Position numbers and translations under genes: made by a program
Virus record (IMG/VR): IMGVR_UViG_3300025759_000082
Coordinates: 1 to 64,000 of that record
Strand: one strand, 5' to 3'
Source: a virus
DNA length: 64,000 nucleotides
The notes under the pieces: model-generated
Seen by the model: only the letters and a program-made list of their open reading frames with translations
Databases searched by the model: none
Told to the model about the DNA's origin: nothing
Shown: piece after piece, positions 1-64,000 of the stretch
Layout of the letters: every line of letters starts with the position of its first letter
Numbering within the stretch: the first letter of the stretch is position 1

Positions 1-17
1 TGTTGGAAAGCTGGTAA

Positions 18-593
18 ATGAAGTTTACTTCGATCCTGCTTGAGTTCGCTTCGGCGCTGAAGATTTGGTTTCCCAAGATGGAAAACCGAGTCGTCGCCGT
101 TCTGGACTCCGATATCACGGGCGACAACGTACCTACGCTTCCGCTGGCCATGCTGGCGCTTATTCGGGAGACGGCAGAACATAACCCGCAGACCAATGCG
201 TCTCCGAAAATCACCGAAGATTTTATCGTCGAATTCTGGATGGAGCCTACAAAGTACCAGATCGAAGGTGGCGCACCGTTCTGGGCTTTCTACGACTATG
301 ACTCGATCAGGAACATGATCCTGTCAAACCTCCCCAATTTTGTGTCGTCACGCCAGCAGCGTCTGAAGTACGTTTCGTTGGAAACCGACAGCACCCAGTT
401 TGCAGCTGTTCTGACATTCCGTTTCACACACACCTACGAATGGTGTCCGGACGACGAGATGGAAGACGACTGCTCGCCTACCCTGGATGGCAAACCGCTG
501 GTGATTACCAGTTGCCTCCAGGTTCCTCCGCAGCCGTACTGCGATGATGAATGCGCAGAATGCAAGGAAAAAGAGAAGGAAACGTGTCCATGA
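18..593 (+). CDS. Probable tail terminator-like protein (Mu gp37 position)
   Basis: 191-residue protein. I do not recognise a strong motif. It lies directly before a gp38-like gene and the sheath gene, which is the place of gp37 in phage Mu, so a tail-completion or head-tail joining role is inferred from synteny. The ATG follows GGAAAG. The C-terminus is rich in Cys, Asp and Glu, a trait shared with other surface proteins of this phage. The stop overlaps the next start (ATGA), indicating translational coupling. Confidence 0.6.
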   Translation: MKFTSILLEFASALKIWFPKMENRVVAVLDSDITGDNVPTLPLAMLALIRETAEHNPQTNASPKITEDFIVEFWMEPTKYQIEGGAPFWAFYDYDSIRNMILSNLPNFVSSRQQRLKYVSLETDSTQFAAVLTFRFTHTYEWCPDDEMEDDCSPTLDGKPLVITSCLQVPPQPYCDDECAECKEKEKETCP

Positions 594-829
594 TCGGTAC
601 CGCCCAGGCCGTGGAAGGTCGGATCGCATTCACGCATCCGGTCGGCGGCAAGCTCATCCCGGTGGGTGCTCCCATCACAGTCGTGGTTTCGCCATGGCTG
701 CAGAAGATGGCAGCTCAGGGCGATATCGTCCTGACCTATGGTAATCCGCACGTGGTCGAGGAAACTCCTCCTCCGCCGCCGGATGATGAAACGACCACCA
801 AGACGAAGCGCACTCGGTCGTCGAACTAA
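590..829 (+). CDS. Mu gp38-like small tail protein (DUF2635-like)
   Basis: 79 residues, starting at the ATG that overlaps the previous stop; a longer in-frame start upstream would lie inside the preceding gene. The pattern 'HPVGGKLIPVGAPITV', then W, then 'GDIV' fits the short DUF2635/gp38 family found before Mu-like sheath genes. The C-terminus is a proline run followed by a Thr/Lys/Arg tail, probably disordered. The family's role in tail assembly is not well defined. Confidence 0.65.
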   Translation: MIGTAQAVEGRIAFTHPVGGKLIPVGAPITVVVSPWLQKMAAQGDIVLTYGNPHVVEETPPPPPDDETTTKTKRTRSSN

Positions 830-850
830 GACTCGAAGAAAGGAAACACA

Positions 851-2365
851 ATGCCACAGGATGTGCTCTCCGACGGCTTCGTGCAGCTCTGCATCGATCC
901 GTCGCTGAACTTCTACGACGGCAAGTGCCGTGTTCTCGTGGAAGGTCAGTTCTATGATCCCGGCGAAGGCTGCACGGTCGTCGCCGACCAGATCGTCCCG
1001 GTCACGAGCCTCCGCGATGTCGACTGCCGCTTCGGCGCTGGTTCGGTTCTCGCTGAGTCGCTGAAGAAGATTTTCTGCGAATGTCCGAAAAACATCGAGG
1101 TCCACGCCCTTCCGCGTGAAGACCCCGCTGCTGGCGTCGCAGCCGTCTACGACCTGACCATTACTGGTCCCGCCACGTCGGCTGGTCTGATCGACCTGTA
1201 TCTGTTCGAAGGCGATTATTCCGTCGCTCTCACCATCGACTCGGGTGATGCGGTCGCGGACATCGCCGCAAAACTCATCGCCGCTCTTCCGGCCAACTTC
1301 CCGTACACTACCGCGGCGACCGCCACCGGTGTGACGTTCACAGCGCGCAACGACGGCGAGGTCGGCAACTATCTGACGATGGTGTTCAACTGGCGCAATC
1401 GCCAGGGTGTCACTCCGGCGGGCGTGACGATGTCGCTGGCTCAGACCACTCCGGGTTCCGGTGATCTGCCCGTGCTCGACCTCCCGAGTGTTCTCGGTGT
1501 CTGCTGCTACAGCTGCATCGCCGTCCTGAGCGGCGACAACGCCCAGCACGAGAACTGGGAGCGTTACCTGAAGACGCAGTGGGACTGTGACGGTCCCCAG
1601 TGCTTCGGTCACGCTTACACCTACGCTCCGGGCACTCCGGCGCAGGTGCTTTCGCGGTTCCACAATTCGGCGGAAATCTCGAAGATCGCCCACTGCCCGG
1701 GTGATACGGCTCCGCCGTGGTTCAAGGTCGCCGCATACGCTGCGAAGTCGTGCTGCACGGCCTGCGACAATCCGGAGCTGTCGATCCAGGGACGCAACTA
1801 CGGTGTGCTCACCTGCATCCGTGTTCCGGGCACCTGCACCAGCTGCTACAGTTACGATGAGCAGTTGCTGCTGCGCGAGAACAACTTCGTCGTCACCGGT
1901 CCTCTGCAGGCCGGCGCAGGCCAGTACACGTCGCCGTATATCTTCAACGACGTGACCAACAACCTGTACGACAACCTCGGTCGTCGTAACGCCACCTTCT
2001 GGGACGTCAGTTCGAAGCGTCTCATCGCCAAGACGGCGATTGAGATCGCGGCGCATCTGCAGACCTACAACGGTCTGGGTCTGTTCACCAAGAACACCAC
2101 GATCAAGGAAGGCGTGTTCGGTACCAATCCGCGTCTGATCCACGCCGGCGTTCGCGCGTGGGCGAAGGATCAGGTCGGCACCCTGTTCTCGGAGTTCGAC
2201 GATATCGACAACGATATCCAGGTCAAGACGGACTTCGAGGTCGCATCGAACTGCCAGGGCAATCCGAACCATCTGCACCTGCTGTTCCGGTACCGCCAGC
2301 CGTCGCGCGTCGACCGGATCATCACCACGCTCCAGCCCGATCTGCTGGACAACTGCGACCGGTAA
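851..2365 (+). CDS. Contractile tail sheath protein
   Basis: 504 residues, in the Mu gpL sheath position and of similar length. The middle has the variable beta domain seen in Mu-type sheaths ('VAVYDLTITGPATSAG', then a repeated Ala-Asp-Ile-Ala-Ala-type helix), and the C-terminal third is the conserved sheath core ending in 'VDRIITTLQPDLLDNC'. A good AAAGGAAAC ribosome site precedes the ATG. It has about 20 cysteines (4%), including CCYSC and SCCTAC clusters, far more than is usual for a sheath. Confidence 0.88.
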   Translation: MPQDVLSDGFVQLCIDPSLNFYDGKCRVLVEGQFYDPGEGCTVVADQIVPVTSLRDVDCRFGAGSVLAESLKKIFCECPKNIEVHALPREDPAAGVAAVYDLTITGPATSAGLIDLYLFEGDYSVALTIDSGDAVADIAAKLIAALPANFPYTTAATATGVTFTARNDGEVGNYLTMVFNWRNRQGVTPAGVTMSLAQTTPGSGDLPVLDLPSVLGVCCYSCIAVLSGDNAQHENWERYLKTQWDCDGPQCFGHAYTYAPGTPAQVLSRFHNSAEISKIAHCPGDTAPPWFKVAAYAAKSCCTACDNPELSIQGRNYGVLTCIRVPGTCTSCYSYDEQLLLRENNFVVTGPLQAGAGQYTSPYIFNDVTNNLYDNLGRRNATFWDVSSKRLIAKTAIEIAAHLQTYNGLGLFTKNTTIKEGVFGTNPRLIHAGVRAWAKDQVGTLFSEFDDIDNDIQVKTDFEVASNCQGNPNHLHLLFRYRQPSRVDRIITTLQPDLLDNCDR

Positions 2366-2382
2366 CCCACGCCTACCAACGG

Positions 2383-2400
2383 CTAGAGCTTCGGCTCTAG
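2383..2400 (+). other. Perfect TTCG-tetraloop hairpin between sheath and tube genes
   Basis: CTAGAGC-TTCG-GCTCTAG, a 7-bp perfect stem capped by the very stable UUCG loop, 17 bases after the sheath stop. No T run follows, so it is more likely an mRNA-stability or partial-attenuation element that sets the sheath:tube ratio than a full terminator. Confidence 0.6.
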
Positions 2401-2433
2401 TCGTCCTCGGCAAACTCTGAAAGGACAGGAACT

Positions 2434-2847
2434 ATGCCTTGCGAAAACTTGGTCGGCGTGAAGAACATCATGCTGTCCTTCTACGACTGTGACACGGAGA
2501 CCCGTGTCGGTCCGATCTCGCACAAGCTCGCCACGGACGAAATCCCGATGTGGAAGGCGTGCGAGTGGAACCCCGAGGCTCTGCCGGGCGGCTATACCAA
2601 GCGCGTCGCCAGCAACGCTTCGGCCGAAATGTCGATCATCCGCGACAAACGCATCCCGCTTTCCTACTATCAGGGCTGCGCTGCTATCGACGTGCAGGTC
2701 GAATACCTCAACGGCATCGTCATGACCGGCCTGGCCGGCGGCGTCATCGGTGAGGAGCGTTCCGACACGCACCAGGTCGATCTGGAACTCTCGTTCCGGA
2801 CCGTCGACGAACTCCTGCCGCCCGGCGCTCTTGCTCAGGCGGCGTAA
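2434..2847 (+). CDS. Tail tube protein
   Basis: 137 residues, immediately downstream of the sheath, matching the size and position of Mu gpM/tube. Composition is beta-rich with alternating hydrophobic residues ('QVDLELSFRTVDELL' near the end). An AAAGGACAGG site precedes the ATG. It contains four Cys. Assignment rests on synteny and size rather than a diagnostic motif. Confidence 0.75.
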   Translation: MPCENLVGVKNIMLSFYDCDTETRVGPISHKLATDEIPMWKACEWNPEALPGGYTKRVASNASAEMSIIRDKRIPLSYYQGCAAIDVQVEYLNGIVMTGLAGGVIGEERSDTHQVDLELSFRTVDELLPPGALAQAA

Positions 2848-2854
2848 CAAAGAA

Positions 2855-2884
2855 TTGTACTTCAGGGTATAACTGGGGTACAAT
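2855..2884 (+). promoter_or_regulatory. Sigma70-like promoter in the tube-chaperone gap
   Basis: TTGTAC, 18 bases, TACAAT. The spacing and -10 are good (5 of 6), and the same -35/-10 pair occurs upstream of the HNH gene on the minus strand (56046-56075). The predicted start, about 2891, falls at the foot of the first hairpin of the candidate RNA. Confidence 0.5.
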
Positions 2885-2888
2885 GGAA

Positions 2889-2980
2889 ATCGAGGTCGGC
2901 TGGCCTCGATAGATCGCGCGGTTTCTCCTTGGTTCTGCTGCGATCCGTGCCGGCGAGCGTGCTGCCTCAGGCTCGCCGGC
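2889..2980 (+). ncRNA. Candidate anti-Shine-Dalgarno small RNA
   Basis: Three hairpins follow the promoter. SL1 pairs ATCGAGG (2889-2895) with CCTCGAT (2904-2910). SL2 pairs GATCGC (2912-2917) with GCGATC (2940-2945). SL3 is a perfect 10-bp GC-rich stem, 2949-2958 with 2971-2980. The SL2 loop carries GTTTCTCCTTGGTTC (2921-2935), the exact 15-base complement of the leaders of minus-strand genes starting at 40480 and 45234, and it matches 8-12 bases of about a dozen others. SL3 has no U tract, so termination or processing there is unproven. CU-rich-loop anti-SD RNAs are known in rhizobia and staphylococci; a phage version aimed at its own early genes is inference. Confidence 0.45.
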
Positions 2981-3020
2981 ATGTCCCTATTCTGAGGCAC
3001 TCTGAGGCAAAGAGGCAGCT
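2949..3020 (+). promoter_or_regulatory. Switchable pseudoknot leader of the tail chaperone
   Basis: The loop of the SL3 hairpin contains GCTGCCTCAG (2961-2970). Downstream are two tandem CTGAGGCA copies (2992-2999, 3002-3009) and then GAGGCAGC (3012-3019), which contains the ribosome site of the gene at 3021. Each can form 8 bp with the loop. The loop could therefore sit on either decoy or on the ribosome site, giving a translational on/off element. Confidence 0.45.
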
Positions 3021-3626
3021 ATGAGAATCGAAACGGATAAGGGTGCAGTTTTCGTCGGCGAAACGCAGATCGATCACTTCACCGTGGAACCTCTGTCGTT
3101 CACCGGCTTCGCAATCTGCGTGAATAAGGCCAACGAAGAAGTCGGACCGAACGAGAACCTTACGAAGTACCTTCAGCGTGAGCGCATCCTGCGTCAGGTC
3201 AAGGCTCACAAGAAGGACGGAACGGTCGTCCCAATGACGGCCGAGCATCTGCTCAACATGCCCCTCGCCTATGGCAAGGTGTTCACAAGTCAGCTGCTGA
3301 AGGACACTTCTCCGGTTGGCGAAATTCTCGAAAGCGGGGATGGTATCTCTGCCCCGCTTCTCTATCGGCTTGGCACGCCGATCAAGACCGGCACCGACGA
3401 CAAGGAGATCACGGAGCTCGAATTCCAAGCCAAGACCTTTGGCGACATCGAAGATATCCTGGCGGCGGAGAACCACGTCGAGAAAACCCTGAAGATGATC
3501 GAACTGCTCGGTCGTCCCGTGGGTGATTTCGATCTCCTGACTCTCCCCTCCTGGGCTCTCGATCAGATCACGATCGTCGACGGCTCAAACCTGATGAACA
3601 GGGTTCTCCCGAGTTTTTTCGAGTAG
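3021..3626 (+). CDS. Tail assembly chaperone, short form
   Basis: 201 residues, between tube and tape measure, where contractile and lambda-like phages encode the chaperone that loads the tape measure. No catalytic motif is expected or seen. It ends right after a slippery heptamer, allowing a longer frameshifted form. The ribosome site AGAGG lies in the predicted pseudoknot-controlled leader. Confidence 0.75.
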   Translation: MRIETDKGAVFVGETQIDHFTVEPLSFTGFAICVNKANEEVGPNENLTKYLQRERILRQVKAHKKDGTVVPMTAEHLLNMPLAYGKVFTSQLLKDTSPVGEILESGDGISAPLLYRLGTPIKTGTDDKEITELEFQAKTFGDIEDILAAENHVEKTLKMIELLGRPVGDFDLLTLPSWALDQITIVDGSNLMNRVLPSFFE

Positions 3627-3793
3627 CCGACAAGGTCTACGAGAAAGTCGAGCAAATTCGATACTACTCGGGGACCTCTGAAAACTTTCGCCCGGTTTCT
3701 ATCCGAGCGTTGGCTTTGCGGATTAAGGCATTCGACAAAATCCACGCTCGCGAAATCAAGAACCGTATCTTGTTGGCTGGAGGTAAAGCTTAG
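3021..3793 (+). CDS. Tail assembly chaperone, frameshifted long form
   Basis: Product of a -1 slip at 3614-3620: residues 1-200 of the short form, then 57 residues read from 3620 to 3790 (starting RVADKVYEKV and ending LLAGGKA), about 257 residues in all. The 167-base interval before the tape measure has no other gene and is completely used by this extension. In the lambda G/GT and Mu gp41 systems the extension contacts the growing tube and is made at a few percent of the short form. Confidence 0.75.
3614..3620 (+). other. -1 programmed frameshift site TTTTTTC
   Basis: In the chaperone frame the codons are AGT TTT TTC GAG TAG, so T-TTT-TTC is a canonical X-XXY-YYZ slippery heptamer six bases before the stop. 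The -1 frame then stays open to a TAG at 3791-3793 that abuts the tape-measure start. Such frameshifts are established for tail chaperone genes of many tailed phages. Confidence 0.8.
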
Positions 3794-6399
3794 TGGGAAC
3801 GTTTACTGAGACCGCGGTTCTTCAGGTATCGGACCAAAGCTCGGGCCAGTTGAAGGCTATCGAGTCGGCTCTCCGTAAACTTAACGCTGAGTCGGCGAAA
3901 GCCAAGTCGGCGTTCTCGGCTATCAAGCCACCGAAGATCGATCCAGGTCTGGCGAAGACCTTGACGACCATTGCGACCGCGATGACCAAGCTGAAAGAAG
4001 CTCAGAAGGGCATGCGGTCGCAAAACATTAACATCTCGGTCAAGGTCCAGGGTACCGCCAAGCTGGAAGCCCTGAATGCAGCTCTCACGAAATACAATAC
4101 GCTTTCCAAGAAAGCTATCCCTCTGAACCTCACGAATAGGGTTCAGAGCGTACCAGCTGCTGTCCAGAGAGTCAACGCCGGTCTTCCGGCGGGAGGTGCT
4201 AGTGGAGGCGGATCAGGAACGGGCGGTGGTGGAGCTACTGCTGCTGTTGGTGGCGGTGGTTCTGGTCGTAGCACTACTAGCAGACCTAACGCTGTAGCCA
4301 GAGGCCTCGGTCACGTCGGTCGTGGCGTTGCCTACACTGCTGGATACGGTTTGGCCTTCCGCGCATATGAGTCCTTCGTCGAAGGCATGTATGGCGTCGA
4401 CGTGAGTAAGACACAGGCTCGCCTTCTCAATATGAAGGAGCGCGAAGACCTTGAGAATTTCGTTCTCGAGCAGGCGAAACTGTTCCCGGAATTGACCGAA
4501 GCGAACATTCGTCAGATGACGTTCGAAAATGCAGCGCTTCTTGGTGATCCGCTTCAGGCTAAGCAGATCATGCCTGCTATCTTCGAGCAGGTTCGTCTGG
4601 CAATGCTTCGTAACCTTACTCGTGAACAGGCTGTTGAGGAAGGCTTTACTCTTTCTCGTATGGCCAACGTATTGTCCGCATTTTCGGATCAGCTCGGCAA
4701 TCTCGATGTTCAGGCACTGAGAGCAACGTTCGATACTGCTCAGCGTGCTCAGATCGTTTCAGGACGCGACCTGGACGAGAAAGCTATGCTGCAGACGGCA
4801 AAGAACCTCCGTGCTTCTGGTCAGGCCCTGACCCCGGCCGCGCTGCTCAAGACGTTCTTGCTGACTGCAGATATGGGTGGCACCGCTGGCGTTGGTATCA
4901 ACCAGCTAATCAAGAACCTTTCAGGTCGTGCCTTCAAAGCTCAAATGCAGGAGCAGGCTCGTCTGGGTCTTGCTGTTCAGAACCCTGAGACTGGTCGGTT
5001 CACGTCGATCAATCCTCAGTTGCTACGCAATGATCCGTTTGAGTTCATTGCGAAGTATATTACCGGACCTGGAGGCGCATTCGATCAGCTTGGTATCGAC
5101 GCAACGAAAATGTCAGCTGATGAATTCAACGCTGCGGTGTCTGAATTCTCTGATACGATTCTGAGTCATCGTACTGCTGCCGACCTGATGACCAAAGCGA
5201 TCTTGCAGCAGCAGGAACTGATCAATCAGGCTCGGACGGCTGAAAACCTCGATCTGTCTCCTGAGAATGTACAGCGCCTCGCTGAGGATAGTACTTGGTT
5301 CCAGATGCAGGCCGCGGGAGCTCGTATTACGAATTCACTGGGTCTCATCGCTGACGGTCTGGAAGACATCATTATTCCGACCTTGGAAGGCATTGGTTCC
5401 GGTATTCAATGGTTTACGAACCAGCTTAAGAATGATCAAGGTGAGATCGGACTCGGAGCTTCGCTGGCGGCATCACTTGGTATTGGTGCCATGGTCACGG
5501 CCATTTTCAATCCGTCTGCTATCGCACTTACCGCTTCGGCATTCGCGCTTAACCGGTCGGCTACGGCTCTGACGGCGGCAGCTCGCGCTCAGGCAGGTGG
5601 CGCAGCACTCGATGGAGCTGGCGGTCCCAAGAAAACCGGCTTCTTCGGAAAGCTTATGAAGCTCGGTGCTGTTGCAGGTATCACCGCAGCTTCTATCGAG
5701 GGAATGCGCTATTCTGTAGAAGAATTGAGCAAAACCAATGCTGACGAAGGTCGGAGACTGGCTACTCCGCGTGATGCTGAACGTCATTCTATGGAGCTTC
5801 TGCGTCGCGATCCAGCGGGAGTTGAGGCGGCCATCGCGGACGGTGCGCGTCGCGGAACGGCGGAAGGCCAGGTCGAAGCTACAAGCGCTCCTGGGATTAT
5901 GAATTCTCCGTTTATGGAGGACGTTCGCGGCATCCTGTCGGGTATCAAGGACGCCATTGAGAAGCAACGTATCGAAGGTCAGCCTGAACCATATCAGGCA
6001 GTTCGTGATCGTACTCCAGGAACTGCTCGTCCTGGTGGCTTCATGAATTCGCCGTTCATGGATGATGTTCGGTCGTTCTTTGGCCTTGAAGTTGCTCCTG
6101 CTGTGGAGGCCATCGACAACTCGACCCAGCAGATTTTCCAGGGTGCTGGACTCGTTGATCAGGGTGCTGCGGCTGTCACTACTTCGGCAGGACAAGCAAC
6201 CCAGGCCGCTGGTCAAGTAACTCAGGCTGCTGGTCAGGCCACCGCCGCCGGCGGAACTATCTTGAGCGCCTTGAACGAAGGCGCCGCAAATGTGGCTGGT
6301 CAGATCAGAGCAGCATTGGCCGCAGGCGTAAGTGTAAACGTGAATACTCCTGCTCCCGCTCGTTCAGTCCCGACTGGCAATATGGGCGTAGCTCCGTAA
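3793..6399 (+). CDS. Tail tape measure protein
   Basis: 868 residues, the longest gene here, starting at a GTG fused to the preceding stop (TAGTG) behind GGAGG. Alpha-helical throughout, with a Gly/Ala/Ser-rich hinge near residues 130-165, hydrophobic segments near 560-590 and 620-640, and an Ala/Gln/Gly-rich tail. The motif MNSPFM(E/D)DVR occurs twice, near residues 703 and 751, an internal duplication. It has no cysteine at all, in contrast to the Cys-rich outer tail proteins. It sets tail length and is ejected into the host envelope. Confidence 0.9.
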   Translation: MGTFTETAVLQVSDQSSGQLKAIESALRKLNAESAKAKSAFSAIKPPKIDPGLAKTLTTIATAMTKLKEAQKGMRSQNINISVKVQGTAKLEALNAALTKYNTLSKKAIPLNLTNRVQSVPAAVQRVNAGLPAGGASGGGSGTGGGGATAAVGGGGSGRSTTSRPNAVARGLGHVGRGVAYTAGYGLAFRAYESFVEGMYGVDVSKTQARLLNMKEREDLENFVLEQAKLFPELTEANIRQMTFENAALLGDPLQAKQIMPAIFEQVRLAMLRNLTREQAVEEGFTLSRMANVLSAFSDQLGNLDVQALRATFDTAQRAQIVSGRDLDEKAMLQTAKNLRASGQALTPAALLKTFLLTADMGGTAGVGINQLIKNLSGRAFKAQMQEQARLGLAVQNPETGRFTSINPQLLRNDPFEFIAKYITGPGGAFDQLGIDATKMSADEFNAAVSEFSDTILSHRTAADLMTKAILQQQELINQARTAENLDLSPENVQRLAEDSTWFQMQAAGARITNSLGLIADGLEDIIIPTLEGIGSGIQWFTNQLKNDQGEIGLGASLAASLGIGAMVTAIFNPSAIALTASAFALNRSATALTAAARAQAGGAALDGAGGPKKTGFFGKLMKLGAVAGITAASIEGMRYSVEELSKTNADEGRRLATPRDAERHSMELLRRDPAGVEAAIADGARRGTAEGQVEATSAPGIMNSPFMEDVRGILSGIKDAIEKQRIEGQPEPYQAVRDRTPGTARPGGFMNSPFMDDVRSFFGLEVAPAVEAIDNSTQQIFQGAGLVDQGAAAVTTSAGQATQAAGQVTQAAGQATAAGGTILSALNEGAANVAGQIRAALAAGVSVNVNTPAPARSVPTGNMGVAP

Positions 6400-6407
6400 G
6401 GTAAGAC

Positions 6408-7589
6408 ATGGCACAGGGTTGCTATACTCCGCTGTACCTTCCGGCTTCCTACAAGGGAGTCCCGTTCCAGGCGATGGAAGTCACCTCGGAACATGGTCGG
6501 CGTGGTGCTGAAGGTGAGTTTCCTTTTGGCGAGGATACGGCATATGCCGACCTCGGACGGCGCATTCGTGTCTACACTCTCGAAGGACGTATTGTCCATA
6601 ACGCGCATCTGGTGAATGCTGCTGCACTCATCGCTGTTTGCGAAACGACCGGCCCCGGTATCCTGATCCATCCGACTCGCGGTCTGGTTCGGGCAGCTTG
6701 CCGGTCTTTGAAGGTGAAGGATGACCCACTAGAGGCTCAGGGTGTCACCTATGTGACCCTTGAAATGGTTGAGGCAGAAGACTGGACTCACGGGTTCAAC
6801 TTCGTTGCTCAGATCATCGGCCTGTCTCTGCTGTCGATCACGTCGGCTTTGCAGGCATCCTTCACGACGAATTTCCGTCCTTCCGACGTTCCTGCTTTTG
6901 AGCAGCCTCCGGTAATTGAAACGGGACGTCGAGCTATTGAAATTATTCGCGATACGTTCGGCGATGTGACAAACGGATCGGAAGACCTGAAGGTCTCCCG
7001 CATCTATGATGATCTGGATACTTTCAGCCTCGACGACCAAAAACTGAAGACGCCGGCTTCCATGTTCAATGGCATGAAGCTGGGCCTTGCTGCGATCGAT
7101 AAGTATTCGGTTGGCGAAACCAAGTACGAAGCGATGCGCCGTATCGTCAATCAGTTTGCTGCTTCGAATGGTGGTACCCGTACGGCGGATATCTCGATCG
7201 ACTCCATTTACGCGGTCATGCGCGTTCTTGGTGCAGGCTACATGGCTCGCGCTGCTTTGGAAGAAACGCCGGATACGCTGGATGCCGCACTACGCCAGTA
7301 CGATCACGTTGTCGCCATCTTGGAAGGAGAAATCGATGTCGCTCGTGCGCATTGTGACAACCTTCTGTTCCTCGCTCTGAGAGAATTCAAAACGCAGGCT
7401 GAGGTGGCACTTCTCAATCGCGCCTATAACCTGCCGAGCTTGATTGTCTACAACTTCTCCGTGGCACAGCATTCGTTGGTGGCAGCTTACGAAATCTACG
7501 GAGATGCGAAGCGGGCTCGTGAACTCGAGGCTCGTAATCCTCACGCATTGGTCCACAACATGGGACCGCAGATCGTGGCAGCATCATGA
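6408..7589 (+). CDS. Mu gpN-like tail/baseplate protein (DNA circularisation N-terminal family)
   Basis: 393 residues. The N-terminal 120 residues match the DNA_circ_N pattern: 'PASYKGVPF', 'EHGRRGAEGEFPF', 'YADLGRRIRVYTLEG', 'GPGILIHPTRGLVRA' and a closing 'EDWTHG'. It occupies the Mu gpN position after the tape measure. In contractile tails this protein is thought to link the tape measure/tube to the baseplate hub; the circularisation name is historical. It overlaps the next gene by ATGA. Confidence 0.88.
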   Translation: MAQGCYTPLYLPASYKGVPFQAMEVTSEHGRRGAEGEFPFGEDTAYADLGRRIRVYTLEGRIVHNAHLVNAAALIAVCETTGPGILIHPTRGLVRAACRSLKVKDDPLEAQGVTYVTLEMVEAEDWTHGFNFVAQIIGLSLLSITSALQASFTTNFRPSDVPAFEQPPVIETGRRAIEIIRDTFGDVTNGSEDLKVSRIYDDLDTFSLDDQKLKTPASMFNGMKLGLAAIDKYSVGETKYEAMRRIVNQFAASNGGTRTADISIDSIYAVMRVLGAGYMARAALEETPDTLDAALRQYDHVVAILEGEIDVARAHCDNLLFLALREFKTQAEVALLNRAYNLPSLIVYNFSVAQHSLVAAYEIYGDAKRARELEARNPHALVHNMGPQIVAAS

Positions 7590-8938
7590 CGTTCAAACCC
7601 GTAAATGTTTTCATCGAGGGAGAACTTGTCGAGGGGTGGACCGACCTCACGCTTACCCGTTCCAAGGAGGACTTGACTGGGAAGCTGGATATGTCGTTCT
7701 TCTTCACGTATGTCCCGCCTCGTCCGGTCATGGTCAACGCAGCACGTGGCCGTAGGATCGCTGTCTACATTTACGGAAACCTCGCATTTCGTGGCATCTT
7801 GGATAGCCGCACGGGCTCTGGAGTCAAGGAAGGAGAACCTGGCAGTTCCAAGAATTCTAGCAGCGCTGGTGAAACAACCCGCACGGTCAACATCGGACCC
7901 GATGAATATACCGTGAAGCTGTCGGCTCGGGGTATGACCAAGACGCTGATCGACTCGTCGCAGCAGCATCCGACGGGCAATATGATGCAGCCGACGACGA
8001 GGCAGGTCGTAGATAAACTGCTGAGCGGTTTTCAGATCGAGGTGGAGTGGCTTGGCGTTGAGATCAAGCTCGACAAGATGCGGTTCCGTGACGGCGCTCG
8101 TGTGGTTAATGAGCTTCGTCGCATCAGTTCCGAAAACGGATACTTCATCTACGAGACTCGCGAGGGCAAGTTGCGTGTCACCGATGGAGTAGGCATTGGT
8201 GAAGGTCCTCCGCTTATTCTCGGTCAGAATATACTGCGGTTCAGCGCTGATCAGAGCGAGGATGCCGCCAAGTCAGAGATCAAGGTCAAGGGTCAGATTA
8301 CCAAGAAGGATGTATGGGGAGAGGAAGCAGTACTGAACACGATTGCGACAGCGAGAGACCAGCTCATCAACTCCGTACGTCCGCTGATCATCCAGCACTA
8401 CGGCAATGGTGATCAGGACTCGCTGAAGCGTCGTGCTCAGTTCGAGGCTAACAAGCGGTCTTCTGCTAGCAAGAAGATCACGATTGAAGTATTCCATGTC
8501 TCACCACCAGATGGCAATGATTTCTACGACATCGGCAAGATGCATTACGTGGAAATCCCGCCGGAAGGTGTGTTCGACATGTTCGAATGCACTGGACTCA
8601 CGTACAGTGTTCAGGCGAAGGGAGAGCTGAAGACGACTCTTGAGCTTTCGCCTCCGCCCACCACTCAGTTCGCTGATGGTGAAGCAGGCCTCAGCAGCGT
8701 GGCCTCGGAGTACGGTGACCTGCAGGCAGCAGGTAACCAGCGTAGACTGCAAGCGGGTGTCTCCTTTGCTCCGGGGAACTATCCCGCTCCGTGGTCGGGT
8801 CCGAGCCTCATCGAGGTTGCGGAGTCGGCCGTTCAAGAATTCGCAGCACTCGGCGACGAAATCCTGTATTCCGTTGAGACAGCAGTGGAAGACGCGATGC
8901 CGCTGAGGCTGCCAGATACGTTTAGGATCGACCTATGA
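7586..8938 (+). CDS. Baseplate hub protein (Mu gpP-like)
   Basis: 450 residues in the Mu gpP position. The first 150 residues have the two-lobed beta structure typical of phage late-control/gpD-gp27-like hubs ('NVFIEGELVEGWTDLTLTRS', 'RGRRIAVYIYG'). The middle has 'ELRRISSENGYFIYETREG', a recurring hub motif. A short acidic tail follows. Hubs connect the tube to the spike. Synteny with gpN upstream and a gp45-like spike downstream supports the call. Confidence 0.85.
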   Translation: MTFKPVNVFIEGELVEGWTDLTLTRSKEDLTGKLDMSFFFTYVPPRPVMVNAARGRRIAVYIYGNLAFRGILDSRTGSGVKEGEPGSSKNSSSAGETTRTVNIGPDEYTVKLSARGMTKTLIDSSQQHPTGNMMQPTTRQVVDKLLSGFQIEVEWLGVEIKLDKMRFRDGARVVNELRRISSENGYFIYETREGKLRVTDGVGIGEGPPLILGQNILRFSADQSEDAAKSEIKVKGQITKKDVWGEEAVLNTIATARDQLINSVRPLIIQHYGNGDQDSLKRRAQFEANKRSSASKKITIEVFHVSPPDGNDFYDIGKMHYVEIPPEGVFDMFECTGLTYSVQAKGELKTTLELSPPPTTQFADGEAGLSSVASEYGDLQAAGNQRRLQAGVSFAPGNYPAPWSGPSLIEVAESAVQEFAALGDEILYSVETAVEDAMPLRLPDTFRIDL

Positions 8939-9459
8939 CCACTCAGATGGAATTCTCTGATCGGAATTTCGATCTCCAGGACGGCGTGGAACGCGGCGTC
9001 TGGGGCAAGCTCGAATATATCGAAGGCGCAGGCGCCACCATCACGGTCCGCGGCACCGGGACGGTGGACGAGGAAGCTGTCGTCCTGAATATCGGTCAGG
9101 CGATGAACCTGCCGGAAGACTCGAATACCGAGGTGTTTCTTCTCGTCAGTGGATCGGACACCACGCAGAAATACGCCCTGCTCACGATCCCTCGTGACAA
9201 GCAGCGTCAGTGGAAGGAGAACACTGGAGGCATCCAGAACCCGACCGATCCTGAGAAAGCTGTGGAGTTCAACGAGAAGCGGACTCACGTTACCGAGGAC
9301 AATTTCGCTGTCGGTCCCAAAGGCACCATTGAGGTCAAGGACGGCGTGACGTACATTCGTGGTGATCTAGTGGTTGCAGGGGTTGCAACCGTAAATGGAC
9401 GTGTGATAACACCAGACGTAGACCCCGGGACTTCTCCCGTTCCTCCATTCGAGGCATAA
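8935..9459 (+). CDS. Baseplate spike/assembly protein V (Mu gp45-like)
   Basis: 174 residues, overlapping the hub stop by ATGA. The N-terminal OB-like region has 'NTEVFLLVSGSDTTQKYALL', matching Mu gp45 and P2 gpV family spikes that pierce the outer membrane. The C-terminus has short repeating turns ('GTIEVKDGVTYIRGDLVVAG') expected of a trimeric beta-helix tip. No HxH iron-binding apex motif is visible; the end is acidic and proline-rich. Confidence 0.8.
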   Translation: MTTQMEFSDRNFDLQDGVERGVWGKLEYIEGAGATITVRGTGTVDEEAVVLNIGQAMNLPEDSNTEVFLLVSGSDTTQKYALLTIPRDKQRQWKENTGGIQNPTDPEKAVEFNEKRTHVTEDNFAVGPKGTIEVKDGVTYIRGDLVVAGVATVNGRVITPDVDPGTSPVPPFEA

Positions 9460-9460
9460 C

Positions 9461-10078
9461 ATGGACTCGTGCCTGTCTCCTCTCGACTCTCGGCGCCGGA
9501 TTTTCTGGACCACCCAGCCTGAAGCCTGTGGTGTATCAGTCTCCGGCTCGCCTTGTTATGTGAGTTGCGGCCAGCCCGGTCTGGAATTGGTCACTGAGGA
9601 ATGTGGAACTTACGCTCGGTGTGATCCGCTTCAGCAGCCCAACTGCCGTATTGATCCTCGTTCGATACCCAAGACCTTCGCAACCAACGACTGGGTTCGG
9701 AGCTTGATGATCAACATCCTGATGACGGATGGTCGTCGCCCTGAAACGGAATGTGGCTATCGCCCAGGCGCCAAGAACGGACATTGGTCTGAGTCGTTCA
9801 TGGAACCAGGCGACGCTAACCGAGGCGTCGGTACGTTGCTTCGCTATATCGAACCGACGGGTTCCGTTCGTGAGTCCATGCTCCTGATCAAGGAATACGC
9901 CCGCGACTCTCTCCAGAAGCTCGTTCACTACGGTGTCGCTGTGTCCGTAGACGTCGAGGCAGAGTATGCTGGCAACAACAACGTGAACCTCATCGCCAGG
10001 GTGGTTGGTCACGCGGGTGAAACGTCTCAGATCGGCGTCAGCGGAACCCGGTCCAAGAACGCTTGGGTGTGGAAATGA
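9461..10078 (+). CDS. Baseplate protein (Mu gp46-like)
   Basis: 205 residues. 'TDGRRPETECGYRPGAKNGHWSESF' is the gp46/W-like core (phage gp46 family: short acidic segment, D-R-R, then G-x-W-G-D/E-S/T). A C-terminal beta strand pair with 'VNLIARVVG' follows. It encodes about ten Cys, mostly in the first 60 residues. It ends overlapping the gpJ-like gene by ATGA. Confidence 0.78.
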   Translation: MDSCLSPLDSRRRIFWTTQPEACGVSVSGSPCYVSCGQPGLELVTEECGTYARCDPLQQPNCRIDPRSIPKTFATNDWVRSLMINILMTDGRRPETECGYRPGAKNGHWSESFMEPGDANRGVGTLLRYIEPTGSVRESMLLIKEYARDSLQKLVHYGVAVSVDVEAEYAGNNNVNLIARVVGHAGETSQIGVSGTRSKNAWVWK

Positions 10079-11283
10079 CTTGTAGCTTGGAACGTCCCAG
10101 CCTCCAGAATATCTTCAACCGCCAGCGGGACATGTTCTCGACGACGGTGCTCAACGGTTCTCCGATCATTCCGGAGTCCAACGAATGGTACGTCGTGGCT
10201 TTGAACGCCGCGATGGTAGAAGAATTCTATGCCATCACCGAGCAGCAGTGGAAAGAGCGTGATCCGCGCTACGCTTGCTGCGACAACCTGTACAAGTTGG
10301 CGGCAGCAGAAGGCATCTACCCTCGCACATCCAAACGCGCTGAGGGTTACGTCAAACTGCTCGGTACCGCCGGCTCGGTTCTTCCTTCCACTATCGAGGT
10401 CATTCTTGGAACGCGGAACTATCGGTCGATTGGCGTGGTTCCCACGACCATGCCCCAGGCTGGTGAGATTATCATCAACGTCCGCGCTGTGGAGGGCGGC
10501 GTTGAAGGCAACAGCGATGGCGTAGTTACAACCGGCACGTTGGCTAGCGCTATCGCTGGCGTGGACCGTACGGTCGAGGTCTGCGGCGGTATGCTCTGCG
10601 GCGGCGAACCGGCTGAAGATTGCGAGGCTTTCCGTCGTCGCTATCTGGATCGGAAGACGTATCAGCCGCGTGCTACCGCGACCTGGCTCAAGAACAAAAT
10701 CCTCGAATGGCCATGCGCCACGCGAGTCCTCGACCGTGCTGGGTCATGCTGTGGCTGTGGTGACGACTGCCTCGATCCTGAATGCAAATGCGTTTCGTGC
10801 GGCGACAATATGGAATTCTACGTGATGTTCGACAATTCCTTCCCTTGCGGTATTCCGCCGGAGTCGGTTGTCGCTCAGCTGAACCAGTGGGTGTTTGGCG
10901 AACACGCTGGATACGGCGAGGGTCTCGTGGAAATCGGAGTATGCGGTCGGATCGTTCAGCCTATCGCTGACATGGTCAACATTCGCGTCGATATCGAGGA
11001 CTGTCCGACTGCTGGTCAGCAGAACCAGATCGAGAACGACATCATCGCTTTCATGAAGACCATCGCTCCGTCGCAGCCGATCCGGATGCAGCAGATCGAA
11101 CTCATTGTCGCCAATGTCATGGGCGGCGCCGTCAACACGTCGGCTCGTATGGAGCAGGTAACTCCGAACCGCGAAGCCGGATACATCAATGACTGCGGTG
11201 ATTATTATCCGGAATGCGACTACCTGCCGTGCCTCAATGAGGTGACGTTCACGAAGCTCGAAGGCGGATTGGGGTGTGCCTAA
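10075..11283 (+). CDS. Baseplate J-like wedge protein (Mu gp47-like)
   Basis: 402 residues from the ATG overlapping the previous stop; a GTG 12 bases upstream is an alternative. The family signature is present: 'LYKLAAAEGIYPRTSKRAEGYVKLLGTAGSVLP', a linker, then 'RRRYLDRKTYQPRATATWLKNKILEWP'. It carries an unusual insertion with seven cysteines in about 20 residues near residue 225 (SCCGC, then DPECKCVSCGD), which looks like a metal-binding knuckle, plus a Cys-rich C-terminus; 21 Cys in total. Wedge protein of the baseplate. Confidence 0.88.
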   Translation: MTCSLERPSLQNIFNRQRDMFSTTVLNGSPIIPESNEWYVVALNAAMVEEFYAITEQQWKERDPRYACCDNLYKLAAAEGIYPRTSKRAEGYVKLLGTAGSVLPSTIEVILGTRNYRSIGVVPTTMPQAGEIIINVRAVEGGVEGNSDGVVTTGTLASAIAGVDRTVEVCGGMLCGGEPAEDCEAFRRRYLDRKTYQPRATATWLKNKILEWPCATRVLDRAGSCCGCGDDCLDPECKCVSCGDNMEFYVMFDNSFPCGIPPESVVAQLNQWVFGEHAGYGEGLVEIGVCGRIVQPIADMVNIRVDIEDCPTAGQQNQIENDIIAFMKTIAPSQPIRMQQIELIVANVMGGAVNTSARMEQVTPNREAGYINDCGDYYPECDYLPCLNEVTFTKLEGGLGCA

Positions 11284-12177
11284 ATGGTTCTTCGACTCGG
11301 CATTGACGGCGTAGAAGATACGACCAGATGGTCGGCAGACTCGTGCTGCCCGACGATCTGCCTCGATCTATGCGGCATTATGTGCGCATACATCGGTCTG
11401 CTTCCGAATGGTCCGCTGTGGGATTACCACAAGCAAACGGCTATGGAGAAGCTGGAGTCCAACAACGGTATGGACCCCTGTGAGGCGGCCTGCCTTCCTG
11501 ATGTATCGGACTGTCGCAGCCTGGTTCACTACGCAATGTATCTGGGTCAGACTTTCCACAGCCTGATCCACAATGTTCTGTGGCCCGCGCTCCGCGAGTC
11601 TTCGCCTGAGACGGCCGTGACCACGCTGGATAGCTGGTTGGAACGTCTCGCATGGGAAGACTGCTATAAGACGCTGTGCCGCAAACCGATGTATAACGCT
11701 CTGTCGCAGTTCGAAATTCCAGGAACCGACGGTTGTCTACCGATTTACTGTGATTTCGACCTGCCAGAAGACCTCGACTGTGCAGTTAAGCGCGGCATCG
11801 TTCGCACCCTTGCCCGCATCAACCGAGGCTTTATCAAGAACCAGGACGGGTTCAACTTCGTCCTGGAACCATTGGGCGTGAAACTGGACGGCATTCACCA
11901 GGAACCGTGTCCTATGGATTACGAAGTTCCGGTGACTTGCTGCCCACCCACGATCCGTCTGTCGAACATCGACGGTATGATCGAGGCGTGCCCGCCAAGA
12001 ACGATGCAGTGCGACAGCTCGGAGCCAACCCGCATCTCAGCTGCGTTCAACACGGGGTGCAACGTACCGGCCGGACTACCGGCTCAGATTTTCCCAAATC
12101 TGGCAGCAGCGGAATGCATCGTACGCTCGCTGCTTCATAAATCGTGCCCCAACATCCTCGTTGTGGATTACTGTTAG
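11284..12177 (+). CDS. Baseplate protein (Mu gp48-like)
   Basis: 297 residues, starting two bases after the gp47-like stop. 'YIGLLPNGPLWD' is the gp48/P2 gpI-type start motif (LLP-x-G-x-x-W). Later parts are Cys-rich ('CCPTICLDLCGIMC' near the N-terminus, several pairs near the end). In Mu the protein joins baseplate wedges to tail fibres, consistent with fibre genes directly downstream. Confidence 0.8.
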   Translation: MVLRLGIDGVEDTTRWSADSCCPTICLDLCGIMCAYIGLLPNGPLWDYHKQTAMEKLESNNGMDPCEAACLPDVSDCRSLVHYAMYLGQTFHSLIHNVLWPALRESSPETAVTTLDSWLERLAWEDCYKTLCRKPMYNALSQFEIPGTDGCLPIYCDFDLPEDLDCAVKRGIVRTLARINRGFIKNQDGFNFVLEPLGVKLDGIHQEPCPMDYEVPVTCCPPTIRLSNIDGMIEACPPRTMQCDSSEPTRISAAFNTGCNVPAGLPAQIFPNLAAAECIVRSLLHKSCPNILVVDYC

Positions 12178-12186
12178 GAGATAAAC

Positions 12187-13083
12187 ATGGCTGGTATCTT
12201 TACCGATGCGGGCGTAGCTGCGGCTTCGGCTCGTAATGCTCAGGCCAACCCTTCGCTGGTCGGCGACTGCACGGCCCTGTACTATTCGACGAGCCGCTGT
12301 CAGTCGCGGTTTGATCCGGCCCAGGCCAATGCGGTCATGTCCGAGATCGTGAACCTCGTGAACTGCGGAGGAACGCCGTACGACTGCACCCGGCTCGACA
12401 ACCTTTGCACCGCCGTCCGCGACCTCGCCGAAGACGTTCTGTTCGGTTGCTTCACTCGAGCAATCCCGGACCAGGGTGCTGCCTGTACGGTTCGCCAGCT
12501 CGTTCTGTCGACCGACGCTTCCGGCTGTACGCGCCTTGCGACGTATAACGAGCAGAGCGCGCAGGTTGCCAGCGTCAGCAATGCTTCCGTCGCCGGCACG
12601 AACTATCCGTTCGAGTTCCGTCCGACCGATCCCGGGAACAATCTCAGTTACTACAACCGCGATGATCTGGTCACGGACATCCAGAACAATGCGGTGAACA
12701 ACGGCAAGCTCGGCCCCAACCACCTGTTCTCTGCGTCGTTCAACATCGACTGCGCCGGCACGTTCGACATCGAGATCGAAACCCAAGTCGGGTTCAATCC
12801 TCCGACGAACAGCGGCAACGGCGCCGAAGCCGAAATCGCAATCCGTGTCGATGGCGTGTGGCAGATTTACTCGAACGGTATTCCGCTCATCACGCAGTCG
12901 TTCACCAACTTCGTGGCTCGTGCGACTCTGTCGGGTCTCACGTTCCAGTTCGCAGCCGGCCCACATACGCTGGATGCGTTCGTCATCGCGCGTTCCAACG
13001 CGAAGCCTCCGGCTCAGGTCGGCTTCGTCGGTTCCGCAACCACCACCGGCGGCATCATGACCGTTCGTCGGTCCATCGGCTAA
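12187..13083 (+). CDS. Tail-tip/fibre protein with TNF-C1q-like end
   Basis: 298 residues after a strong TTAGGAGATAA site. The first ~85 residues contain a Cys-spaced helix (DPAQANAVMSEIVNLVNC, then DNLCTAV) also found in the next gene, so this is likely the baseplate-docking segment. The last ~140 residues are beta-rich ('IAIRVDGVWQIYSNG', 'LTFQFAAGPHTLDAFVI'), resembling a jelly-roll receptor-binding head. Function as adhesin is inferred. Confidence 0.65.
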   Translation: MAGIFTDAGVAAASARNAQANPSLVGDCTALYYSTSRCQSRFDPAQANAVMSEIVNLVNCGGTPYDCTRLDNLCTAVRDLAEDVLFGCFTRAIPDQGAACTVRQLVLSTDASGCTRLATYNEQSAQVASVSNASVAGTNYPFEFRPTDPGNNLSYYNRDDLVTDIQNNAVNNGKLGPNHLFSASFNIDCAGTFDIEIETQVGFNPPTNSGNGAEAEIAIRVDGVWQIYSNGIPLITQSFTNFVARATLSGLTFQFAAGPHTLDAFVIARSNAKPPAQVGFVGSATTTGGIMTVRRSIG

Positions 13084-13093
13084 GGAGAACTCA

Positions 13094-14299
13094 ATGGCCT
13101 CGATCTTCCCCGACGTCGCGGCTGGCGGCGTCACCGTTCGCGATGGCGCAGGCGTTTGTCAGAACCCGGCAAACGTCTCCTATGCGTATTGCCCGCCGGC
13201 TACGTTCAACGTCACGTGCATCCCGACCGCGCTGCCGAACGACTGTACCGCTCGTATCGTCGGCGCCCAGATCAATGCAATCGCTTCGGAAATTCTGTCG
13301 TTCGCGGTTTGCCTCGATCCTGAGGGCTCCTGGAACTGCGCCAGCGTTACGAACCTCTGCTCGGCATTTACGAATTGGTTCGACCGCAATCGCGCCCATG
13401 CCGACCAGGATACGATCATCGGGACGGGCACGGAAGCTGATCCGTTCATGACGGCACCGCGTGGTGTCGCCAGCCAGATGTGCAACGACCTGGTCGCACT
13501 TCAGACGCTCGGTCCCTGCCTCCTGTCGAGTGACTCGATCCAGGTTCTGACGCTCGGTACCGACGGACGTATCGTTCTTCGTCCGGGCGACATCGTTTCC
13601 GCAGTGTGCTCTGATCCGCATGGCGACAACCTCGCCAACTGCTTGCGGTCGACAGATGCCGGCAACGCTCTCGGTATCGGTACCGATGGTCGTCTTCTCG
13701 TGAACGCCAATACGTTCCCGAATGCGACTAATACGCAGGCTGGTATCGTCCAGCTCGCTGTCGGCTCCAACTTTCCGGCCGACGCCAATAACAACAACGA
13801 TCAGGATGCGACCACCCCGCTTTACATCAAGAATGCGCTCGCTCCTCGCGTTGCACATATGCAGGCGAATGCAGGCGATCAGGCTTTGGCGGTTGGCGTC
13901 GGCACGGAAGTGTCGCTTCCGGTTCAGTCGCAGCAGGGTACGTCGTTCGGTAATTTCGTCGGCAATACCTTCCAGATCACGGTCGCCGGCACGTACATCG
14001 TCGCTCCTTACGCGACGGTCGTTGCGGAAGGTTTCACCGGAGCGGGCAACCAGGCGTCGGCTAGCTTGGACCTGGTCGTCAACAGCATTCCGATGCGTGT
14101 CGGTACCGAACTCGGATATGGTTTGACCGGCGAACCGCATCCCGGCCTGACTGTCTCTTCCGGTCAGTCCACTCGCATTGTTCAGCTGAATGCTGGCGAT
14201 ATCGTTTCCCTACGTGCTACCGTCCAGAATACGGACGTTGGTCGTATCGGCAACGGCACCCAGCCCGCGACGCTGAGCATTGCCAAGCTCGGGAGCTAA
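13094..14299 (+). CDS. Tail-tip/fibre protein, paralogue of the preceding gene
   Basis: 401 residues. The N-terminus repeats the docking segment of the preceding protein (GAQINAIASEILSFAVC, then SVTNLCSAF). A 100-residue insert with turns such as 'LGTDGRIVLRPGDIV' and 'IGTDGRLLVNAN' follows. The last ~140 residues form a C1q/TNF-like sandwich ('GNTFQITVAGTYIVAPYATV', 'IVQLNAGDIVSLRATV'). The two genes look like a duplicated adhesin pair that may widen host range. Confidence 0.65.
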   Translation: MASIFPDVAAGGVTVRDGAGVCQNPANVSYAYCPPATFNVTCIPTALPNDCTARIVGAQINAIASEILSFAVCLDPEGSWNCASVTNLCSAFTNWFDRNRAHADQDTIIGTGTEADPFMTAPRGVASQMCNDLVALQTLGPCLLSSDSIQVLTLGTDGRIVLRPGDIVSAVCSDPHGDNLANCLRSTDAGNALGIGTDGRLLVNANTFPNATNTQAGIVQLAVGSNFPADANNNNDQDATTPLYIKNALAPRVAHMQANAGDQALAVGVGTEVSLPVQSQQGTSFGNFVGNTFQITVAGTYIVAPYATVVAEGFTGAGNQASASLDLVVNSIPMRVGTELGYGLTGEPHPGLTVSSGQSTRIVQLNAGDIVSLRATVQNTDVGRIGNGTQPATLSIAKLGS

Positions 14300-14302
14300 C
14301 CG

Positions 14303-14566
14303 ATGCAGTATCAGTACGTAGAACGTGGGGGCATCTTGTATGCCCTCGACAACGGAGTCGAGGTTCTCTGGGGCGAGCAGGCGGTGGCCAGCTTGCAGCG
14401 TGAGAAGGAAGCAGAAGCTGCTGCTCTCGAAGAACTGCTGTCGGCGAACAAGGCTCGCCGGAAGCTCGCCAAGCTGACCGAGGAAGAGGCGCAGCAGGTT
14501 CTCGCCACGGCCGGTATCCCACTGGATGAGAACGGGGTTCCGATCCCGCAGGAAGAAGGCGAATAA
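14303..14566 (+). CDS. Small coiled-coil protein in the fibre cluster
   Basis: 87 residues. After a short N-terminal strand ('YVERGGILYALDNGVEVLW') it is a charged helix rich in Glu, Lys and Ala. Wedged between fibre and tailspike genes, it could be a fibre-assembly chaperone or a linker. No family recognised. Confidence 0.55.
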   Translation: MQYQYVERGGILYALDNGVEVLWGEQAVASLQREKEAEAAALEELLSANKARRKLAKLTEEEAQQVLATAGIPLDENGVPIPQEEGE

Positions 14567-14567
14567 C

Positions 14568-16430
14568 ATGGAAAACATGTTTGGCAACCGCAGTTATGCC
14601 ATCTATGAAGGGCTCTGGCATGCCTATGAAGATGGCACGCTGATCGACACTGGCACCGGAGCCGAGACGCTCTACAACGACGATATCCAGGCATATCGGG
14701 ACGGTCTCGACGACAACCTTCGTGATCGTCCTCCGATCCATGCCTTCGCACTGGGCGACCAGATCAAGAACCTGTACGTGCATCACGGCCAACGTCTGCT
14801 CACGACCCTCGGTTACTACGAGCCGAACGACGGAGGGTGGGGAGTCTACGAAAGATCGGATACCCAGCCGGCTGAACCCGGATGGGAACAATCGCTCGAT
14901 GGTTCCTACTGGCGCTTGACCGGCGATACGGTCTATATCGAGCAGTTCGGCGGACGCCCCAACGCTGGTTACGCGACCGCTGCAGTCGACGCGGCAACGG
15001 AGTATCTGCGCCAGAAGGGCGGCGGCACCCTGATGCTGCTCCATGGTCAGTACGCCTACAAGAATACTCAGTACGAGCGCACTCAGGGCATCAAGATCAG
15101 GGGCAAGGGCACCTTCCTGTCGATCCTGGCTCAGGACACGGGTGGCCATGGCATCGTGGTCGAAGGCGATCAGTCCGGAACGAAGGCTTCTTACGGTTTC
15201 GTGATGGATGATCTGTCGATGACGGCGGTGTCGTCGCAGCCGACGGGCGGTGCTCACGTCATCGCTGTCGCGGTCCAGGAAATGTCGATCAGGAACGTCT
15301 GCTTCCTGAACTACTACCGCGCCATCCAGATGTCCAACTGCCAGGGACCGCTGGTCAAGCAAATCCACAACGTGAGCTTCATCTCTCCGACCGGTACGTC
15401 GCCGATCGGCGGCTCGGCCTGTATCTATCTGCAGGGCATTCTCGGAGCTCCCGGCACCGGCTTGACCGAGACGGTACATATCTCCGATTGTCGCGGTGGT
15501 GGCACCGGAACGCAGTACTGCGTCATCGCCGACGGTATCGACCAGGTCCATGTTTCCAACTCCCATTTCTGGGCGTCGCAGGAAGCTGTCCTGAAGATTT
15601 CGTCGACGCAGTGCAACGTCTACAACTTCATGTCGTCGAACTCCACCTGGGAAGCCATCAACGGCCACGCCCAGTACGCGGTTCTGATCGACCTGGTCGG
15701 CGTGACTGCGCACAGTATCCAGTTCAATGGGGATCAGTTCCTCAATGGTGCGCAGTCGGCGGTCTGCGTTCGTGGTGCGGCTTCGAAGTATATCACGTTC
15801 TCGAACTGCCACACGATCCAGGCGATGTTCATCGGCTACCAAATCCACGGCGGAAGCCACATCATCATCGACACGCCGTCGTTTATCGATGGCAATATCT
15901 CGGAGAACGGCAGTGGTTTCTCTGCCCACATCGAGATTGGTGATGGTGTTACGGCTGGCCCGGACGAGGTCCAGATCATCGCTCCGCAGTCATCCCAGGA
16001 GTTCTTCGCTTCGTTGGTGAGCTTCGGCTTGAACGTTCGCAGTGGAACGAACCTTTCACTCTTGGGCGGTCGGTTCAAGGATGTCGTCACGGAACTCAAC
16101 TCCAACGTTCCGGGTTCGGCTCTCCGCGTTACCGGCTACAATGCCGTCAACGACAACGTGTCGTCCAACAGTGTGGCGACCATCAATGTTCCGCTTTCGG
16201 CGGAGCGTCTGTCCATCACCGGAAACGGGGCAGTCAGCACGATCAACGGCATGTACAAGGGGCGCAAGCTCCAGGTATATATCGCGGATGGCTGCACTCT
16301 GAACAACGGCGCCGGGAACCTTCTCCTGGACGGCGCCGCCAATTGGGCTGCCCCGGCTGGCTCGTATCTCTTCCTCGAGTACGACCATATCGCGAACAAG
16401 CTCATTGAACGCGGCCGTCGCGCCGCATAA
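14568..16430 (+). CDS. Tailspike with pectate-lyase-like beta-helix
   Basis: 620 residues; start chosen at the ATG behind GGAAGAAGG. 'VYIEQFGGRPNAGYATAAVDAATEYLRQKGGGTL' is the classic entry to a right-handed beta-helix (pectate-lyase superfamily: F-G-x-x-x-D/N-G...T-A-A). Long runs of beta-helix rungs with 'ISIRNVCF', 'VHISDCRGG' and 'VHVSNSHF' fill residues 180-480. Such spikes bind or depolymerise surface polysaccharide. The C-terminal ~80 residues form a separate beta cap. No catalytic triad can be fixed by eye. Confidence 0.82.
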   Translation: MENMFGNRSYAIYEGLWHAYEDGTLIDTGTGAETLYNDDIQAYRDGLDDNLRDRPPIHAFALGDQIKNLYVHHGQRLLTTLGYYEPNDGGWGVYERSDTQPAEPGWEQSLDGSYWRLTGDTVYIEQFGGRPNAGYATAAVDAATEYLRQKGGGTLMLLHGQYAYKNTQYERTQGIKIRGKGTFLSILAQDTGGHGIVVEGDQSGTKASYGFVMDDLSMTAVSSQPTGGAHVIAVAVQEMSIRNVCFLNYYRAIQMSNCQGPLVKQIHNVSFISPTGTSPIGGSACIYLQGILGAPGTGLTETVHISDCRGGGTGTQYCVIADGIDQVHVSNSHFWASQEAVLKISSTQCNVYNFMSSNSTWEAINGHAQYAVLIDLVGVTAHSIQFNGDQFLNGAQSAVCVRGAASKYITFSNCHTIQAMFIGYQIHGGSHIIIDTPSFIDGNISENGSGFSAHIEIGDGVTAGPDEVQIIAPQSSQEFFASLVSFGLNVRSGTNLSLLGGRFKDVVTELNSNVPGSALRVTGYNAVNDNVSSNSVATINVPLSAERLSITGNGAVSTINGMYKGRKLQVYIADGCTLNNGAGNLLLDGAANWAAPAGSYLFLEYDHIANKLIERGRRAA

Positions 16431-16445
16431 CACAAGGAGGCTGAA

Positions 16446-17171
16446 ATGCCAGCTGATCCAGCAGTACGGAGCTTGCAGCAGCAGCTCAACAAGTACGGCT
16501 ATGATGCTGGACCGAACGATGGCTTCTGGGGTCCTCGCACTGCGGGAGCCCTGAAGGAGTTCCAGAAGGCGAACTTCATTCCGGTTACCGGAGTCATCGA
16601 CCAGGACACCCGCGGCGTTCTGTATGGTGGAAAGATCATACGCAACGACGAAGGTATCCCGGACCGGTCCAAGGATACGGCTCCAATCAAGGTCAAGACC
16701 GCGTTCCCGCCGTATCGCGACGTGCAGAAGGTGTTCGGCGTACCGGGAAGTCCGGCAGCGACGGCCGGGAAGTGTCGTCTTCCCATTCCGTTCCGCATCG
16801 CCTGGGATATGACCCAGACGGTGAACCGGTTCAGCTGCCACATCCTGGTCCAGGACACGTTCACCGAAATGTTCAAGGAGGCGGTTACCTATTATGGGCC
16901 CGCCCGGTACCGTGAACTCGGCCTCGACATTTTCGGTGGATGTTACAACAACCGGCCCATGCGCGGCGGCTCCAAGCCCTCGACCCATGCGTTCGGTATC
17001 GCAGTCGACCTCTGGCCACAGAAGAACCTGCTCCGCGAGACTCACGTCACGGCGCGGTTCGCTCGGCCCGAATACATTCCCTTCTGGGAAATCGTCGAGC
17101 GGTACGGCCTGGTATCCCTGGGCCGGGAGCGGGACTTCGACTGGATGCACTTCCAGGCGTGTGGTCTCTAA
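16446..17171 (+). CDS. Endolysin: peptidoglycan-binding domain plus M15 peptidase
   Basis: 241 residues behind a strong AAGGAGG. Residues 5-60 are a PG_binding_1 domain ('VRSLQQQLNKYGYDAGPNDG', 'GALKEFQ'). The C-terminal half is an M15 (VanY-like) zinc peptidase with 'SKPSTHAFGIAVDLWP' (S-x-H-x-x-G-x-A-x-D) and 'DWMHFQ' supplying the second His. Cleaves stem peptides. No signal peptide is seen, so it needs a holin. It overlaps the spanin gene by TAATG. Confidence 0.9.
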   Translation: MPADPAVRSLQQQLNKYGYDAGPNDGFWGPRTAGALKEFQKANFIPVTGVIDQDTRGVLYGGKIIRNDEGIPDRSKDTAPIKVKTAFPPYRDVQKVFGVPGSPAATAGKCRLPIPFRIAWDMTQTVNRFSCHILVQDTFTEMFKEAVTYYGPARYRELGLDIFGGCYNNRPMRGGSKPSTHAFGIAVDLWPQKNLLRETHVTARFARPEYIPFWEIVERYGLVSLGRERDFDWMHFQACGL

Positions 17172-17533
17172 TGCTGGGGTTTCTCCTCGGCTATCTGAAG
17201 GCGTGGCCATATCACTTGGCCACGCTTGCCATCGTCATGACCTACGACGCGTGGGTCGACGACCCTTCAGTCGCAAGTGAAGCACGCTCCGGTTACGTGA
17301 CCGAGGTACGTCTTCACGCCAAGGACGCAGAGTTGCGGGAAATGAAGCGGCAGGCAACCGCGGCCCGTGACGCAGCGGATACGTTCGAACGGGCGTTGAA
17401 AGCTGCGAACGAAGAACAGGAGGCAAGGCAGCAGATTATGGAAAAGGAGATCGAGGCTTATGTCAAGGAACTCAAGGACGCTGGCAGGGCTTGCCCTCTC
17501 AGTGACTCTGATATTGAGTGGTTGCGGAAATGA
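17171..17533 (+). CDS. Rz: Inner-membrane spanin (Rz-like)
   Basis: 120 residues. An N-terminal membrane segment ('LGFLLGYLKAWPYHLATLAIVM') is followed by a long coiled coil of Lys, Glu and Arg, the i-spanin architecture. The o-spanin gene starts inside it in another frame, which is the typical Rz/Rz1 layout. Together they fuse inner and outer membranes in the last step of lysis. Confidence 0.85.
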   Translation: MLGFLLGYLKAWPYHLATLAIVMTYDAWVDDPSVASEARSGYVTEVRLHAKDAELREMKRQATAARDAADTFERALKAANEEQEARQQIMEKEIEAYVKELKDAGRACPLSDSDIEWLRK

Positions 17534-17780
17534 CTGGCGGCGACTTCGAGAAGCTGGAGAAGCTCAGGGAACAGCAGCTGCGCCAATCCAGATTCCTCCC
17601 CTCCCACGTGAGTGCGAAAAGCAATATGCCCACGCACCGCTCCGTCCGGGAGACGACGTCCGGGTTGTCCTCAAAAGAGAACGTGGAGTCGTCAATCAAG
17701 CCAACTCCACGATCCGACTCTGTGCGGACAACTACCGAAAGGTAGCTGACGGTCTTAGATCACGCCCGTCTCAAAACTGA
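17460..17780 (+). CDS. Rz1: Outer-membrane lipoprotein spanin (Rz1-like), nested in Rz
   Basis: 106 residues with a lipoprotein signal 'GLALSVTLILSGC' placing the lipidated Cys at residue 22. The mature part is Pro-rich at first ('APIQIPPLPREC'). It starts 74 bases before the Rz stop, in a different frame, with AAGGAG upstream. Its 3' end runs 26 bases into the convergent minus-strand gene. Confidence 0.85.
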   Translation: MSRNSRTLAGLALSVTLILSGCGNDWRRLREAGEAQGTAAAPIQIPPLPRECEKQYAHAPLRPGDDVRVVLKRERGVVNQANSTIRLCADNYRKVADGLRSRPSQN

Positions 17781-18225
17781 AGGGCGGCGCGCCGTCCTTG
17801 GGCTTGTCATCGTTATTCTCCGGGGATTTGGTGATATTCACCTTCACCTCATCGCCCGGGGAATTTGTCGCCGCCTGAATGGCGTCTTCCAGGCCGGCGA
17901 GTCCGTCGGAGTTCTGGTAGGACTCGATCATCGCGTCGTACTTGCCGACGACCTCGTTGATCTTCTTGTCGCAATCGATCGCGTACTGGCGGTTGTCGTC
18001 GGACAGGCGCTTGATGTGCTCGGCGACTTCCTCGCCTTCACGCCGAAGTTCCGACAGCCGCTGCTGCAGGTAGTTGATGTTGCGCTCGGTCTCGACCTTC
18101 GACTCCATGTAGGTGTTGAAGATTTCATTCCGCGCGCTGTCCTTGAAAGCACGGAGCCGATGAATGCGCTCCATGTTCAGGGACTTCTCTGCCTCGAGAA
18201 CGCGATCCGGATCAAACTCGCTCAT
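17755..18225 (-). CDS. Coiled-coil protein of unknown function
   Basis: 156 residues. Residues 15-110 are strongly helical and charged, a likely coiled coil; the C-terminus is acidic and disordered. Last gene of the minus-strand block, directly after the ligase. The leader is GGAAAGGA. No family recognised. Confidence 0.65.
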   Translation of the reverse strand: MSEFDPDRVLEAEKSLNMERIHRLRAFKDSARNEIFNTYMESKVETERNINYLQQRLSELRREGEEVAEHIKRLSDDNRQYAIDCDKKINEVVGKYDAMIESYQNSDGLAGLEDAIQAATNSPGDEVKVNITKSPENNDDKPKDGAPPFSFETGVI

Positions 18226-18251
18226 GTGTTGGTCCTTTCCATTGACCGTGG

Positions 18252-19130
18252 TTACGCTCCCTCAGGCCGTAGCCCGAGGAAGATCGGATGGCGCGGCTTG
18301 CCGTTGGGCCCCACGCCAAAGTACTTGAACTTTACAGGGTGTCCCCGCAGCTCCTCCCTGCGGTTCCAATACTCGGTGCGATGGCCGAAGTTCATGCCGG
18401 AACCCAGATCAAAGGTCACGCCATTCCATTCGACCTCGAATGCGCCGAGCCGTCCCTTGGGAACCATGCCATCCTTGTGGCTGCTCCGGCGCATATGCCC
18501 GAGGTAATCTTCTTCCTGCTCGTTCGTGTTCTCCATTTCCTCCTTGAAGTCGACGACCGTACCTTCGGTATCGGTGAACCGCTTCACCTTCAGGAGAATT
18601 CCTTCGCGAGCCGTGGACCGGCCGTACTTGTAGTGACCACCGGGATCACGAAGCATCAGACCTTCCCAGCCCCCGGCGATGGCTTCTTCTTCCATCGAGG
18701 TAACTTCTTCTTCCGTACACAGAAGACGTTGCTCCACTATATGAAGGTACTTGGAGTTGGCCGCATGGACCTTCTCCTGAGCCATGTAATACCGATCGTC
18801 GAACGACCAGTTCGGGTGAGTGAAGTCGTCAAAAACGTGGAGCTGGAAGTCCGGCATCCCCGACCGCGACATGACCCGGGATTGGACAGTGTTGAAGTTG
18901 TCCATCTTCCCATTGGTGTACGTCACGATCTCGCCGTCGAGGTTCTTACAACCAGTCTCGCGAAGTTTCCCGCGAATGAACGCGTTGGGGATCAGCTTCA
19001 GATTGCGCGAGTACACGTCGTCCGACATGATGTGTGCGCGGATGCCGTCTATCTTGAATGAGCCACTCTTGGGATACGTCATGGTATCCATCTTGGCTTC
19101 AGATGCAAGCAGCGGTTTGAAGTCGGCCAT
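18252..19130 (-). CDS. ATP-dependent DNA ligase
   Basis: 292 residues. Motif I 'FKIDGIRAH' (K-x-D-G, the adenylated lysine) lies near residue 27, 'NLDGEIV' is motif III-like and 'WEGLMLRDP' is motif IV; 'GILLKVK' is motif V. Compact phage-type ligase with a short OB domain. It seals nicks during replication. Four bases from the helicase stop, so co-translated with it. Confidence 0.88.
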   Translation of the reverse strand: MADFKPLLASEAKMDTMTYPKSGSFKIDGIRAHIMSDDVYSRNLKLIPNAFIRGKLRETGCKNLDGEIVTYTNGKMDNFNTVQSRVMSRSGMPDFQLHVFDDFTHPNWSFDDRYYMAQEKVHAANSKYLHIVEQRLLCTEEEVTSMEEEAIAGGWEGLMLRDPGGHYKYGRSTAREGILLKVKRFTDTEGTVVDFKEEMENTNEQEEDYLGHMRRSSHKDGMVPKGRLGAFEVEWNGVTFDLGSGMNFGHRTEYWNRREELRGHPVKFKYFGVGPNGKPRHPIFLGLRPEGA

Positions 19131-19133
19131 TTC

Positions 19134-20597
19134 TCAAATCCAATCGGTGATGCGAGTTCCCATCACTTCGTGCCCGATAACCTTCTTAAGTCTCAGACAG
19201 TCGATGATACGTTCCTCGACGGTTCCAGCACAGTAGTAGTCGTTGTACAGAACAGAACCCGTCTGTCCGATACGCATGTTGCGATCCTCCGACTGAAGGC
19301 GATGCTCCAGGTTGTGGCTGTTCGCGAAATACTCAGTAATCCGAGCTATGGTCATGGTGAGACCGTAACCGCCGGACTGTGGGTTTGAGATGAAGAAGCG
19401 AACTTGGCTATCCGGGTTCTTGAATTCCTTCAGGCCCCACTGACGCTCCTCATCATCGACGCCGCCGTAATACCGGGCGACGCAACCTGCTCCGAACCTC
19501 TGCTCCGCCTCTGCGACGAGACGATCGAGCGAGTCGCGATAGTGGCACCAGATGATTGCCTTATCATCGAGGTCTTCGTACTTCTCGAACATGTAGTCGA
19601 AGCGGTTCGACTCCAGCCGCTTCGGCGGAAGACCTTCGCCCATCTTGAGCTGGCCAATCGCGATCTGATGCAGGGACATAAACAGACCCATGACCGAGGT
19701 CACGTCCTTGATCTGCCCGTCGCCGAACTGCGTCATAGCGAACTCCGCCATCTCGGAATACGCTTTCTGCTGCTCCGCCGTCATCGGCACCCGGATGCGG
19801 CGATAAACCTTGGGCGGAAGATCGAGACATTCCTCTGCGGTACGAACCGACGAGAACCCACGAATACGATGCTTGAGCTTGTCGAGGTTCTTGTAGCCGG
19901 TGATAACGTCGAACGAAATCCGCTTGCCGGCGCGAACGATGTACTGCTTCTCCTCGATGCAGTATGCACCCTTGAAGCTGTAGAAGGAGTTGTGGCCGAG
20001 CAGACCCGGCTTCAGAGCCTGGCACTCTCCCCAGATATCGGTAGGAGAACGTGTGATCGGCGTACCCGTCATGATACGACGATAGGTCGCCATCTGCGAT
20101 AGAGCGTAAACCTTCTTGGACCGCTTGGCCTTCGGGTTCTTGATGCACGTAGCTTCATCGGTAATGAACATGACTCCGTGTTCAGCGGATGCCATGAACT
20201 TCTTGATGACCTCAGCGCCCTGGTATGGGATACTCTCGACATTGACGGAGAGAATTCTGAGGGTTGGTTCCTTCTTCGCCTTCAGGATGTTGTCGAGAAG
20301 CCATTGCTCCTCCTTATTGCGAACCGACTTGAAATCTTCGCCGAGCCACGCGATACCGTCCCACAGATGCTGGGGAACCTGGTCCTCGATGAAGTTGCCG
20401 TACTCGCCTTTCTTGGCGATGTAGACCACGCAGTCGATCTTCTTCGTGACGAACAGGTAGGAAATGTTGTCGATGGCAGCTTTGGATTTGCCGAGCCCCG
20501 GCGCCCAGAACAGAGCCCAATCATCGAAGTCGCGGCACTCACGATAGTACTCGCGCTGATGATCAAGTGGTTCCAGCCTAAAGGAGTATTTAGCCAC
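19134..20597 (-). CDS. SNF2-like superfamily II helicase
   Basis: 487 residues; GTG start. Q-like 'PLDHQREY', Walker A 'APGLGKSKA', motif II 'DEATCIKN' (D-E-A-T), motif III 'MTGTPI', and C-terminal motifs V-VI around 'GGYGLTMTIARITEYF' and 'EDRNMRIGQ' (the R-x-x-R-x-G-Q of SNF2 enzymes). Likely unwinds or remodels forks in replication or recombination; no nuclease domain is attached. Its leader carries repeat element C. Confidence 0.88.
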   Translation of the reverse strand: MAKYSFRLEPLDHQREYYRECRDFDDWALFWAPGLGKSKAAIDNISYLFVTKKIDCVVYIAKKGEYGNFIEDQVPQHLWDGIAWLGEDFKSVRNKEEQWLLDNILKAKKEPTLRILSVNVESIPYQGAEVIKKFMASAEHGVMFITDEATCIKNPKAKRSKKVYALSQMATYRRIMTGTPITRSPTDIWGECQALKPGLLGHNSFYSFKGAYCIEEKQYIVRAGKRISFDVITGYKNLDKLKHRIRGFSSVRTAEECLDLPPKVYRRIRVPMTAEQQKAYSEMAEFAMTQFGDGQIKDVTSVMGLFMSLHQIAIGQLKMGEGLPPKRLESNRFDYMFEKYEDLDDKAIIWCHYRDSLDRLVAEAEQRFGAGCVARYYGGVDDEERQWGLKEFKNPDSQVRFFISNPQSGGYGLTMTIARITEYFANSHNLEHRLQSEDRNMRIGQTGSVLYNDYYCAGTVEERIIDCLRLKKVIGHEVMGTRITDWI

Positions 20598-20619
20598 TGG
20601 TCATTCCCTATGCATCATT

Positions 20620-20680
20620 GGCGTAAATCGGGGGTATTCCTATTAAACACCCGGGGCCCTTGGTGTATGGATAGTCACTA
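20620..20680 (-). repeat. Repeat element C in the helicase leader
   Basis: Read on the minus strand it begins ACACCAAGGGCCCCGGGTG and continues TTTAATAGG. About 47 bases are some 80% identical to elements A (31475-31560) and B (55421-55510). It lies between the upstream terminator and the helicase start. Role unknown. Confidence 0.6.
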
Positions 20681-20710
20681 TAGCGTCCGGGAGTTTAATC
20701 GAAGCACCAT

Positions 20711-20740
20711 AAAAGCCTCCCTCCCTTTCGGGAGAGAGGC
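20711..20740 (-). terminator. Rho-independent terminator of the SSB-like operon
   Basis: On the minus strand an 11-bp stem, GCCTCTCTCCC-GAAA-GGGAGGGAGGC, capped by a GNRA tetraloop and followed by TTTT, 17 bases after the stop at 20757. One G-U pair. Confidence 0.9.
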
Positions 20741-20756
20741 TCTTGGTCCGCCGTGA

Positions 20757-21626
20757 TCAGAACGGGATTTCGTCGTCGCCGCCCGCGTAGTCCGGGCCCT
20801 TGACGTTCTTCGACTGACCACCATCACCCGCATCACCGGCGGCGCCGGCGACAGCGGTTTCATCGCCCTTCACGACCAGTCCGCGATCGAACAGGTCGGC
20901 GAAGGCCTTGCACTGCATGTACATTTCCATCGAGACCGGCTCGCCGATCCGTTCGAGATCGACGTTGGAATAGGTGTCGTTGCCCTTCTGCTCCTTCACC
21001 GACTTGAGCTGGTAGGGGAACAGCCACCGCGGCGCCGTCTTCTGCGTACCGGGGATCAGCGTCGACATCAGCGACTTGTTCCACCGGCGGCTCTTCTTGA
21101 GCTGGGTGGACTTCATCGGGATGATGATCTGACCCCAGGTCCCCGTCTCCGGGTGCTGGAAGTAGACGTAGTGGTAGGCCGTCTCGACGATGATGTTGCC
21201 GTTCTCGAGATGGGGCCGGCCCTTCTCGTCGGGCTTGGTCAGCGACATGATGTTGGAATTGATGTCGTGATCACGGACGTAACCACCGCCCGAGTCACGG
21301 TCGACCCATTCGACGTACCGCCGCTCGTAAGCGCACGGGATCACCCGCAGACCGACGTTCCGACCTTCATAGACTTCTTCTTCGACGTTGTTGTAGAACA
21401 TGCCGGGAAGCGCGCCCTCGATGTAGGCGTCGCTGTCCGGGTTCACCTGCGGAGAACCGCTCTGCAGGAGATAGAGGTAGGGAACCGCGACATCATCCAT
21501 GCCGAGTTCGTTGGTGCCCTGGCCGGAGTCCTGCATGGCCATAGCCAGGAGGTCTTCATTGAAGGCGGAGACGGCAGTATTTTCAGCTTCGGCTGTCGCT
21601 ACTTCAGCCTTGGTTTTCGTAGCCAT
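20757..21626 (-). CDS. Single-stranded-DNA-binding-like protein
   Basis: 289 residues from the ATG behind GGAGAA; a longer reading frame upstream is not supported. The core is beta-rich ('GRNVGLRVIPCAYERRYVEW', 'AYHYVYFQHPETG', 'WLFPYQLKSV'). The C-terminus is Gly/Asp-rich and ends GGDDEIPF, the acidic hydrophobic tip by which bacterial SSB recruits partners. Position in the replication module agrees. The fold cannot be confirmed by eye. Confidence 0.7.
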   Translation of the reverse strand: MATKTKAEVATAEAENTAVSAFNEDLLAMAMQDSGQGTNELGMDDVAVPYLYLLQSGSPQVNPDSDAYIEGALPGMFYNNVEEEVYEGRNVGLRVIPCAYERRYVEWVDRDSGGGYVRDHDINSNIMSLTKPDEKGRPHLENGNIIVETAYHYVYFQHPETGTWGQIIIPMKSTQLKKSRRWNKSLMSTLIPGTQKTAPRWLFPYQLKSVKEQKGNDTYSNVDLERIGEPVSMEMYMQCKAFADLFDRGLVVKGDETAVAGAAGDAGDGGQSKNVKGPDYAGGDDEIPF

Positions 21627-21702
21627 TTGCTGTATTCTCCAGTTGATCCTGTACAGGTTGTAAAAGTCGCCGAGTTTCGCCGACTTATCTCGCTTCGGCT
21701 TG

Positions 21703-22287
21703 TTAACGCGTTTTGGAAGCCGCGAGCGTGATCTTGGTCTTCCGGCCCACGAAGACGCCAAACATGTCGATCGGGAGCGAGTGACCCCCTTCGACCTGCT
21801 CTTTGACCCAGGCACGGAGTGTCTGCCAGTGGACCGTCTGGTTGAGGTCCATGGCGATTTCGGGGTGGTTCTCGTTGATTTCCGCAATGAGAGCTTTCGC
21901 TGCCTCCAGTTCACCACGGCCGAAGTTCGTCTTCACTTCGGTCTTGATCATGCCCCCATGCCCGTTGTCGTCGAGCCACTGGTACGCTTCTTCCTTCCGA
22001 TCCGGCGGGATGGAAGCGTTATAGAACGTCGACACCTTGATCTTGAAGCCGGTGTCGAGCGTGAACTCGGACATACCGACCGAGTCAAGGGCCTCGGGCA
22101 GGGACTGCTCGGAAATGCGACGGAATTCCTCCTTCTTCTCCTTGAGAGTCGCCTCGAGGTTGGCGATCTCGGTGTCGAGGGCCAGCTGCTGCCGAGCCAG
22201 CTCTGCGATTTCCGACAAACTATCGTCGGTGACAGGCGCTTCTTCTTCCGCGGCTGCCAGCGCGAAAACGTCGTTTGGATCAGACAT
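21703..22287 (-). CDS. Conserved replication-module protein of unknown function
   Basis: 194 residues. The N-terminus is an acidic tail and a coiled coil (residues 25-60). The remainder ('FKIKVSTFYNASIPPDRKEEA', 'NGHGGMIKTEV', 'LPIDMFGVFVG') follows a pattern I associate with phage proteins encoded beside SSB and polymerase genes, without known function. First gene after a strong class I promoter, so an early product. Confidence 0.7.
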   Translation of the reverse strand: MSDPNDVFALAAAEEEAPVTDDSLSEIAELARQQLALDTEIANLEATLKEKKEEFRRISEQSLPEALDSVGMSEFTLDTGFKIKVSTFYNASIPPDRKEEAYQWLDDNGHGGMIKTEVKTNFGRGELEAAKALIAEINENHPEIAMDLNQTVHWQTLRAWVKEQVEGGHSLPIDMFGVFVGRKTKITLAASKTR

Positions 22288-22325
22288 ATCTACCTCTAAG
22301 TTATCAGCAACTCGCTGACGGTTTC

Positions 22326-22360
22326 ATTGTATCACGCAAATTATCTGCTGTACATCCCGG
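22326..22360 (-). promoter_or_regulatory. Class I promoter for the 22287-20757 operon
   Basis: Minus strand: CCGGGATG, 18 bases, TGATACAAT (extended -10). An A/T-rich stretch (AAGTAAAACTAG) lies upstream. The leader to the ATG at 22287 is about 35 bases. Confidence 0.8.
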
Positions 22361-22375
22361 TTTGTTCGGCTAGTT

Positions 22376-22786
22376 TTACTTCAACAAAGCCGTCAGCAGC
22401 TTCATCCGCATGTCAAGGTCCCCCGGCTTGCACAAGGGGGTTAGGTCGCCCAACTTGACCACTGTCCATTTCTGCTTCTTGGTCTTGGGAGCATTCACGA
22501 ACTCGGAGGCGTGATACAGAGAAAACACATCCTTGCGGTCATGAGCGACAGCCACGAACACGCGATAGAAGCCTGTCCGCAACATCTGAGCCATGAACGG
22601 GAGCTGGAAGAACTCGAAGAAAGCCTCTCCGCTATGTTCGACCTTCGCCTCGATCATGCCCATGATTTCGAGTCGATGATAGAGCAGATCAGGGAATCCG
22701 TTCCCAATGAGGTTTTCGATCTGCTTGAAGTGTACGTCGGGTTCCAGCACGCTCATGAAGTGCTTTACGAAGGTATCTTCCTTCAT
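22376..22786 (-). CDS. PD-(D/E)XK (VRR-NUC/HJR-like) nuclease
   Basis: 136 residues from the ATG overlapping the polymerase stop (ATGA). 'GNGFPDLLYHRLEIMGMIEAKVE' gives the G-x-P-D ... E-x-K core, followed by 'FQLPFMAQMLRTGFYRVFVAV', a VRR-NUC/archaeal-resolvase pattern. Probably a structure-specific nuclease acting on branched replication intermediates. C-terminus basic. Confidence 0.8.
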   Translation of the reverse strand: MKEDTFVKHFMSVLEPDVHFKQIENLIGNGFPDLLYHRLEIMGMIEAKVEHSGEAFFEFFQLPFMAQMLRTGFYRVFVAVAHDRKDVFSLYHASEFVNAPKTKKQKWTVVKLGDLTPLCKPGDLDMRMKLLTALLK

Positions 22787-24753
22787 GCTGCTACCCTTTC
22801 GAGTTCCACCACGTCGCCCCACGACGTACCGACGTCAGGCTTTGCTGAAAACGGGATTTCAAGCGGGCATATAGTTTCGAGGATTTTCTGCATTTGAAAA
22901 GCCGTTTCGTCGTCGTAGATGGTGGTGTTGATCTCATCGTAAACCTGAATGTGAGGAAGAATTCCCTGCCGATCCATCTCCACAATAGCCATCTTAATCT
23001 GATCAGCAGCAGAACCCTGGATTTTCGCGTTCATGGCTTTGTGGATTAATGCCCGCGTCACGTTGCCCCAACGATCTACGGCTGCCTCATAATCTTTCAT
23101 CGGGTAACCATCACGGTCTTCCCACCGCGCAGGTTCCCAGCTGTTGAACCGACGTTTCCTGCCTGAATACGTCCTGATGAACCCGTTGGCCTGCGCTAGC
23201 TCCATGCAGTAGTCAGCCAGCTTCTTGACGTATGGCACGCCTTGGTGATACGCTTTCAAGAGCTTGGTAGCTTCTTCAACATCCACACCGAGCTGCTGAG
23301 CTAGCTTCCACTTACCCATTCCGTATGCAGAACCGAGATTGATGCCCTTCGCCTTGCCGCGACCGATGTCCATGCCCACCATATCGCGAATCATGAACTG
23401 TACCATCTCGTGGTAATCGATGTCGGGATTCTCTAGATACTTGCGACGAGCTTCAGCTGCCCCCGGATAGTTCTTAATGAACGCGTAGTGGAGGGACCAT
23501 CTTGGTTCCTGCTGAGAGTAGTCAAGCTTGCACCAACGTCCGCCATAGTCTGCGACGAACAGACGCCGTATTGGCTTACCCCATTTAGGAGACCGCGTAG
23601 GAATCTGCGTGAGGTTAACCTTACTAGAAGCAATTCGTCCAGTCTTGGTTCCATTCTGCTTGTCCTCATCATCCGTACGAAGCTGGTGCCAATTCGGATG
23701 CAGGCGACCGTTGACGTTCTTCGCGAGGATAAGACCCTCGATGAAGTCACGTCGCATCTTGTTCATCTGCCGGAATTCGAGAACCGGACCGAGCTCCTGA
23801 TACTGCTCTCCCAGCTGGAGCAGGTATTCGTTTGTGAAGGAGTCGTTGCCCTTGGCAGTTTTATTGATGGCATGTTCGAGACCGAGAGCCTCGAAAACTT
23901 TACGCAAGCTAACAGGAGACCATGGATCGACGAAGAAGCCAAGCTGGTTCTTCATCATCCGAATGAGCTGGTTTTCCTGCTCTTGGATATCCCTCGAGAG
24001 TGCCTCCGCAGCATCGAGATCGATCCGAACTCCGCGCTTGCGCATCTTCCAGAGACACGGCTGCAGGTCTGACTCGAGCTTCATGACCTCAAGCAGCTTC
24101 TCTTTCTCGAGCCGAGCATGCTGCTGCTTCATGATCAGGATCGGATTGAGCGCGTCGTCCTCGGCGTATGGGCCGACGTACTTGCTGTGGAGCTTCCACA
24201 TTTCCGACTTGGGATCGATACCGGACGCGTCCGCTGCCTCACGAAGCAGCCTCTCCGTCTTGCCTTGACCGAGGTAGTCGCGAGATAGAACCTCGAGCGA
24301 ATACCCGTCAGCCTTCTCCTCGTCCAGGAGCGGCTCTGCATTCTGAATATCCCACAGCGGCCCAACAATAGGAATGCCAAGCGAGTCAAGTGCCTCGAGC
24401 TCGTACATCAGGTTGGCGCCGGCCTTCGTCTGGTGCGGACGGCTAAGCTGCACCTTGACGTAGTCTACGACCTTGTCTTTGTCCATGTTCCCGCCGTCAA
24501 GGTGACCGAACGGGAGATACATTTTCGGCCCATCTTCAACAGCGAGACTGATGCCTACAACTCGAGCATCGCCTCGAATGAAGCCTGGGCCTTCTTCATT
24601 AAGATACGGATCGCGTGACTCGACGTCGATACCGATCGCCTTGGCAGCGGACAGATCAGGAAGGGACTCGGGCGGCGTCCAATCAGATGCCGGAGCAAAC
24701 AGCCCGAGTTGGAGTTCGCTGCTGAGCTTCTTGGATTTACTTCTTTTCGCCAA
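22783..24753 (-). CDS. DNA polymerase, family A
   Basis: 656 residues if started at the TTG at 24753; no ATG lies near the conserved N-terminus. 3'-5' exonuclease: 'IGIDVESRD' (Exo I, D-x-E), 'GANLMYELEAL' (Exo II, with Glu in the usual Asp place) and 'YAEDDALN' (Exo III). Polymerase: motif A 'DYSQQEPR', motif B 'KGINLGSAYGMG', motif C 'VYDEIN' (Tyr where His is usual). Replicative polymerase. It overlaps the deaminase gene by 17 bases. Confidence 0.92.
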   Translation of the reverse strand: MAKRSKSKKLSSELQLGLFAPASDWTPPESLPDLSAAKAIGIDVESRDPYLNEEGPGFIRGDARVVGISLAVEDGPKMYLPFGHLDGGNMDKDKVVDYVKVQLSRPHQTKAGANLMYELEALDSLGIPIVGPLWDIQNAEPLLDEEKADGYSLEVLSRDYLGQGKTERLLREAADASGIDPKSEMWKLHSKYVGPYAEDDALNPILIMKQQHARLEKEKLLEVMKLESDLQPCLWKMRKRGVRIDLDAAEALSRDIQEQENQLIRMMKNQLGFFVDPWSPVSLRKVFEALGLEHAINKTAKGNDSFTNEYLLQLGEQYQELGPVLEFRQMNKMRRDFIEGLILAKNVNGRLHPNWHQLRTDDEDKQNGTKTGRIASSKVNLTQIPTRSPKWGKPIRRLFVADYGGRWCKLDYSQQEPRWSLHYAFIKNYPGAAEARRKYLENPDIDYHEMVQFMIRDMVGMDIGRGKAKGINLGSAYGMGKWKLAQQLGVDVEEATKLLKAYHQGVPYVKKLADYCMELAQANGFIRTYSGRKRRFNSWEPARWEDRDGYPMKDYEAAVDRWGNVTRALIHKAMNAKIQGSAADQIKMAIVEMDRQGILPHIQVYDEINTTIYDDETAFQMQKILETICPLEIPFSAKPDVGTSWGDVVELERVAA

Positions 24754-25174
24754 GATGAACCCACTCTCTGCCGGCGCGACGCCACAAGTTCTCGGAGTCG
24801 CTGTGCGGATATTCATGACGGAATACGATGCGTTTGCACGACGTATTCAGGATGAGCTTCGTGCAGTGGATGCACGGAGAAGCGGTACAGAACAGGGAGT
24901 GGATTTCTTCCACATCCTTGCACTGAAGAAGAGCATTGGCCTCAGCATGAACTGCTTCGCACTTCTCCAATCCCTGCCCGGACGGATAGTGCGCACCGGC
25001 ACACGGCTCGTGAGTACAGTGAGCGAACCCACGCGGCGTGCCGTTGTAGCCCGTCGCGATGACGTGGCGATGGTGGTTGATGATAACGCAACCGACTTGG
25101 CGACGCGGGCAGGTGCCACGCGTCGCCGTCAGTTCCGCCATCTGAAGAAAGAATTCGTCAGATGACGGGCGCAT
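24737..25174 (-). CDS. dCMP deaminase
   Basis: 145 residues starting at the ATG fused with the previous stop (TGATG). The Zn site is clear: 'CEAVHAEANALLQC' (H-A-E) and 'SPCIHCTKLIL' (P-C-x-x-C). An extra N-terminal Cys/His set ('GTCPRRQVGCVI', 'HCTHEPC') matches the T4-type second zinc. Converts dCMP to dUMP for thymidylate synthesis. Confidence 0.92.
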   Translation of the reverse strand: MRPSSDEFFLQMAELTATRGTCPRRQVGCVIINHHRHVIATGYNGTPRGFAHCTHEPCAGAHYPSGQGLEKCEAVHAEANALLQCKDVEEIHSLFCTASPCIHCTKLILNTSCKRIVFRHEYPHSDSENLWRRAGREWVHLGEKK

Positions 25175-25968
25175 CAGATCATTTCCTGCTTGTGCAGGTC
25201 GCCGGTGACGGCGTATTCCCACAGCGCCGAGACAATGTCCGAGCTGTGCTCGAACCGCTGAACCACCAGCTGGGGGCCGCGGTCCGAGGGAGAAAGCCGC
25301 CGGTACAGGACGTCCTTGACGTTCTCGTAGTTGCGCTCGTAGATATGCTGGGATGTCGCACTGAGGCTGAACGTCCCCGGCTCGATGTACTCGGAAGTAC
25401 GCATCCAGTACTCGACCGCGATCATCGCCGACAGCATTGAGAAGTTGAATACGTCGTAGGGCCACCCGAGCCAGGCGTCAGATGAACGCATCTTGTCGAG
25501 ACAGTGGAGCTTGCCTTCCCGGATCACCCACTGCACCGACACGGTACACGGCACGTCCTTCGTTATACGCGGATTGGGCCGCCAGATCGTCATCACCGCC
25601 TGCCGCGAGTCGGGGTCCTTGACCAGCGTGTCGACGACGTACGAGAGTTGATCCACGATCCGGGGGCCGTACGCGCCGAAGAAGCGGATACCATCGTCGG
25701 AGAATTCCTTGATCCGCTTGGCGTAGGGAAGGATGGTCTCGACCCTGTTGTCGCCCGACAGAATCCAAGCCGCTTCGGCCGCCATGAACTTGTAGCCCAG
25801 GTTACGGGCCGGATGTGTGATCACCGGATACGTCATATCGAAACGCATCGTGTAATCCAGAATTTCCTTCGTCTCCATGCCCCGAGGACTGCTGATTTCG
25901 CCGTCCTGGTAAACGTCCTGAAGAAGGCGTTCCCAGGCATTGTTGGCGCAGTCAAAGAATTGGGTCAA
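25174..25968 (-). CDS. Thymidylate-synthase-fold dCMP-type (hydroxy)methyltransferase
   Basis: 264 residues from a TTG (25968) that overlaps the kinase stop and has GGAGG five bases upstream; a GTG at 25980 is the alternative. Catalytic Cys in 'DVPCTVSVQW', phosphate-binding 'KMRSSDAWLGWPYD', then 'SQHIYERN' (His/Tyr of TS). The spacing from Cys to Arg is 20, as in E. coli TS. The residue equivalent to Asn177, which reads uracil, is Asp ('WPYD'). Asp there is the known switch to dCMP in T4 dCMP hydroxymethylase, so the substrate is probably dCMP and the phage DNA may contain modified cytosine. Confidence 0.82.
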   Translation of the reverse strand: MTQFFDCANNAWERLLQDVYQDGEISSPRGMETKEILDYTMRFDMTYPVITHPARNLGYKFMAAEAAWILSGDNRVETILPYAKRIKEFSDDGIRFFGAYGPRIVDQLSYVVDTLVKDPDSRQAVMTIWRPNPRITKDVPCTVSVQWVIREGKLHCLDKMRSSDAWLGWPYDVFNFSMLSAMIAVEYWMRTSEYIEPGTFSLSATSQHIYERNYENVKDVLYRRLSPSDRGPQLVVQRFEHSSDIVSALWEYAVTGDLHKQEMI

Positions 25969-26771
25969 AAGAACCTCCACTCGATTTCGGGCCGCATATG
26001 GCGGTATTCCCGGAATTCCGGGCTTGCCACATGATGGATATTCACAGCCACATAGTTGGGTCTGCTGAGGTGCGCGTACTCCGCGAACTTCAACGATTTG
26101 GGAGTCGCCTCGGACAGCACAGGGCGCTTCGACAACGGCTCGTCGATGATGAAACCCTCATCCGGGTTCCACCTGTTTCCTACGAGGCAGCTCGGATATT
26201 CCTGCTTCGAGCACACATTGAGTCGAAGGGCGACCGAATTGATCATCCATTCGATCCACCGAGTCATGCTGATCGCCCCGTCCACGACGCTGAATACGTC
26301 ATAGCGGAAGTGGAGACGGGAGCCCCTGTCCATCTTCCGCATCAGTACGTCGAAGGCATCGTACACACGAAGCATTCCTTCGCTGTACATTTCTTCGCGT
26401 TTATCCTTGAGCTGGGCGAAGTTTGTACCCACACGCTCGCGGTCATGTGGCATACACCAGATGTACACGATATCATGGGTCAGTGCCATCGTATCCAGAA
26501 GGACCGAAATGTACGGGCACTTCGTTCCGCCGCGATACGCCTTAGCATACGCGACTTCGCTCGGCCACCAGCGATCCAGGATCACGTGCTGGTTCTTGGC
26601 CTTCTTGAGGCACCACTCGATGGCGGCTCGGTGGTACCCGAACATATTGTCCGGGTACCGATAGGTCAGATGCAGATACCGACCATTGAGCCGTTCGACG
26701 AGCGCCTTGCCGAGTGTCGTCTTGCCGACCCCATCGGGGCCTTCCAAGACGAAGATCGTATGGCGTGTCAT
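25965..26771 (-). CDS. Thymidylate-kinase-like nucleotide kinase with C-terminal extension
   Basis: 268 residues. Walker A 'EGPDGVGKTTLGKAL' near residue 10, 'ILDRWWPSEVAYAKAYRG' carries the D-R-x-x-x-S/Y motif of TMP kinases, and a lid-like segment follows ('MPHDRERVGTNFAQLKDKREEMY'). Residues ~185-268 are an extra domain I do not recognise ('CLVGNRWNPDEGFIIDEPL'). Beside a dCMP-type TS homologue it may phosphorylate the modified dCMP. Confidence 0.8.
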   Translation of the reverse strand: MTRHTIFVLEGPDGVGKTTLGKALVERLNGRYLHLTYRYPDNMFGYHRAAIEWCLKKAKNQHVILDRWWPSEVAYAKAYRGGTKCPYISVLLDTMALTHDIVYIWCMPHDRERVGTNFAQLKDKREEMYSEGMLRVYDAFDVLMRKMDRGSRLHFRYDVFSVVDGAISMTRWIEWMINSVALRLNVCSKQEYPSCLVGNRWNPDEGFIIDEPLSKRPVLSEATPKSLKFAEYAHLSRPNYVAVNIHHVASPEFREYRHMRPEIEWRFF

Positions 26772-26779
26772 GACAGCTC

Positions 26780-27385
26780 CTAGTTTGGAAAGACGAGGTC
26801 GGTCAGCTTCGCTGGCACCCAGCCTTCCGGCTTCACGATGTCGAATTGGGTGTCCCTGTGGCCACGCGTGTCGTCACGCTCGGCGCGCACCTTCTTCATG
26901 TTGGCGGAGTGGACGCGCAACCAGCCGAGGTTGAACGCGAACCCGTGCGCTGCCGCCGTTTCCAGCACGCACTGACCGAGCTCCTGGAGCGCGTCGAGCT
27001 TGCCGTCGAGATACCCAGCATCCGTCGCCGACTCGTACTTCTTGATGTACAGAGCCATCTGGCGCATGTGATACTGGGCCAGCGTGTCGTCCAGCTCGCG
27101 AGGAGGACCGAAGTATCCCGTCACGATGCTGCGCTCTCTATACGCCTGACCATGAAGGTAGAGCGTGCCGACCGTTACGTACATGAGGTCGATCAGGCCG
27201 TCGAACTGCTTCTCGAGGTCGCGCTTGGAATATGCTTCGACGTACTCGTCGAATTCCTCGTTCAGGAACTTGATGCGGAAGTCCCTGAGTTCGGCGTCGA
27301 GATGGCGTTCGACCTCGCCGCTGTAGCCGATGCCGAACTTCTCGTGGAACGCGGCGATGCAATTATGGAAGTAGTATTCCATCAT
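26780..27385 (-). CDS. MazG/PRA-PH-like nucleotide pyrophosphohydrolase
   Basis: 201 residues; ATG-ATG start, either usable. All-alpha NTP-PPase pattern: 'FLNEEFDEYVEAY' (E-E-x-x-E), then 'FDGLIDLMYVTVGTLYLHG' (D-x-x-D), and 'RVHSANMKKV' near the end, typical of phage PRA-PH-like proteins. In T4 a dCTPase removes unmodified dCTP; this enzyme could play that part here (inference). Confidence 0.82.
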   Translation of the reverse strand: MMEYYFHNCIAAFHEKFGIGYSGEVERHLDAELRDFRIKFLNEEFDEYVEAYSKRDLEKQFDGLIDLMYVTVGTLYLHGQAYRERSIVTGYFGPPRELDDTLAQYHMRQMALYIKKYESATDAGYLDGKLDALQELGQCVLETAAAHGFAFNLGWLRVHSANMKKVRAERDDTRGHRDTQFDIVKPEGWVPAKLTDLVFPN

Positions 27386-27386
27386 C

Positions 27387-27500
27387 CTACCTGTATTGGA
27401 AAGGTATCAGCAGCTGCCTATATGTATAACGGCCGATACCGGTTGTGAACCACGAAGAGGACAGCATGGAGCTGTTCCTCAACGCTGCGATCTTCGCCAT
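27387..27500 (-). CDS. Possible 37-residue coupled peptide
   Basis: ATG overlaps the methyltransferase stop (TGATG) and the frame runs to a TAG just before the next gene. No motif or membrane segment. It fills an otherwise empty 114-base gap in a tightly packed operon, the main argument for it. Confidence 0.3.
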   Translation of the reverse strand: MAKIAALRNSSMLSSSWFTTGIGRYTYRQLLIPFQYR

Positions 27501-28486
27501 CAGACGACGCCGGTGGCCGGATTGTAGGCGTCAGCGAAGCCCTCGAACATGTGACGCCAGTTCTCGCTGGAAGACCACGGCGCGCCGTCGGTCTGCAGCA
27601 TCGGGTATTTCCGCTCGTACCCTTCCTTCGTGGGCCCGAGGGTCCACATGCAGTTCCTCGCGTCGGCCGGATACAGCGGAGCGAAAATCGTCGCGAGGTA
27701 GTTGGAGTCGTAGACGTCGGCGAGGGCCTGGTAGACCTTGTCGGCGCCCGGGAAATCGGCGTACAGCTTGTGCACGTAGTCACGCTGCGAAGCGAACGTG
27801 CCGATCTCGCGCTTGATCGTGAGACCGCATTCCTCGATCAGCCAGCCCAGGGCGTTGTGATCCATCTCGTTCACGTGGTTGGCGGCGTGACCGACATTGG
27901 AGTCGTAGTTGGGCGTCGACATATAGAAGATGGGGTCCTGCCCCTCCGCCGCCGCCAGGTTCATGATGGTACGAACCTTGGTAAGAACGGCACGCACGTG
28001 CGCCGGCTCGATGTGCTCGAGCATCTCAAAGCAGGTGATGACGTTGGGCAGATAGAAGAAGTCTTCGTTGGGCTTGTTGCCATCGGCGTTCTCGCCGACG
28101 ATGTTGATGCCCATGCGACCGTCGGCCGTTTCCTCGATCGTGACCTGGTTCGACGCAAAGTCGACGCGACCGAACACATCCACAGGAAACTTACCAGTGT
28201 GAAATGGAGTGATGTCCAGCTTAGCACCGTGGTTCCAGTCCATGCCGATGTAGTGTTCGACGATGTAGCGGGACGAGTAGAGAGTTTTGGCGAGCGGGAC
28301 GTCGACGCCGCAGCCGATATCCAGGATGCGCGAAGTCTTGTAGACCTGCTTGCGCGCCATCTCCTTCATGACGTACGTCCAGCGCAGACAGTGTGCGACG
28401 TAGTCACGGTGAATGAAGCCCCGAGCGAGGGCGGTGTCTACCGACAAGTGGGTATTGTCGATGCTCTTTCCACGAGCGTTTGCCAA
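27500..28486 (-). CDS. Class I SAM-dependent methyltransferase
   Basis: 328 residues, TTG start behind CCAAGGAGAA. Motif I 'ILDIGCGVDVPLA' near residue 53, acidic loop 'YIGMDWN', and 'CFEMLEHIEP' (post-motif of the Methyltransf_23/11 group). 'FYMSTPNYD' is motif-IV-like. The substrate is unknown. First gene of the nucleotide/polymerase operon, so a DNA-base or nucleotide modification role is a fair guess. Confidence 0.8.
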   Translation of the reverse strand: MANARGKSIDNTHLSVDTALARGFIHRDYVAHCLRWTYVMKEMARKQVYKTSRILDIGCGVDVPLAKTLYSSRYIVEHYIGMDWNHGAKLDITPFHTGKFPVDVFGRVDFASNQVTIEETADGRMGINIVGENADGNKPNEDFFYLPNVITCFEMLEHIEPAHVRAVLTKVRTIMNLAAAEGQDPIFYMSTPNYDSNVGHAANHVNEMDHNALGWLIEECGLTIKREIGTFASQRDYVHKLYADFPGADKVYQALADVYDSNYLATIFAPLYPADARNCMWTLGPTKEGYERKYPMLQTDGAPWSSSENWRHMFEGFADAYNPATGVV

Positions 28487-28591
28487 TTCTGTTCTCCTTG
28501 GCTATGATAAAAGAAAACCCGCCACAGAATACTGAGACGGGTGCGATGGCGATTGGATTACATGGTCGTTTCCTTTTGGCTGCCTGTCATT

Positions 28592-28620
28592 ATAGTATCA
28601 CGATTTTCACGCCAAGTAAA
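28592..28620 (-). promoter_or_regulatory. Class II promoter for the methyltransferase-polymerase operon
   Basis: Minus strand TTTACT, 17 bases, TACTAT preceded by TGA. The -35 and spacing match those at 35140, 32101 and the + strand late promoters. It drives eight or more overlapping genes down to 22376. Confidence 0.65.
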
Positions 28621-28626
28621 CGACTA

Positions 28627-28644
28627 TTTTACGGATGACGTAAA
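28627..28644 (-). terminator. Small hairpin after the 28650 gene
   Basis: Minus strand TTTACG-TCATC-CGTAAA plus flanking A-T pairs, a few bases past the stop. Weak as a terminator (AT-rich stem, no U run); it may only be a stability element. Confidence 0.35.
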
Positions 28645-28649
28645 GTGTC

Positions 28650-28934
28650 CTACGTGATCTTGTCACCCTTCTGGTGGATCATCATACAGAAGTTGGCGAC
28701 GTCGACGGGATCGCCCTTGTCGATGTGGTCGCGGAGCATGGTGCTGAGATCGGTGCTCAGGCACGACTTCAGATACCAACCACCACGGCCGTCACGCCGC
28801 TTCTTGGCCAGCTTCTCCTTCATCGCAGCTGCGAAACGATCCACAGCTTCCTCGTCGATACGGCGGTTTTCTTCCTCGATTATCCGACGCTCAATCTGCA
28901 TTGGCGTCAAACCCAGGTCTGTAATATCAGCCAT
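28650..28934 (-). CDS. Conserved hypothetical protein
   Basis: 94 residues. Charged N-terminal helix, then 'DGRGGWYLKSCLSTDLSTMLRDHIDKGDPVDVANFCMMIHQKG', a pattern common in phage accessory proteins of unknown function. The ATG follows AGGAGC. Confidence 0.7.
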   Translation of the reverse strand: MADITDLGLTPMQIERRIIEEENRRIDEEAVDRFAAAMKEKLAKKRRDGRGGWYLKSCLSTDLSTMLRDHIDKGDPVDVANFCMMIHQKGDKIT

Positions 28935-28943
28935 AGCTTGCTC

Positions 28944-29279
28944 CTATTCTGGGATGACACAGCCTTCCTCGCGTGCGATCTTACACATCATCGTGCGAGT
29001 CATGATTGACTCACATTCCAAAAATCCCATGATGTAGGCCAGCTCGAACATCCGACCTTCGTCGGTCATCTTGAGCGCAGCATCCTCGCGATAGCGAAGA
29101 TGCGTCCACATGACCGACTTCTGCCAGTCGTTGAGCTCCAGGTATTGCGTTCCCCAGAGTATGCAATGGATCGCCCGCTGAACGGGCGACTCATGATTGC
29201 TGATGACAAGACGCTCGGGCTTCTTCTGAGTAGCGACGAGCGTATTCACCTCGACGAAATCGAACCCGAGTTGTGTCAT
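28944..29279 (-). CDS. Hypothetical protein
   Basis: 111 residues from the ATG overlapping the exonuclease stop (ATGA). Mostly helical, with two Met/Cys-rich segments near the end ('ESIMTRTMMCKIAREEGC'). No family recognised. Co-translated with the exonuclease. Confidence 0.6.
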   Translation of the reverse strand: MTQLGFDFVEVNTLVATQKKPERLVISNHESPVQRAIHCILWGTQYLELNDWQKSVMWTHLRYREDAALKMTDEGRMFELAYIMGFLECESIMTRTMMCKIAREEGCVIPE

Positions 29280-29956
29280 GCGTAGTGCCTCGCCGTGTAC
29301 ATCACGTCCTCGTCGAAGCCGCCCGTCTTGAGTATCCAGGCGAGATACGACTTCGGAACCTCGTCCCAGCGCATGCCGGCGTGCTTCCCGAACATACACT
29401 TGCGGAGAAGGACCGGACGCTGGCTGATCTTGGCCATAGCTTCAAGCGGATTGTCGACGCTGGTCAAGCCCAGGATATGGAGGAACAACATCGCCGTCAC
29501 CTGCGCGTCATACAGAGCGCGATGAGCATGGAGTCCCGACTCGGGGGCCGGGAGTCCGAGTTCGTACCGAAGACACTGGTTGGAATGACAGTCGAAATCG
29601 GGGAACAGACGTGACGCCATCTTGTAGGTGCAAATCCAGGGAATGTCTCCCAGATCGATTACCTCGCTGTCGAACTTCGCATTGTGTGCGACAGCGTACT
29701 CGAACGAGTATTCGAGGATCGGCATCATGGCGTCGTCGTATGCGGGAGCGTCGGCCACCTCACGATCTGTGATATGGTGGATGGCCGACGCCCGAGCCGT
29801 AATGGACTTGGTGGGTTTGACCAAGGAGCTGTACTGATGCACGACTTCCTTGGTGTCGCAGTCCACGAAAACCGCCGCTACCTCGACGACTTCCTTCGGC
29901 TCGTTCTGATCTGGTGGGACAGTGGTCTCACTGTCGATGACCGCTACCACCGTCAT
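29276..29956 (-). CDS. DnaQ/ExoX-like 3'-5' exonuclease
   Basis: 226 residues. DEDDh signature: 'VAVIDSETT' (D-x-E), 'AVAHNAKFDSEVI' (N-x-x-F-D), 'HAHRALYDAQVTAML' (H-x-x-x-x-D). The C-terminal 55 residues ('CMFGKHAGMRWDEVPKSYLAWIL') are the DUF3820-type module often fused to ExoX. DNA repair or proofreading. The start overlaps the previous stop (TAATG). Confidence 0.9.
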   Translation of the reverse strand: MTVVAVIDSETTVPPDQNEPKEVVEVAAVFVDCDTKEVVHQYSSLVKPTKSITARASAIHHITDREVADAPAYDDAMMPILEYSFEYAVAHNAKFDSEVIDLGDIPWICTYKMASRLFPDFDCHSNQCLRYELGLPAPESGLHAHRALYDAQVTAMLFLHILGLTSVDNPLEAMAKISQRPVLLRKCMFGKHAGMRWDEVPKSYLAWILKTGGFDEDVMYTARHYA

Positions 29957-30546
29957 TAGCGGGCACCCATGTGGTCGACGAACGCCATGCGGTCGATCAT
30001 GAAGTCCCGCACCACGTTTTTCTCGATGTCGAGACCCCGGATGAACCACTCAGCATGACGGTACTTCGGGTACCATTCGCTGTTGCCGTACCAGGGATAG
30101 AGCGGGACGATCCTGCGCTTCCCGCGCTTGTTTTCGTGGTTGACGTACTCGAACTCGATGACGCCGATCTTGCCGTCTTCTTCCGGCGCTTCGTAGTTGG
30201 GAAGCTTGAGCGCCGATTTCGCGGCAATCCGGTTCCGCACTTCCATCGGCTGGACGCGGTTCCATTCGTTCGCGTAAGCGGTATCGACATCGACGTCGCC
30301 CGACTCGCACAGAGCGAGGAACGTGATCAACACACCACCGACTTCCTGATCGAGCTCGCCGACCGGCTTCGTCATCTTGTCATGGATGATCGCGACCATC
30401 TCGGCCACGGTCATGCCGCGAACCTGCATGAGCTCGACGACTTCCTCGAAGAAACGCGCATTGCGTTCCTGCTTGTCGGCGAGTACCTCGTAGCCGAACG
30501 TGCCGGCGACCCAGTCTCCGATCTTCTCCTGGAGTTGCTTGAACAT
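29956..30546 (-). CDS. MazG-like protein with C-terminal beta domain
   Basis: 196 residues. Residues 15-90 have an NTP-PPase look ('NARFFEEVVELMQVRGMTV', 'ELDQEVGGVLITFLALC'). The C-terminal part ('GVIEFEYVNHENKRGKRRIV', 'WYPKYRHAEWFIRGLD') resembles a WYL-like or kinked beta fold; its role is unknown. Second MazG-like gene of the phage, in another operon. Confidence 0.65.
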   Translation of the reverse strand: MFKQLQEKIGDWVAGTFGYEVLADKQERNARFFEEVVELMQVRGMTVAEMVAIIHDKMTKPVGELDQEVGGVLITFLALCESGDVDVDTAYANEWNRVQPMEVRNRIAAKSALKLPNYEAPEEDGKIGVIEFEYVNHENKRGKRRIVPLYPWYGNSEWYPKYRHAEWFIRGLDIEKNVVRDFMIDRMAFVDHMGAR

Positions 30547-30959
30547 CAGCCGGCATCCTTCAGAATGACCTGCCCGAGGAAATCCTCGTGCTCGCGGTTG
30601 TCGACGGGTTTGAAGTCCGTAAACTTCGTACCATCGTGACAGAGCTCATCCCACACGAACATCGTGTCACGGTAGAAGAACCGCTTGTCGGGACCCCACT
30701 GGCTGATGAGCGTCTCGACGACGTGCTCCGCCTGATTTGTGACCGACGCGAACCCAGGGAGTCCGTCATCGGAGATGTAGACGAAGTTGCCCTCGACCTT
30801 CACCAGCGAGAAAGAAACTTGCCTCATGTTTTCCTCATTGATTAACGGAGGCCAGATAATGATCTCGGCTCCGTCCTTGAATTGATCCAGCCAGTTCGGA
30901 GAAGTGCTGCGGTTCCGAATGGCCTCACGTGAACACCTACGCGAAGTGGATGTGATCAT
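30546..30959 (-). CDS. Hypothetical protein, start uncertain
   Basis: 137 residues if started at 30959. A better ribosome site (GAGGAAAAC) precedes an internal ATG at 30827, giving 93 residues. The core is beta-strand-like ('QVSFSLVKVEGNFVYISDDG', 'WGPDKRFFYRDTMFVWDEL'). First gene after a class I promoter. Confidence 0.6.
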   Translation of the reverse strand: MITSTSRRCSREAIRNRSTSPNWLDQFKDGAEIIIWPPLINEENMRQVSFSLVKVEGNFVYISDDGLPGFASVTNQAEHVVETLISQWGPDKRFFYRDTMFVWDELCHDGTKFTDFKPVDNREHEDFLGQVILKDAG

Positions 30960-30979
30960 TGCGTACTCTCGGCATGTTG

Positions 30980-30997
30980 GTAGAGAACATTCTCTAC
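30980..30997 (-). promoter_or_regulatory. Perfect inverted repeat downstream of a promoter
   Basis: GTAGAGA-ACAT-TCTCTAC, 7-bp arms, just after the predicted start from promoter 31005-31039. Position suits an operator or 5' mRNA hairpin controlling the 30959-28650 operon. Confidence 0.5.
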
Positions 30998-31004
30998 TGT
31001 ATTC

Positions 31005-31039
31005 ATAATATCACACAATTTATCGGTAGGTCACCCCGG
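31005..31039 (-). promoter_or_regulatory. Class I promoter for the 30959-28650 operon
   Basis: Minus strand CCGGGGTG, 18 bases, TGATATTAT. Upstream A/T tract AAAATAATTTT is the same UP-like sequence found at 53119 and 54154. Confidence 0.8.
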
Positions 31040-31474
31040 TAAAATTATTTTGCTCTGAGGGTGTACATGTGAAACAAGATGCACTATATTCAGTCCTATC
31101 GAGTGGCTGAGCTGATCCGTACTGAGCGCGATACCTCCGTCGAAAGAGGACTTCGCCCAGTGATCCGCCGAGGAGTCTAGAGAACGTAGGCCTCTAGAAG
31201 CTCTGACCATTCGCTGATCCCCCATAATCTAGAGTCTTGGGCCGGGGGCCGAGCTGTATCCAATTCTGGATACTAAAACGCGCGCGCCAGCCCGGAGAAA
31301 CGACCAAGAAACCACGGTCCAGCGCGCGCGAGTGTAATCGGTGGGAGTCTCAGGGGGGAGGAGGTCCGGAGTTCCGATCACCCTTACAATATAACATAAG
31401 AAGATTCGAAAGTACAATTCTTTTTTTCGAGTCGGTGAAAATGACCGACGCTTGGCATTGATCATAAAATTTCC

Positions 31475-31560
31475 CGGGTGGTCCAGTGTAATTGTCCACA
31501 CCAAAGGCCCCGGATGTTTAATAGGGATGCCACCGTTTTCCACTAAATGGTACTTGAAGG
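31475..31560 (+). repeat. Repeat element A
   Basis: About 70 bases from 31491 align without gaps to 55441 onwards (element B) at about 74%. The inner dyad has changed on both sides: TATCA/TGATA in B, TGCCA/TGGTA in A. Non-coding, no gene on its strand downstream. Confidence 0.65.
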
Positions 31561-31603
31561 TGGTCATTTGACCACGAGAGACACCCACCAAAGTCATCCG
31601 AAT

Positions 31604-31636
31604 ACTACAACGCCTGCAGGAGTTACCCTACAGGCG
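31604..31636 (-). terminator. Terminator after the 32041-31664 gene
   Basis: Minus strand stem CGCCTGTAGG-GTAACT-CCTGCAGGCG (10 bp, one G-U), followed by TTGTAGTATT, 28 bases after the stop. The sequence after the stem resembles that at 51077-51106. Confidence 0.75.
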
Positions 31637-31663
31637 CTATAGATGCTCGCCGAAATCCAGGTA

Positions 31664-32041
31664 TTAAGCCGCCGGGGTTGCCGGCTTCGCCGGGGAAGCG
31701 GGCTGGGCGGCGCCGGCCGGAGTGGGCTTGCCGGGCTTCGCGACCTGCGGGGCGTCGCCCGCCTTGGCAGCCTTGTCGGCCTTCGGCTTCGGAGCGGCGG
31801 CGACCTTCTCGACCTCGACGAAATCCAGCTCGCTGATCGGCTTCGTGTAGTAGCCGACGATGCGCTCCGGCGGCTGCCGGGTCACGAGCTTGCCGGAGTC
31901 GACGACCGCCTTGGTCAGCTCTTCGGTGGTGACTTCCTTGTTGATGCCGATGCCGGCGAGGGTCTGGAGGATCAGAAGCATCTGGGGCGCGGCCTTGAAA
32001 TCGGCCGGGATCGCCTTCGTCATCTTGAACTTGTTCGACAT
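31664..32041 (-). CDS. Small protein with Lys/Ala/Pro-rich tail
   Basis: 125 residues from the ATG behind AACCAAGGAGAACGAC. The first ~75 residues are a compact helical domain ('MLLILQTLAGIGINKEVTTEEL') with a winged-helix look. The last ~45 residues are histone-H1-like (AKPGKPTPAGAA, then PAKPATPAA). A DNA-binding or chromatin-like role is possible but unproven. Monocistronic, with its own promoter and terminator. Confidence 0.7.
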   Translation of the reverse strand: MSNKFKMTKAIPADFKAAPQMLLILQTLAGIGINKEVTTEELTKAVVDSGKLVTRQPPERIVGYYTKPISELDFVEVEKVAAAPKPKADKAAKAGDAPQVAKPGKPTPAGAAQPASPAKPATPAA

Positions 32042-32100
32042 GTCGTTCTCCTTGGTTAGGTTTCTCATTTTCCAAAGTGATCTTTTCGATCAACAAGAAC

Positions 32101-32129
32101 AGAATATCATATGTTTCATTTCATGTAAA
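32101..32129 (-). promoter_or_regulatory. Class II promoter of the 32041 gene
   Basis: Minus strand TTTACA, 17 bases, TATTCT preceded by TGA. Similar to 28592 and 35140. Confidence 0.6.
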
Positions 32130-32168
32130 CAACTTTTTTACCGAAAATGAAAACTAGCCTAGTCTGCC

Positions 32169-34478
32169 CTAGAAGGGAATTTCCTCCTCTGCCTTCGGCT
32201 CCCTAGTACGCTCTTGGCGGTCATGTTCGATCAGCAGAGGATCGTCGTACCAATCGATGTCGAGACCCAGCTTGTTGCAGAAGGCGATACGGCATGACCG
32301 CAGATCATCGAACTTGAGGCTCAGCCCTCTCGGCTTGCGTACGACCGACGTCCTATGCTGCAGCACATCCTGCATCTTGATCTGGAACGTGGATATGTCG
32401 TCAGGGAACCTGTCTCCGCGATCCTTGACGTACTTCAGGTATGCCTGATACAGCTCGTAGATCGTGTAGACCTCACCGCCACCGTTAAGCGACACATCAT
32501 CGTACCGACCGTTCAGCAGCAGCGACTGCAGGAAGGAGTTGAACGGCGAAAGCGACATTGCCTTCTGAGTTCTCAGAGCTTCGGTTTCCGGCACCTTCGC
32601 TGGATCAGCGATACTGAAGTCGAAGTTCAGCAGATCGTACAGCAGACGCTCGTAACCACCAGCCAAGAGTTCGTCTTCCATCGCTTGGAAGAAGGCATGA
32701 TCGCGCTGGTTCTCTTGGGAGACAAGGAAGACGCCGTACCGACGTTCGTTGCCCGACGCGTTGATCACATGGTCGTCGTTGGACGTCATGTACATGTGAA
32801 CCATGTTCGGACACGTGATGATATTGAAGCCCTTGTTCTCGATTTGGAGTTCCTCACCCGTGACCAGGCCTTTGAGTCTGTTGGCGATTTTCTTGTTGCC
32901 AGTGAAGATCGCTTCATCCGCCTGCAACAGAACCACGTCTCGCAAGTGGAAGTTGAAATTGGTAAAGATCGTGTGTTCATCGCTCGTGGACAGATAATGC
33001 TTGCCCAACAGCTTGCCCATGTGTTCTCCCACCACGGACTTGCCTGTGCCTTGATCGCCGATGACGGCCATCGCAGTACCAAGACGACGGAACGTGCCTG
33101 GAACCTTCTTGTTGGGCCGACCTCTGGGATACTTCATCAGATGGGCAAACCAAGCGATGATCCAGTTCCCGTGATCCTCATTATCTCGAGCCAGGTTACG
33201 ATAAATGTGGTCGCGCAGGATCGACCAATCGCCTCGCTCAGTCGCTGTGTACATGTACCCAGCCCAACGATTCAGGAACAGACCATCTTCTGTCTCGACG
33301 TCTCGTCCTTTCTCGGTGTCGAAGCAATAGCCATCGTACTGACGTCTGTCAGGATGGTTGAACCAATACTCCGGAGCGGGGATTTCCTTCTTATCAACCA
33401 CCACATCTGCATATTCTTTGATGGCGTCGAAGAACGCGGTTTTCTTGAACGCGCCATCGAGAAGGTTACCGTCTTTGTCGAACTGTACGACTGAGACGTT
33501 GCCCTGCTCTACCATTACAGCATACTTCTTGTTGAAGATGCTGATGATTTCCTCGGTCGGATTGACGTACTTCTGGGCGCTGATAATCCGCTCGAAGATA
33601 TCGAGTTGGATGCCACCCGGTATCTCGTCAGCGATGTCCCATCCACGTGGGAGTCCCTGTGGCAACGTCACCAACCGAACGTCGTTCGTGATCGTCCCAG
33701 GCTCTTGGGTCAAGAGAGCGCCGAGATTGATCATCGCCTTCATACCGGGATCGTCGGCATCGGGCCACATGATAACGGTACGGCCGTTCAGCACAGTGAA
33801 GTCCGACTTCGCAAAGCCGTTACCACCGCCTGACCAGCACATGAAGATGAACTTATCTCCGAAGTGCTTGTTACCGTAGTCAGCGCACTTCTCTCCTTCG
33901 ACCATGACCACCGGATCATCGGGTCTGAGTGGGAGCAGATGCGCGTTGTAGAGGGTGAGCTTCACCTTGTCATAAGGCGCGCCCTTGGGTTTCCAGTATT
34001 CGTTGCCCTTGTCATCCTTGACGTAGCAATACGGAAACATTTCTTTCTTGCGCTTGCCTTCTTCGTCGACGTAATCGAAGCGGGCGCAGCAGAAGATCAG
34101 TTCGTTGTATATGTTCCGGTATTCCCACACCTTGGTGGGTTTGCCGAATTTACGATTGACGATGGTTTGCGGATCAGGGGCGTGTTCAGGAACAGGAATG
34201 AGTACGGTAACCGTATCCTGCTTCTTCGCCTTGTCCGACTTCTTTCTTTCCGTATCAGGCAGGAGTTTCTGATCCTTCAGAGCATCCTTAACCTGATCGA
34301 ATGTACACCCGCTGTGGCATTTACATAGCATCTTGCCACCAGCCCCGAGGCTGATGACAAGCGATGGCTGAGAGTCAACATGAGCGGGGCAGAGAGTCTT
34401 CCAACCTGTCGAGGTCTTCGATTCTTTGCCACCGCCTAGAGACCTGGCAATGCTCTCGATATCTGCAGCGGTGACCAT
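32169..34478 (-). CDS. Primase-helicase
   Basis: 769 residues. Zinc domain 'LCPAHVDSQPSLVIS' plus 'LCKCHSGCTFDQV' (residues 30-65). TOPRIM 'VMVEGEKCADYG' and 'VIMWPDADDPG' (about 190-250). C-terminal SF3-like helicase (DUF5906 type) with Walker A 'AVIGDQGTGKSVV' and acidic 'VVLLQADEAIF'. It ends AEEEIPF, the same kind of SSB-tip as the SSB-like protein. Primes and unwinds at the fork. Overlaps the previous stop by TAATG. Confidence 0.9.
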   Translation of the reverse strand: MVTAADIESIARSLGGGKESKTSTGWKTLCPAHVDSQPSLVISLGAGGKMLCKCHSGCTFDQVKDALKDQKLLPDTERKKSDKAKKQDTVTVLIPVPEHAPDPQTIVNRKFGKPTKVWEYRNIYNELIFCCARFDYVDEEGKRKKEMFPYCYVKDDKGNEYWKPKGAPYDKVKLTLYNAHLLPLRPDDPVVMVEGEKCADYGNKHFGDKFIFMCWSGGGNGFAKSDFTVLNGRTVIMWPDADDPGMKAMINLGALLTQEPGTITNDVRLVTLPQGLPRGWDIADEIPGGIQLDIFERIISAQKYVNPTEEIISIFNKKYAVMVEQGNVSVVQFDKDGNLLDGAFKKTAFFDAIKEYADVVVDKKEIPAPEYWFNHPDRRQYDGYCFDTEKGRDVETEDGLFLNRWAGYMYTATERGDWSILRDHIYRNLARDNEDHGNWIIAWFAHLMKYPRGRPNKKVPGTFRRLGTAMAVIGDQGTGKSVVGEHMGKLLGKHYLSTSDEHTIFTNFNFHLRDVVLLQADEAIFTGNKKIANRLKGLVTGEELQIENKGFNIITCPNMVHMYMTSNDDHVINASGNERRYGVFLVSQENQRDHAFFQAMEDELLAGGYERLLYDLLNFDFSIADPAKVPETEALRTQKAMSLSPFNSFLQSLLLNGRYDDVSLNGGGEVYTIYELYQAYLKYVKDRGDRFPDDISTFQIKMQDVLQHRTSVVRKPRGLSLKFDDLRSCRIAFCNKLGLDIDWYDDPLLIEHDRQERTREPKAEEEIPF

Positions 34479-35110
34479 TACTGACCACCACGAGACACGA
34501 TACCGTAGTCAATGAAGGTCGGACGGTAGTACTGGAAGATGAGGAAGGGGTCCTGCTTCGTCTTCAGTGTTCTTGTGGCCACCAACTCGTTCATCATCAG
34601 CCGGAATTCCTCTTCCTCGTAGTAGCGCTTGCCACGTTTAACGAGTTCGCTGAGGATCGTCCGCGCCTGCCGATTGAACGTTGCCTTAAACACAGCAATG
34701 TTTTCTGCGAGCGGCCGCAGGTATTCCAGGTTGATCTCGTAAAACGTCTTACGCCGTACCTCGGAACCCATGGGTCCCAGAACTCGATCGCACCGACGTT
34801 GGATCATATCCCACATACGATCCAGCAGTTCTTCCGTACCGCAGTCGGGTGCGTACTGATCAGTCTCGAGGAAGGGGCCGAGGGCCGTGCGAGGGTGGCG
34901 CCATTCCGTAAACTGATAGATAAGAACCCAGAGAACTTCGAGGTCCATATGGGACCAAGCTCTCAAGGCATTCTTGTTCTTGAAGATGTAGTTCGGCCAG
35001 GACCGCCACGAAATCGTTTGCTGCGCCGACTCGACGTCCCGATGCAGACGGACTGCCCCCGTCTGCGGATAAATCACTGCTACCCAGTCATGGTCTGGAT
35101 TGTCGTACAT
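34478..35110 (-). CDS. Hypothetical protein upstream of the primase-helicase
   Basis: 210 residues from the ATG behind AAGGAAACGACC. Helical and Trp/Arg-rich, with 'MDLEVLWVLIYQF' and 'RRCDRVLGPMGSEVRRKTFYEI'. No family recognised. Translationally coupled to the primase-helicase, so a replication accessory role is plausible. Confidence 0.65.
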   Translation of the reverse strand: MYDNPDHDWVAVIYPQTGAVRLHRDVESAQQTISWRSWPNYIFKNKNALRAWSHMDLEVLWVLIYQFTEWRHPRTALGPFLETDQYAPDCGTEELLDRMWDMIQRRCDRVLGPMGSEVRRKTFYEINLEYLRPLAENIAVFKATFNRQARTILSELVKRGKRYYEEEEFRLMMNELVATRTLKTKQDPFLIFQYYRPTFIDYGIVSRGGQ

Positions 35111-35139
35111 GGTCGTTTCCTTCACAAACGCGAATTCTC

Positions 35140-35168
35140 ATTATATCCCAAAATTTTCCGGAAGTAAA
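35140..35168 (-). promoter_or_regulatory. Class II promoter of the primase-helicase operon
   Basis: Minus strand TTTACT, 17 bases, perfect TATAAT. Confidence 0.75.
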
Positions 35169-35183
35169 TACCCCCGAAAAACC

Positions 35184-35441
35184 TTACCCTCGTGCAGCAA
35201 GAGTCTCGGATATGAGGTCACGTATCCGCTGAGGCAGGCCGCCGCGATAGTACTTCTTCTGGTAGCACCACTTGTTCGCACTCGGCCACCAGTCGATCTT
35301 CCCGCCCGGAAGCTGAAGCCAGAAATGCGTGTCGGCGTACCGGTTCCAGCCGTCGGTCTCGGCATTGGCTAAACGTTGGCGACGCCGCTCTTTACGCTCT
35401 GCCTCGCGGTCCTTGAATATCTCGAAATCTTCCCTTGACAT
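35184..35441 (-). CDS. Small basic protein
   Basis: 85 residues. N-terminal 'FEIFKDREAERKERRRQRLAN' is a charged helix; the rest ('WLQLPGGKIDWWPSANKWCYQKK') is aromatic and basic, a nucleic-acid-binding look. Overlaps the preceding gene by 50 bases. Confidence 0.6.
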   Translation of the reverse strand: MSREDFEIFKDREAERKERRRQRLANAETDGWNRYADTHFWLQLPGGKIDWWPSANKWCYQKKYYRGGLPQRIRDLISETLAARG

Positions 35442-35739
35442 GGTCCTCGAGTATCCCTTTGATTTCGATGTGAGTTTTCTTCTTGCCGTGTTTCTTTTCC
35501 ATCTCTTCCGGGAGTAGGAAGTCCACGTTTCCGTTGCCACGACGAGCGTGGAATAGGTTTCCTTTCTGCCGGTATTTGAACCCGACTTCTTTCGCGACCG
35601 CAGGGAAATCTGCCACCATCTCCTTCTGACTTTCGGGAGTATGGCAGATGATACAACAGCGCCGACCATCCCTGGCCGACGCTGCTGCAGACATCATGGT
35701 GTTTGTCTGCTTACCTTCTTTAAGAACTGGGCGCGGCAT
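35392..35739 (-). CDS. Tandem paralogue of the 35720-36031 protein
   Basis: 115 residues; start chosen at 35739. 'MMSAAASARDGRRCCIICHT', 'VAKEVGFKYRQKGNLFHARRGNGNVDFLLP' aligns with the neighbour's 'LLAAIHEAKRGHKMTIMCIS', 'LAKEHDFEYRIKCNEFHAVEGEGVVYFVIP'. A basic tail (KKHGKKKTH) is extra. Function unknown. Confidence 0.65.
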   Translation of the reverse strand: MPRPVLKEGKQTNTMMSAAASARDGRRCCIICHTPESQKEMVADFPAVAKEVGFKYRQKGNLFHARRGNGNVDFLLPEEMEKKHGKKKTHIEIKGILEDHVKGRFRDIQGPRGRA

Positions 35740-36031
35740 CTGGCAGTCCCCGGGTATGCATTTCGGTGCGGTTGTCGACGTCCTTGGGAATGACGAAGTA
35801 AACCACGCCCTCGCCTTCGACCGCATGGAACTCGTTGCATTTGATCCGGTACTCGAAGTCGTGCTCCTTTGCGAGTTGCCGGAATTGCTCGAACAAGCGC
35901 TGGCGCGACTCGTTCGAGATGCACATGATGGTCATCTTGTGACCGCGCTTCGCTTCGTGGATCGCGGCCAGCAACGAGATCACCGACTTCCTGTGCTGGC
36001 GAGTCCGGTGTCTGAGCTCATGCTGTTCCAT
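35720..36031 (-). CDS. Hypothetical protein, member of a tandem pair
   Basis: 103 residues behind GAGGAGA. See the paralogue at 35392-35739. The shared core looks like a small alpha/beta Rossmann-like unit, resembling a piece of a P-loop or toprim-like domain without its motif. Confidence 0.65.
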   Translation of the reverse strand: MEQHELRHRTRQHRKSVISLLAAIHEAKRGHKMTIMCISNESRQRLFEQFRQLAKEHDFEYRIKCNEFHAVEGEGVVYFVIPKDVDNRTEMHTRGLPDAAPSS

Positions 36032-36443
36032 TGAGCAGTCTCCTCATGTTCGAAATGGTCTTGTCGAGAACGGACGTGACCTGGTCGGGTGCACCTGTGG
36101 CTTCTTTGAACAGGGCGCTGATGCGTTCGAGGTCCTGCAGATCGCCGATCATCTCGATACGATCAGACATGGTCATGGGTTCCGCACCCTTGCTCGGGCT
36201 CTTGCTGCTGTCGACCCACATCGCAATCGGCGGAGGCGTCCTGCCCAGGATACGGAGCACGAGGCTCTTGCCTTCCTTGAGACCCTCGATCTCCTTGGGA
36301 GTGGGCTCGAACGCGATCTCCATGGCCGGCGTGTTCGGACCGTTGACCGAGCAGTTGATGAGCACGTCACGGAGAGGAAGACCCAGGTATCCCTGGGATT
36401 TGCCAACGATCCGGGTGCAGCCTTCAATAACCTTGACGAGCAT
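36018..36443 (-). CDS. Hypothetical protein
   Basis: 141 residues, start overlapping the previous stop (TAATG). N-terminal beta part ('LVLRILGRTPPPIAMWVDSS'), C-terminal helix pair. No family recognised. Confidence 0.6.
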   Translation of the reverse strand: MLVKVIEGCTRIVGKSQGYLGLPLRDVLINCSVNGPNTPAMEIAFEPTPKEIEGLKEGKSLVLRILGRTPPPIAMWVDSSKSPSKGAEPMTMSDRIEMIGDLQDLERISALFKEATGAPDQVTSVLDKTISNMRRLLNGTA

Positions 36444-36880
36444 TACGGTGTCTTTCTTGAGTTGAGGAACCGAAGGGAAGCTTCGAGTCGATGCCGCTGT
36501 TCAGCGTTCATATGACGATCGTACACGTCATGATCGACGTCGTAGCCCGAGATGAAGCGACCTTGACCATAATCCCAGACTTCGTTGGGAAGGAGAACCA
36601 TGATGTCCTCCCGCCCAATATGTTTCTGCAGACGTTTGCAGTAGTCCTTCTCCTCGCGGTGGGCTACTACATATACGCCGCCCATGGGGAGTGCCTTCAT
36701 CTGGCTCGTGGTACGACCAGAACCCTTGCCCTCGTCACCGTACATGGGTGTCTCCAGTGCTTCAACACGTTTGAGGAGGGCGCGCGTATTGCGCCCGAGT
36801 ACCGTTGTCGCTTCAGTCTTCTGACTCAGAGACGTCAAAGCGATCTTTATCAAGGCGAGCTCGGTGCCGGTCAAGGTCAT
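36443..36880 (-). CDS. Hypothetical protein, start uncertain
   Basis: 145 residues from 36880. Starts at 36967 or 36982 would overlap the next gene by about 155-170 bases, and none has a strong ribosome site. C-terminal 'VYVVAHREEKDYCKRLQKHIGREDIMVLLP' suggests a small alpha/beta fold. Confidence 0.5.
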   Translation of the reverse strand: MTLTGTELALIKIALTSLSQKTEATTVLGRNTRALLKRVEALETPMYGDEGKGSGRTTSQMKALPMGGVYVVAHREEKDYCKRLQKHIGREDIMVLLPNEVWDYGQGRFISGYDVDHDVYDRHMNAEQRHRLEASLRFLNSRKTP

Positions 36881-37139
36881 TGTCGTCTCGATAGAGGTCG
36901 TTGGTGCGGGCAAGATTTTCTCCCAGTTTACTTCCGCGAGCAGTGAGCCGAACGTGCGAGCTGCCATCGTAATCTTCCGCATAGCCCTGCACTTTCAGAC
37001 CGGAAATGGTGGTTGGTTCGAACGACCCACGTTCACCGCGAGCTATGATGCGGCGTTTCTTGTCATAGATACCGTCTCCTCCGCGGCGATAAAACCACTC
37101 GAGGAGACGGTTCTGGGCGACGGTGAGGCTCTTGGTCAT
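36813..37139 (-). CDS. Winged-helix-like hypothetical protein
   Basis: 108 residues. 'SLTVAQNRLLEWFYRRGGDG', 'TTISGLKVQGYAED', 'HVRLTARGSKL' has the order of a MarR/winged-helix reader, but short. Highly charged C-terminus. Start overlaps the membrane protein stop (ATGA). Confidence 0.55.
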   Translation of the reverse strand: MTKSLTVAQNRLLEWFYRRGGDGIYDKKRRIIARGERGSFEPTTISGLKVQGYAEDYDGSSHVRLTARGSKLGENLARTNDLYRDDNDLDRHRARLDKDRFDVSESED

Positions 37140-37351
37140 AGCGACTTTTCGAGGCCGACGAGACCGACCGAGCCGATGGCTATCGTTGCAATCGCCACCA
37201 TGATTGACAGAACGAAAACCGACAGGGCCACCCGTTTGTTGTATTTGCGCCATTGGAGCAGACCGATGGCCCAAAGCTCTGCTGATATCCAAGCGAATAC
37301 CAGCGAAAGAATGAACAGTAAGGCTGCGGCGACTCCTGTAAATCCGTCCAT
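37136..37351 (-). CDS. Small membrane protein, two TM helices
   Basis: 71 residues. TM1 about residues 5-32 ('GVAAALLFILSLVFAWIS'), basic turn 'QWRKYNKR', TM2 about 41-66 ('VALSVFVLSIMVAIATIAIG'). A superinfection-exclusion or holin-like role is possible; nothing decides it. Confidence 0.65.
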   Translation of the reverse strand: MDGFTGVAAALLFILSLVFAWISAELWAIGLLQWRKYNKRVALSVFVLSIMVAIATIAIGSVGLVGLEKSL

Positions 37352-37352
37352 G

Positions 37353-37670
37353 TTATACTCCTGCGTCCGGCTTGTAGAAGCACAGCAACCGCTTCGTGTA
37401 CTGGGAGATGCAGATGTGGTATCCCCAGTCCTCGCTCGGCTTGACGCGTTGGTCGCTAGTCGAGAAGGTAAATTGCATAGGTTGGTCCACCATCGGGTGG
37501 TCGCCAGGCATAAGTGTGACAGTATACTGCCCCGGCGTGATCTTGACGTGCTTGACATCGATCTTGGCGCAGTCTTTTCCAGAGCAGCACTTAGCACTGT
37601 ACCAGCTATGACTGTCGGCTTCGCTAGCAAAGCCAAGCATTAAGCTCGCCACGAGTAAAAGTCGGCGCAT
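37353..37670 (-). CDS. Exported Cys-rich protein
   Basis: 105 residues starting behind GGGGG. Signal peptide 'RRLLLVASLMLGFASEADS'. The mature protein begins 'HSWYSAKCCSGKDCAKI', a motif I associate with small exported alphaproteobacterial proteins, supporting the host guess. Likely periplasmic. Confidence 0.7.
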   Translation of the reverse strand: MRRLLLVASLMLGFASEADSHSWYSAKCCSGKDCAKIDVKHVKITPGQYTVTLMPGDHPMVDQPMQFTFSTSDQRVKPSEDWGYHICISQYTKRLLCFYKPDAGV

Positions 37671-37681
37671 AGAAACCCCCG

Positions 37682-37831
37682 TTAAAAAGCGAAGTGGACA
37701 AAGAATCCGATAGCGCAGACCACGATTGCGGCTGATGCGATTACGATTGCCCATCCAAGAATATTGGTTTTGAGTGTCGGAAGGGCTTCGGTTTCCCGCA
37801 TCATTTTCTCGAACTCATCCTCGTGGTTCAT
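37682..37831 (-). CDS. 49-residue single-TM protein
   Basis: ATG behind GGAGAG, first gene after the class I promoter at 37860. Charged N-terminus (NHEDEFEKMMRE) and one TM segment ('ILGWAIVIASAAIVVCAIGF'). Confidence 0.65.
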   Translation of the reverse strand: MNHEDEFEKMMRETEALPTLKTNILGWAIVIASAAIVVCAIGFFVHFAF

Positions 37832-37859
37832 GGTTCTCTCCATTTCTACTGACGGTTCG

Positions 37860-37894
37860 ATTGTATCACGAAAAAAACCGCCCGTACATCTCGG
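37860..37894 (-). promoter_or_regulatory. Class I promoter overlapping a terminator
   Basis: Minus strand CCGAGATG, 18 bases, TGATACAAT. The CCGAGATG lies in the loop of the terminator that ends the upstream operon, and the T7 tract falls in the spacer. Confidence 0.8.
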
Positions 37895-37903
37895 TACGAG
37901 CGG
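37871..37903 (-). terminator. Rho-independent terminator fused to a promoter
   Basis: Minus strand CCGCTCGTAC-CGAGAT-GTACGGGCGG (10 bp, one G-U) then TTTTTTT. It ends the 39755-37909 operon. Confidence 0.9.
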
Positions 37904-37908
37904 CTAGT

Positions 37909-38079
37909 TTATCGTTTGGGGAAGCAGATAGCTTCGCGCCAGCCCGGAGCGTTGTGCCGTTTAGACCTGAAGGCCTCCGCGACTTCCTCGCAACGCTCCT
38001 TGGTAGCATAGCTACTGACCGTGTGCATCTCCGCCATGTCCGACGTAAACATCATGATGACGAGAATCCACGCGTTCAT
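37909..38079 (-). CDS. 56-residue protein with N-terminal signal or TM
   Basis: ATG behind GGGAGAAG. N-terminus 'AWILVIMMFTSDMAE', then 'YATKERCEEVAEAFRSKRHN' and 'WREAICFPKR'. The two Cys and the signal suggest a small periplasmic protein. ATGA overlap with the previous gene. Confidence 0.6.
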   Translation of the reverse strand: MNAWILVIMMFTSDMAEMHTVSSYATKERCEEVAEAFRSKRHNAPGWREAICFPKR

Positions 38080-38261
38080 ACGTCTTCTCCCATGAGAAGC
38101 ATGACCTGCTCCACGGTGAAGTGGTGCCCACGATTGAGCATGTATGCTTCTTCCTCGGAGCCGACCATGTCAGCCTTCACGATCGCGCCCTGGTCCTCGA
38201 GCCGATCGATCTTTTCCCGGGGGAACTCGTAAGCACACCCGTTGACGTAAACGTTTACCAC
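38076..38261 (-). CDS. Small hypothetical protein
   Basis: 61 residues, GTG start with AAGGAGGAA upstream. 'VNVYVNGCAYEFPREKIDRLEDQGAIVKAD' looks like a beta hairpin plus helix. Unknown. Confidence 0.55.
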   Translation of the reverse strand: MVNVYVNGCAYEFPREKIDRLEDQGAIVKADMVGSEEEAYMLNRGHHFTVEQVMLLMGEDV

Positions 38262-38450
38262 CTATTCCTCCTTCTTGGCCATCCATGCCATCCGTTCTTC
38301 GGTGGACATGGTCTCGTCTTCCGCGAACAGGGCGTAGCGAGTAGCGTCACCCATGTCACGGATCAACTCCTTGTCGCGCTCATCGAGTTCGACGGCGATG
38401 GGGTAGCCCTTCTTAGGACGGAACCACATGTCTCCGATGCGTATGCGCAT
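38262..38450 (-). CDS. Small hypothetical protein
   Basis: 62 residues. 'IRIGDMWFRPKKGYPIAVELDERDKELI' then an acidic helix. Co-operonic with neighbours; unknown. Confidence 0.55.
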   Translation of the reverse strand: MRIRIGDMWFRPKKGYPIAVELDERDKELIRDMGDATRYALFAEDETMSTEERMAWMAKKEE

Positions 38451-38453
38451 GCC

Positions 38454-39056
38454 TCATTCCTTCAGCAGATACCTCGTCTTGAGGCGGTGTTGGACCTCGC
38501 CGGGATTGGCGATGTCGAATTCGCATTGAATGCCGAGGTTCTTCTCGAGTTCCCTCGCCATCTGGTCCATGTCCCCGGGCAGAGACAGGTCCAGCAAGTT
38601 CCCACCCCGGTGGTCTTGCCACCGTATACCGTCCGATACGAGACTGAGCGTGACGCCGGCGTAGGACAGACGGTACTGGATACGCCGTTGGAGAACGGCG
38701 AGACCAGGCGACGGTGTATTCGCGATGATGATCGAGATCAGCAGGCGAATGCGATTGGGATCACGGGGCGCGGGATCGGCAGCGGCTTCAGCCTCCATCG
38801 ACTTTTCATCGCGGCGACGTAACCCGATATAGATCCCGTTGTCGCCATCGGACTTCGTGTCCTGGAGCAGCCAGTTGTGATCGAAGTTCTGGCAGGCGAG
38901 GTGCGGCGACGAACCGTATCCATGCACGTCGCCATAGACGGCGACCCACCGGCCGTCTTCCTTGAACACCTTCGGCCGCATCAGGATGTGCGGCCAGCTG
39001 AAGATGCTGTTGAAGATATCGTTGAAGTTCGGGCTCATCTCAGTCATGATCTTCAT
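38454..39056 (-). CDS. Hypothetical protein
   Basis: 200 residues behind GGAGG. 'FSWPHILMRPKVFKEDGRWVAVYG' and 'LLISIIIANTPSPGLAVLQRRI' stand out; mixed alpha/beta. No family recognised. Confidence 0.6.
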   Translation of the reverse strand: MKIMTEMSPNFNDIFNSIFSWPHILMRPKVFKEDGRWVAVYGDVHGYGSSPHLACQNFDHNWLLQDTKSDGDNGIYIGLRRRDEKSMEAEAAADPAPRDPNRIRLLISIIIANTPSPGLAVLQRRIQYRLSYAGVTLSLVSDGIRWQDHRGGNLLDLSLPGDMDQMARELEKNLGIQCEFDIANPGEVQHRLKTRYLLKE

Positions 39057-39261
39057 AGACCTCCGTGGTCGTAGCTACAGCACCGCTGACCACAGCGTGC
39101 CGGCTTAAGCCGTCAGACCGGGCCTCGTACTGGATCGAAGTGTTCTGCGGAAGACCGTAATGGCTCACGATCGCGTCATGGATATCCTCCAAGGTCAGAG
39201 AATACGTCGTGACGGTCGTGCTCCGTACGTTCTTGCTCAGTCTGTCTTTCGGCGTGCCCAT
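39040..39261 (-). CDS. Hypothetical protein
   Basis: 73 residues behind GGAGA. Ser/Thr-rich with 'SLTLEDIHDAIVSHYGLPQ'. Overlaps both neighbours. Unknown. Confidence 0.55.
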   Translation of the reverse strand: MGTPKDRLSKNVRSTTVTTYSLTLEDIHDAIVSHYGLPQNTSIQYEARSDGLSRHAVVSGAVATTTEVYEDHD

Positions 39262-39755
39262 CAGGGAGTCTCCGTAGCATAAATGTCCGTGCAGAAGATG
39301 GCGATGTAGTCCTCCTTGGTGAAGGCCATGTACCTCGCCGGACTGGCAGACAGTTGAACGATGAAGTCGCCGACCTTCGCCTCGGTTTCCATCCAGTCTC
39401 CGCCTCCGTGGAGCTGGACGACGCGATCCTCGGGATCAAGAGACATTCCCTTGACCGATCCGCCGGACCAGGTAGCTGCAGCCTCCATGTTCTCGACACT
39501 GACCATCATGGTCATGAACGTCTTCTTCACAGCCGGCTTGAGGAGGACCGGCTTGGGAGCATCTGACCACCAATGCTTAGTGAAATCCTCGACGAGCTTC
39601 TTGCCACCGTCGATGTTACGCGCCGCGAGGTTGATGCGCCTGGCCTCGTCCGCACCACGATCATAGACACTTTGATCGTCGCTCATCATGTGCGACCAAT
39701 CATGGCCCTCAAGAGCATTGTACAGCTCCTCGAGAGTAGTCAGTGGAGACTTCAT
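39261..39755 (-). CDS. Hypothetical protein
   Basis: 164 residues, ATG behind CCCAGGAGAACGGAC, a variant of the common early leader. Acidic helical N-terminus, then beta strands ('KVGDFIVQLSASPARYMAF'). Unknown. Confidence 0.6.
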   Translation of the reverse strand: MKSPLTTLEELYNALEGHDWSHMMSDDQSVYDRGADEARRINLAARNIDGGKKLVEDFTKHWWSDAPKPVLLKPAVKKTFMTMMVSVENMEAAATWSGGSVKGMSLDPEDRVVQLHGGGDWMETEAKVGDFIVQLSASPARYMAFTKEDYIAIFCTDIYATETP

Positions 39756-39794
39756 TGTCCGTTCTCCTGGGTTCCAAAAATTATCCGGTCATCA

Positions 39795-39823
39795 CAGTGT
39801 ACTATCCTTAGGATAATACACTG
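39795..39823. repeat. Near-perfect inverted repeat
   Basis: CAGTGTACTATCC-TTA-GGATAATACACTG, 13-base arms with one mismatch, in the leader of the 39755 operon. The preceding AATTATCCGGTC also occurs in element B. A likely operator or hairpin; no clear class I promoter is visible here. Confidence 0.6.
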
Positions 39824-39842
39824 GGACAACCATACGAATGCC

Positions 39843-40010
39843 TTATTCGTCCTTAAACCGCTTCGCGATTTGACCAAGGCGGTCGATGTCACCTGAGTCT
39901 ACACCGTGCATGACGGGTACGTACATCAGGCGGTTAGCGAGATCGAGCAGATACTTCCGATCGCTCTCGATATACGGACGACCTTCGTCGTCCTCATCGA
40001 TCTCGGCCAT
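39843..40010 (-). CDS. 55-residue acidic protein
   Basis: ATG overlaps the previous stop (TGATG). 'MAEIDEDDEGRPYIES' then 'KYLLDLANRLMYVP' and a basic end. Unknown, but tightly coupled. Confidence 0.6.
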   Translation of the reverse strand: MAEIDEDDEGRPYIESDRKYLLDLANRLMYVPVMHGVDSGDIDRLGQIAKRFKDE

Positions 40011-40480
40011 CAGTTCGGCCGATAGTTGAGATGGTCCATGTCGAAGTCCATGCGGGACAGGTCGATCAGGAAGAAGCCGCTCTCGCTAGGAATGTTGCCC
40101 TTCAGATGAAGGTCTTCAGCGAAGTTCGCCATGGAAGGCATCGTGTCCAGGAAGTGCGGGATCGAACCCATGCCCTTCGTCGACTGGCCGACCATCTCGA
40201 TGCGCTGGATCACCTCGTAGTGGTAATGCTTCGACAGGATCGAGAGGAAGAACCGAGCGTTCTCGGAAATGGCGACGATCGCGCCAAGCGGCGTGATGAT
40301 GGTGTTGGCCTTCATCTCTTCCCACACGTACTTGGAGGCGAGCAGCCAGTAGACCTCGGCGTTTGGACCCAGGTCCTCGGTCACGGGGATTTCCTTTCGG
40401 TTCTCCGAGTGTTCGAGGATGAGACCCGCGATGTACAGTCCCTGGGACTCGGACAGGCAGACATCGTAGTGTGCACGCAT
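40010..40480 (-). CDS. Hypothetical protein with the full early leader
   Basis: 156 residues. The leader GAACCAAGGAGAAAC (40485-40499) is fully complementary to the candidate RNA at 2921-2935. Helical core 'YWLLASKYVWEEMKANTII', 'ARFFLSILSKHYHYEVIQRI'. Unknown. Confidence 0.65.
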   Translation of the reverse strand: MRAHYDVCLSESQGLYIAGLILEHSENRKEIPVTEDLGPNAEVYWLLASKYVWEEMKANTIITPLGAIVAISENARFFLSILSKHYHYEVIQRIEMVGQSTKGMGSIPHFLDTMPSMANFAEDLHLKGNIPSESGFFLIDLSRMDFDMDHLNYRPN

Positions 40481-40519
40481 AGTCGTTTCTCCTTGGTTCG
40501 TAGATCATTCTACGTGACT

Positions 40520-40554
40520 ACAATATCACGAATTCATTTTGGAGGTAATCTCGG
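40520..40554 (-). promoter_or_regulatory. Class I promoter for 40480-39843
   Basis: Minus strand CCGAGATT, 18 bases, TGATATTGT. Its upstream half is the last codons of the preceding gene (PDRPRLPPK), so coding and promoter functions overlap. Confidence 0.75.
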
Positions 40555-40791
40555 TCGATCAGGCAAGTTTACTACGTCGGCCGGCTTACGAGTAGGGCAG
40601 TACGCTTCGCTCTTGGCTGCACGCCCGGCGAACCTCACAATGTCCAACACATAGAACCGGTCACGCTTATCAGGGAAATACTCATTCAGCCGCCACGCGA
40701 TATACTCGTAGCTAACACCGGTCTTGAGCATCTCCATGGCCCACCAGTCCCAATACCGATTGGCCGAAGCCTGATCCCATCTTACTCGCAT
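40534..40791 (-). CDS. Hypothetical protein
   Basis: 85 residues. 'WDWWAMEMLKTGVSYEYIAWRLNEYF' resembles a short helix-turn-helix-like unit, then a Pro/Arg tail. Overlaps the upstream gene by 10 bases. Confidence 0.55.
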   Translation of the reverse strand: MRVRWDQASANRYWDWWAMEMLKTGVSYEYIAWRLNEYFPDKRDRFYVLDIVRFAGRAAKSEAYCPTRKPADVVNLPDRPRLPPK

Positions 40792-41153
40792 GCAGCGTCG
40801 ATACGCTCCTGGTAATGCTTCTGCGCGGCGGCTCGAGCCTCGGACTGGGATAGGTACCTGTCGATGAAGGTCGCGCCCATCCAATACAGGTAGTACCACT
40901 CCTGGACACTCGTATGCGTGTCCGGAATATACCTCATCCTGTACTCACCCCAAGGCGTGGGAGCCTCCCAGTTGTGCGGACTATCCGAGGTCCACTCCAA
41001 GGGGGCAGCGAGCCGGCGCCGGAATAGCAACCGACCCAAACACCCGACGAGGTGAATGAGCTGGTTGCCGTCCATGTAGTTGTAGCGCATGCCATGGACC
41101 TTGCACAGGCTGCCTGCCTCGAACTCAAGGTCCTCGTACTTAATGTGTCGCAT
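40782..41153 (-). CDS. Hypothetical protein
   Basis: 123 residues. Aromatic-rich ('EYRMRYIPDTHTSVQEWYYLYW'). No family recognised. Overlaps the next upstream gene by 14 bases. Confidence 0.55.
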   Translation of the reverse strand: MRHIKYEDLEFEAGSLCKVHGMRYNYMDGNQLIHLVGCLGRLLFRRRLAAPLEWTSDSPHNWEAPTPWGEYRMRYIPDTHTSVQEWYYLYWMGATFIDRYLSQSEARAAAQKHYQERIDAACE

Positions 41154-41643
41154 CGTCCGCGATCTCCTCCGGGTAGTGGCTCAGCGGAACGAAGAACGAC
41201 CGCAAGCCACCCTCGATATGCGCTTCGAGAATGTCGGCGATCTGAGCCGGAGTCGCATCGGACTTGTCGTTCAGCTCGGACAGAGAAGTAAAGCACCTTC
41301 CCGCGAACTGGAAATTGCCGCCGCCAGCCAGAGCACCGGTGTTGAAGTGCAGGCCGACGGCCTGCATCAGCTCCTTCGGAGCGTACGTGTACTCCGGGGA
41401 AATGTTCCCGTACTTGGTGGCGACGACGCGAACCTTCGCGGAGGAGTTGACGTAGGGCTTTACACTCGCCGCCCTCTTGCCGGTCTCCGGAACGCCCAAG
41501 GCCACGCAACCATGACCCAAGCAGCACCGTGCTTCACCGACTTCGAGGACGCCGACCTGCTTCTTCAGGCCAGGCGTGCGGAGAAACGCGATCCACATTT
41601 CGCGGTTTTCGCGGATTTGCTTCCGCGTGTACTCACCAGCCAT
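41140..41643 (-). CDS. CCLGxxC-family phage protein
   Basis: 167 residues. 'WIAFLRTPGLKKQ', 'ARCCLGHGCVALG', 'SLSELNDKSDATPAQIADILE' follow a pattern I associate with phage proteins (L-R-x-G, C-C-L-G, L-N-D, I-A-D-x-I/L-E) of unknown function. Distantly like the proteins at 45940 and 46688. Confidence 0.65.
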   Translation of the reverse strand: MAGEYTRKQIRENREMWIAFLRTPGLKKQVGVLEVGEARCCLGHGCVALGVPETGKRAASVKPYVNSSAKVRVVATKYGNISPEYTYAPKELMQAVGLHFNTGALAGGGNFQFAGRCFTSLSELNDKSDATPAQIADILEAHIEGGLRSFFVPLSHYPEEIADDATH

Positions 41644-41861
41644 GGTTTCATCCTTATCATGAACTGACCCAGGTACTCGGACTTGGGATAGGGTTTTCGG
41701 GAAAGGTGATTTGTGATGGGCGTAGTGAAGAACACACGCCCATCACGAAGTCGATACATACGCACACGAACCCAACCATGCTCCAACACATGGTCAATGT
41801 TCTCCTTCAGGCACAGAGCGTACCTGCTTCTCTCGAGGTCCCCGAACTTGATATTACTCAT
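41565..41861 (-). CDS. Hypothetical protein overlapping its neighbour
   Basis: 98 residues. Its 3' 79 bases overlap the downstream gene. The overlap codes 'STRGSKSAKTAKCGSRF', a basic low-complexity tail, consistent with a frame forced by the other gene. Unknown. Confidence 0.5.
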   Translation of the reverse strand: MSNIKFGDLERSRYALCLKENIDHVLEHGWVRVRMYRLRDGRVFFTTPITNHLSRKPYPKSEYLGQFMIRMKPWLVSTRGSKSAKTAKCGSRFSARLA

Positions 41862-41870
41862 CGTTCAGCA

Positions 41871-42086
41871 CTACTTCGTGAGTTCGTCGAAGGATGCCTT
41901 CGTCAGCATCAGGTCGCTATCGGCCTGAGTAAGCTCCTCCTTGATCATCGTCATGAGGATGCCTGGAGCCTCGTACCTTTCGAATTCCACGACGCGGCGA
42001 CGGAGTCTTGCAACGCGAGCAACTGCTCGCGACAGCTCTGCACCCATCTTCGCGGCGCCCGAATAGTCGATGTTCTCATTGGCCAT
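41871..42086 (-). CDS. Small helical protein
   Basis: 71 residues from the ATG at 42086; a GTG at 42104 is an alternative. 'LSRAVARVARLRRRVVEFERYEA' is a basic helix. Unknown. Confidence 0.5.
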   Translation of the reverse strand: MANENIDYSGAAKMGAELSRAVARVARLRRRVVEFERYEAPGILMTMIKEELTQADSDLMLTKASFDELTK

Positions 42087-42200
42087 TTCTCTGATCCTCG
42101 CCACGGAACCTCATCAGTACCTGCATACGTGGCCTATCAAGTAGACGCACAAGCGGGCGGACTCACTCCAGATAGGGTGTCCCGCTTGCACGTTTCGGCG

Positions 42201-42386
42201 CTAGATGCGCTGAACTTTGACGTCCATCTCCTTCCAGTCCATGATGGACACGCCATCTTCGCGGTCCGGAAGTTCTTCGAACGCCTTCACCAAGCGATCG
42301 CCGATGTCCTTGACCATCGGACACTCGAAGGTCTTGGTGCCGTAGAAGCCCTTCTTCGAGCTCACAACGAGTGTTACTCGTAGCAT
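42201..42386 (-). CDS. Small hypothetical protein
   Basis: 61 residues. 'LRVTLVVSSKKGFYGTKTFECP' beta pair, then a helix. The 115 bases downstream hold a CAAGCGGG/CCCGCTTG stem-loop but no gene. Confidence 0.55.
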   Translation of the reverse strand: MLRVTLVVSSKKGFYGTKTFECPMVKDIGDRLVKAFEELPDREDGVSIMDWKEMDVKVQRI

Positions 42387-42387
42387 G

Positions 42388-42537
42388 TTAGCCCTCGATG
42401 ATCTGCACGGGGATGAGCTTGTTCATCTCCGTGACCTGGGAAATGGGGCGGATGAGATCGTGCGGAGAAAGGGTAATCGTCCTCTCCCCGCACTTCACAT
42501 CGTAGTTGCTGCCGTTCTGCTTGTACGTGATGACCAT
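42388..42537 (-). CDS. Possible independent 49-residue product
   Basis: In-frame internal start behind GAAGGAGG. 'MVITYKQNGSNYDVKCGERTITLSP' is a compact beta unit able to stand alone. May represent an ancestral gene fused in frame to the upstream one. Confidence 0.45.
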   Translation of the reverse strand: MVITYKQNGSNYDVKCGERTITLSPHDLIRPISQVTEMNKLIPVQIIEG

Positions 42538-43140
42538 GTCGCCTCCTTCGGTAGTTGACACGTTCATCATATCACGTGAAATTTCTTCCGGTGACTTCGG
42601 CGCGTTCAGGATAGTTTCCAGATACTGGCGATATTCCATCAGCGACGAGTGCATCATCCCATGCACGTCGACCAGGAGCTTCTCGTACTCCAGGTGGAGG
42701 CCAGCCAGATCGTTCCGCCCGGACATGGTCGCCGACCTGACGTTGGCATGGGCGTTATTGACGGCCCGCGACACCCGACCCATGGCCCTCGACATCGTGC
42801 GTTCGATCACATCGTCGGGACCGTGGTACTCGTGAACGCGTCCGCGGTCGGTGTGATCCTGCCCCGGGGTCCACGCCGTATCGCTGATGTGTACCTCCGC
42901 ACTGGACGGGGGAATTCCCATGAGAGCCGCGCGCCGAGCTTGTGCACCATTTGCCATGTTACGTTCCTTGTTTGCCAGAAGGGATTTGATGTGGCGATCC
43001 AGCTCTTCGTAGTCGAGGTGGAAGACGACGCCGTGTGTTACGATGTCGACGGCTGGACTGCCGCCGCGATGGAGTTTGCCGTATCGACCCATGTTTTCCA
43101 AGTCCATGCCGGTCAGGTCGGGACGTGGGAATCTAGCCAT
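42388..43140 (-). CDS. Hypothetical protein with internal promoter and start
   Basis: 250 residues. Helical middle ('RTMSRAMGRVSRAVNNAHANV') and a C-terminal 49-residue beta domain. A class I-like promoter (42566-42600) and a strong GAAGGAGGCGAC site sit inside it in frame with an ATG at 42537, so the last domain may also be made alone. Confidence 0.6.
   Translation of the reverse strand: MARFPRPDLTGMDLENMGRYGKLHRGGSPAVDIVTHGVVFHLDYEELDRHIKSLLANKERNMANGAQARRAALMGIPPSSAEVHISDTAWTPGQDHTDRGRVHEYHGPDDVIERTMSRAMGRVSRAVNNAHANVRSATMSGRNDLAGLHLEYEKLLVDVHGMMHSSLMEYRQYLETILNAPKSPEEISRDMMNVSTTEGGDMVITYKQNGSNYDVKCGERTITLSPHDLIRPISQVTEMNKLIPVQIIEG
42566..42600 (-). promoter_or_regulatory. Class I-like promoter inside a coding region
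   Basis: Minus strand CCGAAGTC, 18 bases starting ACCGG, TGATATGAT. -10 and spacing fit; the upstream half deviates. Confidence 0.5.
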
Positions 43141-43534
43141 ACGGATACCCGTCCCGCACGAATTGGTTGTTGTCCTTGTGGAACCGATCGTGCCACTCGA
43201 TGAGACGAGTGCTGGTCTCGACGAACACCTTCAGGAGCTCGTCGCGGTTGTTGGTGTTGTGGTTCTCGGGCCAGGTGTCGGCGATCACCTCGAGACGCTC
43301 CAAGTCCTGGGTCACGGAGATCATCATCGACTTGAGTTTCGCCGACAACGTCACGTCCTCGAACAGGTGGGACGGAGCCTTCATGATCGCGCCGCTTATC
43401 TCCATCAGGACGCGCGACGACATGATCTGACCCTGGCGGAAGGCCGTGCTCAGGAGGCGTTGCGTGACCTGCTCGGGGAAGGTCTTGATCTTGTAGGAAC
43501 CTTCCCCGAGTTCGGCGCGGCTCAAATCATCCAT
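43133..43534 (-). CDS. Helical hypothetical protein
   Basis: 133 residues from the ATG behind GGAGAAACGAC. Long helices ('LSAKLKSMMISVTQDLERLEVI', 'LLKVFVETSTRLIEWHDRF'). Unknown. Confidence 0.6.
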   Translation of the reverse strand: MDDLSRAELGEGSYKIKTFPEQVTQRLLSTAFRQGQIMSSRVLMEISGAIMKAPSHLFEDVTLSAKLKSMMISVTQDLERLEVIADTWPENHNTNNRDELLKVFVETSTRLIEWHDRFHKDNNQFVRDGYPYG

Positions 43535-43793
43535 GTCGTTTCTCCAACTCCTTGCGGATACGTTCCTCCGCGCCCTTGCGTACTGCGATGGCTTGGCCAC
43601 GCGTGGCATAGTATCCGAGATGCTGGTACTTGCCGTCATGCCGGATGTACGCCTTCCAGCACTTGTCGTTCCCAGCGCGAACTCGGTCTTGGCACAGACG
43701 TACACCCGTGTAGCCGCTGCCGTTATCCCAACGGCGTGACCAGTCGAGCCTAATTCGCTTCGACTGCTTCTTCGTTTTCGATGGTGAAGTCAT
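43527..43793 (-). CDS. AP2-like DNA-binding protein
   Basis: 88 residues. 'SGYTGVRLCQDR', 'CWKAYIRHDGKYQHLGYYATRGQAIAVR' is the three-strand-plus-helix AP2/ERF pattern (G-x-x-G-V, W-x-A-x-I, H-L-G-Y-Y/F). Standing alone without an HNH domain, it could be a regulator or a homing-endonuclease remnant. Basic N-terminus. Confidence 0.75.
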   Translation of the reverse strand: MTSPSKTKKQSKRIRLDWSRRWDNGSGYTGVRLCQDRVRAGNDKCWKAYIRHDGKYQHLGYYATRGQAIAVRKGAEERIRKELEKRHG

Positions 43794-43801
43794 GGCTTCC
43801 T

Positions 43802-43876
43802 CTATGTGAAAGCGATTACGGAACAGATCACCACGAGTGCGATGATCAGCAGCACGACGTACAGGGACTCGCCCAC
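43802..43876 (-). CDS. 24-residue membrane peptide
   Basis: GTG start one base after the previous stop. Almost all one TM helix ('YVVLLIIALVVICSVIAF'). Small-membrane-protein genes of this kind recur in the phage. Confidence 0.5.
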   Translation of the reverse strand: MGESLYVVLLIIALVVICSVIAFT

Positions 43877-43877
43877 G

Positions 43878-44009
43878 TTATCTCCCCATTTCGTAGAGGA
43901 CGAAGATCGTGGCAAGCCCCATGAGGATGGCAAGCGGCACCTCGCCGATTAGGAGGTTCACGCCGACGCTGAACGCTCCTATGACAGCAACCTTCAGCCT
44001 CTCGGTCAT
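43878..44009 (-). CDS. 43-residue membrane protein
   Basis: ATG overlaps the previous stop (ATGA). One or two TM segments ('VAVIGAFSVGVNLLIGEVPL', 'AILMGLATIFVLYEM'). Confidence 0.6.
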   Translation of the reverse strand: MTERLKVAVIGAFSVGVNLLIGEVPLAILMGLATIFVLYEMGR

Positions 44010-44452
44010 GCTTCGTCGTCCGGCGTAACCGTCGAGTCCTCGCGCTGCTGGACCAGCTCCTCCATGCCGAGAACCAGGCTGCGGTTCTCTGTGGTCAGCT
44101 CCTCGACCGCCTGATTGAGGCGTTTGTTCTCGGAGTTCAGGATGTCGTTCACCTCGAGGTATTCGTTGGCTCGCTGCTTGTAGAAGTCAGCTTCGCCACG
44201 ATGCTTCTTGATGTCCTCGGAGTAGCGACTGATGGCCGCATAATGATCGAGAACATCGCGCCGAGCCTGCGACAGAGATTCATCCAGTCTCTGGATGGTC
44301 CGTTCCATTTGAGCGTGATTGGAGTCAGAGCCGACGAGCTGATACGAACGGCTGATCTTGTTGTACTCCGCGACGTAGAAGCTCTTGGTCTCGAGCCACG
44401 GCATGGGCCAGTATCGTCTCCAGCCCGGGCTCGGGGGTCCGAATATACTCAT
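44006..44452 (-). CDS. Coiled-coil protein
   Basis: 148 residues behind CAAGGAGAAACGACT (11-base match to the candidate RNA). Residues 45-140 are a continuous coiled coil. A short aromatic N-terminus ('GPPSPGWRRYWPMPW') could anchor it to a partner or membrane. Confidence 0.65.
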   Translation of the reverse strand: MSIFGPPSPGWRRYWPMPWLETKSFYVAEYNKISRSYQLVGSDSNHAQMERTIQRLDESLSQARRDVLDHYAAISRYSEDIKKHRGEADFYKQRANEYLEVNDILNSENKRLNQAVEELTTENRSLVLGMEELVQQREDSTVTPDDEA

Positions 44453-44473
44453 AGTCGTTTCTCCTTGTTGGTC

Positions 44474-44668
44474 CTACCGGCGGTTCGAAGGGAACCGTGC
44501 GAGGAACTGTTCCATGTAGGCCACGAAGCCCTTCTCGCTCTGGTCGAGGATGCGCCTCAACGTCTTCGCATCTTCGTCCGTGATGGCGATGGTCGTGGCA
44601 ATGTGCCCCATCGACGCGGCGCTCACCGTCATTTCGCGGACAACGCCATCTTTTCCTGTGACGAGCAT
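44474..44668 (-). CDS. Small hypothetical protein
   Basis: 64 residues behind AAGGAG. 'IAITDEDAKTLRRILDQSEKGFVAYMEQFL' is an amphipathic helix. Unknown. Confidence 0.55.
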   Translation of the reverse strand: MLVTGKDGVVREMTVSAASMGHIATTIAITDEDAKTLRRILDQSEKGFVAYMEQFLARFPSNRR

Positions 44669-44702
44669 CTCATCTCCTTGTTCGGTGTCTTCGTAGCACT
44701 GA

Positions 44703-44729
44703 AATAGAACCCCGACCCAAGGGCCGGGG
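44703..44729 (-). terminator. Rho-independent terminator after 44737
   Basis: Minus strand CCCCGGCCC-TT-GGGTCGGGG (9 bp, one G-U) then TTCTATTT. It includes the repeated 13-mer GGGCCGGGGGCCG on the other strand. Confidence 0.75.
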
Positions 44730-44736
44730 GCCGATG

Positions 44737-45234
44737 TTAGTTGTGGAAGTTCTTCCAGCCGATGATGATGAAGCCGGCCGCCGCGTTGCAGAACGTATCC
44801 TGGGACCAGGACCAGCCGCAGACGTTCCATGTCTCCGAATGGTTGTTGGGATTCGGTAACTCGTCGGTGCGCTGCCAGCCGATCGTCCAGTACGGATCGT
44901 ACGAGTCATCGAACGAGGTGTTGCCGGCGGTGATATCCTGGTTGGGGAGGACGAAGAGCCGAAGCATCCTGTCGTCCTTCGGTGCCGTCTCGAGCGCCTT
45001 GAAACCGTATTCCGGAACATAGGCGCGGAACAGCGCCTCGCGCTTCGCCGTATCGATCTCGCTGGTCGCGAACGGTCCCGCCATGTATTCGATACCGGGG
45101 CCGAACGTACAGACGTTGGCTTCTTCGTTCTCGATCATCACGCCGTACTGATTGTTGGGCGTCACGTAGACCATGCCTTCCATGCCCAACAAAGCGTTGC
45201 GCAAATGTGCACGGGACAGATTTCCTGTCGTCAC
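44737..45234 (-). CDS. Hypothetical protein with the full early leader
   Basis: 165 residues from a GTG immediately after GAACCAAGGAGAAACGAC, the second leader with a full 15-base match to the candidate RNA; an upstream in-frame ATG lacks a site. 'LETAPKDDRMLRLFVLPNQD' and 'WTIGWQR', 'NVCGWSWSQDTF' resemble small phage proteins of unknown function. Confidence 0.65.
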   Translation of the reverse strand: MTTGNLSRAHLRNALLGMEGMVYVTPNNQYGVMIENEEANVCTFGPGIEYMAGPFATSEIDTAKREALFRAYVPEYGFKALETAPKDDRMLRLFVLPNQDITAGNTSFDDSYDPYWTIGWQRTDELPNPNNHSETWNVCGWSWSQDTFCNAAAGFIIIGWKNFHN

Positions 45235-45284
45235 GTCGTTTCTCCTTGGTTCGCGGGCCATGACCTGTGTGGTCTGGCAATTCT

Positions 45285-45319
45285 ATTATATCACGAATTT
45301 TTGAAGCCGGTCATCTCGG
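45285..45319 (-). promoter_or_regulatory. Class I promoter of the 45234 gene
   Basis: Minus strand CCGAGATG, 18 bases, perfect TGATATAAT. Confidence 0.85.
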
Positions 45320-45323
45320 TTGA

Positions 45324-45710
45324 TTAACTATCCGACGCGCCATGCTTTTCACAGTTCAGCCGACACGCCTCAACCACACCAGGATGATCATGCTGCACGA
45401 AGTCCATCCGATACCCATCCGGGTAGTGTTTCTGGAAGGTCTCGTGACGGTCGGGGCGTGCGCCTTCGTTGATGCCGAGATCATAAGGCATGTAGCACTC
45501 GGCCGAGCACACGTGCTGACCCAGGACCGTACCATCTTGTGAGATAGCGACGGCTGCGTACCAGCCCGGACGTCCGCCGTTGTTGAAGCCGTAGATCACC
45601 GGCAATTCTTCAATCGGCTTCTCGTGCGGGTTGTACACAGCATAGCCCTTGTCCGCCCATTCGCGGAGATGCTCAGCTGCATACTTCTCGGCTGCTTCTG
45701 GCGTGGTCAT
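45324..45710 (-). CDS. Hypothetical protein
   Basis: 128 residues. Glu/His-rich, with 'NNGGRPGWYAAVAISQDGTV' and three Cys in the second half. Unknown. Confidence 0.55.
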   Translation of the reverse strand: MTTPEAAEKYAAEHLREWADKGYAVYNPHEKPIEELPVIYGFNNGGRPGWYAAVAISQDGTVLGQHVCSAECYMPYDLGINEGARPDRHETFQKHYPDGYRMDFVQHDHPGVVEACRLNCEKHGASDS

Positions 45711-45943
45711 TCCTGGTCTCCTCTGTTGAACCGCAGCTTGATCGTGCGGAACATCGCCCTGAGCATGTTGTCAGGGCCCTTGCTGTACTCGCCGCGCGAA
45801 CAGTAGTATTCCAACGCGACCTGGTCGTCGCGCTCGAGCTTCTCGAACTCGGTTATACAGATGCGCTCGAACCGATCCTCGCCACCATCAAGGCGGCGAG
45901 CACCGTACCAATATCGGAAATTCTCGAGGACGTCGTTGTTCAA
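45707..45943 (-). CDS. Small hypothetical protein, TTG start
   Basis: 78 residues. The TTG overlaps the upstream stop (TTGA) with GAGGGAGGG upstream, the same coupling trick as the TS-like gene. 'VALEYYCSRGEYSKGPDNMLRAMFR' is its main feature. Unknown. Confidence 0.55.
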   Translation of the reverse strand: MNNDVLENFRYWYGARRLDGGEDRFERICITEFEKLERDDQVALEYYCSRGEYSKGPDNMLRAMFRTIKLRFNRGDQE

Positions 45944-46437
45944 CGGACGAACCCTCCCTCGCGGGCCAGGAGCAGGAAGTTCTTGATCCGCTGGCCGGCG
46001 CCTTGTGGGGTGTTGTCGAACTCGTGCCACGAGCCGGTGAAGCAGTAGTCCCACATCACGCCCATGCTGTACGAGTTTTGTCCAACGGGGTCCATGTTCA
46101 GGCCAAGCTCGCGCTGTCCCATCTGCGTCCAGTACTCGTCCTTTTTGTAGGGGACGCCGGCCGCCGGAGCATGACCCAACGCGCATGCAACCGCGCCACA
46201 CTCAGGCAACTCCTCCACGAAGTCACGCGCGTTCATCTCGTCGAGGTAGAACATGAGGTAGCTCATGTTGAACTTGTCGTAGTCCTCGGGAAGAGCCAGC
46301 AGGTAGTCCGCGAGCTTCTCGAGGTTGCCGGCCTGGTACTCCGTGATGGCGTCGATATCACGGAATTCCTCGAGGGTGAGACCCTCTTTGTGGTACCGGA
46401 GCATCATGCGGTGATGCATCGTAAAATCGTTAGTCAT
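45940..46437 (-). CDS. Duplicated Cys/His-motif protein, copy 2
   Basis: 165 residues. 'ITEYQAGNLEKLADYLLALP', 'ECGAVACALGHAPAAGVPY', 'YCFTGSWHEFDNTPQGAGQRI' align throughout with the protein at 46688-47191. Even the leader GATAACGAACATGACT is duplicated. Function unknown. Confidence 0.7.
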   Translation of the reverse strand: MTNDFTMHHRMMLRYHKEGLTLEEFRDIDAITEYQAGNLEKLADYLLALPEDYDKFNMSYLMFYLDEMNARDFVEELPECGAVACALGHAPAAGVPYKKDEYWTQMGQRELGLNMDPVGQNSYSMGVMWDYCFTGSWHEFDNTPQGAGQRIKNFLLLAREGGFVR

Positions 46438-46442
46438 GTTCG

Positions 46443-46682
46443 TTATCCCTGGTAGGTGTGAATGATGGTTGTCTTCTTCCGGTTCTTGCGAACCTCGTCG
46501 ATGAACGCCCGGGCCTCGGCCAAGGTGCTGAACCGTTCCGGTGACTCCGGCATTGGACCGTCGAAGTTCATCCAGATGGTAAAGCCGAACAGGCGCTGCT
46601 CAAACTCGGGATAGAAGCGCCCGCCAGACTCGGTGATCCGATAATTGTCCGGCGTACCGAATAACATGGAGTAAAGAGTCAT
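46443..46682 (-). CDS. Small protein between two paralogues
   Basis: 79 residues. 'RLFGFTIWMNFDGPMPESPERFSTLAEARAFI' resembles a DUF1653/RNA-binding-like small fold, not certain. Leader ACGAAC as in its neighbours. Confidence 0.55.
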   Translation of the reverse strand: MTLYSMLFGTPDNYRITESGGRFYPEFEQRLFGFTIWMNFDGPMPESPERFSTLAEARAFIDEVRKNRKKTTIIHTYQG

Positions 46683-46687
46683 GTTCG

Positions 46688-47191
46688 TTACTCCGTGATG
46701 CGGCCGTGCTTCTCGGCCATTATGAGGAACTCCTTGATGCGCTTGCCGGCACCGCCCGGAGTGTTGTCGTATTCGTGCCACGCACCCTTGAAACAGTAGT
46801 TCCACAGCAAACCGTGGATGCGTACGCCATCGGACACGTCCACTTCGATACCCAACTCGCGCTGTCCCATGGTGTGCCAGAAATCATCTGACTCGTACGG
46901 GATACCTGCCGATGGTGCGTGACCCAATGCGCAGCCGACAGCGTTGCATTCAGGCATCGGTTTTGGTCTCGTGTCTGGGTAGTTATGAGCCAAGTCCAGC
47001 ATGATATACCTCATGCTGAACCTATTGTCCTTTTCCGAGGGCAGGGCCAGCAAGTAGTCCGCAAGCCGGTCAAGGTTCCCAGCCTGGTACTTGCTGATGG
47101 TAGCGTCGCTTGCCGCGAAGTCTTCATCCCGAAGCCCCAATCGGTGGTACCGGTCGACCATGTGATCCAGGAGGAAAGATACGCTAGTCAT
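46688..47191 (-). CDS. Duplicated Cys/His-motif protein, copy 1
   Basis: 167 residues; see copy 2. The motif 'ECNAVGCALGHAPSAGIPY' (C-x4-C-x3-H) could bind a metal. Confidence 0.7.
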   Translation of the reverse strand: MTSVSFLLDHMVDRYHRLGLRDEDFAASDATISKYQAGNLDRLADYLLALPSEKDNRFSMRYIMLDLAHNYPDTRPKPMPECNAVGCALGHAPSAGIPYESDDFWHTMGQRELGIEVDVSDGVRIHGLLWNYCFKGAWHEYDNTPGGAGKRIKEFLIMAEKHGRITE

Positions 47192-47196
47192 GTTCG

Positions 47197-47643
47197 TTAT
47201 CCCTTGATCGGATGGTTGGGTGTCTTCGTTGTAACCGGCTCATGGATTTGGATGGCATTCACGATCTCGTATTTGATCGCGGGCACATCACCGGTATGCG
47301 CGATGCTCTCCGACGTGTACCGCATCTCCTCGATCTCGGCGTCGGTCAAGCACCGGTGCATCTCGTGAGTCGCCATAAGCGCCTTGTTTAGCCACGCCAC
47401 AAGAGCGGCGGTGCACTCGATCCTCGCGCGATGGGTCCGGAAGGTGGCGACCCAGTAGACGCCTGGTCGGCAGTACACCTCACGATAGATGCCACCGTAC
47501 CGAGTGATCATGCGCCTCACGAATTGTATCTCGTGCGGCTCCATGCAGTGGAAGACGAATGTTCGCGTCGTGGGAAACATTCGCAGGTACCTCGAGCGTT
47601 CGGCCTTGGGCAGGTCGAGCAGTTCTGAGACGTTCATCGGCAT
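47197..47643 (-). CDS. Hypothetical protein
   Basis: 148 residues behind GGAGAGAG. 'LLDLPKAERSRYLRMFPTTRTFVFHC' and 'RCLTDAEIEEMRYTSESIA' are notable; alpha/beta. It shares 164 bases with the P-loop frame, in another register. Confidence 0.6.
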   Translation of the reverse strand: MPMNVSELLDLPKAERSRYLRMFPTTRTFVFHCMEPHEIQFVRRMITRYGGIYREVYCRPGVYWVATFRTHRARIECTAALVAWLNKALMATHEMHRCLTDAEIEEMRYTSESIAHTGDVPAIKYEIVNAIQIHEPVTTKTPNHPIKG

Positions 47644-47782
47644 TTCTCTCTCCATACATATAGAGGAATTCCATGAGGGCTTGCGTCTTCCCGTGTCCGC
47701 GACCACCGCCAACAGCCATGACCCTTGATCTGGGGATGTCTATCGCGGTAGAGGACAGGAGTTTCGACGTAAGCTTGCTCAT
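47480..47782 (-). CDS. Truncated P-loop protein, possibly a remnant
   Basis: Up to 100 residues behind AAGGGAA. 'VMAVGGGRGHGKTQALMEFLYMYG' has a good Walker A, but no Walker B follows; the last ~55 residues overlap the next gene and look unconstrained. First gene after promoter 47826. Probably the head of a lost ATPase. Confidence 0.45.
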   Translation of the reverse strand: MSKLTSKLLSSTAIDIPRSRVMAVGGGRGHGKTQALMEFLYMYGERNADERLRTARPAQGRTLEVPANVSHDANIRLPLHGAARDTIREAHDHSVRWHLS

Positions 47783-47825
47783 GGACTTCCCTTTTGCCAT
47801 GACCGGTGTTTGATCCGGTACGATT

Positions 47826-47860
47826 ATTGTATCATGAATTTTTCGGGTCGGTCATCGCGG
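47826..47860 (-). promoter_or_regulatory. Class I promoter for the 47782-45324 operon
   Basis: Minus strand CCGCGATG, 18 bases, TGATACAAT. It overlaps the 3' end of the 47832 gene. Confidence 0.8.
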
Positions 47861-48176
47861 ATTTGTATATACCCCACGAGTCCATAGCCTCGAGCCAATT
47901 CACGATGTCCTGCTTCATGGCTGCGCAGACGTTTGGGTCATCCAACGCGGCCGACATCCATGACCCCAGCGATACGGAGGTTTTAGCGATCCTCCTGAGC
48001 TGATCCGTGCTGGTCACGAACTTGTTGAACGGCTGCTCCACCATGAGGAACTTGCCGGTGCTGAGAGCCATCAACGACCTCCCACGCTCGGCCGGCTGGA
48101 TGTCGACGATGTGATCGCGGTTGATGATGCGCTCACCATTCTCGGTAGGAACGCGGATAAATCTGCTCATGGTCAT
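47832..48176 (-). CDS. Hypothetical protein
   Basis: 114 residues behind GGAGGCG. Starts 'RFIRVPTENGERIINRDHIVDIQPAERGRS', similar to the small YlzI/FlbEa-like beta barrel (PTENGE..IN..HI..I), then a helical tail. Tentative. Confidence 0.55.
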   Translation of the reverse strand: MTMSRFIRVPTENGERIINRDHIVDIQPAERGRSLMALSTGKFLMVEQPFNKFVTSTDQLRRIAKTSVSLGSWMSAALDDPNVCAAMKQDIVNWLEAMDSWGIYKSAMTDPKNS

Positions 48177-48751
48177 CTGATATCGCCTCCGTAGGGAACA
48201 ATGGAGTCCACGACTCCGTTTCGATAATTTACCCAGGATATTTCATGGATAGTAGGATAGACAAAAGGCCGGACGGACCTCTTGATGTCCAATGCATGCT
48301 TGCTGTGGTGATAGGCTGGGTTCCCTTCCACCTCGAAGTCATAGCTCTCCACCTTCAGGCCCATCTGGCGTAGCATGAGCCTGAGCGGTGCCTCATGCCA
48401 CTTGTTCGGGGATATCGCTACCCCGACATGGTTCGCCCACGCTGCGGTCGTGGCCAGCACTAGCTTGCTATACGTCACGGTCCGCGATGGGTCGTCCATG
48501 CCGCCATCGAGAGCGGTCTGGATCATCGATAAGGCGAGCGTGACCGTTGGGTCTGGGTGCGCCACGATAGTGTCCCGGGCCGGGATTATCTCAGGCCGGA
48601 ACTTCAGCGCATAGTAGTCCATCCCGACGTACACGTACAGGTCCTTGCCTCGTAGAAACCCGAACCCGTCAAGGTCGTTCTCGCGCTGGCTAATGCGCTT
48701 TTCGATCAGGTCATGTCGGCGAGCCTTGAATTCCTCACTCGGGGTAGTCAT
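48173..48751 (-). CDS. Hypothetical protein
   Basis: 192 residues. 'KLVLATTAAWANHVGVAISP' and a beta C-terminus. No family recognised. Overlaps both neighbours. Confidence 0.6.
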   Translation of the reverse strand: MTTPSEEFKARRHDLIEKRISQRENDLDGFGFLRGKDLYVYVGMDYYALKFRPEIIPARDTIVAHPDPTVTLALSMIQTALDGGMDDPSRTVTYSKLVLATTAAWANHVGVAISPNKWHEAPLRLMLRQMGLKVESYDFEVEGNPAYHHSKHALDIKRSVRPFVYPTIHEISWVNYRNGVVDSIVPYGGDIR

Positions 48752-49529
48752 CGTCGTCGCTGTCCTCGTCAGGGCGGATGAAGCCGGTCGTGTACTTCTC
48801 GAGTATGTCGTAGTGGTGGGAGTAGACCCACTCCTCCGTGACCGTGGCGATGGTGTCAGTGTCGGTGAACTCCACGTTGGTCACGTAATCGAGGAAGTCT
48901 TCCTCAGCGACGAACCCGGCGACCGCCACCTCACCAACACGCTTCGTTGTCGATGGCGTAAGGATAACGACAGTAGAACTAAGGCGACGCCATATCTCAG
49001 TCACCACGTCCTGAAACTCCCTCTCCCATTTAACGCGTTCGTTGTACCGATCCGTGTAGTCCCTCATCCACGTCAAGTAGTGCTGGAACAACTGACCCAT
49101 CGTGGTCTTCATTCCGAGTTCCTGGAAGATGGTACCGTCCGAGCCGGTGAACACGTTCCACAGCCACCACAATCCGATGGTCTGTCTCGACGCGCCTCGC
49201 CGTCCCTTCACGTCCTTCCCCCGGTACCCGTACATAGAATACAACGCGGCCCAATCAAAATCGAGCTGCGTCTTTCCGGGAAGGAACTGACATGCGAACG
49301 CGACCTCCTCCAAGGCCGGTCCCGCGTAGGTAACCATCATCTGGAACCCTGGTCTCAGCTCATGTCGGTACATGTAGCCTTCGACGATCGAGTTCGCCCT
49401 CATGATGTCCTTGCAGTCGTGGATGACCGCGCGGTATCCGGGCGGGATGAGGTCCCACTTGACCTGCAGCAGTGGGTATTGAAGGAGCGAGTCGACTTGC
49501 GTCTGCATCCACAGGTTTTTCTTCTGCAT
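48735..49529 (-). CDS. Hypothetical protein
   Basis: 264 residues, Trp/Tyr-rich ('TIGLWWLWNVFTG', 'QLFQHYLTWMRDYTDRYNERV'), acidic end DSDDDDYPE. Unknown. Confidence 0.6.
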   Translation of the reverse strand: MQKKNLWMQTQVDSLLQYPLLQVKWDLIPPGYRAVIHDCKDIMRANSIVEGYMYRHELRPGFQMMVTYAGPALEEVAFACQFLPGKTQLDFDWAALYSMYGYRGKDVKGRRGASRQTIGLWWLWNVFTGSDGTIFQELGMKTTMGQLFQHYLTWMRDYTDRYNERVKWEREFQDVVTEIWRRLSSTVVILTPSTTKRVGEVAVAGFVAEEDFLDYVTNVEFTDTDTIATVTEEWVYSHHYDILEKYTTGFIRPDEDSDDDDYPE

Positions 49530-50098
49530 CAGTACAGCCCTCTCGTGATAACCTGGAGATGAGTCTCTGCTTCTTCACGCGGCGGTATCGTCTTCGACCA
49601 ACGATTCCCGAGGTCCCGAGTCCGCACGCCGTAGCTGGGTGGAATGATGTCGGCCCACGCCATCAACATTTCCCGATGTGCCCTCGCGTGGAGTCCTACC
49701 TCGGTGCAGTACGAGTTATACGAGGCGTACATACTCTCGTTGGCCATGACGTGTGGCCATGGTGTTCCGCCGCCACCCACGATCCAACCCCGATCCAAAC
49801 ACTCCTTCCACCAGAAGCAGACGGAGTGGCCCTTGGATGGATTGTTTCCAGTGTCTTCCAAACACCGGATACCGATCTTGCCATCCTTGGTGGAAATGGC
49901 GGCGAATACGATCCCGATCCGTGGCTCCGTGTGGTTCCTGTTCTTCACGAGGAGTTCCACATGGGCTCGACTTCTCTGCTTCGCTGGGAAGAAGATTTGG
50001 CCGGGCCGCAACATGGTCCACGGATACTTCTCATACGTATTGCCATCGTCGATCTCGACATCTGCCGCATCAACGATAATCCCGGACGATGGTGGCAC
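49529..50098 (-). CDS. Hypothetical protein
   Basis: 189 residues from a GTG behind CTAGGAGAAACC. 'PWTMLRPGQIFFPAKQRSRAHVELL' then 'GKIGIRCLEDTGNN'. Unknown. First gene of its operon. Confidence 0.6.
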   Translation of the reverse strand: MPPSSGIIVDAADVEIDDGNTYEKYPWTMLRPGQIFFPAKQRSRAHVELLVKNRNHTEPRIGIVFAAISTKDGKIGIRCLEDTGNNPSKGHSVCFWWKECLDRGWIVGGGGTPWPHVMANESMYASYNSYCTEVGLHARAHREMLMAWADIIPPSYGVRTRDLGNRWSKTIPPREEAETHLQVITRGLY

Positions 50099-50130
50099 AG
50101 TGGTTTCTCCTAGATTGTTGGTACCACACT

Positions 50131-50165
50131 ATTATATCACGAGAAAATGGAGTCGGTAATCTCGG
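50131..50165 (-). promoter_or_regulatory. Class I promoter for the 50098-47832 operon
   Basis: Minus strand CCGAGATT, 18 bases, perfect TGATATAAT; A/T-rich UP-like tract (AATAAATTATCC) upstream. Confidence 0.85.
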
Positions 50166-51076
50166 TTTTACGGCCATGGATAATTTATTTTACCTGCAAT
50201 TTCCGAGCCCAGAATCTAGTATTGAAATATTCGGTTATCACCATATTATTAGCAGTCCGGGCATGTGTGGACTATTGGTCTTGCTCATCCGGCCGGGGTC
50301 GGGCGGCTTAAGTGATTGATCTGGTTTATACAACCGACGACCTAGGGTTTTGTGGAATGAGTCGGGGGTCGGGGGCCGGATGGACAATATAAGAGCAGTA
50401 CACCGTTGACATAAAAATACCTATAACCCTAAGGTTACCATAGTAACATGGTATTCTTATATCCACTTATCATAGTAAATTATAGAGGGTCGACATGACA
50501 CCAGAGTGTTGGGACTGTATTATTCATCTGTCTTAAGCTTAAAAAGATATAAGAAAGTATACTAAGTTCAGACCGAGAGGGTAAAACTTGTTTAATCCGA
50601 TCAATAGGTTAAGTACAGGACAGACAAGTCCTCATGCTTACACTGCCGGTCTTGACACTCCCGGAAGGATTGTCTCTTCTTGCCCCCGCCGTCCGGATTT
50701 GCCTCGCCAGTGACACTGTTGTCACTTCGGTGTCCCATAGATGGCCGGATGTTAGTGCGACATCCAATTTTCAAAGTGCCGCTGTTTCCAGCTACCGGCC
50801 CCAGGACCTCACCCCGTAAAAATCGCCTCGCTACCAGCCAATCCTGGTCAGAATGCGGCAGAACTTGGTCAACTTTGGGAAATCCGGGGATCGCGGCCCT
50901 CGGTCCACCCCTCGTCATGCCCGGCCCCAGGCCCGAGCACGGCTGCGAGTGGATAGTGGAGCAAAGACCGCGAAACTTGGGCTAGGTGCAGTGAGCCGAG
51001 ACCTGCTATCGTCTGACAGTGCTACGAAGACACCCACATTGGGCAAGGCAGGGCACGGCAAGACAGAATACGACAA
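50166..51076. other. Longest non-coding region; candidate origin
   Basis: No credible gene on either strand. 50380-50640 is strongly A/T-rich, with a perfect TTGACA (50406-50411, + strand), GTTAC-CATA-GTAAC (50434-50447) nested in ATACC/GGTAT, and the palindrome TTAAGCTTAA (50533-50542). AGTGAC/GTCACT lies at 50710-50727. The rest is GC-rich and featureless. A/T-rich DNA with nested dyads in a GC-rich genome suits a replication origin or phage control region; no perfect DnaA box is seen. Confidence 0.45.
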
Positions 51077-51106
51077 CGCGCCTGGGGGAGAGAGAACCCA
51101 GGCGCG
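51077..51106 (-). terminator. Terminator of the 52074-51143 operon
   Basis: Perfect 10-bp stem CGCGCCTGGG/CCCAGGCGCG around ten bases, then (minus strand) TTGTCGTATTCTG, closely like the sequence after the stem at 31604-31636. Confidence 0.7.
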
Positions 51107-51142
51107 CTGTGCTCGTACTGTGGTCTGGCTAACGCGCCTCCT

Positions 51143-51262
51143 TCACAGCAGAGAGAAAGCGAAGTCCCACACCTTGGCTACGAAAACCAAGATGAACGGG
51201 GCTGCGCACAAGGCAAGGGTGACTGCCAACACCCTGCCGAAGATATCGATGAACGGCTTCAC
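51143..51262 (-). CDS. 39-residue membrane protein
   Basis: GTG overlapping the previous stop (GTGA). One long TM ('VLAVTLALCAAPFILVFVA'). Confidence 0.55.
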   Translation of the reverse strand: MKPFIDIFGRVLAVTLALCAAPFILVFVAKVWDFAFSLL

Positions 51263-51507
51263 CGTGCGGCAGCCGCATCAACCAGCTTGCGCAGCTCTTG
51301 GTGAACCGCGTCGAACTCAGCCCGCTCGTCGACCAGGCCCTCCCAGACCTTCCGCCACTGGTCCTTGGTCGTGGCGTCGGTGCACCGGCCCATGGCCCGG
51401 GACGCGTTGTCCACGCGTGCGTCGAATTGGGTAGCCTTGTCCCGCGCAAGGAACAGGAGATGGTTGCGCAAGCTAGCGAAGCCATCCACAATCTCTGCAT
51501 CAGTCAT
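51259..51507 (-). CDS. Small helical protein
   Basis: 82 residues from the second ATG, which has proper spacing from ACCAAGGAGA. Helix-rich, ends DAAAAR. Unknown. Confidence 0.6.
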   Translation of the reverse strand: MTDAEIVDGFASLRNHLLFLARDKATQFDARVDNASRAMGRCTDATTKDQWRKVWEGLVDERAEFDAVHQELRKLVDAAAAR

Positions 51508-51582
51508 GGTCATCTCTCCTTGGTCTCATCAGCTGCCGCATTACGGCAGGACGCGGCCGACCGTAGCCAGCCGCGTTTCGAC

Positions 51583-52074
51583 CTACTCCTCGCCGTCGTC
51601 GCCGTCTTCATCAGCCTCGGGCGGCGCCGTGTAGCCCTCGACGTGCGTCAGGCCGAACTCTTCCATCTTCTTGCGGTAGTAGGCGAAGAGGGAAGCCGGT
51701 GCGATCCGCGACACGACGTAGGAGTCGGCGATCGCATGTTCCTGGATGAACGGCCCGGTGTACGCGATGCCCGGTTCCATCTTGTCGCGCATCCAGAAGA
51801 GGGTGCGCTGGGCCTGGTTGGGCAGCTTGCCGATGCTCTTGTCCTTGACCGCCGCGTCGAACACCTCGCGGTTCAGAGCGTAGAACTTCCGACGCCACGG
51901 GACGTTCCCGCTTCGGCCGACCCGCCGGATGGGCTGGGGGATCATGAGACCGTTGTCGGCCTGGACGCGCTCGACGCCGAGATCATCGACCACCTTGGTC
52001 GGGGCCGGCGGCGTCTCCATGACGACGGGAGGGGTGGCAATCATCGCTTTGCGGTTCTGATTTCGGGATGCCAT
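51583..52074 (-). CDS. Hypothetical protein, ordinary-composition paralogue
   Basis: 163 residues behind GAAGGAGAAAC. Core 'RSGNVPWRRKFYALNREVFD', 'VKDKSIGKLP', 'LFAYYRKKMEEFGLTHVE' is shared with the gene at 54535-54933. Ala-rich, normal phage codon use, disordered N-terminus and acidic C-terminus. Function unknown. Confidence 0.7.
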   Translation of the reverse strand: MASRNQNRKAMIATPPVVMETPPAPTKVVDDLGVERVQADNGLMIPQPIRRVGRSGNVPWRRKFYALNREVFDAAVKDKSIGKLPNQAQRTLFWMRDKMEPGIAYTGPFIQEHAIADSYVVSRIAPASLFAYYRKKMEEFGLTHVEGYTAPPEADEDGDDGEE

Positions 52075-52125
52075 GGTCGTGTTTCTCCTTCGTTGAACCA
52101 GATCACCAATTGATCTGATAGGTAC

Positions 52126-52160
52126 AGTATATCATATTTTCGTTTTGTGGTACATCCCGG
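52126..52160 (-). promoter_or_regulatory. Class I promoter for 52074-51143
   Basis: Minus strand CCGGGATG, 18 bases, TGATATACT. Confidence 0.8.
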
Positions 52161-52188
52161 ATTTGAAAATATTTTGCCGGGATGTACC
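52149..52188. repeat. Perfect 12-bp inverted repeat spanning a promoter's upstream half
   Basis: GGTACATCCCGG (52149-52160) and CCGGGATGTACC (52177-52188) flank an A/T loop holding the palindrome AAAATATTTT. It could be the hairpin ending the upstream gene or a dyad operator. Confidence 0.7.
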
Positions 52189-52198
52189 GAGACCCGCC

Positions 52199-52375
52199 TT
52201 ATTCGGCCGGCGCCCACTGAGCCGGCGTGATGGCGAATTGGAAGTCCTTGTCCGAGTCGTCTTCGATCTCGCGGATCATGCGGTCGACCAAGACCGACAC
52301 GTGCTCGTGCTCCGCCGTGAGAATGGTGACGGCTTCGTCATCCCGGATGTTCAGTGCGGTAAGAGCAAGCTTCAT
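52199..52375 (-). CDS. Small acidic protein
   Basis: 58 residues behind TAGGAGAG. 'LTALNIRDDEAVTILTAEHEHVSVLVDRMIREI'. Unknown. Confidence 0.55.
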   Translation of the reverse strand: MKLALTALNIRDDEAVTILTAEHEHVSVLVDRMIREIEDDSDKDFQFAITPAQWAPAE

Positions 52376-52452
52376 TGTTCTCTCTCCTAAGCTCATCAGC
52401 ATGGGCCTCACCCATGGACGCGGTGTCGCCGCAGCACCGCGTTTCGCTTTGG

Positions 52453-52806
52453 CTATGCGGCGTTCCACTTGTCGCGGAGGTCGAAGGTGTAGATCGCCGC
52501 CTGCTCGATCAGCTGCCGTGGTATGCCCTGACTCTCATACCACGTCGAGATGGTCACGGTCTGTCCGACCGCCAACGCTTCCTGGACGTCCGCCGCCTTG
52601 TCGTGGTGCGACGCCGTCGCTTTCCTCAGGTAGCTGATGCGGCGCCGAAGGTCGTTGCTGATTCCGCAGTAGACGGGATCGCCGTCGGCATACACGATGT
52701 AGACGCCGGCCTTGGGAAGGGGACCGATCTTCATGATGTCGTACTGAGGCGTGAAATCCACGGACGCCAAGAGGTCCGAGGCCGCCGCCTTTGCTGTGTT
52801 TCGCAT
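52453..52806 (-). CDS. GIY-YIG endonuclease-like protein
   Basis: 117 residues. 'GVYIVYADGDPVYCGISNDLRRRI' carries G-V-Y and Y-C-G with R, and 'LIEQAAIY' the Glu. Single-domain; may be a homing-type or repair nuclease. Confidence 0.75.
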   Translation of the reverse strand: MRNTAKAAASDLLASVDFTPQYDIMKIGPLPKAGVYIVYADGDPVYCGISNDLRRRISYLRKATASHHDKAADVQEALAVGQTVTISTWYESQGIPRQLIEQAAIYTFDLRDKWNAA

Positions 52807-52883
52807 TGTTCTCTCCTTGATCTCATCAGTGCGGAACCAATCCGCAGACGCGGTGCCACGAAGACACCGCGTTTCGATCTGTT

Positions 52884-53087
52884 TCAGAGAGGACGGAATT
52901 CCTCCATTCCCAATTTCTCCCGCAACATCCCCGCGATGACCGACGCTTCCGTGTATCGATCCACGATCTCATTCGTGAGGGGATTGAGATTGCGGCAGTC
53001 CCCGCACGCGCGGGACGCCGCGTCCTCCAACACGGTGAGGAATTCCCGGACGTAATCCTCGGCCGTCATCTTTTCCACATCGATCAT
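52884..53087 (-). CDS. Small protein with Cys pair
   Basis: 67 residues behind CGGAGAG. 'DYVREFLTVLEDAASRACGDCRNLNPLTNEIVDRY' is helical with C-G-D-C. Unknown. Confidence 0.55.
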   Translation of the reverse strand: MIDVEKMTAEDYVREFLTVLEDAASRACGDCRNLNPLTNEIVDRYTEASVIAGMLREKLGMEEFRPL

Positions 53088-53118
53088 GATATCTCTCCGT
53101 TGTTCGTATTACGGGATC

Positions 53119-53182
53119 ATTATATCATGAGATCGATCAATGGGACATCCCGGCGGTAGGATTTATTTTGCCGGGATGCGCC
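53119..53182 (-). promoter_or_regulatory. Class I promoter on an inverted repeat
   Basis: Minus strand CCGGGATG, 18 bases, perfect TGATATAAT (53119-53153). Arms 53142-53154 and 53170-53182 pair at 12 of 13 positions (one G-U), with an AAAATAAATCC tract between. Serves 53087 and downstream. Confidence 0.8.
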
Positions 53183-53192
53183 GTGACTCGCC

Positions 53193-53471
53193 TTATTCGG
53201 TACTGAGTACCTCCAGGCAGATGCTGCGCTCTGCCGCCTCGTACTCGGCGTCGCCGCCCTCGACCTTGTCGAAGGCCATGATGAACTTCTCCTCGAGGCG
53301 ATCGACCTCGTCGAGATACTCCATGCTGGGCCGTTCCGGCATCGGCATCGGCTCCTGACCCACGCCGCAGCGGTACTGGATCACGTCGTCCCATGCCGCG
53401 TCGGCGTCGTTCCCCGGGCCGGCCGGACCTCCCACCATGATAGCGGTGGCGAGGGCGATGGTGGTAAACAT
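53193..53471 (-). CDS. Exported small protein
   Basis: 92 residues behind ACCAAGGAGA. Signal peptide-like 'MFTTIALATAIMVGGPAG', cleavage likely before 'NDADAAWDD'; two Cys. Unknown. Confidence 0.6.
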   Translation of the reverse strand: MFTTIALATAIMVGGPAGPGNDADAAWDDVIQYRCGVGQEPMPMPERPSMEYLDEVDRLEEKFIMAFDKVEGGDAEYEAAERSICLEVLSTE

Positions 53472-53550
53472 TGGTCGTCTCTCCTTGGTCTCATCAGCGT
53501 GGACCTCATCCACGGACGCGGTGCCACGAAGACACCGCGTTTCGACCTGC

Positions 53551-53880
53551 TTAGATCATATCTTCCGGCTTGCGCAGGTCGGGTATCCACGTGGCCTTTT
53601 CATCGTCCTTGCCCGACCAGCAGGCGAGCGGCCCCTTGCACGTGACCAGCAGGTGGCTGCCGTCGCCCATGAGGAAGCTTCCGTAGACTCCGGCTCCTCG
53701 TGGCTCACCGAGCTCGTCCGAGAGACGGTCGGCCGGGATGTACTTGTGGGTGCCGAAACCCTTGTGGTCGAACACATCCACGTAGCCGCCTCTCAGCGCA
53801 GTCGACTCCATCCCTGCCGGGTCCTTGAATGTCGTGGCGCAGTGCGCCTTGACGTACATACCTGCGATCTTGGCGTACAC
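53551..53880 (-). CDS. Hypothetical beta-rich protein
   Basis: 109 residues, GTG behind ACCAAGGAGAGACGACC. 'VDVFDHKGFGTHKYIPADRL' and 'GSHLLVTCKGPLACW'. Unknown. Confidence 0.55.
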   Translation of the reverse strand: MYAKIAGMYVKAHCATTFKDPAGMESTALRGGYVDVFDHKGFGTHKYIPADRLSDELGEPRGAGVYGSFLMGDGSHLLVTCKGPLACWSGKDDEKATWIPDLRKPEDMI

Positions 53881-53954
53881 GGTCGTCTCTCCTTGGTCTC
53901 GTCAGCGTGGACCTCATCCACGGACGAGGGAGGTTTCCCTCCCTCGTTTCGACC

Positions 53955-54122
53955 TTAGTCGTCGACCCCGACCTCTTCCTTGATGTCCTCGAGGAAGTCG
54001 ACCGTCTCCTGGAGGAGGGTACGGGTCGGTCCGTGTTCCTCCCTCTTCACCTCGTTCTTCACCGACTCGAGGAGACGTCCGTGGTGGAGTTGGATCAAAC
54101 CACACAGTTCTTCCATCGTCAT
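53955..54122 (-). CDS. 55-residue alanine-free protein
   Basis: ATG behind GAACCAAGGAGAGTAC (12-base match to the candidate RNA). 'MEELCGLIQLHHGRLLESVKNEVKREE', then an acidic end. Has no alanine, as its DNA lacks GpC. Unknown. Confidence 0.6.
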   Translation of the reverse strand: MTMEELCGLIQLHHGRLLESVKNEVKREEHGPTRTLLQETVDFLEDIKEEVGVDD

Positions 54123-54153
54123 TGTACTCTCCTTGGTTCGTGTTAACCCTTAC

Positions 54154-54215
54154 ATCATATCACATTTCAGGTTTGTGGTACACCCCGGTTTCGAAATTAT
54201 TTTACCGGGGTGTAC
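54154..54215 (-). promoter_or_regulatory. Class I promoter on a perfect inverted repeat
   Basis: Minus strand CCGGGGTG, 18 bases, TGATATGAT (54154-54188). GTACACCCCGGT (54178-54189) and ACCGGGGTGTAC (54204-54215) form a perfect 12-bp dyad around an A/T loop. Confidence 0.8.
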
Positions 54216-54225
54216 CGTGACCCGC

Positions 54226-54429
54226 TCAGTCCCGACCGAAGCACTCCCGCGTCTGCCAGTAGTACAGGGCCGCCGAGTCCTGCCACGTTCTGGCCTCCGC
54301 CTCCCAGAAGGCCCGGTTGTCCGGGTCCGTGGCCTCGAGGGCCTGGTCCAGCGCGTGGCGGGCATAGGCCGACTCACGGGCGTCGTGGCGTTGAAGGACC
54401 GTGGCTCGGTCGTGCTCGTATGTGGTCAT
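54226..54429 (-). CDS. Small Ala/Arg-rich helical protein
   Basis: 67 residues behind CCAGGAGAG. 'ARESAYARHALDQALEA' type helix. Ordinary GpC content, between the two GpC-free tracts. Unknown. Confidence 0.6.
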   Translation of the reverse strand: MTTYEHDRATVLQRHDARESAYARHALDQALEATDPDNRAFWEAEARTWQDSAALYYWQTRECFGRD

Positions 54430-54485
54430 GGCTTCTCTCTCCTGGACTCATCAGCACGGGCTCGACCCGTGGACGCGGCGGACCG

Positions 54486-55178
54486 CGTTTCGTCCTCAGG
54501 GAAGAGGGGGAGGGGATTTCCCTCCCCCCGATCCTCATTCCTCCTCTTCGTCCGTGATCCCGAGGATCATCGTGGGATCATATTCCACGTGGATCAATCC
54601 GAATTCCTCCATCTTCTTCCGATAATACGCGAAGAGGACGGGGGGATCGATTTTGGATCGGACGTATCCCTCCTCGATCGATCGGGATTGGATCATCGAT
54701 CCCGTTCCCATCTCTCCCTCCTTCATCCGATCATACATCCACATTAACGTGGATTGTCCCTGAGGAGGAAGAATTCCGATGGATTTATCCTTGACGGATT
54801 CCTCATATTTCTTCCGATCGAGGGAATAGAATTTCTTCCTCCACGGAACATTCCCCGATTTATTCCCCCGACGGACGATCCGAGAGGAAACATCCATGAT
54901 ATCCCGATCGATATTCTTCTCAATTTTTTTCATCTTCTCTCTCCTTGATGATCGGATATTCATTCATCCGATAGATATGAATATATATCGTTGGGAGGGA
55001 AAAGAAACCCCTTTCGGGATAAAAATCCCCCCAAAAAATCATGAAAAAGGGGAGGAAATCTCTCTTCTGGAGGAAAATTCTCATAAAAGTGAGATTTTTG
55101 GAGGGATTTTCTGATAAATGATTGATTATTGGTGGGAATCTCTCCAAATGGATCGTTTTTTGGAGAAAAAATTCTACT
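54486..55178. other. GpC-depleted, GATC-rich tract 2
   Basis: 693 bp with a single GpC (54629-54630), spanning a gene and about 245 bases of non-coding DNA. Sixteen GATC sites between 54530 and 54953, eleven of them in 170 bases; about two would be expected by chance. Boundaries are abrupt: normal GpC-rich DNA resumes at 55179. Confidence 0.85.
54535..54933 (-). CDS. GpC-depleted paralogue of the 51583-52074 protein
   Basis: 132 residues behind CAAGGAGAGAAG. 'SGNVPWRKKFYSLDRKK', 'VKDKSIGILPP', 'LFAYYRKKMEEFGLIHVE' match the paralogue. It has one alanine against about 18 in the paralogue: YAL has become YSL, DAA has become EES. Codons favour GGA, GAT, TCC, ATC and CGG. Function unknown. Confidence 0.75.
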   Translation of the reverse strand: MKKIEKNIDRDIMDVSSRIVRRGNKSGNVPWRKKFYSLDRKKYEESVKDKSIGILPPQGQSTLMWMYDRMKEGEMGTGSMIQSRSIEEGYVRSKIDPPVLFAYYRKKMEEFGLIHVEYDPTMILGITDEEEE

Positions 55179-55420
55179 GCAGGGCCCCTGGGGCCGCGGG
55201 ACAGTTGTGAGTCCGTGCCCCGGGTACTTTTCGAACTCTGCATGAATTTAACAATATATGTACACGGCCCCCGGCCCTGGGCCAACCACCCTCAGCCCAC
55301 TGCCCTAGGCCCTCAGCCCATAAAACGCGGCCAACAAACATCGCAAAAAGCTCATTCACATCTCGGCCCTCACCCAAAGCCTCGGGGAGCCCGGGGCAAT
55401 TTTCAAAGCCTTCGGGTAAT
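55179..55420. other. Non-coding GC-rich region with short repeats
   Basis: GGCC/GGGCCC-rich, includes the 13-mer GGGCCGGGGGCCG on the minus strand (55265-55277) and two direct CCTCAGCCCA copies near 55290 and 55312. No gene. Confidence 0.5.
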
Positions 55421-55510
55421 TATCCGGTCGACATAGTGTAATTGTCTACACCATTGACACCGGATGTTAACGAGGGATATCACCGATCTCCACTAAGTGA
55501 TATTCGGGGT
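55421..55510 (+). repeat. Repeat element B
   Basis: See element A. It contains a perfect ATATCAC/GTGATAT dyad around 13 bases and an imperfect GTGTAATTGTCTACAC dyad. It lies just 3' of the HNH gene. Confidence 0.65.
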
Positions 55511-55521
55511 ATATAGGCCTA

Positions 55522-56019
55522 TCACTTTGACCCTTGGTCCATCTTGCTCAATTCTTGGACCGAGGGCAGGGCTTTCCAGGTCTTTCCGTAGTATGCATTT
55601 CTAATAGCCCGGATCGAGGCCCCAAGCCCAAGAAACTTCTTAAAGTCTCCAGTACGTCTGAGCTCGATCACTGTTTCACGGGTGAATTCGTATTTGTAGT
55701 GTGGCTTGCCTGCGAGACTAGTGCCGTGGGCCTGCTTATCCTGCATATTCTCTTTATGGGTTTTCCAACTTACATGTCTCTTGTTTACGCAAGCCGATTG
55801 TCCGCAACTGTGAGCCACTTCATGATCAGGACTTGGCTTAGACCCTACGTACTCCAAGCATACAGCAACGTGAGCAAGTATCTGTCTTCCTTCATAGATT
55901 ACAAAACCAGGATACCCTTCTCTTAGAGTAAACGGCCAGATCAAGCACTCATCAGACTCATGCTTCGATACTACGTTCTTGACGAAGGCCAAACCCTCAC
56001 CTTTAGCTGCTCTACGCAT
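55522..56019 (-). CDS. HNH endonuclease
   Basis: 165 residues. 'HEVAHSCGQSACVNKRHVSWKTHKENMQDKQAHGT' is the HNH core (H, C-x4-C, N, H, T-x-x-E-N-x-x-D), with a C-terminal helix-turn-helix-like end ('SIRAIRNAYYG'). Alone with its own promoter beside the terminase: a likely homing gene. Confidence 0.85.
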   Translation of the reverse strand: MRRAAKGEGLAFVKNVVSKHESDECLIWPFTLREGYPGFVIYEGRQILAHVAVCLEYVGSKPSPDHEVAHSCGQSACVNKRHVSWKTHKENMQDKQAHGTSLAGKPHYKYEFTRETVIELRRTGDFKKFLGLGASIRAIRNAYYGKTWKALPSVQELSKMDQGSK

Positions 56020-56045
56020 AGTGTTCTCCTATTTTCGGTAATCCT

Positions 56046-56075
56046 ATTGTATTACGCTAAAAATAGGACGTACAA
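56046..56075 (-). promoter_or_regulatory. Promoter of the HNH gene
   Basis: Minus strand TTGTAC, 18 bases, TACAAT, the same hexamers as 2855-2884. Divergent from the terminase promoter 24 bases away. Confidence 0.65.
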
Positions 56076-56098
56076 CCCTATTTTACGTAAAAAAGAAC

Positions 56099-56127
56099 TT
56101 TACTTGCGGTCCAATATGTGATAGACT
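56099..56127 (+). promoter_or_regulatory. Class II promoter for the terminase operon
   Basis: TTTACT, 17 bases, TAGACT with TGTGA before it. Transcribes the small terminase and following genes. Confidence 0.6.
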
Positions 56128-56154
56128 TGAACCAACACCAGCAAAGGCCTTTTC

Positions 56155-56709
56155 ATGGGCGACCAGACGGTATTCATCTCTGGCCCTGCCTCACCCCATG
56201 CTCCTACGCGTGGGAATACCGAGCTGAACCGTATTGGCAATTACAACTATGCGGAAGAACGCCTCAAGAAACTGAACCATGACGCTCTCTACCTGGAAGA
56301 ACAGGAGAAGCAGCGTGTGATGGAACTCTGCTTGAGCTTCATCGCTCAAGGTAAAACCGTATCCGCAGTGGTCAAGGAGCTGCGTGCGCAGTTTCACTGG
56401 TTCTCACCAGGGTATCTGTACAAGTGGCGGACGGAAGATGCTGACTTCTGCCAGGCATGGGATGAAGCCTATGCTGCAGGTACGGATATGCTGGAAGACA
56501 AGGCGATTGATCTCGCGTTGGAAGGCAATGCGTCGCTTCTGCAGTTCCTGTTGAAGTCGCGTAACATTGAGCGGTACGGTACGACTCGTGTGGAAAACAC
56601 GGGTAAGGATGGCCGCGATTTGATCCCATCAAGCATCCAGGTCCGTGTGCTTCCCCGTGGTCAGTCCATCGCTGACGTCAAGGAACCAACCAATGATACG
56701 GAATCGTGA
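56155..56709 (+). CDS. terS: Small terminase subunit
   Basis: 184 residues. N-terminal HTH region ('VSAVVKELRAQFHWFSPGYLYKWRTED') and 'FCQAWDEAYAAGTDMLEDKAIDLALEGN' plus 'LLQFLLKSRNIERYG', a typical end of small terminases. Recognises the packaging site and recruits the large subunit encoded downstream. Confidence 0.82.
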   Translation: MGDQTVFISGPASPHAPTRGNTELNRIGNYNYAEERLKKLNHDALYLEEQEKQRVMELCLSFIAQGKTVSAVVKELRAQFHWFSPGYLYKWRTEDADFCQAWDEAYAAGTDMLEDKAIDLALEGNASLLQFLLKSRNIERYGTTRVENTGKDGRDLIPSSIQVRVLPRGQSIADVKEPTNDTES

Positions 56710-56718
56710 GGACTCATC

Positions 56719-57033
56719 ATGGTAACTGCTAATTGCATACCTCCGTGCGATCCAAATGATCCCGTCGCACTGCCTTCGAATACTCCATCTCCGTTTGCAA
56801 TCTTTTCTGGGCCGCCTGCATCGTCGTTCATTGCACCAGTCGTTAAGGCTGATGCTGATCTTCCGGATGGCTTGGCAAAAGGTTTGCTTGTTGGCACCGC
56901 CGGCACAATAACCCTGATGGACGAAAGCGGGAACATTCATGTCGATGTCCCGATACAGCAAGGTTATAACTACATCTCAGTGCGCCAGGTTCGGCTTGGA
57001 GGTACCGCCGACAACATCTGGGCATTGTACTGA
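56719..57033 (+). CDS. Small probable structural protein
   Basis: 104 residues. 'GTAGTITLMDESGNIHVDVPIQQGYNYISVRQVRLGGT' is a beta motif I associate with small phage virion proteins. Pro/Ser-rich N-terminus. Confidence 0.6.
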   Translation: MVTANCIPPCDPNDPVALPSNTPSPFAIFSGPPASSFIAPVVKADADLPDGLAKGLLVGTAGTITLMDESGNIHVDVPIQQGYNYISVRQVRLGGTADNIWALY

Positions 57034-57114
57034 TTTATGAGGGAAGAATAGCAGACGAACATATGGGGATTGCGCTTGGGGGCGCGATTAACCGAAATCA
57101 CCATAGGTGCTGCT

Positions 57115-57240
57115 ATGTATACTCAAACTTCGACGCTTCAGACGAAACTCGATCATCTGGCGACAAATAAGTTTATGCGCATACTCGGTTGCGATACCGT
57201 ATTCTTTTTGTCGATAGCGCTACTTTTTATGAGTTTTTGA
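57115..57240 (+). CDS. 41-residue membrane protein
   Basis: One C-terminal TM ('VFFLSIALLFMSF'). The ATG is behind AGGTG; the stop overlaps the next start (TGATG). Confidence 0.5.
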   Translation: MYTQTSTLQTKLDHLATNKFMRILGCDTVFFLSIALLFMSF

Positions 57241-57794
57241 TGATCCATTTCGTGAAGAAGAATGTCAGACTGCTACAAGCAACTGCAGCGGTGGTAGCTA
57301 TCCTTGCTGCCTTTTGGAGTTTCGCAGGCCCGGTCTACAAGAATTCGACTCGTAAGAAGCCTATCGAGAATACTTTTCTGATCCCTACGCTTCACAGGTT
57401 TGAGGCGCTGCAGATTATTCGCCAGCTTGGCGGACCAAACGATCCGATAGTGAAGCCTGAACTTTTTGAAGCATCCACAGAATGGCCGAGAGGCCGCGAT
57501 GGCGCAGTTTTGGTTTTCTATACAAAGAACCACGACGAATGTGTGTTGATCAAATCGGGTGTGCAGATCATCAACGACGATGGCCTGGTCATTCCGATCG
57601 TGCAAAACGAAGTCAACAGCATCAAGGCACCTGTCGGATACAACGTGACTGTAATTCCGGTTATCGTTCCAAGTTACACTCCACTTGGAGAATACAAAAT
57701 CGTTCTTACCGCGACCTATAGCTGCGGAATATGGATCGAAGATATCGAGTTCAACAGACCCACCCTTATGGTCACGGAGGAAACTGTTGAGTGA
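57240..57794 (+). CDS. Membrane-anchored protein
   Basis: 184 residues. TM near the N-terminus ('ATAAVVAILAAFWSFAGPVY'), then a beta-rich periplasmic domain ('NVTVIPVIVPSYTPLGEYKIVLTATYSC'). Unknown; in a membrane-gene cluster that may hold the missing holin. Confidence 0.6.
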   Translation: MIHFVKKNVRLLQATAAVVAILAAFWSFAGPVYKNSTRKKPIENTFLIPTLHRFEALQIIRQLGGPNDPIVKPELFEASTEWPRGRDGAVLVFYTKNHDECVLIKSGVQIINDDGLVIPIVQNEVNSIKAPVGYNVTVIPVIVPSYTPLGEYKIVLTATYSCGIWIEDIEFNRPTLMVTEETVE

Positions 57795-57888
57795 AATCAT
57801 ACTCGATTCTAACAATTTCGCCAAGCTCATCATCATAGCTGTGATCGCTGGAGGACTACTCGCTACGTGGATTATTGGGAGAACGTGA
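57787..57888 (+). CDS. 33-residue TM peptide
   Basis: TTG start overlapping the previous stop; TM 'LIIIAVIAGGLLATWIIG'. The stop overlaps the next ATG (TGATG). Confidence 0.5.
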   Translation: MSEIILDSNNFAKLIIIAVIAGGLLATWIIGRT

Positions 57889-58226
57889 TGAAGCACAACA
57901 GCGCTCCGTTTCGCGAGTATGCTGGAGCGATGGTCGCCGTGATGATCGTTCTGTCTTACGTCGTCTCCGGCTTCGTCATCGTTATCTGTGGCGTTCTTCT
58001 TGGCGTCGACGTGAAGTTCCCAGGTGACTGGAACGCAGCAATGCTGTCGCTATCTTCAGCATCCCTGGGCTATCTTATCGGAAAACAGGTCGATCCAAAG
58101 CCTACCAATGTGCCAGTCTCAGCTGATTTTCCTGAATACGCAGCAGAACGGGAATATCAGCATACGGAGAAAAACAATGCAAAACCCTTTCAAGTACCGC
58201 CCGCAGGACCCAGCGATCGGGGATGA
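57888..58226 (+). CDS. Two-TM protein, holin candidate
   Basis: 112 residues. TM1 'VAVMIVLSYVVSGFVIVICGVLLG', TM2-like 'AAMLSLSSASLGYLIG', polar C-terminus. The endolysin has no signal peptide and no holin lies beside it, so this or the next gene may serve. Confidence 0.55.
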   Translation: MKHNSAPFREYAGAMVAVMIVLSYVVSGFVIVICGVLLGVDVKFPGDWNAAMLSLSSASLGYLIGKQVDPKPTNVPVSADFPEYAAEREYQHTEKNNAKPFQVPPAGPSDRG

Positions 58227-58452
58227 TACGGAGCCTGATTTCTGGGAAGATAATTGGCTGTCGAACTTCATGGCCGCCGCTTCCCAGGTCGTGACTCCCA
58301 ACTGGTGTGAAACCGAAGAACACTGGACGTCCAAGGTTACGGAGTATCTGTTCACCACCTGCCCGTGCTGCTTGATCTGGCGCGGACTGTTTCTGGGTTT
58401 CATTTCCGGGTCCTTGATCACCACCTTGGTTAGCTGGGTCATTTTTCGCTAG
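58177..58452 (+). CDS. Small protein with C-terminal TM
   Basis: 91 residues. TM 'LFLGFISGSLITTLVSWVIF' at the end, and C-P-C-C just before it. Overlaps the preceding gene by 50 bases in another frame, an arrangement seen in lysis gene pairs. Confidence 0.5.
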   Translation: MQNPFKYRPQDPAIGDDTEPDFWEDNWLSNFMAAASQVVTPNWCETEEHWTSKVTEYLFTTCPCCLIWRGLFLGFISGSLITTLVSWVIFR

Positions 58453-58465
58453 GGCAAATAAGTAC

Positions 58466-58494
58466 TTTACTTGTTGGTCCTAGCGTGCTATTAT
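58466..58494 (+). promoter_or_regulatory. Class II promoter for the head operon
   Basis: TTTACT, 17 bases, TATTAT, 35 bases before the next ATG. Confidence 0.7.
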
Positions 58495-58528
58495 GGCCTA
58501 GAAGGTCGAAATCGATTAGGAGGCAGAG

Positions 58529-58729
58529 ATGGGTTGCGGTTGTGGAAAGAGCAGTTTCAGCTCTCCCAGGAACGGTGCTCGTACGTCGGCAATGCCTAAT
58601 ACTCGGACCGCGCAGGGTCCAGTCACTTCCACGGCGTCCACGAGTTACGGCACGATGTCGGTCGTTCGTTCGATGGGCGTTTCCGGCTCGGGCGTCAACC
58701 AGTCGCCGGTGACACGCCGCCAGGTCTAA
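58529..58729 (+). CDS. Small Ser/Thr-rich protein
   Basis: 66 residues behind TAGGAGG. Starts MGCGCGKS, then Ser/Thr/Pro-rich and disordered. Unknown, directly before terL. Confidence 0.6.
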   Translation: MGCGCGKSSFSSPRNGARTSAMPNTRTAQGPVTSTASTSYGTMSVVRSMGVSGSGVNQSPVTRRQV

Positions 58730-58732
58730 ACC

Positions 58733-59965
58733 ATGGTACCCGCTGCAGCACCGGGTCCTGGTGAAGTTGTATTCTCGGAGAAGTACGCTCGCCTCTTCGA
58801 GAAAGCCCGCTACAAGGCATACTACGGTGGCCGAGGCGGAGGTAAATCTCACGCGATTGCGATGGCAATTGCTCTGATTTGCGCTAACAAAGAGACGCGT
58901 GTGGTTTGCGCGCGTCAGTTTCAGAATTCAATCAAGGACTCCGTGAAGGAGTTGCTTGAGCAGAAAATCAAAGCTCTTGGACTCGAATCCATCTTCGAGT
59001 TCCTTCGGACTGAGATTGTTTGTAAGAAAAACGGAAGTCGCATTACTTTCACTGGTCTGGACCGTAACCCAGACTCAGTGAAGTCGTTGGAAGGCGCAGA
59101 TATCTGCTGGATCGAGGAAGCGAGGAACGTTTCCCAGAAGGCGTTGGACCTGCTCATTCCAACTATTCGTAAGCCTGGCTCGGAAATCTGGTGTTCCTGG
59201 AACCCAGTTAATCCGGATGATCCGATCGACGAGTACTTCAGAGGGCCGTTCCCGCCTGAAGATGCTATCATTGAGGAAGTTTCTTTCGAGGACAACCCGT
59301 GGTTCTGGATCACGGAAATGCCCGCCGAAATGGAACTGATGAAGAAGAAGGATAAGCAGCGGTACGAGCATATCTGGTTGGGTCATTACGATCAGCAGGT
59401 TGAAGCTCGTATCTTCAAGAATTGGCGTATTGATCGCATAAAGATTTCTGATTCTGAAACGCCAAGGTTTGGCATGGACTTCGGATTTCAGAATGATCCG
59501 AATGCTCTGATCAAAATGTACATTCTGGAAGAAGAGAAGATCATTTATATCGCGGCGGAGGCAGTCGCCCCGAAATTGCCCATCGATCAGCTTCCTGCTC
59601 TGATGGGTACAGTATCAGAGTCCCGGCTGTTCACCATCATGGCGGACAGTTCCAGACCAGAGACGATTGACTACCTGAATGGCCATGGCTATCAGGTATT
59701 GGCAGCTAAGAAAGGTCCAGGTTCTGTTCGTGAGGGCATTACCTGGTTGCAGGGATATGAGATCGTCATCGACCCAGAGTGTGTGGTCACGGCGAACGAA
59801 ATTCGGCTTTATTCATGGAAGACGGAGCAGCCTTCAGGTAAGATACTTCCGATTCCTGAAGATGAAGATAACCACTGTATCGACGCAATCCGTTATGGTA
59901 GTGAGCCGGTTCGGACAGGCGGTGTGAAGATACGTAGGTTCAAAATGTTAGGTCGCCGTCGATGA
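58733..59965 (+). CDS. terL: Large terminase subunit
   Basis: 410 residues. Walker A 'GGRGGGKSHA', Walker B 'ICWIEEARN', coupling 'SWNPVNPDDP'. Nuclease acidic residues in 'FGMDFGFQNDP', 'MADSSRPETIDYL' and 'DNHCIDAIRYG'. Terminase_3 (PBSX-like) family. Cuts and packages DNA into the prohead. Confidence 0.95.
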   Translation: MVPAAAPGPGEVVFSEKYARLFEKARYKAYYGGRGGGKSHAIAMAIALICANKETRVVCARQFQNSIKDSVKELLEQKIKALGLESIFEFLRTEIVCKKNGSRITFTGLDRNPDSVKSLEGADICWIEEARNVSQKALDLLIPTIRKPGSEIWCSWNPVNPDDPIDEYFRGPFPPEDAIIEEVSFEDNPWFWITEMPAEMELMKKKDKQRYEHIWLGHYDQQVEARIFKNWRIDRIKISDSETPRFGMDFGFQNDPNALIKMYILEEEKIIYIAAEAVAPKLPIDQLPALMGTVSESRLFTIMADSSRPETIDYLNGHGYQVLAAKKGPGSVREGITWLQGYEIVIDPECVVTANEIRLYSWKTEQPSGKILPIPEDEDNHCIDAIRYGSEPVRTGGVKIRRFKMLGRRR

Positions 59966-61263
59966 GAATTGGCAGCTTTGAGCTGAAGCGCAGAAGGAAG
60001 ACGGACCGTAATCCTACGGATGATCCGACTCGTCTCCTTTCGACTTCGCTCGGACGGCAAACGATCAAGGGAATTTCGTACACACAGTCCCTTGCTGCAG
60101 AACAGGCAATGATACACCCAGTGGTGTTTCGTTGCATCGATAAGATCGCCACGTCTGTCGCAGCCGTCGACTGGTATGTGCGTAAGAAAGAAGGAACTGG
60201 CCGCGACAAGGCCTTGACTTCCAAGATTTCCGATGTTCTTGAAAGCCCGAATGGATACATGACGGCTGGTGAGCTTCGGTACTGGCTTGCAATGACCCGC
60301 GCTGTGTTCGGCCGCGTACCGTTCAAGGTAGGTGTGGGTACAGAAGGAAAGCCGAATGCTTTGTACCCACTCAAAGCATCGTTCTTTGAAACAGTGTTGA
60401 CGGATCGCGGTCTGATCAAACACTACAAATATGGTACTGCTTCGAACCACGAAATTCTGTCAACGCGTGAAAACGCAACTGACGGCACCAATGGTCAAGG
60501 ACGGATGACCAAGTCCTATGCTTGGGAGATCATCAAGCCGAACTTGTCCGGTTCTCCGACGGCAAAAGGGTTCAATACTCCGCTCGATGCAATCGGATAT
60601 CCTGCTGAGATCATCGCTCTGCTTCTGAAGCGGGCAATTGACTCTGCCGCTGGTCAGCCGAATTCGAAGTACATTGTTGGGTCGGAAAAGACTCTGACTG
60701 AAGACCAGGAGAAGTTTATCCAAGACTTTTTGGAAGATACGACTCCTGGGGGAGACGAGGGCGGCGCTGTTCTCGTGATCTCGAACACCAAGATCGATGT
60801 TCATGAACTGGACAACAATCTAAGTGACATCCATTCGAAGCTTCCGATGGATGATATGGCCCGCCACATCGCGGGTTCCTTTGGCATTCCGATCTCGCTC
60901 TTGGGCTTGAGCGCGCAAGACGGTGCCAAATTTGCCGGCAACTATCTCGAAAGTCGTCGGTCTTTCTGGGAAGATACGATCATCCCAGGTTATCTCGTAC
61001 CGATCCAGCAGGGTCTTTCCCAGGCTCTCTGTGACGAAGGTCACGAGATCGTCTTCGATCTGGACACCATCCCGGCTCTCGAAGAAGTAAAAGCTGACCG
61101 CGCCGTGAAGCTCAACAAGGTCGAATTCTTGACCGAGGATGAGAAACGGCAAATGTGCGGTTTCCCACCCCTGACGCCTGAGCAGAAGGCAGCACTGCGG
61201 GCGCAGAATGCGAGCAGGAAGCCCAACTCGCAGGCCAGCACGGAACCCAACAACGATGGATAG
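59962..61263 (+). CDS. Portal protein, HK97 family
   Basis: 433 residues, ATGA overlap with terL. 'EQAMIHPVVFRCIDKIATSVAAVDWYV', 'HIAGSFGIPISLLGL', 'AGNYLESRRSFWEDTIIP' and a charged C-terminal tail match Phage_portal. Forms the dodecameric DNA gate. Confidence 0.92.
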   Translation: MRIGSFELKRRRKTDRNPTDDPTRLLSTSLGRQTIKGISYTQSLAAEQAMIHPVVFRCIDKIATSVAAVDWYVRKKEGTGRDKALTSKISDVLESPNGYMTAGELRYWLAMTRAVFGRVPFKVGVGTEGKPNALYPLKASFFETVLTDRGLIKHYKYGTASNHEILSTRENATDGTNGQGRMTKSYAWEIIKPNLSGSPTAKGFNTPLDAIGYPAEIIALLLKRAIDSAAGQPNSKYIVGSEKTLTEDQEKFIQDFLEDTTPGGDEGGAVLVISNTKIDVHELDNNLSDIHSKLPMDDMARHIAGSFGIPISLLGLSAQDGAKFAGNYLESRRSFWEDTIIPGYLVPIQQGLSQALCDEGHEIVFDLDTIPALEEVKADRAVKLNKVEFLTEDEKRQMCGFPPLTPEQKAALRAQNASRKPNSQASTEPNNDG

Positions 61264-62071
61264 GGCCATGAACCTCTACCTCACGAAGAACGCCAAGCGC
61301 CCGCTGGTGAGGAAAGAACATCCGAACTTCGCGATGATGAAGTTCATGCCGGCGAACGATACCGAGCTGAAAGCTCTCGGCGAAGACCTCCCGGATGGCT
61401 ACATCGCAGGCTGGGCGTCCACGCCGGACCTCGACTCCTACCGTCACGTCGTCCAGAAGGGTGCGTTCGACGATGCCATTTCAGCCAAGGGCTTGTCTGG
61501 ACCGAAGTCCATCAAGCTCTTGATCGGTCACGACTGGAACAAGGTCGCTGGCGTCATCAAGGTTCTCGAGACCCGCGGCGAACGCCTCTGGATCGAGGCC
61601 GAACTCAATCTCAATATCAGCTACGTGCGCGACGCGTACGAAGCTTCGAAGATGGCTGGCGGCCTGAATTTCTCCGTCGGCTTCTCCCTCCAGGACTACG
61701 AGTTCAAGGAGGACAGCTCTGGCTTCGAATACCTTCTCATCAAGAAGGGCGATCTGTTCGAAGTCTCTGTGGTTCCGTTCCCCGGCAACGAGGAATGCAC
61801 CATGGATTTCGTGAAGAATTCCCAGCCCGGACCCGCGACTACGGTGGCGGACTTCGAGAAACTCCTCGTTGCACGTGGGCTGGTCAAGAGCAGGAATGAT
61901 GCCCGCAGCATCACTCAGGAGGTGAAGTCTGCGCTGCATATATTCCAAAAGGGGCCGGGAACAGCTCCTGCAGCACCCCCGGCCCCCGATACACAGCCCG
62001 TGTTGGCTGCCGATCAACTGAAGACTCTGTCGAACATGGTCGCCGAACTGAAGACCATGCTCACTCGTTGA
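61256..62071 (+). CDS. Prohead protease (HK97 S78 family)
   Basis: 271 residues from the ATG overlapping the portal stop; 61268 is an alternative. 'GYIAGWASTPDLDSYRHVVQKGAF', 'LLIGHDWNKVAGVI' (catalytic His), 'GLNFSVGFSL' (Ser). The C-terminal Ala/Pro linker and helix may act as a scaffold. Confidence 0.88.
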   Translation: MDRAMNLYLTKNAKRPLVRKEHPNFAMMKFMPANDTELKALGEDLPDGYIAGWASTPDLDSYRHVVQKGAFDDAISAKGLSGPKSIKLLIGHDWNKVAGVIKVLETRGERLWIEAELNLNISYVRDAYEASKMAGGLNFSVGFSLQDYEFKEDSSGFEYLLIKKGDLFEVSVVPFPGNEECTMDFVKNSQPGPATTVADFEKLLVARGLVKSRNDARSITQEVKSALHIFQKGPGTAPAAPPAPDTQPVLAADQLKTLSNMVAELKTMLTR

Positions 62072-62107
62072 GTGAGTCGGCAGTCCAACAAACGGAAGGA
62101 TGAAACC

Positions 62108-63568
62108 GTGACGAAACTGGCACTGATGGGCGCTGCCGCCCTGCTGGCGTACCCCGGCATGTATATCACGAAGGACGCCCCGCCGGCCGAGGCCTCGGTC
62201 GAGGCTCTGTCGAAGGAGCTGAGCGAGGTCACCCAGCTGCTGAAGACGGCGAAGGATACCGCCGACCAGCACTACAAGGACCTCCACAACCACTACAATG
62301 GGGTCAAGTCCGACAACGAGGACCTGAAGAAGACCGTCGAACAGCACGCGAAGGAATACGCCGAACTCACGGCGCTGACCCAGCAGCTGACCTCGACCGT
62401 CGACATGGTCAAGAAGCAGCTCGACGCGCCGATCAACAAGGGCGGCTCCGAGCTCGCCGACGTCGACCGGAAGAACGCGATCGAACTGCAGCGCCGGCTT
62501 TTCATCAGCAAGGGCGGTGAACCGAAGGAGTTCAAGGCGGACCTGGACAACCTGGTCGACATGAACGTCTATCGCCGCGTCGCCCAGAAGATGACGGCCA
62601 TCGGTCTCGAGACGCCGGAGCGCGTGATCCGCTCGTTCGACGAGTCGGAGAAGAAGGCCTTCGAAGCCGCCGGCCTCGACAACGCCTTCTTCATGCCGGA
62701 ACTGCTCGGCCTGGAGATCGACTGCAACGTCGAATGCGGATACCTGCTCGACATGTACGGCCAGGTGTCGGTCACGAAGTCGTCCTATCTCTACCCGCGG
62801 GTCGAGTCCTACGGCGATATCGGCAAGTACGACTGCGACGCCAAGTGCGACGCCGAATACGGTCCGGAAGGGAACATTCGCTGGCTCAACGGCCAGACGT
62901 ACGACTGGCGCGGCGTGTTCTGCCTGAACAAGAAGGTGCTCGCCGAGTCGAACTACGACTTCCTCGACTTCATGATCCGCTCGATCCAGCGTTCCTACCG
63001 CATCAACCGGAACCGTGCGCTCATCGTCGGCGACGGCGTCAACGAGCCCCAGGGCTGGCTGACGGCCGACTGCTTCAAGCGGATTTCGACGCCGCAGCGT
63101 GTTCTGAGCGAAGGTGGTTCGGCTGCGCCGAGCTTCAACCACGTCGACTTCCGTCGCTTCCTGTCGACGGCGCCGATCGAGTACGGCCAGGTCCTCGCGA
63201 CCATGCACCAGAACATGTTCGCCTACCTGGCGGCATCGACGGACAACAACGGCCGCTTCATCTTCGGCGACGGCGAAATGACCTTCTCGCCGGATGATAC
63301 GCGCGAGCGCATCCGCATCTCGAACTGTCTCCCGGATGCCACGGAAGACAATACCCGCGGTTCCGCCGCCAATCCGTTCGTGCCCGGCGCCTTCCTCGCT
63401 GCCGCTGCGAACTGGGACATGGCCTACAAGGCCGTCAACAAGAAACCGATGTTCATGGAGCAGTACATCGGCGGTTCGTCGGCCTGGTGCGTCAAGTACC
63501 AGTTCGGTGCGGAAGACGGCTCCTTCATCGGCTGCTGCGAAGCAGGCCGCGTCCTCGAGGTCGGCTAA
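62108..63568 (+). CDS. Major capsid protein, HK97 fold
   Basis: 486 residues from the GTG behind GGAAGGA; a GTG at 62072 is less likely. Residues ~30-110 are a coiled-coil delta domain likely removed by the protease. The mature part has N-arm, E-loop and 'FDFMIRSI'-type spine features ('YDFLDFMIRSIQRSYRINRN', 'GDGVNEPQGW'). About 11 Cys, several in C-N-V-E-C and C-D-A-K-C-D pairs. Confidence 0.9.
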   Translation: MTKLALMGAAALLAYPGMYITKDAPPAEASVEALSKELSEVTQLLKTAKDTADQHYKDLHNHYNGVKSDNEDLKKTVEQHAKEYAELTALTQQLTSTVDMVKKQLDAPINKGGSELADVDRKNAIELQRRLFISKGGEPKEFKADLDNLVDMNVYRRVAQKMTAIGLETPERVIRSFDESEKKAFEAAGLDNAFFMPELLGLEIDCNVECGYLLDMYGQVSVTKSSYLYPRVESYGDIGKYDCDAKCDAEYGPEGNIRWLNGQTYDWRGVFCLNKKVLAESNYDFLDFMIRSIQRSYRINRNRALIVGDGVNEPQGWLTADCFKRISTPQRVLSEGGSAAPSFNHVDFRRFLSTAPIEYGQVLATMHQNMFAYLAASTDNNGRFIFGDGEMTFSPDDTRERIRISNCLPDATEDNTRGSAANPFVPGAFLAAAANWDMAYKAVNKKPMFMEQYIGGSSAWCVKYQFGAEDGSFIGCCEAGRVLEVG

Positions 63569-63592
63569 TCCCAGCCGGCTGAAACGTAACCG

Positions 63593-63612
63593 CTTAGGCC
63601 ATCCGGCCTAGG
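63593..63612 (+). other. Hairpin between capsid and decoration genes
   Basis: CTTAGGCC-ATCC-GGCCTAGG, 8 bp with one G-U, 24 bases after the capsid stop. No U run; likely mRNA stabiliser. Confidence 0.55.
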
Positions 63613-63632
63613 CATTCAGAAGGAAAGAGAGT

Positions 63633-64000
63633 ATGCAGAACAATCCTGCAATCTCGACGACCGGCCTGGTGGCGTGGGATGGGACGACGGCTCGTACGCT
63701 GCCGATCTACAACCACATCCAGTTTGGCTGGACGTTCGAGGTCAAGACGACCCTGGCGGCCGACGCGATCTTCCGTTTCCAGGCGGCTCCCGGCTCGGAC
63801 GCCGATCACTGCGTTCCGGGCGATCTCGCTCCCGTCGAAGCAATCCCGACCTGCGTCGGCGAGGTCATCGCCGATGGCACTCCGGCCGAGATCGTGATCC
63901 CGTCGGGTACCGAAGCCGGCTCCTTCTGTTCGGTGGCTCTGCCCTGCCGTAACGGACGGTTCGTCGCTCTGCAGCATATTTCCGGCGGCGAAAACGTCAA
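63633..64000 (+). CDS. Probable head decoration protein, partial
   Basis: At least 122 residues, open at the window end; ATG behind GGAAAGAGAG. Beta-rich ('YNHIQFGWTFEVKTTLAADAIFRF', 'SFCSVALPCRNGRFVAL'). It follows the capsid gene, where decoration proteins are usual. Three or more Cys. Confidence 0.65.
   Translation, partial: MQNNPAISTTGLVAWDGTTARTLPIYNHIQFGWTFEVKTTLAADAIFRFQAAPGSDADHCVPGDLAPVEAIPTCVGEVIADGTPAEIVIPSGTEAGSFCSVALPCRNGRFVALQHISGGENV

Follow-up and report, generated by a model that had tools for sequence, protein, structure and literature searches.

Phages require many copies of the tail tube protein and few of the chaperone and tape proteins, all from one operon, and control of the tube-to-chaperone ratio has mostly been discussed in terms of frameshifting and the strength of the Shine-Dalgarno (SD) sequence. 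Hairpins at the ribosome-binding sites (RBS) of phage T4 illustrate how mRNA structure near the RBS controls initiation, and small RNAs that act in trans against SD sequences occur in alphaproteobacteria. The c4 RNA of phages P1 and P7 is located upstream of its target on the same transcript. It is an antisense RNA directed against the RBS region of a phage mRNA; its complementary bases are likely to lie in hairpin loops, and its specificity differs between phages (PMC12197685). In the case of timP, intramolecular pairing occurs near the RBS and the resulting pseudoknot is reported to be essential for translation (PMC11228461).

The window analysed here is a stretch of 64,000 nt taken from a virus record of 67,412 bases, whose relatives include the Agrobacterium phages Milano, OLIVR4 and 7-7-1 (Schmittlotzvirus) and the Synechococcus phages Ssp-JY38 and Yong-L2-223. 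The hairpins under study occupy the gap that separates the tail tube gene from the tape assembly chaperone gene (Table 1). In Milano, the tube homologue is annotated as a virion-associated protein and is encoded directly 3' of the sheath gene; in the window, a sheath PHROG match is found at 851–2365. Minus-strand genes, early-type ones included, span approximately 18 to 56 kb, the labels "early" and "late" being assigned from gene content and strand. Folding reproduced the three consecutive hairpins of the original prediction, and no target was found for the first of them. The promoter that had been placed immediately upstream did not hold up as well: it is weak, it was not called in a promoter scan of the stretch, and the same bases fold into a hairpin. 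As a whole, the stretch between the two genes is best explained, and with fair likelihood, as the tube gene's 3' untranslated region together with the chaperone leader, acting as an antisense RNA.

Table 1. Features of the tube-to-chaperone region and of the two best-matched early leaders (positions in the window)
Feature	Position	Strand	Details
Tail tube gene	2434–2847	+	Milano gp21 homologue; 48.5% identity to Milano 15550–15957
Promoter-like TTGTAC-18-TACAAT, or 12-bp hairpin	2855–2884	+	8/12 consensus positions; folds as hairpin
Hairpin 1	2889–2910	+	fold
Hairpin 2, candidate trans anti-leader loop	2912–2945	+	loop 2922–2934; antisense stretch 2921–2935
Hairpin 3, conserved anti-RBS loop	2946–2983	+	13-bp stem; loop 2959–2970 = GTGCTGCCTCAG
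Target repeat R1	2992–2999	+	CTGAGGCA; pairs with 2963–2970
Target repeat R2	3002–3009	+	CTGAGGCA; pairs with 2963–2970
Target site R3	3012–3019	+	GAGGCAGC; overlaps SD GAGG; pairs with 2961–2968
Tape (tail) assembly chaperone gene	3021–3626	+	38% identity to Milano tape assembly chaperone
Early leader GAACCAAGGAGAAAC	40485–40499	-	15-nt match to hairpin 2 loop; predicted -16.0 kcal/mol
Early leader GAACCAAGGAGAAAC	45238–45252	-	15-nt match to hairpin 2 loop; predicted -17.3 kcal/mol

The original prediction had overlooked the loop of hairpin 3, which is complementary to three sites (R1, R2 and R3) in the chaperone leader, just 5' of the gene. Corresponding intergenic regions of relatives were collected from annotated phages and from IMG/VR by means of tube and chaperone profiles (bacterial genomes, searched with profiles, yielded no relatives), and hairpins were picked by stability alone, the leader being ignored. 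The apex of the strongest hairpin proved complementary to at least two leader sites in 19 of 20 tube-to-chaperone regions, which amount to fewer than 20 independent cases because some of the phages are close relatives. In the sole exception, L066, the strongest hairpin has no match, while another hairpin matches with 7 and 6 nt. The summed loop–leader score was 767, as against 409 ± 50 with leaders swapped between phages (0 of 20,000 permutations), and a cross-matrix of loops and leaders from ten phages was close to diagonal, with at least six clearly distinct sequence classes. Furthermore, when some 2350 hairpins on both strands of 11 genomes were scanned, two perfect 7-nt downstream sites were found for this element only, in eight genomes.

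The matched sequences change quickly from phage to phage. Milano carries the loop GCACCA and two copies of TGGTGC in its leader, 7-7-1 and OLIVR4 carry GCACCAC and two copies of GTGGTGC, and JY38 carries TTTCCTGTG and two copies of CACAGGAAA. Among the metagenomic relatives, the loop TTGCCGA faces three copies of TCGGCAA (L025), CCTTGC faces two of GCAAGG (L021) and GTGCCG faces two of CGGCAC (L020, L022, L023, L072 and L075), while L122, L125, L128, L129, L133, L134 and L136 display variants with CAGGA-like sites. In L122, L128, L129 and L133, G-U replaces Watson-Crick pairs, and the retention of such pairs points to RNA rather than to protein-bound DNA. In the phages listed, the SD-proximal site falls roughly between positions -22 and -1 relative to the start codon, in most phages overlapping or touching the SD, and the paired loop bases mostly adjoin the stem on its 3' side, an arrangement seen in H-type pseudoknots. 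There is thus strong sequence-level evidence for RNA pairing of the loop with the chaperone RBS, and we regard the loop-to-leader pairing as very probably real. This pairing, and not the hairpin 2 match described below, appears to be the conserved function of the region.

This tail type can do without the element, since in many related contigs the tube and chaperone genes abut or the hairpin lacks complementarity. In L024, a GIY-YIG-like ORF (2948–3547) is situated between the hairpin and the chaperone gene, and although hairpin and target are consequently some 600 bases apart, an 11-nt loop match (CCGAGCAAGGA) is found at the chaperone SD, which is compatible with pairing over a long range or in trans, or with an insertion that happened recently. 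At the same place in L069, another ORF (MFIATKIRLYPK...), which we take to be possibly TnpB-like, follows the tube gene.

We infer that the direction of the effect is repression rather than activation, and pairing of the hairpin 3 loop probably represses the chaperone gene. The loop would engage a single leader site at any time, in cis, forming an H-type pseudoknot in which the paired bases adjoin the stem, and would hinder 30S binding at the chaperone gene; the hindered initiation would leave tube protein in excess of chaperone and tape protein, all from one operon. In some phages most tube transcripts may, in addition, stop at the terminator-like hairpin. Given the U-tract that follows it in Milano, OLIVR4 and 7-7-1, truncated tube mRNAs would likewise contain the loop and could be active in trans.

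Other roles for the same bases have to be weighed against repression by pairing. Loop and repeats might simply be copies of a site in DNA that a phage regulator recognises, operators being commonly built from short repeats 5' of a gene. However, the inverted copy is located at a hairpin apex, G-U pairs are tolerated, and every copy would need a joint change of specificity in each phage; we consider a DNA site without RNA pairing very improbable. Equally remote is the proposal that hairpin 3 is a mere terminator or 3' end stabiliser of the tube gene with incidental complementarity. A U-tract does follow the hairpin in Milano, OLIVR4 and 7-7-1, but several phages, this one included, are devoid of it (here, no U-tract follows hairpin 3, and no intrinsic terminator was called), and both the permutation and the genome-wide controls argue against incidental complementarity. 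A role in which pairing activates or gates translation, through a standby site or an alternative structure with the two repeats representing two states, is less far-fetched yet still improbable: tandem repeats would permit one upstream and one SD-proximal pairing, and the timP pseudoknot sets a precedent as it is reported to be essential for translation (PMC11228461), but the proximal site, which in most phages overlaps the SD or abuts it, is one where pairing is expected to keep the 30S subunit from binding.

Regarding the known systems, the best reading is that the hairpin 3 element works like the P1 c4 RNA yet is unrelated to it and not a member of RF01695. Both would be phage antisense RNAs in which loop bases face an RBS region with specificity that differs from phage to phage, and the feature that marks a c4-like element, a loop complementary to a downstream RBS region and covarying with it, is found here. 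In contrast to c4, which targets the antirepressor (ant) mRNA, the present element targets the tail assembly chaperone, and it consists of one loop against tandem repeats, 3' of a structural gene. The RF01695 covariance model gave no matches in positions 2700–3150 of the window at E ≤ 10, 13 related loci likewise had none at E ≤ 0.5, and an Rfam search found nothing in the hairpin element. Similarly, intramolecular pairing near the RBS is shared with timP and the T4 structures, whereas here the anti-RBS bases lie in the loop of the preceding gene's terminator-like hairpin, there are two or three equivalent targets, and the matched sequence is fast-changing. No description of such an element was found in the open-access papers searched. 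Sequences that are matched and yet change rapidly recall the specificity groups known from antisense-controlled plasmids and from P1/P7 immunity, and a covarying loop-to-RBS element offers a testable RNA mechanism in the cultured phages Milano, 7-7-1 and OLIVR4.

Hairpin 2 was the subject of the original prediction, according to which its loop is antisense to the leaders of many early genes. Much of the underlying pattern was borne out: GTTTCTCCTTGGTTC (2921–2935) is exactly antisense to both leaders of Table 1, contiguous 12-base matches at 54122 and 32041 are real, most of the other named leaders match over 10 bases, and the best match among late plus-strand leaders is 8 bases. The loop proper is 13 nt long, within GTTTCTCCTTGGTTC, and a weak 2-bp inner stem is possible. 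In total, ten early leaders are matched by at least 10 bases (two exactly, about eight over 10–12 bases); genes were called with a simple caller and a small number of start sites may be misplaced, such as that of the gene with leader 44457–44471 (an 11-nt match). For the genes behind the two 15-nt target leaders, neither Pfam nor PHROGs returned a function. Accessibility-corrected pairing energies, which include opening costs, were likewise unequal, with values below -8 kcal/mol predicted for 10 minus-strand genes versus one plus-strand gene (p = 0.0008).

The complement of GTTTCTCCTTGGTTC occurs 14 times in the window with up to three mismatches, where 1.84 occurrences are expected, and none of 100 shuffles reached 14 (maximum 7). 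When the core TCTCCTT was kept fixed and the flanks were permuted, the number of leaders matched by at least 10 bases exceeded chance (p approximately 0.0025), as did the summed excess (p approximately 0.001), while at a threshold of at least 8 bases p was 0.13. In a genome-wide 16-mer scan of both strands, 2917–2938 was the only non-leader locus to reach at least six leaders with at least 10 nt; with the requirement lowered to 9 nt a second locus draws level, and at 8 nt it is surpassed by nine 16-mers. Judged by these comparisons, the match goes beyond an SD effect and a chance origin is unlikely. However, three of the leaders matched over at least 10 bases, of genes starting near 51507, 53471 and 53880, end in GACC, the strand of a hammerhead-like stem II, and these matches thus have a second possible cause; stem II may account for part of the flank common to the matched leaders.

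The claim that one RNA silences many early genes is accordingly upheld in its antisense match, which is beyond chance, and weakened by its poor promoter and by the relatives: at the tube–chaperone intergenic region, none of ten genomes (Milano, 7-7-1, OLIVR4 and seven metagenomic genomes) has an excess of trans anti-leader matches, so that the early-gene match is particular to this phage. The 15-mer GTTTCTCCTTGGTTC was found at 71 loci in IMG/VR, and among the non-leader loci no other clear hairpin displays it save on contigs of the same phage; contigs 3300007542 and 3300007540 carry the identical sequence and hence give no independent evidence. Milano, OLIVR4 and 7-7-1 also possess a TCTCC-loop hairpin upstream of the terminator-like hairpin. 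Covariation of this loop in trans with the leaders of these three phages did not rise above core-only permutations (p 0.14 to 0.58). A high-scoring anti-leader 16-mer was noted in the L134 genome, inside a called gene.

With these points on either side, an action of hairpin 2 in trans on early leaders is put forward tentatively, as possible. Hairpin 2 would become available on the same transcript or through processing, would pair with early leaders and would dampen leftover early translation once the late genes are on. It resembles the alphaproteobacterial anti-SD RNAs in its UCUCC loop complementary to SDs and differs in that the match reaches 15 nt and fits phage early leaders, being a candidate known from sequence. 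That the main role of the region is that of a free small RNA, silencing many early genes through this loop, is doubtful. An antisense match to ten leaders that is unique genome-wide, the early-over-late bias of predicted pairing and the confinement of the early-leader match to the hairpin 2 loop all favour such a role; against it stand the weak promoter, the ten relatives without an equivalent signal at this place, the three matches ending in hammerhead stem II and the fact that the conserved feature is the hairpin 3 pairing. We also regard it as unlikely that the whole picture holds, i.e. a widespread class of phage RNA elements in which a fast-changing loop, borne by a hairpin in the 3'UTR of the tube gene and always matched by tandem RBS repeats, sets the tube-to-chaperone ratio, with a second loop in one lineage that shuts off about ten early genes in trans.

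Several further elements were observed around the early leaders. In Milano (49131, 54097 and 54458) and at the equivalent positions of 7-7-1 and OLIVR4, the SD of early leaders lies within a hairpin, e.g. GGGTGTCTC...GCGGAGACACCC. In the window, an extended -10-like element, TGATATAAT, recurs a few tens of bases 5' of early minus-strand leaders (e.g. those of the genes that start at 45234, 50098 and 53087). Hammerheads flanking phage genes are known (PMC3088659), and six type II candidates were identified here, at 51518–51583 and in the leaders of the minus-strand genes that start at 52375, 52806, 53471, 53880 and 54429, all with Rfam scores below threshold. Their layout comprises GAAAC, two closed stems, CTGANGA and a matched 4-bp stem II (in the order listed, GGTC/GACC, AAGC/GCTT, GATC/GATC, GGTC/GACC, GGTC/GACC and GGAC/GTCC), and in every case the candidate ends immediately at an early-gene SD. 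A candidate of the same layout is present at position 40378 of the L136 genome (G008), where the GACC end is followed by AAGGAGA.

Follow-up and report, generated by a model that had tools for sequence, protein, structure and literature searches.

In phage lambda, the activator site of the CII-dependent promoters overlaps the -35, and CII binds a direct repeat, TTGC-N6-TTGC, that flanks this element. The middle promoters of phage T4 are used by the host polymerase and have a good -10 and no real -35, with an asymmetric element near -30/-35 that is read by a phage protein (PMC6024815). At the level of the transcript, 5'-terminal stem-loops that stabilize mRNA, of the E. coli ompA type, are known (Emory 1992, listed in PMC7509114), and type II hammerhead ribozymes clustered between phage-type genes were already known to a 2011 survey, in which the biological functions of hammerheads were considered unproven (PMC3088659).

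The window analyzed here, 64,000 nt of a 67,412-bp virus record (IMG/VR IMGVR_UViG_3300025759_000082, positions 1 to 64,000), carries a set of promoters that an earlier note, made from the letters alone, had described as a near-identical early family, each member heading an operon. All ten sites were found where they had been placed (Table 1), all on the minus strand and all of the form CCGRGATK-N18-TGATATAAT, with the spacing exactly 18 in 10/10. With up to 3 mismatches allowed, this motif matches 10 times against 0.38 expected by chance, and 0/100 shuffles reach 10; CCGRGATK taken alone is uninformative (27 matches, 13.4 expected). The block is exact in 7/10 sites and reads CCGCGATG at 47826 and CCGGGGTG at 31005 and 54154. 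Weight-matrix scores of the ten run from 35 to 46 bits (23-39 with leave-one-out), and the maximum in simulated genomes of the same composition is 8.3 bits. The next-best score is 24.6 bits at 42566; this site is followed by a ribosome-binding site and a start codon and is probably an eleventh member of the family. Two further sites, 35140 (18.7 bits) and 56046 (15.3 bits), have a similar -10 and leader without the CCG block. When these three are counted with the ten, a ribosome-binding site and start codon lie 20-45 nt past the predicted +1 in 13/13 promoters, which bears out the claim about operons. The motif is restricted to the minus-strand arm of the record. Compared pairwise, the members are on average 0.83 identical across the block and 0.85 across the -10, against 0.39 for the spacer and 0.30 for the leader (0.25 expected), and since the former are conserved and the latter have diverged, the members are not simply recent duplicates. 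New here are the hairpins at +1, the hammerheads between the promoters, and the unrelated promoter repeats that relatives have of their own.

Table 1. Promoters, ribozyme candidates, inverted repeats and candidate regulators in the 64,000-nt window.
Feature	Position	Strand	Details
Family promoter	22326..22360	-	+1 predicted 22319, 6-bp hairpin from +1; gene 22287-21703 downstream
Family promoter	31005..31039	-	+1 predicted 30998, 7-bp hairpin from +2; gene 30959-30546 downstream
Family promoter	37860..37894	-	gene 37831-37682 downstream
Family promoter	40520..40554	-	+1 predicted 40513, 5-bp hairpin from +1; gene 40480-40010 downstream
Family promoter, best match	45285..45319	-	+1 predicted 45278, 8-bp hairpin from +1; gene 45234-44737 downstream
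Family promoter	47826..47860	-	+1 predicted 47819, 5-bp hairpin from +1; ORF start 47800 or 47782
Family promoter	50131..50165	-	gene 50098-49529 downstream
Family promoter, UP-like tract	52126..52160	-	+1 predicted 52119, 9-bp hairpin from +1; gene 52074-51583
Family promoter	53119..53153	-	gene 53087-52884 downstream
Family promoter	54154..54188	-	gene 54122-53955 downstream
Probable eleventh family member	42566..42600	-	CCGAAGTCACC...TGATATGAT; short ORF 42537-42388 downstream
Block-less sigma-70-like promoter	35140..35174	-	TATAAT; gene 35110-34478 downstream
Block-less sigma-70-like promoter	56046..56080	-	head of arm; gene 56019-55522 (HNH-type) downstream
Type II hammerhead candidate	54437..54495	-	leader of gene 54429-54226
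Type II hammerhead candidate	53887..53954	-	leader of gene 53880-53551
Type II hammerhead candidate	53479..53547	-	leader of gene 53471-53193
Type II hammerhead candidate	52811..52879	-	leader of gene 52806-52453; stem II pair swapped (GAUC/GAUC)
Type II hammerhead candidate	52382..52449	-	leader of gene 52375-52199
Type II hammerhead candidate	51514..51583	-	leader of gene 51513-51259; Rfam Hammerhead_II E 0.024, below cut-off
Probable seventh type II hammerhead	42098..42201	-	long stem III; possible 6-bp loop I-tail pseudoknot GCCACG/CGUGGC
Perfect inverted repeat	52149..52188	.	GGTACATCCCGG-N16-CCGGGATGTACC; contains 52126 block; RNA hairpin -21.9 kcal/mol
Inverted repeat	53146..53178	.	contains 53119 block; RNA hairpin -23.2 kcal/mol
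Perfect 13-nt inverted repeat	54177..54216	.	contains 54154 block; RNA hairpin -26.2 kcal/mol
Orphan protein, 132 aa, candidate regulator	54535..54933	-	55% identical paralogue of 51583-52074
Orphan protein, 163 aa, candidate regulator	51583..52074	-	first gene of promoter 52126

The conserved element proved to be longer than had been noted, namely the 11 bases CCGRGATKWMC, which cover -41 to -31, are asymmetric, and are rigidly spaced from the -10. The -10 itself reads TGATA...T in 10/10, with TGATA invariant, as in the sigma-70 extended -10 type, and the predicted +1, seven nt past it, is a purine in 10/10. At the -35, just 2-4/6 positions match TTGACA. The A/T-rich, UP-like tract reported for several members is indeed there: the region from -59 to -42 averages 66% A+T against 44% genome-wide and reaches 78% at 52126, 54154, and 31005. 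This combination of an extended -10, often a UP-like tract, and a weak -35 fits host sigma-70 RNA polymerase. A promoter of a single-subunit phage RNA polymerase, conserved from about -17 to +6, was rejected, as conservation here lies at -41 to -7 and the leaders are poorly alike (0.30). Because the -35 is poor and the CCG at -41 is neither sigma-70 nor UP-element sequence, the block points beyond sigma alone, and its fixed distance from the -10 favors contact with the polymerase over simple blocking.

Searching the whole genome and its relatives for the motif confirmed the family here and not elsewhere. In 17 phage records, related or reference ones, isolated 3-mismatch matches were all that was seen, no strong match occurs among the 100-odd loci searched, and 12 IMG/VR contigs gave single matches and no family; no virus very closely related in the early arm was found in the collections, one locus (L021) covering only the edge of the arm. 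That the motif marks a promoter class common to a host, or the site of a host regulator, was rejected after a scan of 84,980 genomes (species) for the exact motif, which returned nine scattered, unrelated ones. The earlier proposal that the block, overlapping the -35 and extending upstream of it, is the site of a phage or host activator thus stands as regards one promoter family and something more than sigma alone, and its host version has become less likely; since neither relatives nor host genomes as a group have the motif, any such factor is probably specific to this lineage. The Schmittlotzvirus phages Milano, 7-7-1, and OLIVR4, related through their structural genes, were found by EM motif search to have repeated early promoters of their own, about 8-10 near-identical copies directly before a ribosome-binding site and start codon. 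Theirs have a classical TTGAC -35 and a palindrome, TACAAATSATTTGTA, over the spacer and -10, without CCGRGATK. What related phages thus retain is the arrangement, many identical early promoters, while the sequence being read is replaced. For 7-7-1, five promoters have been listed and no evidence of temporal control was found (PMC3517404).

A hairpin of -4 kcal/mol or lower begins within the first 2 nt from the predicted +1 in 6/10 family promoters and at 48/970 flanking positions, by a criterion chosen after the first hairpins had been spotted by eye; the other 4/10 lack a clear +1 hairpin. That hairpins begin at +1, together with the purine there, lends the predicted start sites independent support. 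At these six promoters the transcript would open with a small hairpin followed by the ribosome-binding site, and the hairpin is probably a 5' cap that may slow mRNA decay, a protective role that we infer. Stabilizers of the ompA type likewise have their hairpin at the extreme 5' end; here the design, with predicted hairpins, is repeated before many phage genes.

Interspersed with the family promoters are six type II hammerhead candidates and a probable seventh. All six, and the probable seventh, have the core (GAAA, UH, CUGANGA), three stems, and an open stem II, and in a four-sequence alignment 8/15 pairs show compensatory changes. Rfam at its own cut-off found nothing, and below that cut-off it hints at hammerheads. 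The ribozyme folds are seen in the sequence, and activity is presumed. The core and the open stem II are those of known bacterial and phage type II hammerheads, from which the present set differs in that six or seven lie in one phage arm, each joined to a ribosome-binding site, and alternate there with promoters whose transcripts start with a hairpin. Each of nine consecutive genes (54429-51513) is preceded by either a family promoter or a hammerhead. Cleavage would expose stem I and so yield a promoter-like 5' end, a hairpin and then the ribosome-binding site, just as a promoter would start a hairpin at +1; between 51 and 54.5 kb the intergenic hammerheads would thereby add 5' ends of the same kind. 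The alternation of the two devices before consecutive genes, with the same 5' ends, suggests that the hammerheads set and protect mRNA 5' ends. We put forward, as a tentative idea that is somewhat more likely to fail than to hold, that nearly every message of the right-hand early stretch carries a hairpin at the 5' terminus and often another at the 3' terminus, with promoters and hammerheads interchangeable and a polycistronic arm turned into hairpin-capped single-gene mRNAs. This alternating arm thereby suggests a concrete, testable answer to what phage hammerheads are for.

Three blocks (52126, 53119, and 54154) lie within inverted repeats, which occur only in the hammerhead stretch. The inverted arms were rejected as divergent promoters, the opposite strand having no -10 by eye. 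It is possible, though a little short of an even prospect, that these repeats serve as RNA hairpins, by which the upstream gene's 3' end is formed or protected, rather than as protein sites, so that the block does double duty. They sit directly past the stop codon of the preceding gene, with folding energies of -22 to -26 kcal/mol, they are confined to the stretch in which each gene has its own 5' end, an A-to-G change at 54154 is shared by both arms, and the block at 37860 is also overlapped by an intrinsic-terminator-like hairpin with a T run (37905-37876). None of the three hairpins precedes a T run, however, which rules them out as intrinsic terminators, and a symmetric protein site would give the same appearance.

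As for the block itself, we see an even chance that these are co-regulated promoters of the host polymerase with its main sigma, at which a dedicated, probably phage-encoded factor on CCGRGATKWMC controls, and most likely activates, the whole minus-strand arm. The polymerase would be held by the extended -10 and, at several sites, by the UP-like tract; the asymmetric element at a fixed distance from the -10 would replace a good -35, and a factor bound there would control the arm at once, as MotA does at T4 middle promoters. The resemblance to T4 lies in an element near the -35 at fixed spacing, a good -10, and a poor -35. The element differs in sequence and in position (the MotA box is centered at -30), and a Pfam scan of 65 minus-strand ORFs, which very divergent versions could escape, found no MotA, AsiA, HTH, or sigma family and no phage polymerase. 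Unlike the direct repeat bound by lambda CII, it is a single asymmetric block. We infer the factor and its sign, activator or repressor; the strong extended -10 and UP-like tract could fire unaided, which argues against an activator and equally suits a repressor. Should a phage protein be required at the block, the family would consist of middle promoters, with the block-less 56046 possibly the true early promoter of the arm. Two orphan proteins are candidate regulators (Table 1), for which searches of phage records, viral contigs, and solved structures gave no relatives, and CCGRGATKWMC offers a clear DNA bait for such a regulator.

A rather unlikely alternative is that the block is a phage repressor operator, these being strong early promoters later shut off by a lineage-specific protein covering -41 to -30. 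The UP-like tracts would suit strong promoters, the palindrome of the Agrobacterium relatives lies where repressors typically bind, between -35 and -10, the annotations of 7-7-1 and OLIVR4 include XRE or Cro/CI-type regulators, and at three promoters here the block recurs once in inverted orientation. However, 6/10 sites are single asymmetric half-sites without an inverted partner, and 31005 has only a poor, imperfect inverted copy upstream; steric repression would not need an invariant spacing to the -10, and the weak -35 would be left unexplained.

We regard it as less probable still that an unusual sigma factor, of the host or the phage, simply recognizes the block as its -35, with no separate protein. 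The fixed spacing would follow, and subsets read ATGACC with an 18-nt spacer, 4/6 to TTGACA. However, one taxon should show repeated hits if the sequence served a host-wide sigma, whereas the genomes with block and -10 are the nine unrelated ones; the Pfam scan found no sigma factor, the -10 and +1 are ordinary sigma-70, and conservation is highest upstream of the -35, in the CCG at -41 to -39. That nothing but chance or recent duplication is at work is refuted as a full explanation, the match counts and weight-matrix scores excluding chance, and spacer and flank identity over all pairs being near background against 83-85% in block and -10, although 52126 and 54154 are alike in spacer and flank too, so some copies are duplicates.

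Stoperators of mycobacteriophage L5-type repressors are asymmetric sites that are spread outside promoters as well. Outside the promoters and inverted arms here, five block matches score above 13 bits against about 1.8 expected by chance.

The ten minus-strand promoters proposed in the earlier note, each with exactly 18 bases between the block CCGRGATK and the -10 element, were all confirmed at their positions. The arrangement of block, 18 bases and TGATATAAT was observed 10 times against 0.38 expected, with all shuffles far below, and a weight matrix built from the ten gave them scores of 35-46 bits (23-39 when each was left out), while simulated sequence reached at most 8.3. Since CCGRGATK by itself occurs 27 times against 13.4 expected, the information lies in the block at a fixed distance from TGATATAAT, not in the block alone. 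Ranking directly below the ten, the site at 42566 makes an eleventh member; the promoters at 35140 and 56046 have the -10 and leader in common with the family and lack the CCG block. Between copies, the block and -10 are 83-85% identical, and the spacer and leader are near background. Judged on sequence, this is a real, well-made family of predicted promoters.

Measured from the predicted +1, which is a purine in 10/10 family promoters, the longer block CCGRGATKWMC spans -41 to -31 and the extended -10 spans -15 to -7, which agrees with the proposal that the block lies upstream of and into the -35; the best -35 match covers just 2-4 of 6 positions. Two further claims held: that each promoter heads an operon (13 of 13 promoters have a ribosome-binding site and start codon 20-45 nt past the predicted +1), and that several carry an A/T-rich UP-like tract (A+T content over -59 to -42 is about 66% on average, compared with 44% genome-wide). 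In promoter 52126 this tract is AAAATATTTTCAAAT, which comes near to a complete UP element of the E. coli kind.

In six of the ten predicted transcripts a hairpin would start at the first or second base, its sequence different in each, and the signal is at its maximum at offset 0 from the predicted +1. The rate at random minus-strand places is 16% (binomial P 0.002); flanking positions gave 48/970, where overlap of the positions makes P indicative only. For both comparisons the threshold was fixed once the first hairpins had been noticed by eye. These hairpins are independent support for the predicted start sites.

A search for shared leaders found CTGATGAGACCAAGGAGAG ahead of four genes, and together with upstream sequence these leaders form complete candidate type II hammerheads (GGUC-GAAA-stem III-UC-stem I-CUGANGA-GACC). 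In their alignment 60/60 pair cells are standard, and both sides have changed in 8 of 15 pairs. A covariance model detected six hammerheads in the window, at E 3e-12 or better; outside it, the model gave one hit in record G013 and a weaker hit in G008 (IMGVR_UViG_3300048924_000151). Those in the window were missed by Rfam at its own cut-offs. A seventh probably lies farther along the arm, possibly with the loop-tail pseudoknot described for type II hammerheads (PMC3088659).

Positions of predicted features
Feature	Position	Strand	Basis or remark
Promoter family, ten members	window 22326, 31005, 37860, 40520, 45285, 47826, 50131, 52126, 53119, 54154	minus	
Hairpins at predicted +1, examples			GCCAGACC-ACACA-GGTCaTGGC; GTAGA-ATGA-TCTAC; ATCAGATCA-ATTGG-TGATCTGGT
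Type II hammerheads, six	window 54495-51514	minus	covariance model; each between two genes, fused to next ribosome-binding site
Probable seventh hammerhead	window ~42201-42098 (near 42198)	minus	descriptor search; possible loop-tail pseudoknot; between two genes, fused to next ribosome-binding site
G008 promoter-like repeat GTGGCGCTTTATATGCATACCGG...	29331, 31155, 31457, 35533, 39230	plus	
Yong-L2-223 candidate repeated promoter	record 43218, 56383, 57416, 62695 (examples)	minus	by eye

Each of nine consecutive genes, from 54429 to 51513, is preceded by one device, and the series runs H P H H P H H P H (H, hammerhead; P, promoter). Hammerhead cleavage would leave an mRNA whose first element is the stem I hairpin, followed by the ribosome-binding site, a predicted 5' end like the leaders of the family promoters. 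Promoters alternating with hammerheads that would make 5' ends of the same type are more surprising than the promoters alone. Of 123 well-formed type II hammerheads of the GGTC/GACC subtype from viral contigs, 58 lie immediately ahead of a ribosome-binding site and start codon, against 4% at random positions; this subtype is common in such contigs, at times with 2-3 per contig (loci L158-L237 and further loci).

Promoters 52126, 53119 and 54154 have an inverse copy of the block 16-17 bases upstream, and 31005 has a poor version. As RNA hairpins the three repeats reach -22 to -26 kcal/mol, with no T run. The inverse copies may turn the block into a two-sided protein site or may form an RNA hairpin at the preceding gene's 3' end, the latter attractive because they are confined to the hammerhead stretch.

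The window makes up the greater part of a 67,412-bp virus record whose structural genes resemble those of Synechococcus phage Yong-L2-223 and Agrobacterium phages Milano, 7-7-1 and OLIVR4; its minus-strand arm encodes DNA polymerase, primase, helicase, ligase, thymidylate synthase and many orphans. The family motif was not found in the relatives, several of which have repeated early promoters of their own, so the layout is common to them and the sequence read is swapped by lineage. Milano, 7-7-1 and OLIVR4 each carry some 8-10 copies of TTGAC...TACAAATSATTTGTATAAgg, in which the palindrome TACAAATSATTTGTA lies between the -35 and the -10. For some copies an intrinsic terminator follows straight on, no more than about 45 nt away (Milano 41743; 7-7-1 25865 and 37798; OLIVR4 26394 and 37681). 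In G008, GTGGCGCTTTATATGCATACCGGAACGAACCGG occurs five times, with a CCGG-loop-CCGG hairpin close to where transcription probably starts. Yong-L2-223 may have another repeated promoter, seen by eye as TTGACA/TTGCAA, a TATGYG-like element and then ATCGCAACACGGAG ahead of gene starts.

The rigid spacing, lost -35 and asymmetric block suggest that the block would be read by a factor acting at the -35 together with polymerase, the part that MotA plays in T4 (PMC6024815). The block might instead be a site of repression, a reading favoured by the strong core promoter elements and by the palindromes in the relatives' early promoters. A host factor or sigma, the former offered in the earlier note as a host activator, is disfavoured, as the motif is missing from host genomes as a class. 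Candidates for a putative phage-encoded regulator are the proteins of 54535-54933 and 51583-52074 (minus), orphan paralogues that are 55% identical, share a basic conserved 92-residue core and have no relative in anything searched. If a phage activator is required, the family would be middle promoters and 56046 the early one.

Several other stretches were noted. A 12-bp terminator-like hairpin with a T run (37905-37876, minus) overlaps promoter 37860, where one operon's end may fall inside the next promoter. Upstream of promoter 50131, about 430 bp (50166-50600) are partly A/T-rich and hold no minus-strand ORF of at least 60 aa. Ahead of gene 54933, 54964-55215 (minus) has repeated (C)CTCC/GGAG-type segments and A/T runs, next TATATT, an 8-bp hairpin (-8.1 kcal/mol) and then AAGGAGAG, perhaps another hairpin-starting promoter. 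At 58447-58485 (plus), an inverted repeat CGCTAGG...CCTAGCG immediately upstream of TGCTATTAT, before the large terminase gene, is a possible regulated late promoter.

What the first reader, a model, noticed from the sequence alone, without database searches (positions are those of the whole stretch)
25174..25968. Thymidylate-synthase homologue with the dCMP switch: modified cytosine DNA?
The Asn that selects dUMP is Asp, as in T4 dCMP hydroxymethylase, with all other active-site residues and spacings kept. Neighbours are a nucleotide kinase, a MazG-like pyrophosphohydrolase and a methyltransferase, the set expected for making a modified dCTP and removing the normal one.
Basis: partly seen in the sequence, partly recalled or inferred. 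Interest (0 to 1): 0.75.

Follow-up and report, generated by a model that had tools for sequence, protein, structure and literature searches.

The report
Phage cytosine-hydroxymethylating cassette with paired methyltransferase
A phage gene that looks like thymidylate synthase is very probably a cytosine-nucleotide hydroxymethylase, and its operon carries a previously unrecognised partner methyltransferase that sits where other phages keep a known enzyme that caps hydroxymethylcytosine, hinting at a new DNA base.

Summary
The gene is real: minus strand, 25174-25968, Asp at the dUMP-selecting Asn177 position. It lies in an operon MTase - MazG pyrophosphohydrolase - P-loop kinase - TS homologue - dCMP deaminase. 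With no TS C-terminal tail and no DHFR, this points to hydroxymethylation, not methylation. The experimentally validated 5hmC carbamoyltransferase family is always paired with TS genes of this signature. Stenotrophomonas phage AXL3, with the same cassette, has DNA cut by only 2 of 37 enzymes, both AT-only. The unexpected part is the MTase: 57 of 57 adequately flanked loci carry a TS homologue, essentially always D177; it never co-occurs with the carbamoyltransferase (0 of 178 TS loci) and takes the same operon slot. It has a class I SAM fold and an invariant HEN1-like metal site, so I predict it caps the hydroxymethyl group, probably as 5-methoxymethyl-dC. The hmdC pathway is strongly inferred; the final base is a hypothesis. 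No chemistry was tested.

The parts
25174..25968 (-). Thymidylate-synthase-superfamily gene, predicted dCMP 5-hydroxymethylase (264 aa from TTG; GTG at 25980 possible)
   Evidence: PF00303 6.7e-30; D177, Asp at C-3, T147; AlphaFold model pLDDT 95, best solved match MilA CMP hydroxymethylase Z 26.8, 2.4 A, 246 aligned
25965..26771 (-). P-loop (thymidylate-kinase-like) nucleotide kinase, predicted modified-dCMP kinase
   Evidence: PF02223 3.2e-07, phrog_761 3.2e-14; kinase upstream of TS in most loci
26780..27385 (-). MazG/PRA-PH-type pyrophosphohydrolase, predicted dCTPase that removes normal dCTP and makes dCMP
   Evidence: PF01503 2.7e-09, phrog_671 2.6e-22
27500..28486 (-). Class I SAM methyltransferase, predicted to cap the hydroxymethyl group of hmdC (HEN1-like metal site E154, E157, H158, H204)
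   Evidence: PF13489 7.9e-08; 57/57 flanked homologue loci have a TS homologue; invariant tetrad 103/103; aligned to Hen1; model pLDDT 91, pTM 0.90
24737..25174 (-). dCMP deaminase (ATG overlaps TS stop: TGATG)
   Evidence: PF00383 1.3e-19, phrog_174 1.3e-43; overlap seen; HAE and PCxxC zinc motifs readable
22783..24816 (-). Family A DNA polymerase directly downstream; candidate for incorporating the modified dCTP
   Evidence: PF00476 8.4e-53; role inferred from position only

Best explanation
The gene encodes a dCMP 5-hydroxymethylase (works like T4 gp42) inside a five-gene operon that replaces cytosine in the phage's DNA. Steps: the MazG-like enzyme hydrolyses dCTP to dCMP; the TS homologue adds a hydroxymethyl group from methylene-THF to C5 of dCMP using its catalytic Cys (Ec C146), the Asp at Ec 177 for cytosine, and the Asp three residues before the Cys (T4 Asp145) to activate the water; the P-loop kinase and host NDP kinase make hmdCTP; the phage PolA incorporates it; the deaminase diverts part of the dCMP to dUMP for dTMP. 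The partner methyltransferase then (on nucleotide or DNA) caps the hydroxymethyl group, as carbamoyltransferases or glucosyltransferases do in other phages. Shown: sequence signature, conserved linkage, mutual exclusivity with the carbamoyltransferase. Inferred: every catalytic step, and the identity of the final base.
For: Signature: D177, Asp at C-3 (T4 Asp145, which D145N mutation showed essential for hydroxymethylation, PMC6400193), T147. Calibration: 51 of 51 TS sequences near the 5hmC-specific carbamoyltransferase family (PMC8670742) have Asp at C-3 and D177; orthologues inside the window's own TS clade carry that enzyme in the MTase slot (L091, 39% identical to the validated enzyme). 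5mC-phage relatives (Pamexvirus type) instead have Asn at C-3, Pro147 and an adjacent DHFR; no DHFR in this record nor seen in 139 MTase or 56 carbamoyltransferase loci. Same operon in phage AXL3, whose DNA is cut by only 2 of 37 enzymes, both AT-only (PMC7504290). MetaGPA independently associates D177 with cytosine-modified virome contigs. Nearest solved folds are MilA cytidylate hydroxymethylase.
Against: The T4 Ser94 equivalent, called part of the hydroxymethylation signature in PMC6400193, is Gly here; but SPO1 gp29, a known hydroxymethylase, also lacks it (Ala). Identity to T4 gp42 is only 26% over 115 residues. AXL3's modified base is unknown, and that paper does not settle whether C or G is altered. 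No biochemistry or mass spectrometry of this phage exists.
Confidence: 0.84

Rival explanations
1. dCMP methylase (XP12 type): the enzyme makes 5-methyl-dCMP and the phage DNA holds 5mC.
For: N177D alone turns a canonical TS towards dCMP with 5mdCMP as product (cited in PMC8670742); XP12-type phages also pair TS, deaminase and MazG (PMC9206674).
Against: Pamexvirus-type TS have Asn, not Asp, at C-3, Pro147, a longer C-terminus and a linked DHFR; the window has none of these. XP12's own sequence was not in the collections, so DLP4 and PaMx28 stood in.
Confidence: 0.08
2. Flavin-dependent dCMP 5-hydroxylase (PDB 9iqc type), leading to 5-hydroxycytosine derivatives.
For: 9iqc, a TS-family protein with dCMP and FAD, aligns to the model at Z 24.3, 213 residues, 2.0 A.
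Against: That family (Kosakonia phage 305 relative) has Glu at C-3, Asn at 169, Val at 173 and Phe at 209; the window has Asp, Asp, Gly, Tyr. MilA scores higher (Z 26.8). The same TS clade pairs with an enzyme that acts on hydroxymethylcytosine.
Confidence: 0.04
3. Ordinary phage thymidylate synthase making dTMP, helped by the deaminase (the reading in the AXL3 paper).
For: Deaminase and kinase are the classical dTMP set; AXL3 authors annotated it so.
Against: D177 throughout; a relative carries a separate canonical N177 TS in the same locus (L104) and AXL3 carries a ThyX, so dTMP is made otherwise; restriction-resistant DNA.
Confidence: 0.02
4. The methyltransferase has nothing to do with the base (e.g. 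RNA end or tRNA methylation) and is only carried along in the operon.
For: Its nearest solved folds include RNA enzymes CmoM (Z 17.6) and HEN1 (Z 15.8); HEN1 methylates RNA 3' ends.
Against: 57/57 linkage, TS partners from several TS clades yet essentially always D177, same slot as and never together with the 5hmC carbamoyltransferase; nearly absent from cellular genomes (3 loci in 84,980 genomes).
Confidence: 0.2

Closest known systems
T4 dCMP hydroxymethylase gp42 with gp1 kinase, gp56 dCTPase, Cd deaminase
   Same: Same set of activities (T4 partners from established knowledge); D177 and Asp at C-3, no TS C-terminal tail
   Different: 26% identity; Ser94 is Gly; capping enzyme is a methyltransferase, not glucosyltransferases
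5hmC carbamoyltransferase cassettes (MetaGPA, PMC8670742)
   Same: Operon order X-MazG-kinase-TS-deaminase and TS signature identical
   Different: X is a carbamoyltransferase there, a SAM methyltransferase here; never both
MilA CMP hydroxymethylase (PDB 5jnh, 5b6d)
   Same: Best solved match in sequence and fold; Asp at C-3, T147, D177
   Different: MilA has Ala/Lys for ribose preference (PMC5175136); window has Ser/Arg, so dCMP
Pamexvirus/XP12 dCMP methylase region (DLP4, PaMx28, AXL1)
   Same: D177, deaminase, pyrophosphohydrolase nearby
   Different: Asn at C-3, Pro147, DHFR linked, no such MTase
Stenotrophomonas phage AXL3 / Pseudoxanthomonas phage PW916
   Same: Same cassette, including the MTase
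   Different: Siphophages of other hosts; TS 43-44% identical; annotated as dTMP synthesis or dUMP hydroxymethylase
HEN1 small-RNA 2'-O-methyltransferase
   Same: E-x-x-E-H...(D/N)H-x-x-E metal site aligns, fold Z 15.8
   Different: About 16% identity; no RNA-repair context seen; substrate unknown

Membership tests
Pyrimidine (dCMP) hydroxymethylase of the TS superfamily | Asp at Ec 177 / T4 179 | tested here: met
Pyrimidine (dCMP) hydroxymethylase of the TS superfamily | Asp/Glu three residues before catalytic Cys | tested here: met
   KDVPC; role from PMC6400193
T4 gp42-type dCMP hydroxymethylase (narrow sense) | Ser/Thr two residues before Tyr94 (T4 Ser94) | tested here: not met
   Gly in the window. 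Also absent (Ala) in SPO1 gp29, a known hydroxymethylase, so not defining for the wider class; I do not file the gene as a T4 gp42 orthologue
Pyrimidine (dCMP) hydroxymethylase of the TS superfamily | No TS-type C-terminal tail over the folate | tested here: met
   alignment
Pyrimidine (dCMP) hydroxymethylase of the TS superfamily | Converts dCMP to 5hmdCMP with methylene-THF | not testable with these tools
   needs enzyme assay
Canonical thymidylate synthase | Asn177, His147, Leu143, C-terminal tail | tested here: not met
   Asp, Thr, Asp, no tail; below NCBIfam equivalog cut-offs
CMP hydroxymethylase (MilA) | Lys at Ec126 and Ala at Ec167 | tested here: not met
   Arg and Ser
dUMP hydroxymethylase (SPO1 gp29) | Asn177 | tested here: not met
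   Asp
XP12-type dCMP methylase | Asn at C-3, Pro147, linked DHFR (DLP4, PaMx28 as proxies) | tested here: not met
Flavin-dependent dCMP hydroxylase (9iqc) | Glu at C-3, Asn169, Phe209 | tested here: not met
5hmC carbamoyltransferase system | Carbamoyltransferase gene in the cassette | tested here: not met
   no hit in the window; its slot holds the MTase
HEN1-type metal-dependent O-methyltransferase | Four metal ligands ExxEH ... H | tested here: met
   103/103 distinct homologues, aligned to C. thermocellum Hen1; ExxEH alone is also common in UbiG-like enzymes
HEN1-type metal-dependent O-methyltransferase | Methylates a ribose 2'-OH at an RNA 3' end | not testable with these tools
   needs assay; context argues for another substrate

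The most novel reading that the evidence does not exclude
The partner methyltransferase O-methylates the hydroxymethyl group of hmdC (nucleotide or DNA), so that these phages carry 5-methoxymethyl-deoxycytidine, a base for which I found no report, as a widespread alternative to carbamoylation and glucosylation.
Probability: 0.42. Interest if true: 0.87.

Novelty: new variant of a known kind. Interest (0 to 1): 0.72.

Why it matters
Phage DNA bases shield genomes from restriction and CRISPR and are sources of enzymes. Here a large, overlooked phage gene family (298 IMG/VR hits in one scan) is tied to dCMP hydroxymethylases as tightly as the proven carbamoyltransferase is, and excludes it. If it caps hmC, it adds a SAM-dependent route and probably a new natural DNA base. 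A cultured phage (AXL3) with the same operon and unexplained restriction resistance makes this testable with one LC-MS run.

Tried and rejected
XP12 (MT664984) and Xoo-sp2 (KX241618) are not in the collections; DLP4 and PaMx28 used instead. Pfam on ten unknown early ORFs of the window gave nothing, so no second candidate capping enzyme was seen; not every ORF was scanned. No ThyX or DHFR in the record. PADLOC showed only partial kinase and deaminase-domain matches for the cassette. Literature searches for methoxymethylcytosine found nothing in the held library, which is open-access only. The PW916 paper has no restriction or base data. The MTase as a classical DNA C5- or N-methyltransferase was rejected: only generic SAM-fold families match and the strand-4 position holds ExxEH, not a DPPY/NPPF or PC motif. 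Fold Z-scores do not single out HEN1 (CmoM and ChlM score higher), so the metal-site argument rests on the alignment, not on rank.

Full report
The window is 64,000 of the 67,412 bases of one virus record, a myovirus by its tail sheath, baseplate, portal and terminase genes. The finding is on the minus strand. The TS-family ORF 25174-25968 probably starts at TTG 25968 after GGAGG and overlaps the kinase stop; the deaminase ATG overlaps the TS stop. Order of transcription: methyltransferase, MazG/PRA-PH, P-loop kinase, TS homologue, dCMP deaminase, family A DNA polymerase.

Active site. In an alignment with E. coli ThyA, T4 gp42, SPO1 gp29, MilA and Pamexvirus TS, E58, Y94, C146, R166, S167, D169, G173, H207 and Y209 are kept. 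Asn177 is Asp, the residue that selects cytosine in T4 gp42 and MilA (PMC5175136; PMC8670742). The residue three before the catalytic Cys is Asp. In T4 dCMP hydroxymethylase this Asp145 is proposed to activate the water that ends as the hydroxyl, D145N abolishes product, and TS have Leu there (PMC6400193). It is Asp in T4 gp42, SPO1 gp29 and MilA, three proven hydroxymethylases, but Asn in relatives of the 5mC phage XP12 (DLP4, PaMx28), which also have a DHFR close to the TS as expected for an enzyme that consumes THF. The window record has no DHFR. The Ser94 part of the T4 signature is not met (Gly); SPO1 gp29 lacks it too. Ser167 and Arg126 mean deoxyribose rather than ribose, so dCMP rather than CMP. 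The predicted structure (pLDDT 95) is closest to MilA (Z 26.8, 246 residues, 2.4 A) ahead of TS at about Z 24-25. A flavin-dependent dCMP enzyme of the same fold (9iqc, Z 24.3) differs at four active-site positions.

Relatives. Only a few deposited phages have close TS homologues: AXL3, PW916, two Manatee Spring phages and two pelagiphages, at 43-51% identity in tblastn. AXL3, PW916 and ct3Et533 have the cassette in the same order (the PW916 kinase is unannotated but detected). AXL3 DNA resists 35 of 37 restriction enzymes; only TasI and Tru1I, with AT-only sites, cut (PMC7504290). Its authors read the TS as a dTMP enzyme, although AXL3 also has ThyX; the Asp switch argues for dCMP.

The methyltransferase. 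A tblastn search of 50,697 phage records with the MTase finds five records, four phages, all with this TS cassette. In IMG/VR a scan with an MTase alignment found 298 loci, 80 fetched; 84,980 bacterial and archaeal genomes gave three loci, all in metagenome-assembled contigs. Of 83 MTase loci, 57 have at least 2.5 kb before and 4 kb after the gene; all 57 carry a TS homologue. Of the 74 TS sequences in these loci, 73 have D177 (71 with Asp and 2 with Asn at C-3); the exception is an extra canonical TS in L104. The partner TS is not always the same orthologue: the MTase also goes with TS of the T4 gp42 branch (L177, L137, L172) and others (L145), always D177.

The control that decides the reading is the carbamoyltransferase. 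PMC8670742 showed by LC-MS that a phage-associated carbamoyltransferase acts on 5hmC DNA and 5hmdCTP but not on 5mdCTP or 5hmdUTP. Examining TS loci that lack the MTase, I found such a gene (39% identical to the validated enzyme) directly upstream of MazG, the MTase's place, in L091. A scan with it found 58 loci. All 51 TS sequences counted in these loci have Asp at C-3 and D177. Among 178 distinct TS loci, 96 have the MTase, 45 the carbamoyltransferase, none both, 37 neither; 67 loci have MT-MazG-KIN-TS-DCD and 10 CT-MazG-KIN-TS-DCD. On a TS tree the supported clade holding the window (65 rows) contains 50 MTase and 4 carbamoyltransferase members, and at least six MT/CT changes are needed over the tree, some on weak branches. 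These loci were collected by scans with the proteins themselves, so the 96:45 ratio has no meaning; the absence of joint occurrence does. This calibrates the window's signature as that of a dCMP hydroxymethylase and suggests that MTase and carbamoyltransferase are alternative caps for hmC.

What the MTase does. AlphaFold gives a confident class I SAM fold (pLDDT 91, pTM 0.90); matches are many and close in score, including CmoM, ChlM and HEN1. Profile search of the PDB finds Hen1 and UbiG proteins, both O-methyltransferases, and a protein lysine methyltransferase, all weakly. In HEN1 a Mg2+ ion held by Glu796, Glu799, His800 and His860 positions the hydroxyl to be methylated (PMC10781085). The MTase has E154-x-x-E157-H158 and N203-H204-x-x-E207, which align to these residues and are invariant in 103 distinct sequences. 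No DNA-methylase family is matched. Inference: a metal-assisted O-methyltransferase whose hydroxyl is the CH2OH of hmdC, giving 5-methoxymethyl-dC. Alternatives not excluded are another methyl position on hmdC (for example N4) or an unrelated substrate. I found no paper naming such a base in the open-access library.

Verdict. Cytosine modification via hmdCMP: 0.84. MTase acting on the hmdC product in some way: about 0.7. 5-methoxymethyl-dC specifically: 0.42. The kind of system (hmC phages with a capping enzyme) is known; this capping partner and its breadth appear new.

Noticed in passing
L089 5859-7256 (+): A TS locus of the window's clade without the MTase has, upstream of the kinase, an ORF matching the C5-cytosine DNA methylase family weakly (PF00145, 8.8e-06); possibly a further partner type.
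   Followed up: no
L198, L201, L203, L208, L211 (two TS-like ORFs each): Many carbamoyltransferase loci have two TS homologues, one lacking the folate-activating Glu58 (M, L or I aligned instead) but keeping D177; a possible heteromeric or non-folate paralogue.
   Followed up: partly
L007 5576-5977 (+): In this AXL3-like cassette the kinase position is taken by a 133-aa protein without a Pfam match.
   Followed up: partly
L012 (Kosakonia phage 305) 2998-3690: Annotated as deoxycytidylate 5-hydroxymethyltransferase but a very close relative of PDB 9iqc (title: monooxygenase dependent on riboflavin with dCMP and FAD) and near a D-arabinose-5-phosphate isomerase: likely misannotated.
   Followed up: partly
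L019 (Lactobacillus phage ATCCB) 2989-6044: A D177 TS followed by genes annotated beta-glucosyltransferase and UDP-galactopyranose mutase: suggests a glycosylated hmC with an unusual sugar.
   Followed up: no
L113 and L144: Two MTase-linked D177 TS have Asn instead of Asp at C-3, the 5mC-phage state; they would test whether the MTase needs a hydroxymethyl group.
   Followed up: no
window 29956-30546 (-): Conserved protein of unknown function (phrog_8593, 1.1e-31; phrog_14118) in the same early region.
   Followed up: no
L006, L013, L056, L077 and relatives: Pelagiphage-type loci keep only kinase plus D177 TS, without MTase or carbamoyltransferase next to it: perhaps plain hmC or another cap elsewhere.
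   Followed up: partly
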